A DNA stretch of 64,000 nucleotides from Siphonodentalium dalli (lineage: Eukaryota > Mollusca > Scaphopoda > Gadilida > Siphonodentaliidae), in contig CP136068.1 of NCBI GenBank assembly GCA_032622095.1, positions 187,603,309-187,667,308 of the forward strand, in the 5' to 3' direction. This document shows positions 1 through 64,000 of the stretch, one piece after another. The notes under the pieces were generated by a model that saw only the letters and a program-made list of their open reading frames with translations, searched no databases and had not been told where the DNA came from. Made by a program: the position numbers and the translations under genes. Positions within the stretch are counted from its first letter, which is position 1, and every line of letters begins with the position of its first letter.

Positions 1-87
1 TCTATGGCACTGCCTTGTGACGTAACTAATTTCGAGGGCTGCATAGTGTCAAATTTTTCATAAAACACAGACACCCTATATTTTTTC

Positions 88-487
88 TTAACCCCTTACC
101 CAACAAACCGGCCAAAAACGACCAAATAAAGCTGCAACAGCCTAAATTATCTTGGGTCTGTCTCAATAAAACCATACAAATATGGATATCATTGGAACCG
201 GCTCATTGACCACATTGTGATGGTTACAGTTATGCCCTGTGCCAATGCATTCTCTTATATATGCGAGTCGACCATAGGTCGCCTCGCATATATAAGAGAA
301 TGCATTGGCCTAAAAAAAATCTTTTTTTAACACTTTTTACCATTTTTTCTTACATTCTTTAACAATTTTATAATTTTTAATGTGTAAAGCCAATGCATTC
401 TCTTATATATGCGAGGCGACCTATGGTCGACTCGCATATATAAGAGAATGCATTGGCACAGGGCCGTTCTGTTGGGTAAAGGGTTAA
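88..487. mobile_element. PB1 MITE, piggyBac-like, TTAA-flanked
   Basis: TTAA then CCCCTTACCCAACAAACCGG, ending CTGTTGGGTAAAGGG then TTAA. The interior has two copies, in opposite orientation, of the 67-bp near-palindrome beginning CCAATGCATTCTCTTATATA. No coding capacity. TTAA target and CCC ends point to piggyBac, by inference. Confidence 0.8.
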
Positions 488-544
488 ATATGGCCTCCTC
501 ACATATAAATTTGACATTGGCATTAATTATTTATGTACTGATCT

Positions 545-650
545 ACAAGCCATATAGCTATCCCACAGGGAGCCTCACATAGATGGAAGCATGCACTATG
601 GAGTGTCGTCTGCTCCAGTCTATGTGGGGCTCTCTATGGGTTAGACACTG
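545..650. repeat. Imperfect hairpin related to PB3 interior
   Basis: CCCACAGGGAGCCTCACATA and its near complement GTGGGGCTCTCTATGGG flank a short loop. Also found, better preserved, in PB3 copies. Confidence 0.45.
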
Positions 651-696
651 AAAGATGAACTATTTTGTTTATCTAGCATTCTAAATGAAAACATCG

Positions 697-1128
697 AAGC
701 CTTGAAATAGTGTGTCTGTCATTTGCAGAACGAGCTCCCCAGAGTGTGAATTTAGTGACACTATCACCGCACAGTGGGCTAGCATCAACAAATTCACCCT
801 CTGGAGACCTCATTCTGCTTAGACCTCATCTTCTAGGAAGTATCTATGGTATAAAATTAACATTGTTTTCAGTTACGTTTTCCCTTCTGGGAAGTTTCTA
901 TATCTCCTAATTTGCAGAAGATAAAATCCATAATCGAGGCGCCCAATGGGTGAACATCACCAACTTCAACTGGGGAACTTCAATCTGATCCTAGGTCTAC
1001 CATAGCAGTTGAGGGCCTAAGCAGAATGAGGTTCCCAGAGGGTGAATTTAGTGATGATAGCATCACTAAATTCACCCTCTGGGGACCTCATTCTGCAAAT
1101 GACAGACACGCTATTTACAGGCTTGAAA
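697..1128. mobile_element. LP hairpin MITE, near full length
   Basis: GCCTTGAAATAGTGTGTCTG at the left and CTCATTCTGCAAATGACAGA at the right. Each end is a hairpin built on GGTCCCCAGAGGGTGAATTT. The centre carries GGGAAGTTTCTATATC and CAACTTCAACTGGGGAAC. Confidence 0.65.
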
Positions 1129-1147
1129 ACATCGGCAAGCTGACACG

Positions 1148-1523
1148 TTAACACTTTACCCAATAAACCGGCCAAAACCGGCCAAATAAAGCTTCAACAG
1201 CCTAAAATATCTTCGGTCTGTCTCAATAGAACCATACAAATATGGATATCATTGGAACCGGCTCCTTGACCACATTGTGATAGTTACAGTTATGCCCTGT
1301 GCCAATGCATTCTCTTATATATGCGAGTCGACCATAGGTCGCCTCGCATATATAAGAGAATGCATTGGCCTAAAAAAAAATTATAATTTTTTCTGACATC
1401 TTTTTAACAATTAATATGTGTTAAGCCAATGCATTCTCTTATATATGCGAGGCGACCTATGGTCGACTCGCATATATAAGCGAATGCATTGGCACAGGGC
1501 CGTTCTGTTGGGTAAAGAGTTAA
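1148..1523. mobile_element. PB1 MITE, TTAA-flanked
   Basis: Same structure as at 88-487: TTAA at 1148-1151 and 1520-1523, two hairpins, and a shortened A/T-rich spacer between them. Confidence 0.8.
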
Positions 1524-1805
1524 CACAGACCAACTGATTACACATGTAAACATCCCTGGAAGCAGTGAGCTATTTATAGTATGTCGAGTTGAGTATTATC
1601 AATGAATACTGTTGGGGCTACCCGCGGGTTTCTTGACGTTGTTTCGTTCAGAGGCACGGTGACCAGCTGTGTGGTTGTTCCCCTTTAAGGAATCTTTACG
1701 TTTCTCTTCATCTGAATCTGTTTGTGGGAAGTCAGATTCGCTCTCGGAATCGCTCCTAGCATCATTCTTCAGCTGTAAGTGAACAGTGTAGAGTTTATCT
1801 TACAA

Positions 1806-2077
1806 TTTTTAGGACATAAAATAAAAAACATCCATTACCCTGCAGGGAGCCCCACACATATATAGAAGCATATAGAAGAGTGTTGTCTGCTCAAGTTTGT
1901 CAGGGGCTCTGTATGGGTGAAATTATAAAATTGTTAAAGAATACAAGAAAAAATTATTAAAATTGTAAAAAATTGTTAGGCCAATGCATTCTCTTATATA
2001 TGCGAGGCGACCTATGGTCGACTCGCATATATAAGAGAATGCATTGGCACAGGGTAAAAAAATCCCGACTTACGACT
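1806..2077. mobile_element. PB3-type element with core hairpin
   Basis: TTTTTAGGACATAAAATA, CCCTGCAGGGAGCCCCACAC and GGGGCTCTGTATGGGTGAAA, then the shared 67-bp hairpin, ending GTAAAAAAATCCCGACTTAC. Left terminus absent. Confidence 0.6.
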
Positions 2078-2237
2078 GGATTTGATATGGCGGGTCACAT
2101 ATAAAACTTCTTATTTGGATAAACAAGCAGTCGCCGATGGAAATATCCCCAGCCTAATTTACAATTAAAGGGCCATAACTCTGGTAAAAATGTACCACTG
2201 GGCCTAGTTTGCGAACCCGTTTCAGATAATCCTTTTG

Positions 2238-2467
2238 TTAACTCTTTCAGTGCCAAGTCCGATTTTTGTATCAACCCATATTTCCTTGATCATTTTTCAA
2301 ATTTATTGATTATAATAATGTGATACATTGATGGAAAGAGCTCTAAGAGCAGGCTATCACATTATTATTTCCATCAATGTATCACATTATTATAATCAAT
2401 AAATTTGAAAAATGATCAAGGAAATATGGGTTGATACAAAAATCGGACTTGGCACTGAACGAGTTAA
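2238..2467. mobile_element. PB2 MITE (TTAA, alternative hairpin interior)
   Basis: TTAACTCTTTCAGTGCCAAG..CCGATTTTTG and its complement at the right, TTAA flanks. The interior is a different ~90-bp-arm hairpin (TTTCCTTGATCATTTTTC...). It is inserted in a GGGCCATAACTC repeat. Confidence 0.75.
2302..2307 (-). terminator. Weak candidate polyadenylation signal for CerS
   Basis: The first AATAAA on the minus strand that I find after the stop, about 830 nt downstream, lies inside a TTAA-flanked MITE. The 3' UTR end is not otherwise visible. Confidence 0.2.
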
Positions 2468-3140
2468 CTCACATACCAATCAATATTTGAATCCGTTAAT
2501 AATTGTTCGTAATAACCCTCGGACAACTTTTCGTGGGTGATAAATGCCAAAAAATGACAATCAACGGGCTGTAACTCTGGTAGAAATGTCCGGCCGGACC
2601 TAGGTGAACTCATAAGCAATGAAAGTGTCAATGACACTGTAACTCAATTGTACCACCAAAGCTCACGCTATCATCTGGAAACCCAAAAAATAAGAGAAAA
2701 ATTGAATTTTCTAAGTAAAAAAAGGGCCATAACTCTGGTGCATGTAGCTGTTCCCCCATGCTGCTCTATCACCATACCAAATATCAGCTAAATCTGCCAA
2801 GCGGTTGCTGAACAATAATGCAAAATGTTTGTACGGACGGACAAAATTGAATTTTCTAAGTCAAAAAAGGGCCATAACTCCGGTAAAAATGGGTGGACGA
2901 AACCTGCGCTATGCATGTAGCTGTTCCCCCATGCTGCTCTATCACCATACCAAATATCAGCTAAATCTGCCCAGCGGTTGCTGAACAATAATGCAAAATG
3001 TTTGTACGGACGTACGTAGACGTCAACTATATACCCGCCTACTTCAAGTCGGGGGCATAATAAGTATATGTATAACATATATGGGCTATATATAAATGGC
3101 TATGTATATAGCATAGCAAGGCCTGTATATGCCGGGGGTG

Positions 3141-3348
3141 TCAAGTTGTGGGTTGTCGCTGTGGGTCATCACGATCCTCGGAAATACGTACCTCTCCATA
3201 GCTCAGCTTCTGCATAACCATTCGAACAATGAACCACGTCCAGACGATGTGGAGGATGAGAAGTAGGACAAGGAGTCCATTGAAAATATACCACGACATG
3301 AACATAGGTACGTGCAACAAACTCTCGTTCATCGTACTCGAAATGATC
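3141..3348 (-). CDS. CERS: CerS exon 9 (last exon, residues 282-350, stop)
   Basis: Acceptor TTTTCATTTCAG, then G (completing Trp282) and IISSTMNESLLHVPMFMSWY, IFNGLLVLLLILHIVWTWFI, VRMVMQKLSYGEVRISEDRD and DPQRQPTT, then TGA. It contains the luminal loop thought to influence acyl-chain choice (STMNESLLHVPMF) and the last membrane helix. The cytosolic tail is short and charged (SEDRDD). Two further copies of the acceptor lie upstream at 67-bp spacing. Confidence 0.93.
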
Positions 3349-6300
3349 CTGAAATGAAAAGAGATACCATGAAATGTACCGGGTGACCATGAAATGTATC
3401 GTACTCGAAATGATCCTGAAATGAAAAGAGATACCATAAAATGTACCGGGTGACCATGAAATGTATCGTACTCGAAATGATCCTGAATGAAAAGAGATAC
3501 CATGAAATGTACCGGGTGACCTCGTAACAGCTGGTGACCGGGCCTTTTCCGTGGCTTCACCATTTCTCTGGAATAAATTGCCTGCTCACTTGAGGGCACC
3601 CCAGTCGCTTAAAATGTTCACATCTAAACTTAAAACGCATCTGTTTCAACGTGTGTATGATCCGATCCACTGATGGTAGCCAGATGAGCAGCTCATTGTA
3701 CATAATTGATATTTCTTACTATGTTCTAATCATCATTATATATGTATTGATGTAAAGCCTAAGAGCTCTATGAGGATTTACGGCTTTAAACTAAATTTAT
3801 TTATTTATTATTATTTTATTAAATGGAGGTATTTATTTGCATTGAAATTCAGAGATTAGCACAAGCAACGTCCGGTAGGAATATAGAGGCTGGGAACATA
3901 TTTCTAAACTGTTATAGTGATATATATATTATGTAGGATACCAAATTAATGTGTTATAGCGATGCATATATTATGTAGGCTACCAAATGTGTGCACACAT
4001 TGCTCCAAACATCACAGTTATAGGCACAATTGTAAGCCTATTTGAATACTTCCACACATCTGGAGTCTTCATGATCAAGTTTTCATGATTTAGTTACAAC
4101 AAAATGTTATGTTAACCCTTTAGCGTTCAGAGAGCCCCAGAGCTTTTGGATTTTTTTCAACAAAAATATTGCATTATAACACAACAAAATTATCTTATTT
4201 TTAATGTTAACAATATTAAACATGGATGTTACATTATTAATATTTATGTTTTTGTTGGGTTTTGTGGTAGATTTTGTTCAATTTAATCGACATTTCATAA
4301 TAAAATCGTAAAAAAAACGAAAACTGCGTCGTCGCGGTGCTATTTTTCAAGCCGACTAAATCAATGTACTCGCAATTGTGATCTGTGTACAGCCATCTAA
4401 TATAGTTTTATTCTACAGATTTTTATTTACAAACTTTATTTTTATTTCTAATAGAATATTTATTTGACTTCTTTATGTTTTTGAGCTATTAATAATATGC
4501 AACTGAATTAAAAAGACCAATATCATGATTTGACCAGCGAAGCAAATAGAGTTCCGAGTCAACTCCAAGACACCTGCGCTTTTGCAGTGTTGGTGTTACT
4601 AAGGACGCCGTGTTGTTCTTACTCTTTTGGCCCTAGAAATGTTCTCAAATAAAACTGTCATTTGATTTGATTTTTCCCCTCATTCATCACAAGATCATAT
4701 AATATTTTATTTTAATACACTGAGTGAGCAATTTTGAGAATTCAATAAAGTTTTGATCGGAAAGTTCGACAACATTTTCGATTTTCTCTTCAGTTACACG
4801 TCCCAACATCACGCCAATTCAGCCCAATATTGTGGGCACGGGGATTGCCTGGATTAGTACCCAAATAAATTATGTTGTTAAAGCGCATTGACAAATACAT
4901 AATCTTGAGTATATTCTCCACACTATAATCGAAAAATACAAAGGAATGGACACATGATTCAATCCAAATGGTTTATTTAAAAAACACTCCCGCCAAGAAA
5001 CCCCCACTGATGACGTGCGCAAAAAATATGTACCTACAGTAAACACGTGTTGTTGGAAATTGGGGCGCACAATGGGGACTGTTATTTATCATGGCTATAA
5101 CTATTACCCATTCGGTAATTCATAAATGACATTCATTGCAAATTCAAACAGAATATATCTTAGATTTAGTATTAGTATCAATTGACCATTTATCGAATGT
5201 TGTCATTGAACTTATTGATCAGTTGATGACGATGATAAAATCTAGGAACCTTGTCGACGTCATAGCAGCAATGATAAAATACTGTAGCACAAATTTATGT
5301 GCATCGGCCGTTTTGTTCTCTCGTTTGATTAATAAAATTATTATTCTGCGCGCATTGACAATTACATAATCTTGAGTATATTTTCCACAATGTAATCTAA
5401 AAATACAAAGGAATGGACACACGATTCAATCCAAATGGTTTATTTAAAAAACACTCCCGCCAAGATACGCCCACTGATAACAAGCGCAGAAATTTGTACC
5501 TGCGAACACGTGGTGTTGGAATGTGGGGCGCACAATGGGGACTGTCATTTATCATGGCTATAACTATTAGCCATTGCCATTCGGTAATAAATAAATGACA
5601 TTCATTGCAAATTCAAACATAATATATCTCAGATTTAGTGTTAGTATCAATTGACCATTTATCGAGTGTTACCATTGAACTTATTGATCAGCTGATGACG
5701 ATGAAAACATCTCGGAACCTTGCCGACGTCAGCGCAACAATGATAAAATACTGTATAGCACAAATGTGCATCGATCGGCCGTTTTGTTCTCTCGTTTGAT
5801 TAATAAAATTATTATTCTCCGCGCATTAACACTGCCAAATACTCAAGTAAATTGGCCATATCATGATGTGAAAAATCAAAGAAATGACATTGTATAACAT
5901 TAGTTACTTTTATTTGAACACAAGAGTTCACGAGACAAACGCGGCTATTTTTAAATTGAAAGTGGCGCAAATCAATTCCGCATTTACCGCGAATTACTTA
6001 TCGGCACTGTCTTGTCATTTTATATTGAATATGATCGCTCAAAATTTCACTAAGAGAAAGCACTTTTCTCGATCGTAAGATACAATGTAGGCACGAAAGA
6101 ATTGTTTAATTATTAATTGCACAAGATATGTGCGGTGCGAATGTATTGACTGCAATGTCAAGGTCAAAAACCGGTGCGCCAAATTGAAGTAAACAAAAAA
6201 ACACGTGCGTTGTAATCGATGGCACAATGTTGACTAGTTTGGACTAATAATGCAGTTAATTGTAACTGAATTTACACGTAACTATCCAAGAGTTGATAGG

Positions 6301-9300
6301 CCACTTGATGATTTATTTTATGTTTCATTTCACCACGTAGCCATTGCTTAAAACATTAATATATCACCCAATTTCGTGATATGGTTTTCCGACAGAGAAA
6401 TTGAAACTGAAAGTCACATTGATCTGTTGATAAAACAAAACTTACCTTTTGTTTGTTTATTACATTTATTGTTATAAAATATAAATATAAAACCTACTAA
6501 ATATTCACCATACTATCATGCTTGGGGAGGGGGATTTACAACTCTGATGAACATAATTTCATAAATCAAGAGCCACATAACATTTAGTAATAATACATGT
6601 TTTTCCCCAAAAACTTTGACGTCATCAGAAAGTTCTGTTGGCTGGAGGTAATGACGTTAGTCATATTACTGTTGGGTAAAGGGTTAATTGATAATATTCT
6701 GTTCTTGAGTCGATCAATAAATCATATTCTATTCTATTCTATTCTTATTCTTAATTCTAATTCTATTCTATTCTAATTCTAATTCTAATTCTAATTCTAT
6801 TTCTATTCTATTCTATTCTATTCTATTCTATTCTATTCTATTCTAGACAAAATTTGGAAGCTCGAATGAGTCATGTCCGTTTAATGCAGTTTTTATTTTA
6901 CTTTGCATTTTAATTTTTTATATGTTATTTCATTTTTCTTCTTTTGGTTTAGATTTAATCAATAATCCTATATTATGATTTTTCAATTTGACCAAAGTTT
7001 CTGAAAATTGCCAAACAAATTCAGAATGACAAACAAATTAGCCAAAATAATTTTCTAGCCAGAGCAAAGCCTGATTATAATGCCTATCTTTACTTACCAG
7101 TATGGGAATATGAATAATCTATTGACTATCTTTACTTACCAGTATGGGAATATGAATAATCTATTGACTATCTTTACTTACCAGTATGGGAATATGAATA
7201 TTCTATTACTATCTTTACTTACCAGTATGGGAATATGAATATTCTATTACTATCTTTACTTACCAGTATGGGAATATGAATATTCTATTACTATCTTTAC
7301 TTACCAGTATGGGAATATGAATAATCTATTGACTATCTTTACTTACCAGTATGGGAATATGAATATTCTATTACTATCTTTACTTACCAGTATGGGAATA
7401 TGAATATTCTATTACTATCTTTACTTACCAGTATGGGAATATGAATAATCTATTGACTATCTTTACTTACCAGTATGGGAATATGAATATTCTATTACTA
7501 TCTTTACTTACCAGTATGGGAATATGAATATTCTGGTTATTATCCACACGACAGCAAACACAGTAAAGAACACCTCACAGAGTGTATTATGATTGGAGTA
7601 TTTGGCCAACTTTGCTGACTGAAATGTAGAAATGTTAATGTTAAATTCATCCCACACTATTCATTACTAACGTCAATGACAATTTGGATTACAGACTTTG
7701 ATGGATATGATTTCATTGGACACACATTGGTTTATATTTGCGAAATACGGCGAAATACAGATTTCAAAATGCTCAATACAAAATTTAGTCTTGTCTTTGA
7801 ACAAATTAAATCGTTAGCTGCAACGAATCAAAAACATTGATAAGAGATCGTCAATTAATCTTGTATTATCTAACCATATTAATGCGTCTTCTTTGTAGAC
7901 CACCACCAATGTGATCATACCAGAAGCAAACAGAACCAGATAAACAAAGATGAATAACTCCATTCAATGCCCTCATAGTAGTGAACATCAATACCAAATT
8001 TCATTCAGATCCGACAACTGGTGTTCGAGACATGTAGCTAATTTTCATCATAAATGGATTGATGTGAATGCGATGCATGCCTTAATATCCAATGAGAATC
8101 AGAATTGTCTTGATTCCCTTTAGAAACTCTATGGGCATTGCTGATTGCCGTAGTCAATTATGATGGCTGCACAATCAAGGATTGGGATTATATTACTCAA
8201 TACAAGGGTGTGGAATAAGCACAGAACACAAATTGTATCAAAATCTCAAATATTTTATAAAACTCCTGAGTCCTTGCAGACGGCACAAAATCCAGGCCTT
8301 AAAATCCGACGAGAATCGGAATCATGATTCTCATTTTGATTCACGTAAAAAGTCTTGATTCCCTAGAGAAACGTTATGTTTTGATTCTCGCAAAATTAGA
8401 TGGATTTTAGGGCCTGAAATCCGTGATGAAATATAAACCAAGCCTTGAAATAGTGTGTCTGTCATTTGCAAAATGAGGTCCCCAGAGGGTGAATTTAGTG
8501 ATGATACTTCACACAGCGGGATAGCATCACCAAATTCACCCTACGGGAACCTCATTCTGCTGAGGCCTCAACTGCTATGGGAGACCTAGGAACAGATTGA
8601 AGTTCCCCAGTTGAAGTGAGTGATGTTCACCCATTAGTTACCTCGATTATACATTTTATGTTCTGCAAATTAGGGGATATAGAAATTGAAAACAATGTTA
8701 ATTTGAGACTATAGATACTTTCTAGAAGATGAGGCTTAAGCAGAATGAGGTTCCCAGAGGGTGATTTGGTGATACTAGCACTACCTACCCTATTTTAAAC
8801 CCCCTACCTTAAAGTTTTTTTCATGGTCAAGAAAATCTATTGAATTTTTTCTCCAAAAATTTCATTAAACACAAAAAACACATTTAAGCATCTCAGAATA
8901 GATTGATTTCTAAGTAAAAGTATTGTGTAATATTAAAAGTTATACAAAATTAATCAAAAGTAGTTCTATGTCAATCTTGCAGAGTAAAATACGCACATGA
9001 AAAGTCATAAGAATATGTAAAAAAAAAAAAAAAAATTAATTTAAAAATTATTTTTTGTAACCCAAACCAGACATTTAATTTTGTTGGGCCTTATATATCT
9101 ACTCACAGCGAGCCACCCATCTGCTATATCATGGAGGAACAGGACCAACGTCCCGATTCTGTAGAAGTTAATGATGAACGAGAAGGACATTAACGTTATT
9201 GTTGATATATGATGCACGCTCATCTCAACATAGTCCTGAAAAGAAAAAAACATACACTGTTATTAAACATTATATTCATTTCAACATAGTCCTACATTAA

Positions 9301-12300
9301 AAAACATAAGTTATTGTTGATATATGATGTACACCCATGTAGTCATGAAAAGAAACAAAACATATATATGGCCGCTTGACCACATGAATTCTTTGGAAAC
9401 AATTGAATTCTGGCCAAAATTGTTAGATCAAATCTCAATTCCAACACTTAGAGACAAGCCTTGAAATAGTGTGTCTGTCATTTGCAGAATGAGGTCCCCA
9501 GAGGGTGAATTTAGTGATGCTACCCCGCATAGCGGGCTAGCATCACCAAATTCACCCTCTGGGGACCTCATTCTGCTTACACCTCAGCAGAATGAGGTTC
9601 CCAGAGGGTGAATTTGGTGATGCTAGCCCGCTATAGTTTTCTCCGTTCTCTGTCTATAAAAATGATGAATATGAATCGGAAGACCCCAGTCCCGAAATGC
9701 TTCTGTTAATTAATATTTATCTATAGTTGCTTCCACTAACATCACCGAAAATTTAAACGAAATCGACCATACCACTACATAGAAAACATTGTCTGAACTA
9801 CACTCAATTGTAAATATTAACATCTCGATTAGGAATACAACTATCGACGATAAACTAATACAAACGAGTTCGCCATCTAGCATCATTGCATTTAATTAAT
9901 ATATAAGAATGATGATGTGTGTTGTCAATTTGGATTAATATTTGTAAAAATAAAAACTTTGAGCATGATTATTCGCAATTTCTATTTGATCAACCAACCG
10001 GAGTGTTTCACATCACTTTTGTTTTCATCAATCTTTGCCAATTCCCATAGGGGATTGGCGACAGATAAAAGCAATGGGTAATATTACCCGTGTCTGGTGT
10101 CCCATTTAAATTGGGTCAATTCACGGTATTCAGGTAAACTGGCTTTATCACTCAGCATATAGAGATGATTATTGCGTGCACAATAATTGCCAATAATAAT
10201 CAATAATAGGCAATCTGATCACATTAAATTCTGATGACGGCCATGCATGCAAATAAAGTGTCTGTCATTGGCGGAATGAGGTCCCCAGAGCGTGAATTTA
10301 GTGACGCTACCCCACATGGTGGGCTAGCATCACCAAATTCACCCTCTGGGGACCTCATTCTGCTTAGACCTCATCTTCTGGGAAGTATCTAGTCTATTAT
10401 TTTTTAGTTACTTTTTCCCTAATTTACAGAAGATAAATTTCATAATCGAGGTGACTAATTAATGGGTGAACATCACCAACATCAACTGGAAAACTTCAAT
10501 CTGATCCTAGGTCTCCCATAGCAGTTGAGGCCTGATCAGAATGAGGTCCCTAGATGGTGACTGTGGTGATGCTAGCCAGCTGTGCGGGATAGTTTCACTA
10601 AATTCACCCTCTGGGAACCTCATTCTGCAAATGACAGACACACTATTTGCAGGTTTTATGACAGCTCATAAATGAACTCTTACTGCTATACAGCATGGTG
10701 ATGTGACGGCACATTAATGAACTCTTACTGCTATACAGCATGGTGACGTGACGGCACATTAATGAACTCTTACTGCTATACAGCATGGTGATGTGACGGC
10801 ACATTAATGAACTCTTACTGCTATACAGCATGGTGATGTGACGGCACATTAATGAACTCTTACTGCTATACAGCATGGTGATGTGACAGCTCATAAATGA
10901 ACTCTTACTGCTATACAGCATGGTGATGTGACGGCACATTAATGAACTCTTACTGCTATACAGCATGGTGATGTGACGGCACATTAATGAACTCTTACTG
11001 CTATACAGCATGGTGATGTGACGGCACATTAATGAACTCTTACTGCTATACAGCATGGTGATGTGACGGCACATTAATGAACTCTTACTGCTATACAGCA
11101 TGGTGATGTGACGGCACATTAATGAACTCTTACTGCTATACAGCATGGTGATGTGACGGCACATTAATGAACTCTTACTGCTATACAGCATGGTGACGTG
11201 ACGGCACATTAATGAACTCTTACTGCTATACAGCATGGTGATGTGACGGCACATTAATGAACTCTTACTGCTATACAGCATGGTGATGTGACGGCACATT
11301 AATGAACTCTTACTGCTATACAGCATGGTGATGTGACGGCACATTAATGAACTCTTACTGCTATACAGCATGGTGATGTGACGGCACATTAATGAACTCT
11401 TACTGCTATACAGCATGGTGACGTGACGGCACATTAATGAACTCTTACTGCTATACAGCATGGTGATGTGACGGCACATTAATGAACTCTTACTGCTATA
11501 CAGCATGGTGATGTGACGGCACATTAATGAACTCTTACTGCTATACAGCATGGTGACGTGACGGCACATTAATGAACTCTTACTGCTATACAGCATGGTG
11601 ATGTGACGGCACATTAATGAACTCTTACTGCTATACAGCATGGTGATGTGACGGCACATTAATGAACTCTTACTGCTATACAGCATGGTGATGTGACGGC
11701 ACATTAATGAACTCTTACTGCTATACAGCATGGTGATGTGACGGCACATTAATGAACTCTTACTGCTATACAGCATGGTGACGTGACGGCACATTAATGA
11801 ACTCTTACTGCTATACAGCATGGTGATGTGACGGCACATTAATGAACTCTTACTGCTATACAGCATGGTGATGTGACGGCACATTAATGAACTCTTACTG
11901 CTATACAGCATGGTGATGTGACGGCACATTAATGAACTCTTACTGCTATACAGCATGGTGATGTGACGGCACATTAATGAACTCTTACTGCTATACAGCA
12001 TGGTGATGTGACAGCACATTAATGAACTCTTACTGCTATACAGCATGGTGATGTGACGGCACATTAATGAACTCTTACTGCTATACAGCATGGTGATGTG
12101 ACGGCACATTAATGAACTCTTACTGCTATACAGCATGGTGACGTGACGGCACATTAATGAACTCTTACTGCTATACAGCATGGTGATGTGACGGCACATT
12201 AATGAACTCTTACTGCTATACAGCATGGTGACGTGACGGCACATTAATGAACTCTTACTGCTATACAGCATGGTGATGTGACAGCACATTAATGAACTCT

Positions 12301-15300
12301 TACTGCTATACAGCATGGTGATGTGACAGCACATTAATGAACTCTTACTGCTATACAGCATGGTGATGTGACGGCACATTAATGAACTCTTACTGCTATA
12401 CAGCATGGTGATGTGACGGCACATTAATGAACTCTTACTGCTATACAGCATGGTGATGTGACGGCACATTAATGAACTCTTACTGCTATACAGCATGGTG
12501 ATGTGACGGCACATTAATGAACTCTTACTGCTATACAGCATGGTGATGTGACGGCACATTAATGAACTCTTACTGCTATACAGCATGGTGATGTGACGGC
12601 ACATTAATGAACTCTTACTGCTATACAGCATGGTGATGTGACGGCACATTAATGAACTCTTACTGCTATACAGCATGGTGATGTGACGGCACATTAATGA
12701 ACTCTTACTGCTATACAGCATGGTGATGTGACGGCACATTTAATGAACTCTTACTGCTATACAGCATGGTGATGTGACGGCACATTAATGAACTCTTACT
12801 GCTATACAGCATGGTGATGTGACGGCACATTTAATGAACTCTTACTGCTATACAGCATGGTGATGTGACGGCACATTAATGAACTCTTACTGCTATACAG
12901 CATGGTGATGTGACGGCACATTAATGAACTCTTACTGCTATACAGCATGGTGATGTGACGGCACATTAATAAACTCTTACTGCTATACAGCATGGTGATG
13001 TGACGGCACATTAATAAACTCTTACTGCTATACAGCATGGTGATGTGACGGCACATTAATAAACTCTTACTGCTATACAGCATGGTGATGTGACGGCACA
13101 TTAGTCTGAGTTTAGTGTGCCTGTCATTTGCAGAATGAGGTCCCCAGAGGGTGAATTTAGTGATGCTATCCCGCACGGCGGGCTAGCATCACCAAATTCA
13201 CCCTCTGGAGACCTCATTCTGCTTAGGCCTCATATTATGGGAAGTATAAATAGTCTCAAATTAACATTATTTTTAGTTACGTTTTCCCACTTGAGAAGTT
13301 TCTATATAAGTTGCAGAAAATAAAATGCATAATCGAGGTGCCCAATGGGGGGAACTTCAATCTGATCCTTGGTCTCCCATAGCAGTTGAGGGCCTAAGCA
13401 GAATGAGGTCTCCAGAGGGTGAATTTAGTGATGCTAGCCCACTGTGCGGGATAGCGTCACTAAATTCACCCTCTGGGGACCTCATTCTGCAAATGACAGA
13501 CACACTAAACTCTAGATCAAGCCATGAATCTCTACTATGGCTACCGCCCGTACAGATCATATTCCACCAGTACAAAACCTTATGAATCGTGACGTTTGTG
13601 GTTAGGTAAATTGTCTTTAATTGATAGAAGTGTTTCCAGACAGGAGTCATTGATTTATATTTATTATTTTATACTCAGGAAACTATATAAAACTTGTTTC
13701 GGCCCAGGTCATAGCCTAAGCCCTAAGCCTTAACCCTTTACCCAACAGAACGGCCCTGTGCCAATGAATTCTCTTATATATGCGAGTCGACCATAGGTCG
13801 CCTCGCATATATAAGAGAATGCATTGGCTTAACACATTAAAAATTATAAAATTGTTAAAGAATGTAAGAAACGAGAGGCCGATCACGATCGGCAGATGTT
13901 TAACCCATACCTTGGCGATAGCGACTAGCCATATAAACTGATTATTTGTCAAAGATATGATCACAGGAATTAATCCATATATCAGTACCCAACTTGAAAT
14001 CAAAAGCTCCAATAATTTGTCTTAAGAAAGGGTTAAAGTATTTGGGTTGGGGAGGAGTAGTTTTAAATCTCATAACTCTGTCCCTATTCACACAAGGACC
14101 TCTCACTATGAGATCCAATGGTTTAGTGATTTCGGAGGACATGTTTAGGAGTTTAAGTTAACTCATTGGAAGCAAAAGTGATAAATCCCTATCTTTGCCA
14201 CTTTTGACATGCCAGATATTCAAAATTGATTATTCACTTCTAAAGAGAAATTATAATTGCTTAGAACGACATATATGTAGGGGATTCCATCTCGTATTTA
14301 AATGGTACTTTAATTACACCCCCCCCTTCCCCCATTCTCCCCAGTTATTTGTTTATCAAACATGGACAGATATAAAATCAGATCTGACCTGTGTATTAAA
14401 TAAGATTAAGTGTTTCATAACAGGGGTGTATGGTTTTCAAAAATATATGTAGTTTATACAATTCAAAAGTATTATCTATATAATGTTATACAGACATAAT
14501 ATGATGGGGATGCTGGCCCCTATGACCACTAAATCGTTCATATAAAAGAAAGTAAGTTAGCCCTCATTTGAATGGTTTCACACATTACAATGTTTTACAA
14601 GTAGCTTGGGCACTAAAAGCCACAACCTTCAATGTTAATCTTCTAAGTGCTCTGTGGCCCCTAAAATTCAATCAACCATGAAAATGTGAACAAATGGGAA
14701 AATAAGGTTCTTGGAAATACTAACATCTATCATATTGATTTTCAAAACAAGTCATCACTTACAATAGTCATCTATATTTATCTGCCTGTTTCCCATTGCA
14801 TAGATAAATCATATTGGCTATCAGCTGTTGTTTTAATTTCAAATTGAAAGCACGTGTCTGAAGGGGTAATATATTTTTCAAAAATCAATTAATCAGTCAA
14901 TACCAAAATTGATAGAAGTGAATAGTGTGCAAAGATACCCAATAGATATTAAGAGATATGAGGAAGAGTCCATGTACATTATAGCATGTGTCTATGGAAA
15001 CCTTGGAAAGGGTTAATTATTTTTGAAGCAAATTAATGGAATTTAGAAGACACTTATATAGGTGAGGGGGGCCCTTATCTCACCCTGTAATGAAATTTCA
15101 AGAATAGGAGAAACACCAGTCTTGTGCTGCCATTAATCAATTTGACAGTTAGAATAAACAAACAGCCAGCCACCAGTGTTGTTTATCTTGCTTGACCCAC
15201 CAGAGCTCTGTATCATATGTCATCACTCATTTCATAACATATTTCACTTGGAATGACAACATCTATAAAAATCCTCTCATATACTCTGGATGTTGGATGA

Positions 15301-18300
15301 TCACATGGTAATTTATTGATATCATTATATTACATGAAACTATTGCAATAAATCTTCATATTTTCAAAACAGGATATCACACCTAATTAATCGTATAAAA
15401 CTAAAATAAATGAAAGTGTCAATTTTTTTTTATTATTTAATTTTTTTTTTATTGTTAATATTTAAAGTTCAAACAAAATTTAATATTTGTATATGCTAAA
15501 TTTAGCAAGGAGCTAAATCTAAAAAAATTAAATTTTTTTTTTTTTTTTTCTTCTCGAAAAAGGGTCATAACTCCTTTAAAATTAATCGGATCAAACCCAT
15601 ATTCGGACTTGATCTGTATTTTGGGCTGTGAAACTCACATACCAAAAAATGTTTGAGTTATGGCAGAATGCGTGAATTATAAGTTGAAAAAGGGCCATAA
15701 CTCTGTAACAAAAACTCGGATCAAACCCAAATTCGAACTCGATCGGATAGAAAATGTTTGAGTTATCGCATTACTCGTAAAGTGTCTACGGACAGACAGA
15801 CGGACAGACGGACGAACGACGAGTGGTCAATCCGGGCAACGACACTATGTTTACCATACTATGGTATGGGTAAACATAAAAATGGTAAAAAGTGTTAAAA
15901 AAAGATTTTTTTTAGGCCAATGCATTCTCTTATATATGCGAGGCGACCTATGGTCGACTCGCATATATAAGAGAATGCATTGGCACAGGGCATAACTGTA
16001 ACTATCACAATGTAGTCAATAAACCGGTTCCAATGATATCCATATAAGTATGGTTCTATTGAGACAGACCGAAGATATTTTAGGCTGTTGAAGCTTTATT
16101 TGGCCGGTTTTGGCCGGTTTGTTGGGTAAAGGGTTAACACTATCTGACATTGGTAAAATACAAACATTTAACGACATAATATAGACAATAGTTAACTGTT
16201 CTGAGTAGCGTACGTATTTTCTCCTTGAGTGGGAGGCAGGGGATTATTTTTACGAAGTATTCTGATATCCTAGGGTTACAAAGATTATTGTCCGATTCCT
16301 TCTGACCATCATTTAAAACTACATTTTTTTTGTAACAAATCTGTTTTTCAGAGAAACTAATTTTGATTCCATTAACCCTTCCTATACAAAATGGATTCTC
16401 CCATTCAGTTATAAAGTGTACATCGGAATGGTCTATTATTCATTTGGAGGGATATGTAGGTAATAAAAGCAGACGACAGTTATCAAAGGGTTAATTAAAT
16501 AAGGGTAAGTCGAACATTTAAACAAGAGTTGGGTAATATTGAGATGACCTTCACATGGATAAATTTATCTAAAGTAAACGATATGGATAAACAAAGATGG
16601 GACAATTATACTCTGCTGGGGTCAGTAAGTAAATCGGACAGTACACTGTTATCTATGCTGTGAGATTATTCAAGGGTTGCAAGGAATGTCACTCGACTGA
16701 GGGCAGGTTCTTAAAACCACTGGTATGCATGCAGGCGATGATATGTCCTGAATACATATTGTGGAGTATGATACAAGATCTCTACTGTAGTGTCAACTCA
16801 AAATATAGAAGTAATTGGTAGCCTGACGGCAGAAAGTTTTTAAAGGTCCCAATCACAAATAGGCCGTGTATACCAAGTGAGAACAGTGGTGGGGTGTACT
16901 GCAAAAGGTCCAAAATGTAACTATATTAAAATCACAGCAGAAACACCGTCATCACAGTTAACAAATGGGAGAACATAATCGTAACCTGATGTTGGGCTAT
17001 TACAAATTTAGAAAGTAATTTGGATAGCTAGCAAAGGGCCAAGAGAAATTTATAGCCAAAGGGTTCAATTTAGATTTAATAGTATACATGTGTGTTGTAA
17101 TAGCAGAATAAAGAAATGTGTGCTTAAGTAGTGTGAAAAGATGTGTCTTGTGTTAAAATCAAAATTTCATCCACGTTATCATCAGTTACATATCTCGGTG
17201 ACGAATCCTCTTCTGGGGTCAGTAAGTAAATCGGACAGTACCCTGTTATCTATGCAGTATATACAGAGCGGACGGTACATTGTTATCAATGTAGTGTATA
17301 CAGAGCGGACAGTATGTCTTATCTATGTAGTTTATACATCGGACAGTATCGTCTTATCTATGTAGTTTATACATCGGACAGTATCGTCTTATCTATGGTT
17401 CATTTAGGTAGAACAAACTACATACAACTTAATTATGCTTTCATCACAAGGTTGTCAGATAACTAGTATTGTATGTCATCATAATAACAATGTGGGTTTG
17501 TCAATGAAAACTGGACGTCAGCATTTCATTTGAAGTTGACCAAGACCCTGATTTGCACTTTAGGACTGATAATAGAGGTGAACAGGTGACAGAATTAACC
17601 ATTTACCCAACAGAACGGCCCTGTGCCAATGCATTCTCTTATATATGCGAGTCGACCATAGGTCGCCTCGCATATATAAGAGAATGCATTGGCTTAACCC
17701 TTTACCCAACAAACCGGCCAAATAAAGCTGCAACAGCCTAAATTATCTTGGGTCTGTCTCAATAAAACCATACAAATATGGATATCATTGGAACCGCTCA
17801 TTGACCACATTGTGATGGTTATAGTTATGCCCTGTGCCAATGCATTCTCTTATATATGCGAGTCGACCATAGGTCGCCTCGCATATATAAGAGAATGCAT
17901 TGGCCTAAAAAAAATCTTTTTTAAACACTTTTTACCATTTTTTCTTACATTCTTTAACAATTTTATAATTTTTAATGTGTTAAGCCAATGCTTTCTCTTA
18001 TATATGCGAGGCGACCTATGATCGACTCGCATATATAAGATAATGCATTGGCACAGGGCAGTTCTGTTGGGTAAAGGGTTAACCATTTGATAACTGGATA
18101 CTTGTTGATAAAATTGTCAATTTGTCACAACAATATCCCTACAAATGAGACAATGATCAGAGAATTACACGTTTGATTTTCTGTGACTTACCTTTCTTTT
18201 AACGTCTGTTAGCAATGTGAAAACTAAAGACCAGTAGAATCCCAGTTGAATCATATAATACCAATAGGCATCTTCATGTAATTCCTGAAAGACAATAGAG

Positions 18301-21300
18301 TCAGAATAAGGGCTGAAAAATATAATACCAATAGGCATCTTCATGTAATTCCTGAAAGACAATAGTCAGAACAAGGGCTGTAAACAATGTTTTATAATTT
18401 CACCCATACAGAGCCCCAGGACAAACATGAGCAGACAACACTCTTCTATATGCTTCTATATATGTGTGGGGCTCCCTGCAGGGTAATGGATGTTTTTTAT
18501 TTTATGTCCTAAAAAGAAACATTTATTTAAAAAAATTGTTAGGCCAATGCATTCTCTTATATATGCGAGGCGACCTATGGTCGACTCGCATATATAAGAG
18601 AATGCATTGGCACAGGGTACGACTGGATTTGATATGGCGGGTCACATATAACCAACTGTACATTTGCATTACCCTGCCTGGCTGAGATTTTCTTGCCTGC
18701 CTCAATTTGTTTTTTTCAATTTTCTCCAGAAAGCTACTCTATATAGTTACCTGTTAGAGTGTCAACGTGAATATTTATCATTTTTCCCAATCACAAAAGC
18801 AAAAATAAGTTGGTTATTAAGCTCAACGTTGGTAGAGATCTTACTGCAGAGTGAATGAATTCAAGGGACAACATAATTTTATCTAACGCTTGGCCTCAGT
18901 TTCAATCCACATGGATCTACCATATTCCATGGGATCGTAACTACGCTATAATATCACTTACAGCTGAAAAGTTTTTAACCCTTTGAGTGCCAGGTCCGAT
19001 TTTTGTATCAACCCATATACCCTGTGCCAATGCATTCTCTTATATATGCATATATAAGAGAATGCATTGGCCTAACAATTTTTCATCATTTGTTATTATT
19101 TATTACAATTTTTTACAATTTTAATAATTTTTTCTTATATTCTTTAACAGACTTTTTTGTACGTTTAGTGCCAGGGAATCTTACGTTTTTCATGGGCATC
19201 AAAATTATTATTATGAATACTTGGTGATAGTTTTGAGTTATAACATGCCCCTAAGGTTTTATCTAGTTTGTTTTTAAATTCGCTATAGCATGCTTAAGCA
19301 TACCCGAAAAAAATTCAACCCCAAAAAAGAAATTCTAAAAAATAAATTTATTTTTTATTTTTTTAGGGCCGATTTTACACACCGTAAATTAGGGCCGATG
19401 AGATCGGCCCGTGGCAATCAAAGGGTTAAAAAAAGAAAAATTTCCCAATGTTACCGGAAACAGACAAGTTTTTTGTTTTGGCCTTAGTACCGCTATCCTC
19501 AAAGTAATTAACTTGAAAAACGGGTTGATCCACATGTTATTTTATAAACTAGAATCTATACATAAAATTATAAGTAAAATCAGTATGCACACGTCCATAT
19601 AAAGAATGTGTTCAAATAGGACATATTGTTCTCCTAAAGTTAAGTTATGAACTTGATGTAGAGTGATTGCAAAGCCTTGAAATAATGTGTCTGTCATTTG
19701 CAGAATGAGGTCCCCAGAGGGTGAAATTAGTGATGCTACCCCGCATAGCGGGCTAGCATCACCAAATTCACCCTCTGTGGACCTCATTCTGCTTACACCT
19801 GAGCAGAATGAGGTCCACAGAGGGTGAATTTGGTGATGCTAGCCCACTATGCGGGGTAGCATCACTAAATTCACCCTCTGGGGACCTCATTCTGCAAATG
19901 ACAGACACATTATTTCAAGGCTTGTCTATGGCTTTGCTTTAGAGTTACATGAACTTCTATATTGGCTTCTATAGCTTTTCTATGGCATAGCCTTTTGCTG
20001 TAGGTAATTTTGAGGGCTATAAATAGATGTGTTATTTACTAATTTTGAGGGCTATAAATAGATGTGTTATTTACTAATTTTGAGGGCTATAAATAGATGT
20101 GTTATTTTGAGGGCTGTAAATAGATGTGTTATTTTGAGGGCTATAAATAGATGTGTTATTTACTAATTTTGAGGGCTATAAATAGATGTGTTATTTTGAG
20201 GGCTGTAAATAGATGTGTTATTTTGAGGGCTATAAATAGATGTGTTATTTACCATTTTTGGCCAGTTCTTCCAACAATCTTCTGTCTTCCAAAACCATGT
20301 TTTCTGCAAAGTAAAGAACAGTATACTGTATTATAAAGATCATTGTGAATATGGGCACCATAAAACAAAATAAAGAACAGTATACTGTATTATAAAGATC
20401 AACTGATGTGACACAAAGGTTATCAAAGTAAAGAACAGTATACTGTATTATAAAGATCTTTCAACTGATGTGACACAAAGGTTATCAAATTTTCATAAGA
20501 AAATTTAGGCTAAAAACTGAAAGCTACTTCCAATCAGTAACATTCAAACGTGTAGCACCCACCTAACCCTAACCCTAACCCTAACCCTAACCAATCAGTA
20601 ACATTCAAACATGTAGCACCCACCTAACCCTAACCCTAACCCTAACCCTAACCAATCAGTAACATTCAAACGTGTAGCACCCACCTAACCCTAACCCTAA
20701 CCCTAACCCTAACCAATCAGTAACATTCAAACATGTAGCACCCACCTAACCCTAACCCTAACCAATCAGTAACATTCAAACATGTAGCACCCACCTAACC
20801 CTAACCCTAACCCTAACCAATCAGTAACATTCAAACATGTAGCACCCACCTAACCCTAACCCTAACCCTAACCCTAACCCTAACCAATCAGTAACATTCA
20901 AACGTGTAGCACCCACCTAACCCTAACCCTAACCCTAACCAATCAGTAACATTCAAACATGTAGCACCCACCTAACCCTAACCCTAACCCTAACCCTAAC
21001 CCTAACCAATCAGTAACATTCAAACATGTAGCACCCACCTAACCCTAACCCTAACCCTAACCCTAACCAATCAGTAACATTCAAACATGTAGCACCCACC
21101 TAACCCTAACCCTAACCCTAACCCTAACCAATCAGTAACATTCAAACATGTAGCACCCACCTAACCCTAACCCTAACCCTAACCCTAACCAATCAGTAAC
21201 ATTCAAACATGTAGCACCCAACTTTAACTCTTCCATGACTGGAGTTTCATGAAATTTAGCAAAAAACCATGCGAGTCTCCAATAGGGCACCTCGCATATG

Positions 21301-24300
21301 TAAGAGAATACATTGGCCTAACAATATTTACCTTGATTTGTAAGCCAGTGCATTCATTCTCTCATATACCAGGCTCCCTATGGGAGACTCACATATGTAA
21401 GAGAATACATTGGCCTAACAATATTTACCTTGATTTGTAAGCCAGTGCATTCATTCTCTCATATGCCAGGCTCCCTATGGGAGACTCACATATGTAAGAG
21501 AATACATTGGCCCAACAATATTTACCTTGATTTGTAAGCCAGTGCATTCATTCTCTCATATGCCAGGCTCCCTATGGGAGACTCACATATGTAAGAGAAT
21601 ACATTGGCCTAACAATATTTACCTTGATTTGTAAGCCAGTGCATTCATTCTCTCATATGCCAGGCTCCCTATGGGAGACTCACATAAATTAACCCTTTAC
21701 CCAACAAACCGGCCAAAACCGGCCAAATAAAGATTCAACAGCCTAAAATATCTTCGGTCTGTCTCAATAGAACCATACAAATATGGATATCATTGGAACC
21801 GGCTCCTTGACCACATTGTGATAGTCACAGTTATGCCCTGTGCCAATGCATTCTCTTATATATGCGAGTCGACCATAGGTCGCCTCGCATATATAAGAGA
21901 ATGCATTGGCCTAAAAAAAATCTTTTTTTAACATTTTTTCTTACATTCTTTAACAATTTTATAATTTGTAATGTGTTAAGCCAATGCATTCTCTTATATA
22001 TGCGAGGCGACCTATGGTCGACTCGCATATATAAGAGAATGCATTGGTTCTGTTGGGTAAAGGGTTAAATTCATTGAATCCATTCAGTTCAGACTTATTA
22101 AATTCACTGTCTGGGGGACCTCATTCTCTAAATGTCAGACACATTATATCGAGTCGTAAGTCGGGATTTTTTTACCCTGTGCCAATGCATTCTCTTATAT
22201 ATGCGAGTCGACCATAGGTCGCCTCGCATATATAAGAGAATGCATTGGCCTAACAATTTTTTACAATTTTAATAATTTTTTCTTGTATTCTTTAACAATT
22301 TTATAATTTCACCCATACAGAGCCCATGCAAAAACATGAGCAGACGACACTCTTCTATATGCTTCTATATAAGTGTGGGGCTCCCTGCAGGGTAATGGAT
22401 GTTTTTTATTTTATGTCCTAAAAATTGTAAGAAACATTTATTTAAAAAAAATGATAAAAAATTGTTAGGCCAATGCATTCTCTTACCGTATATATGCGAG
22501 GCGACATATGGTAAAAAAATCCGGACTTACGACTGGATCCCAAGGAGACTTGAATACCAATCTAAGGAACCTACAGAGTGTAGATAACCAATTTATCTTA
22601 CAATTCATTTGTTGTAACAATATAGAGATCCAGGGGGGCTGGGAACACCGTAGAGTACAGGGGTAAACCTGTCTTCGGTAACATGGACAAAGGTGCGTAA
22701 TAAACCTAGGTACACATTCCGAAGCTTGGTGTGTGGCCCTCGTGATATTACTATCCCTATGATTTAAACTAGCTGAACGGTTTGACTGGTACGCTGCCGT
22801 TCTATACTTATTCTATATTTATTTTGACATTCAAAATTGTCCGTGTGGCGCTTCGGAATGTGTACCTAGGTTTATTACGCACCTTTGTCCATGTTACTGA
22901 AGACAGGTTTACCCCTGTACTCTACGGTGTTCCCAGCCCCCCTGGATCTCTATATTGTTACAACAAATCCGGACTTACGACTGGATCCCAAGGAGACTTG
23001 AATACCAATCTAAGGAACCTACAGAGTGTAGATAACCAATTTATCTTACAATTCATTCAACCTCGAATAAAGGATACTTTAGCATGGGAACTATGTCAAC
23101 GATAATGTCGTTTCACGGATGAGATAGCTCCCCCACAGTTAACATAATTATGCATCATCAACGATTAGATAAATTTGTGCATATGCGCTGAATAAAAATA
23201 TTGTTGTTTAGTAGAATGCAATTGATTTTTCAAGTGTGTTTAATCATCGCCACCGGAAATATATCAGATGATTTTAAATGACATATGTATATGTCCGATG
23301 CTGTAAAGAGTTCAAATAGAAATAATTGATGCCAATTTCCAGAGATACAGTAATGCTGTAAATAATTGACTCCTTAACCACAGCAGAATTATGGGTAACT
23401 TTTCAGGATTTAGTCGGAAATATGGCTTGTTGCCATTCATCGGAAAGCTCTCGTTGAGGGCTTTCCGATGAATGGCAACAAGCCATATTTCCGACTAAAT
23501 CCTGAAAAGTTACCCATAATTCTGCTGTGGTTAAGGAGTCAATTATTTACAGCATTACTGTATCAATGTATTTAGAAATGAAGTGAGTTACCCCACAGCC
23601 CACACACATTACTGTATCAATGTATTTAGAAATGAAGTGAGTTTCCCCACAGCCCACACACATTCACTGTTGCCATTGAGGATACAGTATTGGAAACTTC
23701 CATCGTTTCTCCACGTATTTGAGGGAAAATATGCTAATTGTAAGATGAAAGTTTTTGTCCCCACATCCGGTTGTAACGAGCAATCTATGGTTCCCATCTG
23801 GAGGTCACCCCGAAGATCCATATGATGTTTGGTGATGATCGGATGAGAGACAAGACCTGTAGGGTGTGCTAATGGAAATTAATGACGAACAGACGTACAC
23901 ACATGGGAATAGCTCAAACTTGACGATGTCAAGTTGAGCTAAAAAATTTTACATTGCTCATTCGCTATCTTATTTGGAGTTATTAGATGTGTGAATAAAA
24001 CGATGAATAACTAAAATTTTCATTATTTCCAACCACAACCAATAATAGTCACTGCGTGCAATTTGTTTATAACAATGACGTAGTTTTCTGACTATATTTG
24101 GATATAAAATTTATGAAAATTACTTCTTTTGACATGATTATTCGTTATTATGTACGGAACACCTCAATGGAGTGTTTCATATCACTTGAGATGGACAAAA
24201 TCATTATAGTGGGGTACATGCCTACATGAATGTTTGAAACCTGGATGTCTCTTTTTGAACTTATAATATAATACATACGGTTGCTATCGTATAATATAAT

Positions 24301-27300
24301 ACATTGGGTCGCTATCGTATAATATAATACATTGGGTCGCTATCGTATAATATAATACATACAGTTGCTATCGTATAATATAATACATACGGTTGCTATC
24401 ATATAATATAATACATACGGTTGCTATCGTACAGAGACTGTAGATGAATGTCGATGTGTAGAATGTGAAATGCCAGCTGAAAAAGAGAATAAATCTTTAA
24501 AATTCTGGCATGGTCAGGTTGTTAGAGTAGACATGTTAAAATTTGTGGATGGGAGGGGGGGGGGGGGTCATTTCTACAGTGTTAAGGCCGACGGGGGAGG
24601 GGGGTTCATTTCTACAGTATGAAGGCCGACGGGGGGAGGGAGGTTCATTTCTACAGTGTTAAGGCTATGCTTAATTAATTTTATGTTTAGTGTCATCCTT
24701 GAATTAAAGTTAAATTCTTGTCGAACTTCGTTGCACTAATGAAAATAGACACAGAAACAAAGAGGCAAATTGGGACTATATTTTCCATCACCAGCCAGAG
24801 CATGCAATACTGTCATATACGGTTGTGAAGCATCCCAGCCAATGCAATAAATGTATGCATTTTGCAGCTTCCTTTAACCCTTTACCCAACAAACCGGCCA
24901 AAACCGGCCAAATAAAGCTTCAACAGCCTAAAATATCTTCGGTCTGTCTCAATAGAACCATACAAATATGGATATCATTGGAACCGGCTCCTTGACCACA
25001 TTGTGATAGTTACAGTTCTGCCCTGTGCCAATGCATTCTCTTATATATGCGAGTCGACCATAGGTCGCCTCGCATATATAAGAGAATGCATTGGCCTAAA
25101 AAAAATCTTTTTTTAACACTTTTTACCATTTTTTCTTACATTCTTTAACAATTTTATAATTTTTAATGTGTTAAGCCAATGCATTCTCTTATATATGCGA
25201 GGCGACCTATGGTCGACTCGCATATATAAGAGAATGCATTGGCACAGGCCCCTTCTGTTGGGTAAAGGGTTAACCCTTTCAGTGCCAAGTCCGATTTTTG
25301 TATCAACCCATATACCCTGTGCCAATGCATTCTCTTATATATAGGTCGCCTTGCATACATGTATATAAGAGAATGCATTGGCCTAACAATTTTTCATCAT
25401 TTGTTATTATTTTTTACAATTTTAATACTTTTTTCAAATATTCTTTAACAGACTTATTTTGTAGGTTTTGTGCCAGGGAATCTTACGTTTTTCATGGGCA
25501 TCAAAATTATTACTATGAATACTTGGTGATAGTTTTGAGTTATATCATGCCCCTAAGGTTTTATCCAGTTTGTTTTTAAATTTGCTATAGCATGCTTAGG
25601 CATAACCAAAAAAAATTCAACCCAAAAAAATCTAAATGTTTTTTTTTTTTAGGGACGATTTTACAGACCGTAAATTAGGGCCGATGAGATCGGCCCCTGG
25701 CACTGAAAGGGTTAAGGATATTGATTTATTAAAAAGGCACAAAGCTATAGTTTTTTTCATGTGACATACAAGATCTTCAACTCGTTATGTTGGGATATAA
25801 GATTTTATGAAACTCGTTTCATAAATTTGATTCACAACTCATCTACGACTCATTGTGAATGAAATATATCAAACTCGTTTCATAAAATCTTATATCCCAA
25901 CATAACTCATTGCAGATCCTCTATATATAGGGGAGATCACTCTATATATCCCAACATAACTCATTGCAGATCCTCTATACAAATCTGTTGTGAATAAATT
26001 CTAGTTTAATTCACAATAAGTTGTATGGTTGTCATATTTGCACATATAGAAGTCATGTGAGTTTGGCCAAGGTTGTCACATTGAAATGTTATGCGACCAT
26101 TAAGTGGCGGTAAATTAATTGTTCAAAATTATAACGCAATATATTACATGTATGTAGTCTTTAATAGGCTGTGATTGCTTGGATTTTGCGCAGAATAACA
26201 AACAAACAATAGCCTTTATAAATATCTGTATGCTAAGAATGAGTAAAATGGAAGTGGGGCTGTGACATCATGATCTTATAAATATGGACATGCCGTAATT
26301 AGCGGGAGTTTTGTATTACGCAATGTGATATCATTGTGTTTGAGCGTAACTGAGAAATGAGGTGTTTTATCGCAATATATTTACGCCTGATTTATTATGG
26401 GCTTCCTCTCACTTTAAACCCTCCACCCTGAAGTTTATTTCAAGGTTTTCAATTTTTTTTATATAAAAAAAATAATTTACAAAGTCTCAGAATTGGTTGT
26501 TATCCGTCAAACCAATGTGCTTATTAATTTCATAAAAATCTTTCAGAAGACATGAAAAGTCATAAGGATATATCCTACCTACCGACCCTAATTTTTCTGA
26601 CATGAAATCGGAACAAAGCATTTATTTCCTTTCTGATGTATATAAACAGGAGACTGTAGATGTTTGCATCATTGCACACAGGCATAAGATTAGCAAGGCT
26701 TAGACAAATTAACAATGGACCAGCAACTAATTATATGAAATATCTAACTATTGATAATTTTGCTTTTGGTTCGGGGGAGGGGAGGGTTTGATAACCTGGG
26801 AGGCTGGGATGGGACATTAACATATCATTATTGATACCCAGTGTCTCTTAACACAATCTTCAAACACATCTCTTATATAAATTCTTAACCCTTCCATATC
26901 AAGAACCAAATCATACAACAAGCAATCAAATACAACTGCGAGAAATCTGAACTGCCATGAAGCAACAAATCATACAACAAGCAATCAAATACAACTGCGA
27001 GAAATCTCAACTGCCAAGCAACAAAAAGATCTACTTTAAATATGAATATCCTAAGAAATGGTTGACAAGCCACCAGTACATACAGTAATGCCCTAAATAA
27101 TCGACTCCTTAACCACAACAGAATTATGGGTAATGTTTCAGGATTTAGACGGAAATATTGATTGTTGCCATTCATCGGAAAGCTCTCACTGAGAGCTTTC
27201 CGATGAATGGCAACAAGCCATATTTCCGCCTAAATCCTGAAAAATTACCCATAATTCTGCTGTGGTTAAGGAGTCGATTATTTAGGGCATTACTGTACTT

Positions 27301-30300
27301 CGCAAGTAACTAATAAACAAGCACCAGAGGCAAATTACGCATTGAAAATGACAACAATGTTCAATGTTAATGGATTAGTAGACTTTGAGCTCAAAATGCG
27401 GCCAACCTACTAGCAATAAGGCCAAAATTAATATATTGTTTGTTTGTCCACACCCCTACCCAAAATTTTTTCAGGTGGGTAGGTAGGTAGGGATTTTTTT
27501 TTTTTTTTTTGCAAGGTGGAATGGCATACTAAGGGTCCCCTCCATCAATATTAATAAATAGTCAGGGGATTATTATAAATTTGATAACAAATTAAAAATT
27601 TAATAGTTGGAAAAACACAAGAACAATAAATAATTATGCTGTTCAGTCACAGTTGCTGGAGTTTCTGACCGAAAATGAGCTTCTCAAACAACATACGACT
27701 ACTAAAAAAACAAAAAACAAAAAACAATTTTAATTAAAAAATATTTTGAATTTTTTTTTTAGCGATCTGAATAAAAGAATTTCCAGTCGGGCGTTAAAAT
27801 CGAGTCGGTCGGGGCGAGGACAAACAAATACCTTTTTAATTATGGCCTAATTATGATGTTTATAAATTTAAATGTATTATATGAATATACGGTGACTAAG
27901 GGTCCGAGTGACTCATTCGGCCAATACATGATGATGATATGCGCATGTCCCATAGGAAGCCTGGCCCATGCATATATAAGAGAATACATTGGCCTAACAA
28001 TATTTACCTTGATCTTGTAAGCCAGTGCATTCTCTTGTATATGCGAGGCTCACTATGGGGGACTCGGATATATAAGAGAATGCACTGGCACAGGATGTTA
28101 ATGCTGCACCAGCTCAGCCCCCATCATGAAAGGGTTAACCACAGACCATTCATTGAGAGCTTTCCGATGAATGGCAACAAGCCATATTTCCGACAAAATC
28201 CTGAAAAATTACCCATAATTCTGCTGTGGTTAAGGAGTCGATTATTTGGGGCATTACTGTACTCCATTCAGTATACATGTGTTCTGGGCATTTTTATTTT
28301 TTTTTCCTCCCGTGGTTTGGGGGGGCTAGCCCCGGGATGGTCGAAAGGGCCGAAAGGCCCTTTCCTTCACCCCTCATGATTTTGCCATTTATTTAGAACA
28401 AAACTAAATGAAAGTGTCAATGACACTGTAGCTCAACTTAGGTAGGGGAATAATTTAATGGTTGACAGTTAATGGAGGAATAGGAAAGGTGCTAATTGAA
28501 ATGTCTAACCTGCGCCAAAGGATTTAGTGATGCAAAGAGTAAAATACAAGATGGCTGCTGGCGGCCATGATTTTTGGCCAATTGACCCCAAAAGGACTCG
28601 TTCCCATCTACTTGTCATTGTTAACATCCATGACAAATTTTATGAAGATCTGACCAAAGCTACGACCTACAAACTTCATGATGATCAGACGAACAGTACG
28701 ACCTGTAGACCGCGCCAATGGATTGAATTTTGAAATCCAAAATGGCCCGCGCGAAAGGATTTAGTCATGCAAAGAGTAAAATCCAAGATGGCTGCTGGTG
28801 GCCATGTTTTTGGACAGAATGACCCCAAAACGACTCGTTCCCATCTACATGTCATTGTTATCATCCATGACAAATTTCATGACCGTCTGACCAAAGCTAC
28901 GACCTGTAGACCGCACCAAAGGATTTAGTCATGCAAAGAGTAAAATCCAAGATAGCTACTGGCGGCCATGTTTTTTGGCCGAACGACCCCAAAATCACTC
29001 GTTCCCATCTACATGTCATTATTAACATCCATGACAAATTTCATAAAGATTAGACCAAGGTACAACCTGTAGCCCGCGCAAAAGGATGTAGTCATGCAAA
29101 GAGTAAAATCCAAGATGGCTGCTGGCGGCCATGTTTTTTGGCCGAACGACTCCAAAATCACTCGTTCCCATCTACATGTCAGTGTTAACATCCATGACAA
29201 ATTTCATGATGATCAGACGAACAGTACGACCTGTAGCCCGCGCCAATGGATTGAATCTTGAAATCCAAGATGGCTGCCATGTTTTTTGGCCGAATGACCC
29301 CCAAAATGACTCGTTCCCATCTACATGTCAATATTAACATCCATGACAAATTTCATGATCTTCCGATAAAAGCTACGACCTGTAGCCAGCGCCAAAGGAT
29401 TTAGTCATGCAAAGAGTAAAATCCAAGATGGCTGCTGGCGGCCATGTTTTTCGGCCGAACGACCCCAAAATGACTCGTTCCCATCTACATGTCATTGTTA
29501 ACATCCACGACAAATTTCATGATCTTCCGATAAAATCTACGACCTGTAGCCCGCGCCAAAGGATTTAGTCATGCAAAGAGTAAAACCGAACGACCCCAAA
29601 AAATGACTCGTTCCCATCTACATGTCAATATTAACATCCATGACAAATTTCATGATGATCAGACGAACAGTACGACCTGTAGCCCGCGCCAATGGATTGA
29701 ATTTTGAAATCTAAGATGGCCACCAGCAGCCGTGTTATTTTGGCCGAATGACCCCACAATGATTCGTTCCCATCTACATGTCAATGTCAACATTTATGAC
29801 AAATTTCATAAAGATTAGACCAAAGGTACAACCTGTAGCCCGCGCCAAAGGATTTAGTCATGCAAAGAGTAAAATCCAAGATGGCTGATGGCGGCCATGT
29901 TTTTTGGCCGAACGACTCCAAAATCACTCGTTCCCATCTACATGTCAGTGTTAACATCCATGACAAATTTCATGATGATCAGACGAACAGTACGACCTGT
30001 AGCCCGCGCCAATGGATTGAATCTTGAAATCCAAGATGGCTGCCAGCGGCCATGTTTTTTGGCCGTATGACCCCAAAATGACTCGTTCCCATCTACATGT
30101 CAATGTCAACATTCATGACAAATTTCATAAAGATCAGACCAAAGGTACGACCTGTAGCCCGCGCCAAAGGAAATTGTTGACGGACACACGGTCACACAGA
30201 CACACGGACGCCAAACCATGGCAATAGCTCAAACTTACAAAAGTAAGTTGAGCTAAAAAAAAGAGAGCATTTTATGCTGTTAGATTATTTTTTTTTGTTT

Positions 30301-33300
30301 TTTTTTTCTTCGGGTGCTGTTTTTCCGAAGACGATTGTGGAGATGGTGGGGTCGTCTGTGAATCCTGGTAGGCTCTGCATTGCGCTAAAGCTGTATCCGC
30401 CTGTGCTTGCATTCTGTCAATTCTGGCATTTGTTTTTGATGTTTGGCCAGGAGCAGGGGGTGTTGGTTCCTGCTCCTCTTCCGCGATGCAGTCGGGGGAC
30501 ACCGGAGGTCTCGGTGTCGGTGGATTGTAGTCCTCCGCTGCATCCGGGTCAGGAGACGGTGGTAAAGGTGGCAAAGTCTCCATCCGTACAACAAAGTTGG
30601 CGGCAGGGACAGCCGGGGTGACGTCGGCGACCCTGCCGTTTCCGCTGTTGGTGTTGGTAGCCGACGCATCGACAGTGGGCTGTTGTTCTTGCACAGAGGC
30701 GTTCTGGGCATCCTAGTGTATGTACATATATATATGGGACTGGTAATTTACACCGAGAGCTTACTGCACATGTATCCTGATATATGTAAATAGGGGACTG
30801 GTAATTTACAGAGAGCTTACTGCACATGTATCCTAGTGTATGTACATATATATATGGGACTGGTAATTTACACAGAGAGCTTACTCCACATGTATCCTGA
30901 TATATGTAAATAGGGGACTGGTAATTTACACAGAGAGCTTACTGCACATGTATCCTGATGTATGTACATATATATAGGGGACTGGTAATTTACACAGAGA
31001 GCTTACTCCACATGTATCCTGATATATGTAAATAGGGGACTGGTAATTTACACACAGGCTACAGATTAGTGATGCTCAGAGAATTAACGACCCACCAGCA
31101 ATTAAATCTTTGAAAGGCCATATTTAATTTCATTTCACTTAACATTTCGGAGTTGTTAGCTTTAATAACCATAACAACCTCCATTGATAAGTTGGTAAAA
31201 TGGCTTCTCCCTCACACCAATTATACAGAAATGTAGAATACATGCATCCTGAAGTGTGCAATATTGAATTTCTCAATATCAAGCCTTGAAATAGGGTGTC
31301 TGTCATTTGCAGAATGAGGTCCCCAGAGGGTGAATTTAGTGATGCTACCCCGCATAGCGGGCTAGCATCACCAAATTCACCCTCTGGGAACCTCATTCTG
31401 CTGAAGTGTAAGCAGAATGAGGTCCCCAGAGGGTGAATTTGGTGATGCTAGCCCGCTATGCGTGGTAGCATCACTAAATTCACCCTCTGGGGACCTCATT
31501 CTGCAAATGAGAGACACCCAATTTCAAGGCTTGCTCAATATCTGTTTTCTTCCCTGACAGGCCTAAAATTATGGTGCCGGACATTGGTATATCTATCCTT
31601 CATGCATGAATACAAGAAACCACACCCCCTCCATTCTCCATATGTTTTAGGGTTAGGGTTAGTATAGAGTTAGGGTCAGGGTCATAGTCAGGACTAGGGT
31701 TGGGGTTAGTGTTAGAGTTAGGGTTAGGGTCAGGGCTGGGGTTAGGGTTAGTGTTAGAGTTAGGGTTAGGGTCAGGGCTGGGGTTAGGGTTAGAGTTAGG
31801 GTTAGGGTCAGGGTTAGGGTTAGGATTAGGGTTAGTGTTAGGGTTAGAGTTAGGGTTAGGGTCAGGGTTAGGGTTAGAGTTATGGTCAGGGTTAGGGTTA
31901 GGGTTAGGGTCAGGGCTGGGGTTAGGGTTAGAGTTAGAGTTAGGGTTAGGGTCAGGGCTGGGGTTAGGGTTAGGATTAGGGTTAGTGTTAGGGTTAGAGT
32001 TAGGGTTAGGGTTAGGGTTAGGGTTAGAGTTATGGTCAGGGTTAGGGTTAGGGTTAGGGCTTGGGTCAGGGTTAGGGTTATAGTTATAGTTAGGGTTAGT
32101 GTTAGGGTCAGGGTTAGGGTTAGGGTTAGGGTTAAGAGTTAGTGTTATGGTCAGGGTTAGGGATTGGGTCAGGGTTAGGGTTAATGCTGGTGTTTCACAT
32201 CACTTAAAAAATAATAACAAATATTTTCAGAACAACCAACCAACATGTACATTCAGGTTAAAATGCCATATTAAATCAAACAGATTATCATGTGATCACT
32301 GATTGTAGAAACAGTTTAAGAGACCAGAGAGTAAAGGCAAGGATTTTTTCTGCAGATTGAAGTCCGCTCCACCATAATTACATTCTGATGAGAGTTACAG
32401 TGATGCCCTAATTAATCGACTCCTTAACCACAGCATAATTATGGGTAACTTTTCAGGATTTAGTCGGAAATATGGCTTGTTGCCATTCATCGGAAAGAGC
32501 TTTCCGATGAATGGCAACAAGCCATATTTCCGACTAAATCCTGAAAAGTTACCCATAATTCTGCTGTAGTTAAAGAGTCGATTATTTAGAGCATTACTGT
32601 ATATTCTGGCTCTGTGTATTCTAATGTGGGTGTCGATGGTGTTGAGTTGTAATTTCAGGGGTCAGCTGGCATTTTTATTGATATAAGATATTCATTGCAT
32701 CTATTTACACAAGGAATGTTAATGTTGTTGCTGTTATACACTAACACTTGCTATTCAACTCCTGTATATTATACACTGCTCTGTATAAATAACTTTTATA
32801 TATATCAATATCTTAGCCGGATCTGTTGACATGATGTAGGCATACTAATGACAGTCTACGGAATTTTGGGGATAGGTCCATAGTCCTTTATACATGTATT
32901 CCCCAAATTCAAGTCAATAAACGCTATACCCAAAATATAGAAATGTGACAAAGAATGGAATTTTTTCCATTGGATAGCTGTGATTATAGGTGTAAATGTT
33001 TTCCATAGGCATCGTGCAAAAGTTTTAGTGTATTCTGTTTACAACATAAATCCTAGGTCCAGAATTTTCTTCAAGTCTGAAGATTGACATTTGAGGTAAC
33101 TTTTTATGCAAAACAATTGTGTCTGACGGGCAGGGAATTTAATTGTATCTGACGTGCAGGGAATTTAATTGTATCTGACGGGCAGGGAATTTAATTGTAT
33201 CTGACGGGCAGGGAATTTAATTGTATCTGACGGGCAGGGAATTGTATCTGACAGGCAGGGAATTGTATCTTACGGGCAGGGAATTGTATCTGACGGGCAG

Positions 33301-36300
33301 GGAATTGTATCTGACGGGCAGGGAATTTTATCTGACGTGCAGGGAATTTGCCTTTTAATCTTGTGTTTTCGTAACTAGTGACAGAACAGCATTAAAAATA
33401 TAATGTCATTTTTCAGATCACACAACAAGATTCAAACTTCACTAGAAAGGATTAATTCCTGTGCCAATGGTTATTTTACATATGGGAATTTATACGGAAG
33501 ATATGTGATGTATTTTTATGCTAAAACACACACATAAGGCTATACAGGTATTTCTGCAATCAAGATTTCACCCAATTTGTGGGATCCCCAAATTTATTTA
33601 CTTCAAATGTTATCATTAAAGGCCCACTTAATTTTCTAAGACTTCCCCGTTATTTACCCCAGAATGCATCATAATTCACAACCAGAATGAAATTAAGCAC
33701 AGAACACACATCGTTACCTTGACAAAAACAACATGTTCACAGTTTATTACACTGGATAAGTTGATAATACAATGTTTTGGAGCTTCATCTTTCAAATGGC
33801 ATATAACATGGAAAATGATGTATATGATGTGATATGGGGATTAAACGAGAGGCCGATCACGATCGGCAGATGTTAACCCATCCCTTGGCGATAAAAATTT
33901 ACTATGATCGGAATCATAAATGAGAGTTTTGGTGTTGAATTATATGAGTATACTGTATGTACTATTATAGACAAATGTACATAACACAAATATTGGAATG
34001 TATGGGTCACCGGCATTTATATAAGAGAATGCACTGGTACAAGATATGTAATGCTAAACCACCACAGCCTTGGGTTAAATGTGAAAGGTGTGACCTGAAC
34101 ATGGAATACTTGGGTTAAGAGAGTCCAAGTCTACTGCTAATATCATGTGATGTTTATTGTTGAATCTTTATTTTAAATTAGATACCATAGCCTTCTTTAT
34201 CAGATTATTTGCACATTGGCATAAGAGACATTAGAAAATGATATAGCCTTATCAATAGCTAAGTAGTCCAAAGGCATGGCATAAAATTGGTGAATTGGAT
34301 TTAATGTTGCTCCAAACAGATTTACAGGTACATAACAAGATTTTGGACCGATTTAACCCTTTACCCAACAGAAGGGCCCTGTGCCAATGCATTCTCTTAT
34401 ATATGCGAGTCGACCATAGGTCGCCTCGCATATATAAGAGAATGCATTGGCTTAACACATTAAAAATTATAAAATTGTTAAAGAATGTAAGAAAAAAATG
34501 GTAAAAAAAGATTTTTTTTAGGCCAATGCATTCTCTTATATATGCGAGGCGACCTATGGTCGACTCGCATATATAAGAGAATGCATTGGCACAGGGCATA
34601 ACTGTAACTATCACAATGTGGTCAAGGAGCCGGTTCCAATGATATCCATATTTGTATGGTTCTATTGAGACAGACCGAAGATATTTTAGGCTGTTGAAGC
34701 TTTATTTGGCCGGTTTTGGCCGGTTTGTTGGGTAAAGGGTTAAATCTTTGGAGAAATCACCCGATTCAATCAAAGCTTCAATTTTAAGCAAATTCAGTCA
34801 CAATACTGTCACATACAGTAATGCCCTAATTAATCGACTGCTTATCCACAGCAGAATTATGGGTAACTTTTCAGGATTTAGTCGGAAATATGTCTTGTTG
34901 CCATTCATCGGAAAGCTCTCCCCGAGATCAACCAATCCCAACTATAGTTTCAACAGGAAACCAAGAAAACCAAAATGTCGAAAAATGTCATCACGGACAG
35001 ACAGACAGACAGACAGTAAGACGACCAAAAAAGATAATATGTCCCGTGTTTTTAAAAGGTCGAATAAAAATGGCATACTAGTACTTTTGAATTTGGAACA
35101 GAGGCCTGTATTCAGCCCGTAGTGTTAACAAGGAAAATCCCTGTCAAAATAATGTCAATTTATCAAAGGTGAAAAAAAATGTAACTAACTACCCATAGTG
35201 TCCATTTATCAAAGGTGAAAAAAAAAACATTTCCTTTGTGAGGCCTAATGCGAATACAATAAAAATAATTGGCATGAATGATGAACGAAGTATCCCCATT
35301 GTACAGAGCGATCTATGAATCAGAGGATGAAGATATGATTGAATAGATTCACCTTGCGGCCAGAGGACAACGGTATGAATTATTAACTTATCTACCATCA
35401 GTATCAGTAGTAACATTGTTATGGTATGACCTCAATGCTCCTTCAGGCTATAACCCTTTACCCAACAAACCGGCCAAAACCGGCCAAATAAAGCTTCAAC
35501 AGCCTAAAATATCTTCGGTCTGTCTCAATAGAACCATACAAATATGGATATCATTGGAACCGGCTCCTTGACCACATTGTGATAGTTACAGTTAGCCCTG
35601 TGCCAATGCATTCTCTTATATATGCGAGTAAAAAAATCTTTTTTTAACACTTTTTACCATTTTTTCTTACATTCTTTAACAATTTTTAATGTGTTAAGCC
35701 AATGCATTCTCTTATATATGCGAGGCGACCTATGGTCGACTCACATATATAAGAGAATGCATTGGCACAGGGCCCTTCTGTTGGGTAAAGGGTATAAGCT
35801 GGGGCGACAACAAGTTACTTATGGTTTTATTACCAAAGCTTTTTTTGTAGGTTATAATGATGCATAACTGTAATCTGTGACCCATTTGATCCCCGACACA
35901 GATGTTTATTTGTTTGTTTTATTTGGGTTATAACTGTAATCTGTGACCCATTTGATCCCGGACTCAAATGTTTTTTGTTTTTTTTTAGGGTCATCATCAA
36001 TCCTGCATTTAGTGTGTCTGTCATCTGTAGAATAAGGTCCCCAGAGGGTGAATTTAGTGACGGTCACCAAATTCACCCTCTGGGAATCTCATTCTGCTGA
36101 GGCCACAACTGCTATGGGAGACCTGGGATCAGATTGACGTTCCCCAGTTGATGTTGGTGATGTTCACCCATTAGTCACCTCGATTATGCATGTTATCTTC
36201 TGCAAATTAGGGGATCTAGAAACTTTCAAGAAGGGAAAGAGAGCACTGCCAGGTTTGGTTTAATAAACCTGTTTGCAAAGTACAGTAATGCTCTAAATAA

Positions 36301-39300
36301 TCGGCCCCTTAACCACAGCAGAATTATGGGTAACTTTTCAGGATTTAGCCGGAAATATGTCTTGTTGCCATTCATCGGAAAGCTCTCCCCGAGAGCTTTC
36401 CGATGAATGGCAACAAGCCATATTTCCGACTAAATCCTGAAAAGTTACCCATAATTCTGCTGTGGTTAAAGGGCCGATTATTTATTACTGTAGTTGTCAT
36501 CTTTCAATTACTATCAAAGAAAATTGGCTATCAGGTACCAAACCCCAATTCAAATTTGTGAGGTAATAAACTAACAGAATATGAGTCCAATAGTTAAATG
36601 CAAAATATCATCTGGAAAACAAGAACATGGAAAAGTTGAAAGGCCCACAACTCCGGAAAAAATCATCGAACCAAACCCAAATTTGACCGTGACCTGTATT
36701 TTTGTATGACTGAGCCACATACAAAGTTTAGTTGTGATAAAATAATCTAAACTCAAGTTATCATCCGGAAATCAAAATGTTGATAACAGACAGACTGATT
36801 ACATACATTTGTAATACGTACCGTTTTTTCAAAAGGGCATATAAAAAGTAACTAAAAACAACGTTAATTTGAGACTATAGATACTTCCCAGAAGATTAGG
36901 CCTAAGCAGAATGAGGTCACCAGAGGTTGCATTTAGTGATGCTAGCCTGCTATGTAGGGATAGCATCACTAAATTCACCCTCTCGGGACCTCATTCTGAA
37001 ATTATCTCCTCTCCATGTTGAGCTACAGTGTCAGTGACACTTTCATTTTGTTGATTCAATGTTTGTATGATAATAAATTTGTTACTTGTACATTATTGTA
37101 ACTGCATGTTTTAAAAACTACATATTCTTAATATGGCTTGATAAGAGTTAAGACATGTATTACTTAATATGTGTGCCACTAGTGTATTCAAACATGAAAC
37201 CAAACGTCAGGTGGGCTCTCTGGACAAAATACCCAATAAACATAACAAATAGCATATACTTTGAAAATTTCTATTTACTAACACAAAATTATTAACCCTT
37301 TACCCAACAGAATGGCCCTGTGCCAATGCATTCTCTTATATATGCGAGTCGACCATAGGTCGCCTCGCATATATAAGAGAATGCATTGGCTTAACACATT
37401 AAAAATTATAAAATTGTTAAAGAATGTAAGAAAAAATGGTAAAAAAAGTTTTTTTTTAGGCCAATGCATTCTCTTATATATGCGAGGCGACCTATGGTCG
37501 ACTCGCATATATAAGAGAATGCATTGGCACAGGGCATAACTGTAACCATCACAATGTGGTCAATGAGCCGGTTCCAATGATATCCATATTTGTATGGTTT
37601 TATTGAGACAGACCCAAGATAATTTAGGCTGTTGCAGCTTTATTTGGCCGTTTTTGGCCGGTTTGTTGGGTAAAGGGTTAATGACCAACACAAACCAATT
37701 GATTCCTGTTTTTTTGACAGGTACGAGAATATGAGTTATTTCCAGAGTTGGATGGATGGACGGATAAGAAAAAAGAAAACAAGCATTGTGCAGTTGGGGA
37801 AGTGCATTCTCAATAATGTTTGCGTTCTCAGTATGTGCTAAACAAGAGGTGGGATTTTAAACCAAGTCCAATAACTCCGGTAAAAATATCCGGCCGGACC
37901 TGGCTTGCGAACTCATTCTAGGTAATGGTCAGGTGAACTCATATACCAAAATTCTTTGAAATCCATTGACATTTGTTCAAGTTACATGTACCGGGTATGA
38001 CTCTTACAAATTCGGGACGGACAGACGGACGGAAGTTTACGGAACCCATTCCTATATCCCACGGAAATTTCATTTGGTGGGGGATAAAAATAATTGTGGT
38101 TTGGGTTTCCATACCGACCCTATTTTAAACCCCCTACCCTAAAGTTTTTTTCATGGTTTTCAAGAAAATCTATTTAATTTTTTCTCAAAATTTTTCAAAA
38201 AACACATTTAAGTATCTCAGAATAGGTTGATTTCTAAGTAAAAGTTATTGTGTAATATTAAAATTTATACAAAAATAATCAAAAGTTATTTTATGTCAAT
38301 CTTTCAGAGCAAAATATGCACATGAAAAGTCATAAAAATATGTCAAAATAAAAATATTAATTATCAAAATAAAATTCAAGCCTACCTACTGACCCTATTT
38401 TTTTTTGGCCTGTAACCCAAACCAGACATTTAATTTCCTTTGGCCTAGGCTGTATCACCAGTGACTTTTACTGAAAATCCTAATTGAATTTTGAGAATTT
38501 CACAACCCTACTTTTACTCTGCCCCCTACTCTTATTTGATTTTGGGATAATTTCCACCCCCTTACTTTTATTCTGCACCATTCTTTTATTTGGATCCCGA
38601 GAGTATTTGTGTCTATAATCACCACTGTAAGCCTTGATGATGACTAAGGCCAAAAAAAAAACATCTTAGTTTCCGATACACTGCTTGGCTGAGATTTTAT
38701 TTTCTTGCCTCCCTCAATTTTTTATTTCAATTTTCTCCAGAAGGCTAGTCTACATGTATAGTTACCTGTTAAGAGTATCAATGTGAATATTTATTGTTTT
38801 TTCCCCAATCCCGAAAGCAAAAATAAGTCAGTTATTAAGCTCAACATTGGTAGAGATCTTACTGCAGACTGAATGAATTCAAGGGACAGAATGTTTTTAT
38901 CCAATGCTTGACTCATTTTCAATATACATTGATCTACCATATACCATGGGACCGAGACTACACTATTATATCACTTACGGCTGAAACAACTGAAAGGTTT
39001 AAAAGAAAAAAATAAGTAAAAAAAAATAAAAATCCCTGCCTGTCTGGAAAATTATCCCAGTGTTATCGGAAACCGAGAATTTTTTTTTTTTGGCCTAATA
39101 CGTGCACAGGTATAAAGGTAAAAAAAACAATCACACACTTTGTGAATCTTTTGGGGTAATTGAATATTATGTTTAAAGTAGTCCATTGTTGGGCAATAGA
39201 TTACATCTACTTATCACATATGAGGTAATAGCTGTTTGAGATTTATACATTAGGACAGGTTATTACATGACTGACATCAATGTAATGAGCATGCGCAATA

Positions 39301-42300
39301 TGCAATAATGGCTTCATTGTTTGGGGAAACAAATTATTCAAAGGACTAAGTACATGTGTACATATGCAGAATGAGGTCCCCAGAGGGTGAATTTAGTGAC
39401 GCTATCCCGCATAGCGGGCTAGCTTCACTAAATTCACCCTCTGGGGACCTCATTCTGCTTAGGCCTTCAACTGATATGGCAGACCTAGGATCAGATTGAA
39501 GTTCCCCAGTTGAAGTTGGTGATGTTCACACATTGGGCACCTCAATTATGAATTTTATCTTCTGCAAATTAGGGGGATATAGAAACTTCCTAGAAGGAAA
39601 ATGTAACTAAAAACAATCTTAATTTGATGCTATAGATACTTCCCAGAAGATGAAGCCTAAGCAGAATGAGGTCCCCAGAGGGTAAATTTAGTGATGCTAG
39701 CCCGCTATGCGGGATAGCATCACTAAATTCCCCCTCTGGGGACCTCATTCTGCAAATGACAGACACACTATTTGCAGGCTTGCAGTGGAGACAAATAAAA
39801 ATACAATACTTATTTAACTTACAAAAATCAACTGCTCTTAAAGGGGACTGTACACTAAATCCGGCCATTTATGGCACCATCTCCTATTAATGGTAATTCT
39901 AATGAAAATGAATTAATATTAAACTCCAGTCATAAATTCATTTTCATTATACCAAGTTATTTTATATTGTTCATAAAGTAAATGAGTGTATTTTGCACTC
40001 ATCCATGGCTCCAATTCATTCATTTGTTGTTATATTATGTTGTATGTTGAGTATGATAGGAGATGGTCCCATAAATGGCCTGATTTAATACACAGTACCC
40101 CTTTAACTTAGACCAAGTCTTGGTCCACAACAGCTTGGGATATCGGTAGGATGATGCTGTTTTGGGCCGAGTGCGATACCGTTACTCTTAAGTAGCTTAA
40201 CCATTTCAGTGCCAGGGGCCGATCTCATCGGCCATAATTTACGTTCTGTAATAGATTTTTTTTTTTCCTTTTTGGGTTGAATTTTTTTTGGGTATACTTA
40301 AGCATGCTATAGCGAATTTAAAAACAAACTGGATAAAACCTTAGGGGCATGTTATAACTCAAAACTATCACCAAGTATTCATAGTAATAATTTTGATGCC
40401 CATGAAAAACGTGAGATTCCCTGGCACTAAACCTACAATATAAGTCTGTTAAAGAATATAAGAAAAAATTATTAAAATTGTAAAAAATAATAACAAATGA
40501 TGAAAAATTGTTAGGCCAATGCATTCTCTTATATATGCGAGGCGACCTATGGTCGACTCGCATATATAAGAGAATGCATTGGCACAGGGTATATGGGTTG
40601 ATACAAAAATCGGACCTGGCACTGAAAGGGTTAAGACAGGTTAATAATACATGCAATACCAATGAATGGTAATGGGCAGGTGAGATATGAATGGCTTCAT
40701 TGTTTGGGGAAAGAAATTATTCAAAGGAAATAAGCATGAATCAACAATAACAGAGCTGGGGGGGGGGGAAATCCCCTGCCTGCTGATCTGAATTTAACCA
40801 AATAATACTTTTAGGCTTATGACAATCCCCTGCCTGTTAATCTGAATTTAACAACATAATACATGTACTTTTAGGCTTATGACAATCCCTGCCTGTTAAT
40901 CTGAATTTAACCACATAATACATGTACTTTTAGGCTTATGACAATCCCTGCCTGTTAATCTGAATTTAACAACATAATACATGTACTTTTAGGCTTATGA
41001 CAATCCCTGCCTGTTAATCTGAATTTAACCACATAATACATGTACTTTTAGGCTTATGACAATCCCTGCCTGTTAATCTGAATTTAACAACATAATACAT
41101 GTACTTTTAGGCTTATGACAATCCCTGCCTGTTAATCTGAATTTAACCACATAATACATGTACTTTTAGGCTTATGACAATCCCTGCCTGTTAATCTGAA
41201 TTTAACAACATAATACATGTACTTTTAGGCTTATGACAATCCCTGCCTGTTAATCTGAATTTAACCACATAATACATGTACTTTTAGGCTTATGACAATC
41301 CCTGCCTGTTAATCTGAATTTAACCACATAATACATGTACTTTTAGGCTTATGACAATCCCTGCCTGTTAATCTGAATTTAACAACATAATACATGTACT
41401 TTTAGGCTTATGACAATCCCCTGCCTGTTAATCTGAATTTAACCACATAATACATGTACTTTTAGGCTTATGACAATCCCTGCCTGTTAATCTGAATTTA
41501 ACAACATAATACATGTACTTTTAGGCTTATGACAATCCCCTGCCTGTTAATCTGAATTTAACCACATAATACATGTACTTTTAAGCTTATGACAATCCCC
41601 TGCCTGTTAATCTGAATTTAACCACATAATACATGTACTTTTAGGCTTATGACAATCACCTGCCTGTTAATCTGAATTTAACCACATGATACTTTTAGGC
41701 TCATGGCAAACTGCAAGCCTTATAATATTGTGTCTGTAATTTGCAGAATGAGGTCCCCAGAGGGTGAATTCAGTGATGCTATCCTGCACAGTGGGCTAGA
41801 TTCACAAAATTCACCCTCTGGGGACCTCATTCTGATTAGGCCTTATCAAATTAACATTGTTTTAGTTACATGTACTTTTTTTTATCCTTCTGTTCAGTTT
41901 CTAGGCCACAAAAATACCTGTTTTGGGTTTCCCTTCCTACCCTAGAAAAACGTGCCTACCCAAAACTTTTTATTGGACTGTTGACATATATTTATTTTGT
42001 TTTCAGTTTTCAGTGGGAAGGGCATAGAAAGATTGTTTTATTAGTCTTGTGCTCTGACTAATTCATGATAACAATATCTAGTATTGAACCTTTCAATTAA
42101 TCTGAATTGTGAAGCTTTCTAGATTGAATTGTCAATGGAATTCAGAATAAAATAAATTAAAACAAGAGGTGTGCACTCGAGTGCTAGCATACCCCCACCG
42201 TGGCAAATTCAACCCGCATTATCCATAAACCCAACAAAAAAGATTTTTAGCTTTAAAGAAAAATTCGGACTAATATATCGATATGGTGTCACAAGAAGCT

Positions 42301-45300
42301 TGTACAGAAAAAATTATTCAAATTGGTTCATATAAGTTATTAAGTCTGACAGAATTTTCTAAGTCAAAATAAGTCGAAAATGAAGTGTAATATTACGAAA
42401 AACAGTCTGAGCCAATCCCTAGCCGCATCATGTAGAGAGGGTATTGTGAGAAGCATGTATACCAAAAATTATTGAAATCGGTTCATATTTGTTAAAGTTA
42501 TTAATTCGGACAGAATTTTCTAAGTCAAAATAACTCGAAAATGAGGCGTAACTTTAAAAAAAAAAGTTGGACCGAACCGCAATTAGCATCATGCGGAGAG
42601 GCAGTCCTAAGGAGATTGCATACAAAAAATTATTGAAATCGAATCATAGTTGTTCGAGTTATGAGGTCGGAAGGACGGACAGACGGACAAACGGAGGGAG
42701 AAATCGTGACGGACGCAGTCAATCCAGTATACCCCCCATTTTCTTCGAAAGTGGGGGTATAAAAACAAAAATTACCTACCTACCATAATCATTTAAACCA
42801 TGTAACCCTAAACACAGGTATTATTTTGTTTGGCCCTATATCCCCTAATTTACAAAAGATAAAATGCATAATTAATGTGACTAATGGCTGAACATCACCA
42901 ACTTCAACTGGGGAACTTCAATCTGATCCTACACACATGTATGTAGGTCTCATATACATGTATAAGAGAATACATTGGCCTAACAATATTTACTGTGACC
43001 TTGTAAACAAGTGCATTCTCTCATATATCTGAGGCCACCTATGGGAGACTCACATATATAAGAGAATACACTGGCACAGGATCTTTAATGCTGCACCAGC
43101 GCAGCTCCCGCCATGAAAGGGTTAAACTCATTTTGAGATATTGAAAGTTGCTACATTTTTTTCAATATGTTTTTGTGGGTATAAAATTGTAGAAGAAAAA
43201 ATTCTAAATCCTAAAAAATGTGTACCGTAGGGGTATGAAAAGGGGTCAGAATAGAAGCCTATAAAATGACAAATATTATTTTCCTTGGCCTATTAAATGA
43301 CCAAACTATGTTAAAGGTATTCCGCAAACCAGTATAATGTCAATAAATGCCCCATGACCAAGTAAATGTTTATTTAATTCAATGAGAACAGGAGGGGTAG
43401 ATGCTGATAAAGCAGATATTACGATATAGATAGTTTTAATATAGATATGCCTAAACAAATAATATAACTATAGATAAAATTGTTGACTGTTTGTCCTGAG
43501 CACCATAAAGTTTCACCTGCAACAGATAGTGTGTAGGATGCGAATGCTCAGATAAAACATTTGGCCTAAACGAAATAGTGATGTTGCTGGTGGTTAAATA
43601 GAAACAAACGTGGACCCGATTTTCTGTGCACAGCTGCCTCACATGACAATTAAATCAAATACAAAACAATTGTCAGAATCCAGCAATAAACGTATTAAAC
43701 AGTTAGGCCAATATAAAACGATCGGCCGATCACGATCCGCACATGTTTAACCCATACCGGCGATAACAATTAGCTATTTTCATAAATCCTTACACCAACC
43801 TTTTCAACAATTCACACCTTACTATTAAAGCTACTCGATTCGATTAAGCACCCCTCAGTTACTATTTATTTGGCTTCGAGGGGTAAAAATATTTTATTCA
43901 AATCGAGGAACCCATTCATCAAAGCTCAGAGTAAGCAGATATAAATTTTTAAAATCTATTATCTTTAACCACCTGGAATATTTAGTGGCCCTATAAAGGT
44001 CGATGAAGATGGATAACTCTAAATTCAAGTGGCTTTTTTGTGTCAGATATATGACAAAGCAGCAAAATTTCATTGTACAAAATGTTGATCAATAACAGGT
44101 TTTGGGCAATTTTATACTATAGTGGACTGTGGTTAGCATTATTTTTGGGCAATTAATCGATTCTGATAACTGAAGCAAATTTTTTTTTAAACTGTTGTTG
44201 TTGGAATCTGATGATATGGGGACCATCAAATCGGATTGGGTACCTTTAAGTTCACAAGTGGCATAAGACTTATTGGGCACCTTCCATATGAACATGGATA
44301 TGGCATTTGATTCCAACCTATTAAGTCAGTTTAAAATAGATATATAGTCTTATAGAGCTCAGTCCATAGTCAGGTGGGTTAATTTTGTTAATATTTAAAA
44401 GCAATTAAACCAAATGACCCTCTCTATACAGGTTATGGGTGTGTTATCATAAACTATGACTTGAAATATAATATAATCAATGACAAATATTTGAGTTATT
44501 ATATGAGATAGCAAGGGGTTGATCTTAATCACACTAATGAACTGATCAAAATAGTCTATAAATGCACGTATATGGATTTAGAAGCCCACACAATAAGTCA
44601 GTCTCAAGAATACAAGCAACATTATTATTATCCTGCACCCCAAATGCAATAGAGGGAATTTCAAAATAAGACATTTCCTCTAATGTTTTTAGAAATCCTT
44701 ACTGAACCTGGCTAAAAGTGAAAGATATAATTTAATATCTGCCTATCAGATATCGTGTGTCTATGGAATGGGTTAATTTTAATCCCAAAATCCATGCAAG
44801 ACCAGAGAGCTATATATGTGAGAGTTGATAAATCCTGAGAAGACACTGTCCACACACTATGGAAATGCAATAAATTTCATTATCAATAATAGAGATTATC
44901 TCTAGTCTCTCTTACTGATACCACAGTTATAAGCTGCTATAGTTATATATTGTAAGCAAATCTCAAATCTGTTCAATTCTTAGTTAAAAAGGGGCCATAA
45001 TTCTGGTATAAAAAACAGGATCTGACCCATATTCAAACTTGATCTGTATTTTGAGTTGATAACTCAGATAACTCAGATGAAAACTGGTAGATTTATTGAA
45101 GCATGCATGAATTATATGTCAAAGGGCCATAACTCCATTAAAAATAATCTGATCAAACCCATATTCAAACTCGATCTGTATTTTGAGCTCTGAACTCGCA
45201 TACCAAATCTGGTTCCGATTAGATAAAAACTGTTTGAATTATGGCAGAATGCGTGAATTCTAAGTCGAAAAAGGCCCATAACTCTGTAACAAAAACTCGG

Positions 45301-48300
45301 ATCAAAACAAAATTCGAACTCGATCTGTATATACAAAATTTGGTTCCGATCGGATAGAAAATGTTAGAGTTATCGCATTTCATGAAGTGTCTACGGACAG
45401 ACAAACGGACGGACAGACAGACGGACGAACGACGAGTGGTCAATCCGGACGACACTATGTTTACCATACTATGGTATGGGTAAACATAAAAATGCTTGAT
45501 TTACATCCCCTCCCGACCTTATTTACATCCCCTCCCGACCTTATTTACATCCCCTCCCGACCTTATTTTTAGTCCCAAAAAAATTTCTCTGCCTTAAATC
45601 TTTCATGACAGGAGTTGCGCTGGTGCAGCATTAAAGACCCTGTGCCAGTGCATAGGAAGAATAAAATAAAAAAAATAAAAATTTGTCCTCCCGTCCCCAT
45701 TTTTCTTAAAAAGTTGGATGTAAATCTACCAATTTATTTATATTGGCCTGATGTTATATAGGTTTGCTGCCGCCCGCCCGGACTCCTGCCCGTCAACAGT
45801 CCGTCCCAAGTTAATTATTAGAGACAGTTGAGGGGAGATAATACCTGTAGCATCTTTATGGGAGCTGCGATGGCCGAGTTGTTAGCATGTTCGACTACTG
45901 GCCAGAGGTTTCGCTTTGACCCCTGATCGATTTACTTCGATCATCGACAAAAGAAAAGTTGGGAGTTCTGAGCTTGCCTACAAAAGTACTGTGTACATGT
46001 ATGTATGTATGCCTCGCTGAGGTGTCGTTAAGCGTTAATCCTCTCCCACCCGGTGTAATGGACAGGGATGATACTGACTCCTGACATAACCGGTATTTAC
46101 AATAAGGTAAGATAAGATAATGTACTGTTAGAACACTAACTATACATGTAAGATAAGGTAGGATAAGATAAGATAAGATAAGGTACTGTTAGAACACTAC
46201 TATACATGTAAGATAACATAAGATACCGTACTGTTAGAACACTACTATACATGTAAGATAACTAAATATGTACTGACCTGCATTCGCTGAATTTCTGTAC
46301 ATCTGAGATACTTTTCGATTTCCTCATCAAGAAGAACCATCTCTGCACTTTACGTACTGAGAAGTCTGTTTGCTTAGCCAGAGCCTGAAAGAGACCAAAA
46401 CAAACTATAACCATCTCTGTACCCAACGTACCTTCGCAGGACCCTAATCCATCTGCAATTGTTTTATGTTTTGATTTGTCTGTCATCTGCTTTATATATG
46501 TATGTGTACTGTGTAACATGTTGATGCGATATTATAAATATTGTATGTGCTAGAGCTATGCATGTTAACAATTGTACTGGTATGATATCATTTCCGATTT
46601 GCTGTGCAGCAGGCCCTAAAATACGACGAGAATCAGAATCATGATTCTCATTTTGATTCTCGTAAAAAGTCTCGATTCCCTGTAGAAATGCTATGTTTTA
46701 CTTCTTGTATAAATAAAATTTTATGGACTTTAAGGCATGCGCAGGTTTGTGTATAACTTCAGAGAGTGTCTCAGTATCAGAATTCAATCATTTCTAGTAT
46801 ACATGTACATATACATTCATCAGATATTAAGTACACAAGACGACTATTTTTGAATTGGAATTCTATATTGTACACATAATGCAAATCAAACTACAACTAC
46901 TAGTATGCTCTATTTGATCGACCCTCCTTAACGAGGTTGACCACCGGTACTACCGCAGTACTCGACCGCATGCGGTAAACCACAGTCAATTATACTGTCG
47001 CCGACCATGGTACCACACTGGATAATTTGTTTATTTTTGGCTTGTCGTGATGCTGCATTGATGATACAATTGCAAATATCGGTCAGTGACCAACATCGTA
47101 TGTTGAATAAAATGTAAACAATTTATTAATTGAATTTACGAAATTTATTTTGTGTATTGTTAACTTGAAAATAAAGATCAATTGAAAACTTGGTGATTGA
47201 AAATGGTACAGGATGTCGAACGCAGACATGTTAAACAAATTTATAAAGTGAACTTGCAGTTTTTGAAGACGCAAAAAAAATTAACATGGTACAGGAATTT
47301 AATGCTGCACCAGCGCAGCTCTCATCATGAAAAAGTTAATAAATAGATAGAACCGCATTAGTGTCTGGATTTTGACGAAATTATCGCACGAGATTTGTTG
47401 GCGGAGCGATACCTCGAGTGCGGGACACTCATGCAGTTCTATTTTTATTACATATCTCCGTATCATAGTAAGTTGACTCACAATCGTACATCTCCGGTAC
47501 AGAAAATGCAAATTTAATTGAGTTTTAACACTGAATGAAATAGTTCCGTCGACAGATTGCACTAGTGCGATTCTGAGAATTATCACACGCCTGGAAACTC
47601 GTGCGATCATGCAAATTACGTTGATAGATAAGTAATAAAGTGTAATACAGTAATGCCCTAAGTAATCGACTTCTTAACCACAGCAGAATTATGGGTAACT
47701 TTTCAGGATTTAGTCGGAAATATGGCTTGTTGCCATTCATCGGAAAGCTCTCGGCGAGAGCTTTCCGATGAATGGCAACAAGCCATATTTCCGACTAAAT
47801 CCTGAAAAGTTACCCATAATTCTGCTGTGGTTAAGAAGTCGATTACTTAGAGCATTACTGTAGCTGTACATGTAGTAATATTAATCATATTATATGGAAT
47901 GTTTAAATAATAATAATTACCTGCACAGCTTTGTCGGTCGGCTTGCTTTTTTTGTTATATGAATCTTCTAAAATCTTATTTTTAGGAACTACTACACGGC
48001 GCGCTTTGACACCAATATATTTTGCTAATGGAATAAATAAGTACCTGTAACGAGAATATTTTAATATAATATAACATCTCTGATGAATGGAAAAATAGTT
48101 TACCAAAAACAAATAACATTGGAATCTCTAAGACAGTGCAGAATTATTTATGTGTAACATCCGAAAAAGAAAATTACCTGTAACAACGCCATGCTGAATC
48201 AATGGATGAAGTTAGTAACTTTCCCCGCTGGACAAAACAAGTGTCCATTGGCACCGCGGTGTATTTGCTGTTCGGCCGCGGTGTCAGAGTTTGTAACTGC

Positions 48301-51300
48301 AGTTGAGCACCGCGGCCGAACGGCAAGTACACCGTGGCCCAACAGCAAGTACACTGCGGCCGAAAGGCAACTACACCGCAGCCGAACGGCATGTACACCG
48401 TGGTTAGATTTCTGGTTTGTATCATCTTTTTTCAGTTTAATGAACGTACACCGCGGCAATTACACCATGGCCGAACGGCAAGTACACCGCGGCCCAACTG
48501 TAGTTAGCCGGTGGAGCCGCGGTGTAGTTGCATTTCAGCCACGTGGCAACGCTAACTGCACCGCGGTTAGGTGGACACTTGTTTTGTCAAGCAGGGTAAA
48601 TGTACATGTAGCATGTTTCCATTGATTATGGTACCCAGGAATTCAAGCCTGAGTTTAGTGTGCCTGTCATCTGCAGAATGAGCTCCCCAGAATGTGAATT
48701 TAGCGACGCTATGCTGCAGAGCAGGCTAGCATCACCAAATTCACCCTCTTGGGACCTCATTCTAAATGGTCTCATCTGCTACGGGAGGCATACCGGTATA
48801 TGTAGACTCAGATTGAAGTTCCCAAATGGTGAATATTATGATGTACACCCATTGGGAACCTCAATTATACAATGTGTCGTCTGCCAATTTGGGGATATGG
48901 AGAAACTAAACTAAAAAGAAATAGAATCTAAGTTTCTATAGAAATTGTATAATATAGAAACTTTCCAGATCAGGCCTAAGCAGAATTAATTTAGTGAATC
49001 TAGCCTGCTACATGGGATAGCGTATTCACCCTCTGAGGACCTCATTCTGCAAATGACAGACACAATAAACTCAAGACTTACCCTGCTGGACAAAACAAGT
49101 GTCCACTTAACCGTGGTGCGGTTAGCATTGCCACCACGGCTGAAATGCAACTACACCGTGGCTCCACCGGCTAATTACAGTTGGGGCGCGGTGTACTTGC
49201 CATTCGGCCATGGTGTACCGCTATACTTAAAGTAATTGACCACCAATAACGTGGTGTCACCCCGTTAATATGGCGGTACTATACCGCTGTATCCTCCAAT
49301 ACCGCGGTACTGATACCGCTTGTTAACGCGAACAAGTATGTGTGAGCAAATACCTCCCCTAAAAGATAGGGGTGGGAAGATACACCGATGCACCGGTGTA
49401 TCGCGATACAGTAACATACGATGCATGCACCGATACAAATCCTTAAATATCGTCGTATTGCGATACACGTATAATTCATAATAAATGTTTACTGTACGAA
49501 AACTTCGAAAAGCATAGTCATTTGATCGGCTATTAAGATATATCGAGAGTTTCAGTCCTAAAACAAAGTTAAAACAAGACTTCGCATGTGCATATATAGC
49601 TTCGCGCGAAAGTGATGAAACGTACTATAATGTGTCCGTGCTGCACATGCATCGCGTGTTTGATTAGAGCCGGTGCATATTTACGCCACATGGCACAATT
49701 GATATATAACTTCCCGTTTCGTTTTCGAAAGCACATGTCACGTGCGCTCGCAGCTGACGCACAACTGCCTTCTAAATATACCGGTACTTTCCGCGGTACC
49801 CTTCATTTTGACCGCGTAATCGCGTGTCACTCGGACTCAATTCGTATAGTTACGAGTCCAGTGGTCTGAATCTAGTACATTGTATTTAGAGTTACTCCTC
49901 TTACATTGGCAGCTCCGCGTTTTGTGATTTATTAACAAGTGATTTCAAGCATGATCACTTACGGACTTTCTTTGTGCAAGTCTTGATTACCCGATTTTGT
50001 GGTCATCGTCCTTGAACTCTTGAGTTTCAACATCCGTTTTTTTTAAATAAGCTTTGTAAATGTAATGGCGTCTACGGAGCCAGCAGTTGAGATTCCTCAG
50101 CAATCGCAGGAAAAATTCATTATAAAACCCAAACCCGCAGACAAATACAAGTCTAAAGTTTGGCAGCACTTCGGTTTGTTAGCTACTGTACCCTAGTAAA
50201 TGGGATAAAGAGTGTTTTCGACTGCTGGCGATATTATAAATGCTCAGCGCTCAATGCTGAACTCAGAAAATGTTGACACTTTAATTTTTTTTAGAAAGAA
50301 CCTGCGTTACCATTAACTTACCAATAAATAGTCGATCCTGTATTTACTGTTTAGAGTAGATCAGACTCATAATAACTATTGACTTGTTTGAAAGTTGTTT
50401 CAGTTGCAAGTAGGCACAGTAATGCTATTTGCCCTAATAAGTGTTTGAGTTGTCATGTTTGATTTGATTAAATTCTGAAACAATGTCTGGAGTGTATCTA
50501 CATGTATGTAGTATGTATATATGTATCTAGATACGCACTCGCATCGCGAACGGTGTATCGAGATACGTATCGTATCGTGGCACTAGCGTATCTTCCCACC
50601 CCTACTAAAAGAGTTCCATGAAAATCACCGCGGTATTCAACAAAATTAATGCGGTGCCCGCTAAAAGACCACAGTATCATTATCGCCCATTACCGTAACT
50701 CCACGCCATGACGTTTTTCTGGTCAATTACTTTGAGAATAGCGGTAGTTGCCGCAGTGTTCGTTCATTAAACTGAAAAAAAGGCGATACAAAGCAGACTT
50801 TCATTTTTGATGCGCGCGATCACTCTTGCGCACCATCGCGCGCCTAAAATTGAAAACCAGCGAACGATTGCGCACCTAGGCCAAATATAGAGAGCGAACC
50901 TGATAGCGCTATCTTCAGTGTCTACCCATGAATTCTCCGAAACCAACATTCATTGTCGGCATACATCAAACGGGGAGTCCCTCGTGCCACGATGATTGGC
51001 AGTTTAAGTTATTTGAGGTCACACGGTGTGACGTGTCGAATGCACTACCCTGCTTGACAAAACAAGTGTCCACCTAACCGCGGTGCAGTTAGCGTTGCCA
51101 CCGTGGCTGAAATGCAACTACACCGCGGCTCCACCGGCTATCTACAGTTGGGCCGCGGTGTTCTTGCCGTTCGGCCATGGTGTAATTGCCGCGGTGTACG
51201 TTCATTAAACTGAAAAAAGACGATACAAACCAGAAATCTAACCACGGTGTACATGCCGTTCGGCTGCGGTGTAGTTGCCTTTCGGCCGCAGTGTACTTTC

Positions 51301-54263: not shown

Positions 54264-54700
54264 GTTAAAAACAGGTCTGTTACCGGCGAACACCCGCCAG
54301 TTGTCGTTCATGTGCCCGAGTTTCTCAAAATAGAACAGGTGACGTCATCGGTATGACGATTTGCAGTAGGTCTCCGTTTTCGGAGCTCCCTTTGCGGAAG
54401 TCCCCGAATTCGCGGAGTTCCCATAAAATTGGCGAAAGAGACGACTTTAAAGGGAACGGGTTTGTATAGGTCAATTGACACGTATTTTAAGCAAATAACG
54501 ACAATAGTGGCCTGTAATATCAATTATATTTGCGGATTTCACTTGGCGCAAATCAAATAGGACGATAACAGATCATGCAAATTAAATCGCGGATGTCCCT
54601 AAACTCGCATTCATAATTCGCGAAGTTCCCTCTATAAATTAGCAAAACGAACAACTTTAAAGAAGAAAAGTTGTGTATGCATCATAATTATATCTAGGCT
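54264..54700 (-). promoter_or_regulatory. Putative CerS 5' flank with a CRE-like site
   Basis: Immediately upstream of the chosen ATG. A perfect palindromic TGACGTCA (CRE/ATF consensus) lies at 54340-54347, about 77 bp before the ATG, and an octamer ATGCAAAT at 54575-54582. Two diverged copies of an ~80-bp block (GCGGA.GTCCC ... CGACTTTAAAG) lie at 54393-54455 and 54588-54665. No TATA box was identified. The promoter role is inferred from position only. Confidence 0.4.
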
Positions 54701-54759
54701 GAAGCGTGTAGCTAGGTCCTAATTCATTTCCTAATATAACTACTCGTGGGTACGTGAAC

Positions 54760-54960
54760 ATAATGTATAGCATTTGTAAAGCGCCTTTCCCATGAGGCCC
54801 AAAGCGCTCAAAGTTTTACAATTATTACCCTGATGAGCCTGAACATTCAGTAACCATCTGCTGCTCCCCGGGGACAGGGGGAGGTACAGCCGGGAGTATG
54901 CGAGGATACCATATGGCTAGCATACTGACAAGATCTTTCACTGCTCATTATCAGGTACCG
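54760..54960. repeat. AAAGCGCC..AAAGCGCT repeat
   Basis: GTATAGCATTTGTAAAGCGC + CCCAAAGCGCTCAAAG resembles a repeat common in animal genomes (memory only); function unknown. Confidence 0.35.
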
Positions 54961-56427
54961 GTACCCTTGTAATGCATGGGTGGTGCAAAGCAGACACAGT
55001 ACGAGGCCTAAAATTCCTTAAATCGACATGTAGTTTGCAATCAAATCGAAAAAATAAATTTTCGATATGCCGGTTATCATCATCATAATATGAAAATATA
55101 GTATGTGTGGAATGTGTCACGTTAAAATGAGCACCGGAGGATCATGTTCCTATTTTTCAGATGCCATGAAAACGGTAGGCATTTTTATGCATGTTTTCTC
55201 CGTTACCAACCCGAAAAGGTAGCATATGGTTACGTGCAGTCCATTTAAACATGTGGCAACAGTTTTATATTGTCAGAATCAATACACAATGGTGGCTATA
55301 GTCACATGCATGCAATTTTATAAAATACTCATGATTCTAGCTGTCACTAGCCATATATTTAGGGTCAATGGCTACCCGTATATCTTAGGATTACCGTGCA
55401 ATTAAAAATTCATTCCGAATCGAACACTCTCTATCACTCTATATGGTTTATAAACAGACAAAATTGGCCAATTTCTTATGTGGGGATATATACGTTTTCG
55501 AAAACAAAACATGTGGAAAATATTGATGTGGCGTTTGTGATATGCGACACACATATATTACAGTGGGCGTGGTAACGGAGAAAACACATTTTGGGTCTTT
55601 ATGTTCCTAAATATAGCGAATCGTTGATACACACTAAATTTTGAATAATATGTGACACAAACGTGTTCGGTTGAATTTCTAACTTCGCTGGAAACATATT
55701 AACTATTATTTGAAACTACATGCATGCAGTCCCATGTACTTTGAATGTGTATGTGTTTCCAGTAAACCCATATCATTGATCTATGCTGGTGCACACAATT
55801 CTGTGCATCTAAAAATAAGACCTGCATAATCATGCCATTCAATTTTATTTAATTACATAAATATAAGAATGTGTTAATATATGTCGAACAAGGAATACCT
55901 GATAATTCAAACGCCCGATGTAATATTAGCATGGACATGATGGTAACGGAGAAAAAACCTATATATAGTTATATACGACATGTATGCAAGTTTATGAATG
56001 AGGAATATTTTGCTGTACTCAAACCGGTTTTGGACAAGTTTCCAAAACAAGACAGTCAATGACTGTGTTGTCGCTCACCAGACTGCAAAGAATGATAAGA
56101 CTGGGACTCTGGATATCACAACAGTCAGAACTTTTCATAATCACGTTAAAAGAAGTAGATCTAAACAGGATATGTGGCTAGAGAGACTTCGCGTATGTAT
56201 ATTGGTGAAAATCCACCTTGAAATTACCAACTGTACACTACTGATCACCCCCTCCTCCAGCTCAACAAGTCCCCTCCCGACTGGGCTTCAGACTCCCAAG
56301 TCTTAGGTTGGAATTTAACAACCGACAATTCGAAATTAATTTTAAATAGCTAGTAGCCTTCAATTAATTCCTGCCTATATAAATCAATATAATAAATGTC
56401 ATCGTTACTAGTGTCATCACATTGAGT
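54961..56427. other. Upstream intergenic stretch, no firm gene
   Basis: A plus-strand stretch at about 56060-56190 (HQTAKNDKTGTLDITTVRTF .. DMWLERLR|GTATGT) looks mildly exon-like but matches nothing I know. The GGTAACGGAGAAAAC motifs lie here. Confidence 0.35.
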
Positions 56428-57140
56428 CTATATGTCTAAACATGACAAACACATGAAATTATCACCGTTGTCAAAGACACCGTAATCCTCTCCGCAACAT
56501 TCATGAAACCACTTGCCACAATCTGAGCACAACACCCATTCGTCGCGTTTACTGGGGTCGAGTGGATCATCATAAACCCATCCCCACTTCCCACAAGGAT
56601 ACGCATCTTGACAGTTATTTTCCGCACTCTTTTTTGAAGCTCGCTTGCCTTTGATGACCGTGGACCATTATAGACTCGCGAACATGTGGTGCAGACATCG
56701 TTGTAAACTTCCAATTGCATTTCAGATCGGATTCACCATTTGAAGCTAGAAACTTTAAACAATTGGCGCAGAAACATGACGTTTCTCTGGTAGCGGTGCC
56801 GTTTGCGTGTTTGGTAGGAATAACCGCGTGTACCTTCAGTGTTCTAGGAACGGGTAGGACATCGGGAAAACCAATTACAGTGCGCTTTCGTTGAGGTGAA
56901 TAAATGCGACATTAACCTTGGTGTGATTGCCCCAATCACAAAATGCGGCGGTGTTCTGTATCACACATTTACCGGTCTTCACTGCAACGTCAACCAACCT
57001 CTTGGATGTCCCTCCAACTCCATCACACGGCCCCTTTCCATGACCTGCTTCCAATTATTGCCAGGTAGCTTTCACGCCCATCTTAGAATGATTACTGACA
57101 AGGAAGAAGATATGTCTGTTTCGATATTGGCTGGTGGGTG
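56428..57140 (-). pseudogene. Degraded transposase-like gene with PHD-type finger
   Basis: Read on the minus strand from 57115 to 56428. Block 1: SNHSKMGVKATWQ, stop, LEAGHGKGPCDGVGGTSKRL then VDVAVKTGKCVIQNTAAF. Block 2, other frame: FPDVLPVPRTLKVHAV and ETSCFCANC. Block 3, third frame: WGWVYDDPLDPSKRDEWVLC, SDCGKWFHECC and FMCLSC, a PHD-like C..C..H..C..C cluster. GHGKGPCDG(V/I)GG is, from memory, typical of multicopy transposon proteins of invertebrates with a DDE-like core. One in-frame stop and at least two frameshifts make it dead. The 5' part beyond 57140 is not recognisable. Confidence 0.65.
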
Positions 57141-57186
57141 AATCCGAAATGTATAGTGGATGTATTTGACACCAGGAACAATATAT

Positions 57187-57735
57187 AACACCCTTTGTTT
57201 GACCTAAATCGGCCAAGGGGCTGAGAGATAGCATGGGTGTCCTATTTTGAACCCCTCTGGACAGCGACAATTCTGGATCAGGTTGAGGTGTGTGAGGTAA
57301 TTGGAAAGAGTGCCTGGGGAGGCGCACCCTACAACACCCTTTGTTTAACCTAAATCGGTCAACGGGACGCGAAATGGCATGGATGTCCTATTTGAACCCT
57401 TATGCCCCGGGGGTGGTGTGAAAGGGGTGAATATTTAGATTATCTTGGGGCATCCTTTGTTTTACCAATATCGACCAAGGGGTCGAGAAATGCCATGGGT
57501 GCCCTATTTGAACGTCTCTGGTGTCCATTTTGGATCGTGGTGTGGTGAAGGGGGGGGGCGGTATTTAGATTGGCTCCCTACACACACCTTTTGTTTGACC
57601 TAAATCGGCTGAGAAAAGGCATGGTGCCCTATTTGTACCCTTCTGGACGGCGGCCACTTTGGATCTGGATGGGTGCGTGGATAGAATATGTGTGGGGGGG
57701 GGGGGGGGCACCACACAAAACCCTTTGTTTGATAA
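57187..57735. repeat. Tandem array, ~120-140 bp x ~4.5
   Basis: Units start with CACCCTTTGTTTGACC-TAAATCGGC at about 57190, 57331, 57449, 57584 and 57719 and contain GGCATGG(G)TG(T)CCTATTTGAAC. Diverged; includes a G run near 57700. Confidence 0.8.
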
Positions 57736-59059
57736 TTATAAAAATTTCGAATAAGGAATGGAAGTAACCTTTTAATCGGTACTGTAACGGGGTGAATATA
57801 TCGTTAAGATAGATAACTCTGGTCGCCAGACAAGAAATCCATCATACATAACCCAACAGAAACTCATCTGCAACTCAGAGCCCGTCTGTCTGTAGCAGTG
57901 TGAGCAATGGCAACCCGCACTGTCTCTTTGATTTTGCTATCCCATTTTGCCCGGATAGCCTGGCACAGTGTCCCACTTTGCCCAGTGCGGTGTCCTGATT
58001 TGCCCAAAGGCACGGTCAAAGTGGGACAACACAAGAGGTTCCAAAAGGGACATACCTAAATGGTGTTTGATATCAATAATCACCCGATTATATGCGCCAA
58101 TGAATTATATACCAATCAACGGCTTTCCAGATTTTTCCGGCGAAAATCCTATCTAAAATTCCTTGAAAACATTTGGTGTCCCGCTTTGCCCGGGTCTCCC
58201 CTATTTGTAATTAACCGGTTTAGTTTTTTGTGTTGAACTGAGTCAAACAAACCCAGACTGCCGATATAGTATCACCAAGGGTTCAAATGTGCCTAAAGAA
58301 TGACCTTCTGATGTTCGCTGGTAACGGAGGAAAACGGTAACGGAGAAAACCGCATATTGTTTACAACCGTAACAAAAGTCTTGTGATATTAATTTCAACA
58401 TGCTCACGTGATATTTTGGGCTTGATAGACGTTCCGTCAGATGAGATTAGCAGTTGTAGTTAACTCGTCGATTTTCTATGTTTTATGGTGGTAACGGAGA
58501 AAACATCCTTAAATAAACTGTTTTGGGAGTGGCAACTCATCTCTTGTTATTTCTACATATGATTCATTTGTATTTAGAGCTATATGTTCCCCAGGTTACA
58601 TGTGATACTGCGTTTCTTTGTATAAAATTAGGCACATACAGCAAGTTGTGTCTGTCAGTTATGACGATTTAAATTGATGGTAACGGAGAAAACACCGTTT
58701 TCACGGACAACATACCATGGTGGACTGCTTCCAAATATAGTAACGTTATAGAATACTCGGTTTTTAATGCGAGAATCGGTCATACAAGTGAGATAATTAC
58801 ATAGCACTTGTATAAATATAGTAACGGATTACTCAAGTTTCTGAGCTCATGAAATCGGATACCCAATAACGGACATCCCAAAAACAGCCAATTTTGTCAC
58901 TCAAACCTCCCATTTGTGAAATATAAGGAAGCCAACCGGATTTTTCTATGTGATATATATCTGCCATAAGACCCCTGTTTAATGATATGTTGCCATTGAG
59001 ATGGCGGTCGGGACATGCATGAGATACACCCCTCGGACACGTATTTGCCATTTTTGCGC

Positions 59060-59262
59060 TATAAGGAATTTTGGGCCCGTGAGCGACCTTGCTCAAGGGT
59101 CACAACTTGGCGCGAGATTCAAACAGTGTACAATCCAACAATTGCACATCGCTGTGTGGAAACTCATAACAGACCACCAGCCAGCCGCGAACTCGCCTCG
59201 CTGTGTTGACAGCGAAGACAAGTCCAACGCGCTAACCACTGGACCACGGAGCTCCACTGAAC
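59060..59262 (-). mobile_element. tRNA-derived SINE, minus strand
   Basis: On the minus strand GGAGCTCCGTGGTCCAGTGG, TTAGCGCGTTGGACTTGTC (A box) and GCGAGTTCGCGGCTGG (B-box-like), then a body with GTGACCCTTGAGCAAGGTCG, a phrase common in animal SINEs. Confidence 0.62.
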
Positions 59263-59284
59263 GAGTAGGCCCTGCACATCAGTG

Positions 59285-59480
59285 TTTGGTCGAGGATAAG
59301 ATCATCACAGTCTGGGCTAGACGATGTTGCCGCGGGTTCGAACCCCGGTATGGATGAAAATTGGGACCTGTTTTCAAGCCTGAAGAAATGAGAATTTGTT
59401 CACACTCAGGCTCACCGAGTTAAGTAATTATGAAGCAATGAACACCCATACTGAGTCCGTGCCTCCATATCTCTGACATA
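59285..59480 (+). mobile_element. Possible second SINE with intact B box
   Basis: GCGGGTTCGAACCCCGG at about 59332 is a perfect B box; an A box upstream is poor. The downstream body (CTCAGGCTCACCGAGTTAAG) is not tRNA. Confidence 0.4.
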
Positions 59481-59502
59481 TATTATTATACAATAAGCGA
59501 GA

Positions 59503-59735
59503 TCACTGAGTCGCGGCCATATTGGATTCATTCAGCCCCATTTCCGCGGTTTAAGTGCTACAGTTCTGGAGGTGCATTCAATATATGGAACTTTTAATAT
59601 TCACGATTTCCATATTCAAAAGCTCCATATATATATGGAAGGCACCTCGAGAACTTTGACCTGTAGCATTGCATGGATGTGCGGAACGGGGCTGGATGCA
59701 TCCAATATGGCCGCGACTTAGCAAGAGGCTTATAT
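59503..59735. mobile_element. Palindromic MITE (GTCGCGGCCATATTGGAT), copy 1
   Basis: CACTGAGTCGCGGCCATATT to AATATGGCCGCGACTTAG, with nested inverted pairs inside (TTCTGGAGGTGCATTC / GGCACCTCGAGAACTTT). Confidence 0.6.
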
Positions 59736-59946
59736 ATATACGACGATGGTGAGTATTTGGTAAAGAAAGGGTTAAATTTTAACTGTTAAATAAGGAATAA
59801 AATGTGAACAAGTTTTCCTAAATCCTGAATCAGTTAACTGGCCCACCATGTATGAGAACAGTTTTTGACTCGAATGTTTATATCTGAATCTGATATTTGC
59901 AAAATCCTAAAATCTTGTGGTCTAACTCCAGTTTCTGCACTTTTCT

Positions 59947-60290
<344 letters not shown>

Positions 60291-60357
60291 AAGGCTTACT
60301 GTGGCCATGATAAACATTTCTGAAAATTGCATTTGATGAAATTATAATTATAACGTG

Positions 60358-61170
60358 GCAATGACACTGTAGCTCAACGTTGAGAGGGGATAATGTCATA
60401 CATCATAATTATATATTATAGCCAATGGAGCGATAATGAATGCGGAAACTTTAATGTTTAAATTATTTAGTGATGCAATAAGTAAAATCACAGATGGATG
60501 CCGACAGCCATGTTTTTGATTGAATAACGTTCAAATTTGATAGCCCCCGGAATGATCCTGAACATGCCTGTAATTTTTTTAATGTCGGCTGCATGGTGTA
60601 TATGTACCGATAGATTCAAATGTGAAATCCAAGATGCATAATGGCCGATAACTGCCATGCTTTTTTGTCCCCGAATGTTTTTGTTTTGGGGACTATTAAA
60701 ATAGCCGTGCCCGTCCGTCTGTCCGTCGATGATGAGGATTTTTTGAGGGGGGGGGGGGCTATCGGATCGAAACCAAATTTGGCATGTGAAGTTATCAAGG
60801 TACCGATATTGATATCACGATTGGTGGTGATTGTATGAGGGATGTGGTGTGCCAAGGGATTTAGTCATGCATGCAAAGAGTAAAATTCTAAATATATCAA
60901 TTTTCAAAACAATTCTCGAATAAATGTGACCATGCAGGCGGGTGTGCACATGGATTCAAATTTTGGAATCGAAGATGTCTGTTGGTGGCCATGATTTTTT
61001 AACGATTTCGCCAAATATCGGTGACTCCCATCTAGATGGCACCCCGGGGATCCAAGTATCTGTATCTGTAGATATTGCAGTGCAGGAACCTTTCGGTTAT
61101 AGACGCACTGGTCAAGTTTGTTGATGATCGGATGAAAGATGTGGGGTGTTTTACAGGAAATTGTTGACGA
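60358..61170. repeat. Family D diverged copy
   Basis: GCAATGACACTGTAGCTCAA, then units with TTTAGTGATGCAATAAGT, CAAGATGCATAATGGCCG and GATTTAGTCATGCATGC, ending GTTGACGAACGGATGGAC. Contains a poly-G tract near 60748. No reliable gene. Confidence 0.65.
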
Positions 61171-61329
61171 ACGGATGGACGCGCAGCCCAACCCCCCCCC
61201 CCCCCCCCCCCCCCCCCACCACGCCCCTGCGCGTGTCAAAAAGTGTAGTGGCTTCGGTCATGCTGGAGCTGAAAGGGTCACTCTCACCAAAACAAGTGCT
61301 GAAAGGTACAAAGGTTTGGAAATGTTCTA

Positions 61330-61782
61330 AATGAACGTCATCGTTAATCTGCCATGATTTATGTTAGAGAATAATTGTTTACATTCCAATGAACATTAAA
61401 ATGAACTGAAATCAAAAACTGCTAATGCGCGCCAGACTTTCAGAAACACAGTAGGGCCGATCACAAACCCTGTGTACCTTTCAGCACTTTTTATGGTGAG
61501 AGTGGCCCCTTCGGTCATGATAGCTCCATGGATGCTGATCGTTATCGTCATATATTATATTGTTCACATCTATATCTGTCGTAAATAGATATATTGATCA
61601 TGATTTAATTGTTTATTTATGTAGCCAATATAAACTCGTCTAGTTCAACGCAAATCATGCTTCGATTTTCTATATACTAGTGCATGGAGCAGACTGGAGC
61701 GGGTAAAACTATGTCAGGCGTACATATATATATAGTACGTCTGAAGGAATTTCACGTTTTGGCGCACCGAAAGCGACAATTT
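61330..61782. other. Intergenic, small inverted repeat only
   Basis: AGCACTTTTTATGGTGAGAG (61478) is an inverted, diverged copy of CTCTCACCAAAACAAGTGCT (61282). Nothing else recognised. Confidence 0.45.
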
Positions 61783-62215
61783 TTAAAGGTACTCAATCCG
61801 AATTAACGCTAACAGATTACTATTTCCTTGGCTTCGGGGGTAAAACATATTTGATTCGAGTCGAGGAACCCACCCATCAAAGCTCAGAGTGATCTCATAT
61901 TGATTTTTGAAATCTATTGTTTTAATTTTATGTGGCCCAGTAAACACCAGACGATAATACTTTCTCTGACCAAATTGCGGATGAAGATGGATAACTCTAA
62001 AATCAAGTGACTTTTTTGTGTCAGATGTTTGACAAACCGGCAATATTTCGTTAAACAAAAAGTTGATAAATAACAGGTTTTTGTCAATTTTATGCTATAC
62101 TAGTAGTTGACTTCCGTTAGCATTATGTTTGAGCAATTAATCGATTCTGACAACTGAAGCGGCATTTCAATAAATCTTGTTGTTGTTGGAATCTGATGAT
62201 ATGGGGACCATCGAA
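61783..62215. mobile_element. MITE-like repeat G, copy 2
   Basis: TTAAAGGTACTCAATCCGAA at the left, GATGATATGGGGACCATCGA at the right, same orientation as copy 1; the right inverted repeat is lost. Confidence 0.55.
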
Positions 62216-63031
62216 TCACATGTTTTTGCGCGCGCCAAAAGCGGCACAAATTTATAAAAATCTAAGAGAGCGTTTATTTGCGGAAATAAGCGGGTGGGGG
62301 GGGGGGGGGGGTCAGGAAAAAAAATCCGGATACAAGGTGAAAATTTTGTGTTTTTCAGTTTTGCGGACCCACCACCCCGGGAGCGTAAGTTTTTTCCACC
62401 CAGATCTGGGACACCCACTCCCAAAATTGATGAAAATCTTGTAAATTCTACTATATAATGTGTTGTTGGCCCAGGGTAAGGGTATCTCATTGTGTCTGCA
62501 CCGGAACTGAGAGAACGCTGATCAAGTACACCCACAAAAAATAAACAAACAAAGCACATGGCTGAAAAATATGCCAACAAACCCAGTGACAAAACCTTTA
62601 AAAACCCAAATATTTATGGTTATAAAGGTTAAAATACCCACTTTAACAAGATAGTTGTGTCCCTTATTATAGCAATAGGTTAAAATATGTGCATGTGTAA
62701 AGTAAAAACATCTTGAGAATTTATTATCCTAAAACATGTCTAATATCATATAGGCAACATGGTCCAACCCTTTCTACATAAACGGTGTGCATTATCAAAT
62801 ATTGAAAATTAATATATTTATGTTACTATACTTATATAATTACATTTTATTTATGGAATTGTTTTGACATCGGCCTCGAGTGGGCGTATCTGTCAATAAA
62901 TCTATCTATCTATCAAGCGCCGAAATGTGTGACATTATACGCTGCGCACATATTGTCACTGTCTTCTGTCACTTTCAGCGCGCGACTAAATTAAATGGCG
63001 CACATTTTGTCGCTTTCGACGCGAGCCAGAA
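62216..63031. other. Intergenic, nothing recognised
   Basis: Contains a G run near 62296. No coding or repeat family identified. Confidence 0.4.
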
Positions 63032-63487
63032 GGTTAGAAGGAACTAAATGTTTTCCATAGGCCACAGTGTTAACGTTTGACCACGCCCACGCTAAATTTT
63101 CGAGTTCCGAAGTGCACGATGCATGCGTTCGTAAAGACCAACCCTTTCGGCATCTGTTCGCACATATATATAGGAGTACCTTTCGAGCCACGCCTTTTTC
63201 GAAAACCAGCATATGTTTTCCACACTACCCCACTTTTTGCACAGAATTTGACAGTCTGACAAAAGCCAATACACAGCCTCAATATCCCGCCATTGTTTGG
63301 ACACGAACGCATTTCAGACTAGGAAACGCCCACGTTTTTACATGCTATTGGTATTATATTTCTTGAATTTGTAAAATTATTTGACATATTATACGCCAAT
63401 CGCGCGCCAGAATTTTTTTAACTCGTATTCGATATACCATGTAAAAACGAAAGGGACGTAATTCTACTTATTTAGTTCCTTCTAACC
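63032..63487. mobile_element. Candidate TIR element, 456 bp
   Basis: GGTTAGAAGGAACTAAAT at 63032 and its exact complement ending at 63487, flanked by AGAA on both sides. No recognisable coding region inside. Confidence 0.5.
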
Positions 63488-63907
63488 AGAATCTCCATTA
63501 GGAAGTGGCCCTGATAGTATTCCATATATTTATCACATCCCATCAGAAGTAACACGCGATTTCTCCCAATATATTTCCAGGGACGAAAGTAGAGAGTCTC
63601 CGTGGGGGGGGGGGGGGGGGGTGTTACTATAATTTTGCATTGTATATACACCCCATGCACCCTTGAAACAGACCTACTGTTAATATACATCAAACTTTCC
63701 ATGCAACTGTTGGATATTTCAACCTAAACTTTCCATGCAACTTTTGCATATTTCAACCTAACAACTTGGTTTGAAATTTCAACTCGTTACCATATCTCAC
63801 CAAATATGTAGGAAAACATTCGAATTTTGGTCTAAAAATAACAAATTTCACGCTAAATTCTGGTTGAAATATCAAACTATCAGATACAATTCAGCCTACT
63901 TTTTGTC

Positions 63908-64000
63908 TTAACGCGACGGGAGCTGCGCTGCTGCAGCATTAAATATATTGTTCCAGTTCATCCCCTTATATACGCGAGTCTCCCGTAGGGAGTCGGGAGT
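63908..64000. mobile_element. PB4 element running off the window
   Basis: TTAACGCGACGGGAGCTGCG, TGCAGCATTAA and a related hairpin TATACGCGAGTCTCCC. It continues past the end of the window. Confidence 0.5.

What the first reader, a model, noticed from the sequence alone, without database searches (positions are those of the whole stretch)
3333..46280. Splice junctions of one gene are repeatedly turned into minisatellites
In the CerS gene, six of eight introns carry a tandem array made from, or starting exactly at, an exon-intron boundary: exon 4 donor (x6), exon 5 donor side (x8) and acceptor side (x3), exon 6 acceptor (x2), exon 7 acceptor (~x3, decayed), exon 8 donor (x11) and exon 9 acceptor (x3); a further array sits about 20 bp from the exon 3 donor. 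Four of these arrays include coding nucleotides, so the direction (exon to intron) is clear. Random minisatellite formation would not favour junctions this strongly. Possible causes are a local duplication mechanism acting at splice sites (for example R-loop or splicing-linked breaks), or retention there because of an effect on splicing.
Basis: partly seen in the sequence, partly recalled or inferred. Interest (0 to 1): 0.9.

Follow-up and report, generated by a model that had tools for sequence, protein, structure and literature searches.

The report
Tandem-duplicated splice junctions ("mirages") in CerS
In one animal ceramide synthase gene, short pieces of DNA spanning exon-intron borders have repeatedly been copied in tandem into the introns, a kind of repeat already described and named in amphioxus, here seen at several borders of the same gene.

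Summary
The minus strand holds an intact nine-exon ceramide synthase gene (54263..3141, 350 aa). At five of 16 splice junctions exon nucleotides are copied in tandem into the adjacent intron (donors 4, 8; acceptors 6, 7, 9). Arrays lacking exon copies abut donor 5 and acceptor 5, and perhaps donor 3. Five of eight introns are touched, not six. Five of 32 TRF arrays contain a junction (one, donor 5, by only 8 exon nt); seed-level nulls expect 0.3-1.2 (P 2e-5 to 7e-3), but a plain coverage null expects 3.1 (P 0.19). The gene was chosen for its oddity, so P values are exploratory. The structure is known: amphioxus "mirages", minisatellite-like duplications of exon-intron boundaries (PMC3087553, PMC3902484). 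Best account: recurrent tandem duplication, tolerated because the exon-proximal copy keeps frame and splice site, then array expansion. Using an internal copy would truncate the protein in 16 of 17 cases tested, so a role in protein diversity is unlikely. Whether junctions are genome-wide hot spots stays open; the host species could not be identified and the genome search did not complete.

The parts
3141..54263 (-). Ceramide synthase gene, nine exons, intact 350 aa CDS
54088..54263 (-). Exon 1 (from ATG); no junction array at donor 1
47921..48044 (-). Exon 2; no junction array at either side
46278..46384 (-). Exon 3 (homeodomain part)
46102..46275 (-). Array of 45-61 bp units downstream of donor 3; TRF span 46102-46262, partial first copy (CAGTAC) starting 2 nt inside the donor; suggestive only
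24419..24476 (-). Exon 4
24262..24431 (-). Junction array at donor 4: 28 bp x6, 13 exon nt per unit, GT kept in 4 of 6
20307..20489 (-). Three 38-nt repeats ending 3 nt before exon 5; no exon nt, AG not copied
20253..20303 (-). Exon 5
20005..20260 (-). Array starting at donor 5: 8 units of 27 or 35 bp; GTAAAT at the genuine site and before three internal units; TRF span overlaps 8 exon nt, exon copy not significant
18192..18284 (-). Exon 6
18253..18384 (-). Junction array at acceptor 6: about 67 bp x2, over 30 exon nt copied, AG kept
9107..9235 (-). Exon 7
9236..9354 (-). Two decayed copies of acceptor 7 (exon-like starts 55 and 109 nt upstream); AG kept in one
7512..7618 (-). Exon 8
7084..7534 (-). 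Junction array at donor 8: about 41 bp x11, GTAAGT in all 11 copies
3331..3521 (-). Junction array at acceptor 9: 67 bp x3, 18 exon nt per unit, AG kept in all
3141..3348 (-). Exon 9 with stop codon

Best explanation
These are mirage-type minisatellites. At each affected junction a short segment (28-67 bp) spanning the border was duplicated in tandem by an ordinary local error (replication slippage or microhomology-guided repair), then expanded by slippage or unequal exchange. Shown: border-spanning copies at five junctions, of different degrees of decay, at donors and acceptors, in a gene with an intact CDS. Inferred: such duplications persist because the copy next to the exon still provides the correct splice site and reading frame, so new copies fall into the intron, while duplications inside exons are purged. 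Extra splice sites are by-products that the spliceosome usually passes over in favour of the exon-proximal one. A further junction bias of formation or retention is likely in this gene, cause unknown.
For: Exon-edge copies at 5 of 16 junctions. Decay differs: TRF match percentages 97 (acceptor 9, donor 8), 94 (acceptor 6), 92 (donor 4), and acceptor 7 so decayed that TRF missed it, so separate events rather than one. Extra splice dinucleotides partly lost (donor 4: 2 of 6 copies; acceptor 7: 1 of 2 extra copies) as neutral by-products would be. Internal-site use truncates in 16 of 17 cases. Break features: at donor 8 exon and intron share GATA near the join; at acceptor 9 the join carries an insert that repeats TACATTTCATGGT found 20 nt further on, like a templated insertion (sequence; inference). 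Published mirages have the same anatomy, occur at both 5' and 3' boundaries, hold AG/GT in many but not all units, and are reported as apparently not disturbing splicing.
Against: No transcript data, so normal splicing is assumed. The coverage null does not reject chance (P 0.19). Tolerance alone predicts no excess at junctions over other intron positions, so it does not explain the seed-level excess. Eight of 16 junctions have nothing. The donor-8 microhomology needs three later changes.
Confidence: 0.75

Rival explanations
1. Splice junctions in this lineage are true mutational hot spots for tandem duplication, for example through R-loops or breaks at exon-intron borders linked to transcription. 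(Not exclusive of the best explanation: it would be the cause of the bias.)
For: Seed-level excess of about 4- to 16-fold (5 observed against 1.16 to 0.31 expected), at donors and acceptors alike, with differing decay; several unrelated amphioxus genes have the same structures in print.
Against: One post hoc gene; coverage null P 0.19; no R-loop or break data; no control gene in the window.
Confidence: 0.3
2. Retention: extra donor or acceptor copies are kept because they aid splicing of long, repeat-rich introns or tune expression through unproductive splicing.
For: 17 of 20 internal copies at the five junctions keep GT or AG; donor 8 keeps GTAAGT in 11 of 11; the longest intron (21.8 kb) is touched, though only at the suggestive donor 3.
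Against: Young homogenised copies would keep sites anyway; donor 4 and acceptor 7 lost some; introns 1 (6.0 kb), 2 and 7 have none; the acceptor-5 repeats and five of eight donor-5 units lack the splice site or are not preceded by it, counting the genuine one out.
Confidence: 0.12
3. Chance plus ascertainment: arrays are common in these introns, some fall at junctions, and copies of exon sequence are easier to recognise.
For: 32 TRF arrays cover 19.5% of intron; expected 3.1 of 16 junctions by coverage, P 0.19; interspersed repeats avoid junctions (4.5% masked within 50 bp against 39.8% overall); the gene was picked for its oddity; one of the five hits (donor 5) rests on 8 exon nt.
Against: Coverage is driven by a few giant arrays; an array grown from a unit not spanning a border pushes the border away instead of covering it. 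Arrays up to 500 bp only (28): 1.4 expected, P 0.009; unique sequence only: P 1.9e-4 to 0.004.
Confidence: 0.25
4. Assembly artefact.
For: The authors of the amphioxus globin paper report that one mirage appears aberrantly assembled in the draft genome (passage).
Against: Distinct arrays with different units, internal variants and higher-order structure.
Confidence: 0.03

Closest known systems
Amphioxus mirages (Adh3, globins BflGb6 and BflGb9, troponin C, PGBD5, other loci)
   Same: Minisatellite-like tandem repeats spanning exon-intron boundaries at 5' or 3' ends, units 10-160 bp, many but not all units with AG/GT (PMC3087553 section 16 read whole; PMC3902484 passages)
   Different: Here five junctions plus two or three abutting arrays in one gene; the passages I read give one boundary in each of two globin genes and two arrays in PGBD5 (the 10-72 bp unit range quoted for Adh3 suggests several there). 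Host unknown here; splicing and length polymorphism untested here.
Human IFI6 (G1P3) minisatellite with multiple splice donors (Turri et al. 1995)
   Same: A minisatellite supplying repeated donor sites (title seen in a reference list; details recalled)
   Different: One donor only and short units (both recalled). The paper itself is not held.
Internal tandem repeats at human exon-intron boundaries in segmental duplications (PMC2812944)
   Same: Minisatellites of about 30 bp units at exon-intron boundaries (passages)
   Different: There they can form novel introns or alter exons; here the CDS reads through nine exons without any copy being used.
Intron gain by tandem genomic duplication (AGGT proto-splice sites)
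   Same: Same class of event: short tandem duplication carrying splice signals (listing; discussed in section read)
   Different: No new intron is needed to read the gene here; copies lie inside existing introns.

Membership tests
Mirage (exon-intron boundary minisatellite) | Tandem repeat unit spans an exon-intron boundary | tested here: met
   5 of 16 junctions
Mirage (exon-intron boundary minisatellite) | Both 5' and 3' boundaries can be affected | tested here: met
   Donors 4, 8; acceptors 6, 7, 9
Mirage (exon-intron boundary minisatellite) | Unit length in the published range 10-160 bp | tested here: met
   28, 41, about 55, 67, 67 bp
Mirage (exon-intron boundary minisatellite) | Many but not all units keep AG/GT | tested here: met
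   17 of 20 internal copies
Mirage (exon-intron boundary minisatellite) | Internal units homogenised, edge units divergent | tested here: inconclusive
   Donor 8 and 4 internal units alike, last units differ at their end; no formal test
Mirage (exon-intron boundary minisatellite) | Normal splicing of the transcript | not testable with these tools
   No RNA data
Mirage (exon-intron boundary minisatellite) | Length polymorphism, somatic instability | not testable with these tools
   One sequence only
Mirage (exon-intron boundary minisatellite) | Host is a cephalochordate (all cases in the passages I read) | tested here: inconclusive
   Repeat patterns found no match in genome contigs or viral contigs, collections of bacteria, archaea and viruses, nor in paper texts; genome search did not complete
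Intron gain by tandem duplication | A new intron is created inside a formerly continuous exon | tested here: inconclusive
   CDS intact with copies inside existing introns, so no copy is needed as an intron border; ancestral intron positions not tested
Ceramide synthase (CerS) | TLC domain with Hox-like domain, full-length match to CerS6 | tested here: met
   (residues 7-334 of 350 aligned); enzymatic activity not testable

The most novel reading that the evidence does not exclude
In this lineage exon-intron borders are genuine hot spots where short tandem duplications arise or persist repeatedly, so that single genes accumulate mirages of different ages at a third to a half of their junctions. 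If the host is not a cephalochordate, the process is wider than the cases I found in print and a standing source of new splice sites and introns.
Probability: 0.3. Interest if true: 0.75.

Novelty: new member of a known kind. Interest (0 to 1): 0.5.

Why it matters
Border-spanning duplications offer a direct route to new splice sites and introns, a model proposed for amphioxus globins. A gene with several at different stages of decay gives a within-gene series for asking whether junctions are hot spots, how the splicing machinery picks the right copy among as many as 11 donors with the same GTAAGT, and how such arrays decay. It also warns gene predictors, because internal copies look like real splice sites.

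Tried and rejected
Host identification: exact scans with repeats of the window found nothing in viral contigs or genome contigs, which are not collections of animal genomes, and six repeat strings were found in no paper text. From memory the repeats look molluscan rather than amphioxus, but no call supports this.

Self-BLAST as an array detector missed short-period arrays such as donor 4, so TRF was used. For the record, one search gave 19 clusters inside the gene (plus one outside), 4 of them containing a junction (donors 5, 8; acceptors 6, 9). TRF in turn misses the decayed acceptor-7 copies and the acceptor-5 repeats (found), and may equally miss decayed arrays elsewhere in the introns.

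Copies of CerS exons elsewhere in the window: at E 0.05 the only match away from the exons' own junctions was a 15-nt hit to exon 6 at 63345-63359, E 0.015. Creation of a new exon or intron was set aside because the CDS is intact without it. The donor-5 internal sites were not evaluated for their effect on the protein: the pattern used did not match them. No Rfam match at gathering scores and no tRNA (ARAGORN, bacterial settings) in the window. Papers looked at and set aside: earthworm metallothionein PMC12783039 (passages; repeats in intron 1) and Plasmodiophora PMC6823432 (passages; mitochondrial).
Full report
What is there. The minus strand of the window carries a complete ceramide synthase gene from 54263 to 3141, nine exons, all eight introns GT-AG, 350 codons. 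The product has a TLC domain (E 1.5e-46) and a Hox-like homeodomain (E 6.4e-6) and aligns over residues 7-334 with human CerS6 (8qz6, E 3.7e-79).

Junction arrays. I read the sequence at the junctions and tested each of the 16: up to 45 nt of exon edge were aligned to the adjacent 400 nt of intron and the score compared with 1500 intron segments away from exons. Five junctions have an exon-edge copy: acceptors 6, 7 and 9 and donor 8 at the floor of the test (P 0.0007), donor 4 at P 0.013 (only 13 exon nt are copied, but the 28-bp unit recurs six times in register). The remaining 11 give P 0.11 to 0.96. Three of these 11 do have an array beside the junction: donor 5, where eight units of 27 or 35 bp begin at the donor (TRF's span runs 8 nt into the exon); acceptor 5, where three 38-nt copies end 3 nt short of the exon; and donor 3, where a 45-61 bp array is 15 bp away by TRF and a six-base CAGTAC match suggests a partial first copy reaching into the donor. 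Introns 3, 4, 5, 6 and 8 are touched, five of eight rather than six.

Is it more than chance? TRF (period at least 15, score at least 50) gives 32 arrays in the gene covering 9773 bp; five contain a junction (donors 4, 5, 8; acceptors 6, 9). Random placement with at most 40 coding bases per array gives 0.44 on average and never 5 in 4000 trials; allowing a distance of 20 bp, 6 observed against 0.66, P 2.5e-4. Treating each array as one seed unit in a collapsed gene gives 0.58 expected (P 3.4e-4), or 1.16 with a two-unit footprint (P 0.0068). Leaving out donor 5, P for four is 0.003. Using only the 17 arrays whose unit has no copy elsewhere in the window gives 0.31 and P 1.8e-5 (all). Masking interspersed repeats, which avoid junctions (4.5% of bases within 50 bp against 39.8% overall) and so concentrate unique sequence there, leaves 0.51 expected (P 1.9e-4) or 1.02 (P 0.004). 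Against this, if junctions are simply random points, 19.5% of intron lies in arrays, 3.1 of 16 are expected and 5 is unremarkable (P 0.19). I prefer the seed-level null because an array grown from a unit that does not span a border cannot come to cover it, but that is an argument and not a measurement. The gene was chosen because it looked unusual and no second gene in the window serves as control, so all P values are exploratory.

Age and turnover. TRF match percentages run from 97 (acceptor 9, donor 8) through 94 (acceptor 6) and 92 (donor 4) to the decayed acceptor 7, which TRF does not report. The arrays therefore look like separate events over time. Donor 8 shows higher-order structure of 41, 43 and 40 bp units. 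Of 20 internal copies at the five junctions, 17 keep GT or AG: donor 8 10 of 10, donor 4 3 of 5, acceptor 9 2 of 2, acceptor 6 1 of 1, acceptor 7 1 of 2. Splicing to those 17 would end the protein early in 16 cases and give an altered, longer protein (363 aa) in one (acceptor 9, minus 67). The three internal GTAAAT sites at donor 5 were not evaluated. The extra sites are therefore unlikely to be kept for protein variants; unproductive splicing as regulation is not excluded.

How it most likely works. Step 1 (inferred): a local tandem duplication spans the border. The sequence gives hints: a shared GATA near the donor-8 join (needing three later changes), and at the acceptor-9 join an insert repeating TACATTTCATGGT from 20 nt further on in the same unit, as templated insertions do (contexts). 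Step 2 (follows from the anatomy): the exon-proximal copy keeps frame and splice site, so the change is tolerated. Step 3 (inferred): slippage or unequal exchange expands the array into the intron. Step 4 (unknown): why borders in this gene are hit so often. Mutational hot spot, chance with ascertainment, and retention remain open, in that order of my belief.

What is known. This anatomy is in print. PMC3087553 (passages including part of the abstract, the second part of the reference list, and section 16 whole) describes minisatellite-like tandem duplications of exon-intron boundaries in amphioxus globin genes, calls them mirages after earlier work on Adh3, notes that both 5' and 3' boundaries are affected, that many but not all units have AG/GT signals, that regular splicing seems undisturbed, that copy number differs between two haplotypes, that other amphioxus loci have them, and that the mechanism is unclear. 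PMC3902484 (passages) adds PGBD5 and cites troponin C. The original Adh3 paper and the human IFI6 minisatellite paper are not held; I saw only their citations. PMC2812944 (passages) surveys internal tandem repeats in human segmental duplications, including ones at exon-intron boundaries. Beyond that survey, the listings of my searches showed no title or abstract start announcing a genome-wide count of border-spanning repeats against a positional null; this speaks only of those listings in an open-licence library.

Verdict. A real and striking cluster of a known kind of structure. New here is the number of borders in one gene, as far as the passages I read show, and possibly the host, which I could not identify: the genome search did not complete and repeat patterns matched nothing. 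That the host is an animal is inferred from the protein.

Noticed in passing
window 31647-32183 and 20530-21220: Interstitial telomere-type repeats: a degenerate TTAGGG tract of about 90 units, and a 61-bp minisatellite whose units carry 3-6 TTAGGG copies.
   Followed up: no
whole window, e.g. 9486-9615, 13132-13488, 39368-39751: Abundant short inverted-repeat element with AGAATGAGGTCCCCAGAGGGTGAATTT ends (38 matches with up to 3 mismatches), MITE-like; no match in viral contigs.
   Followed up: partly
whole window, e.g. 241-457, 21842-22249, 25027-25243: Second palindromic element with TATATAAGAGAATGCATTGGC arms (52 matches with up to 1 mismatch, 44 of them in 22 opposite-strand pairs 48 nt apart).
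   Followed up: partly
window 10659-13103: A 45-bp minisatellite of 54 copies at 98% match in intron 6, not at a junction; its minus strand has a 698-codon open frame, which a unit length divisible by three allows.
   Followed up: no
window 56428-56607, minus strand: Short PHD-finger-like reading frame, below Pfam's cut-off (18.5 against 24 bits, E 0.002), upstream of the gene; coordinates by reading.
   Followed up: partly
window 53240-53420, 47680-47850, 23380-23520: Long fold-back elements (arms such as ACTTTTCAGGATTTAGTCGGAAATATGGCTTGTTGCCATTCATCGGAAAG) seen on reading.
   Followed up: no
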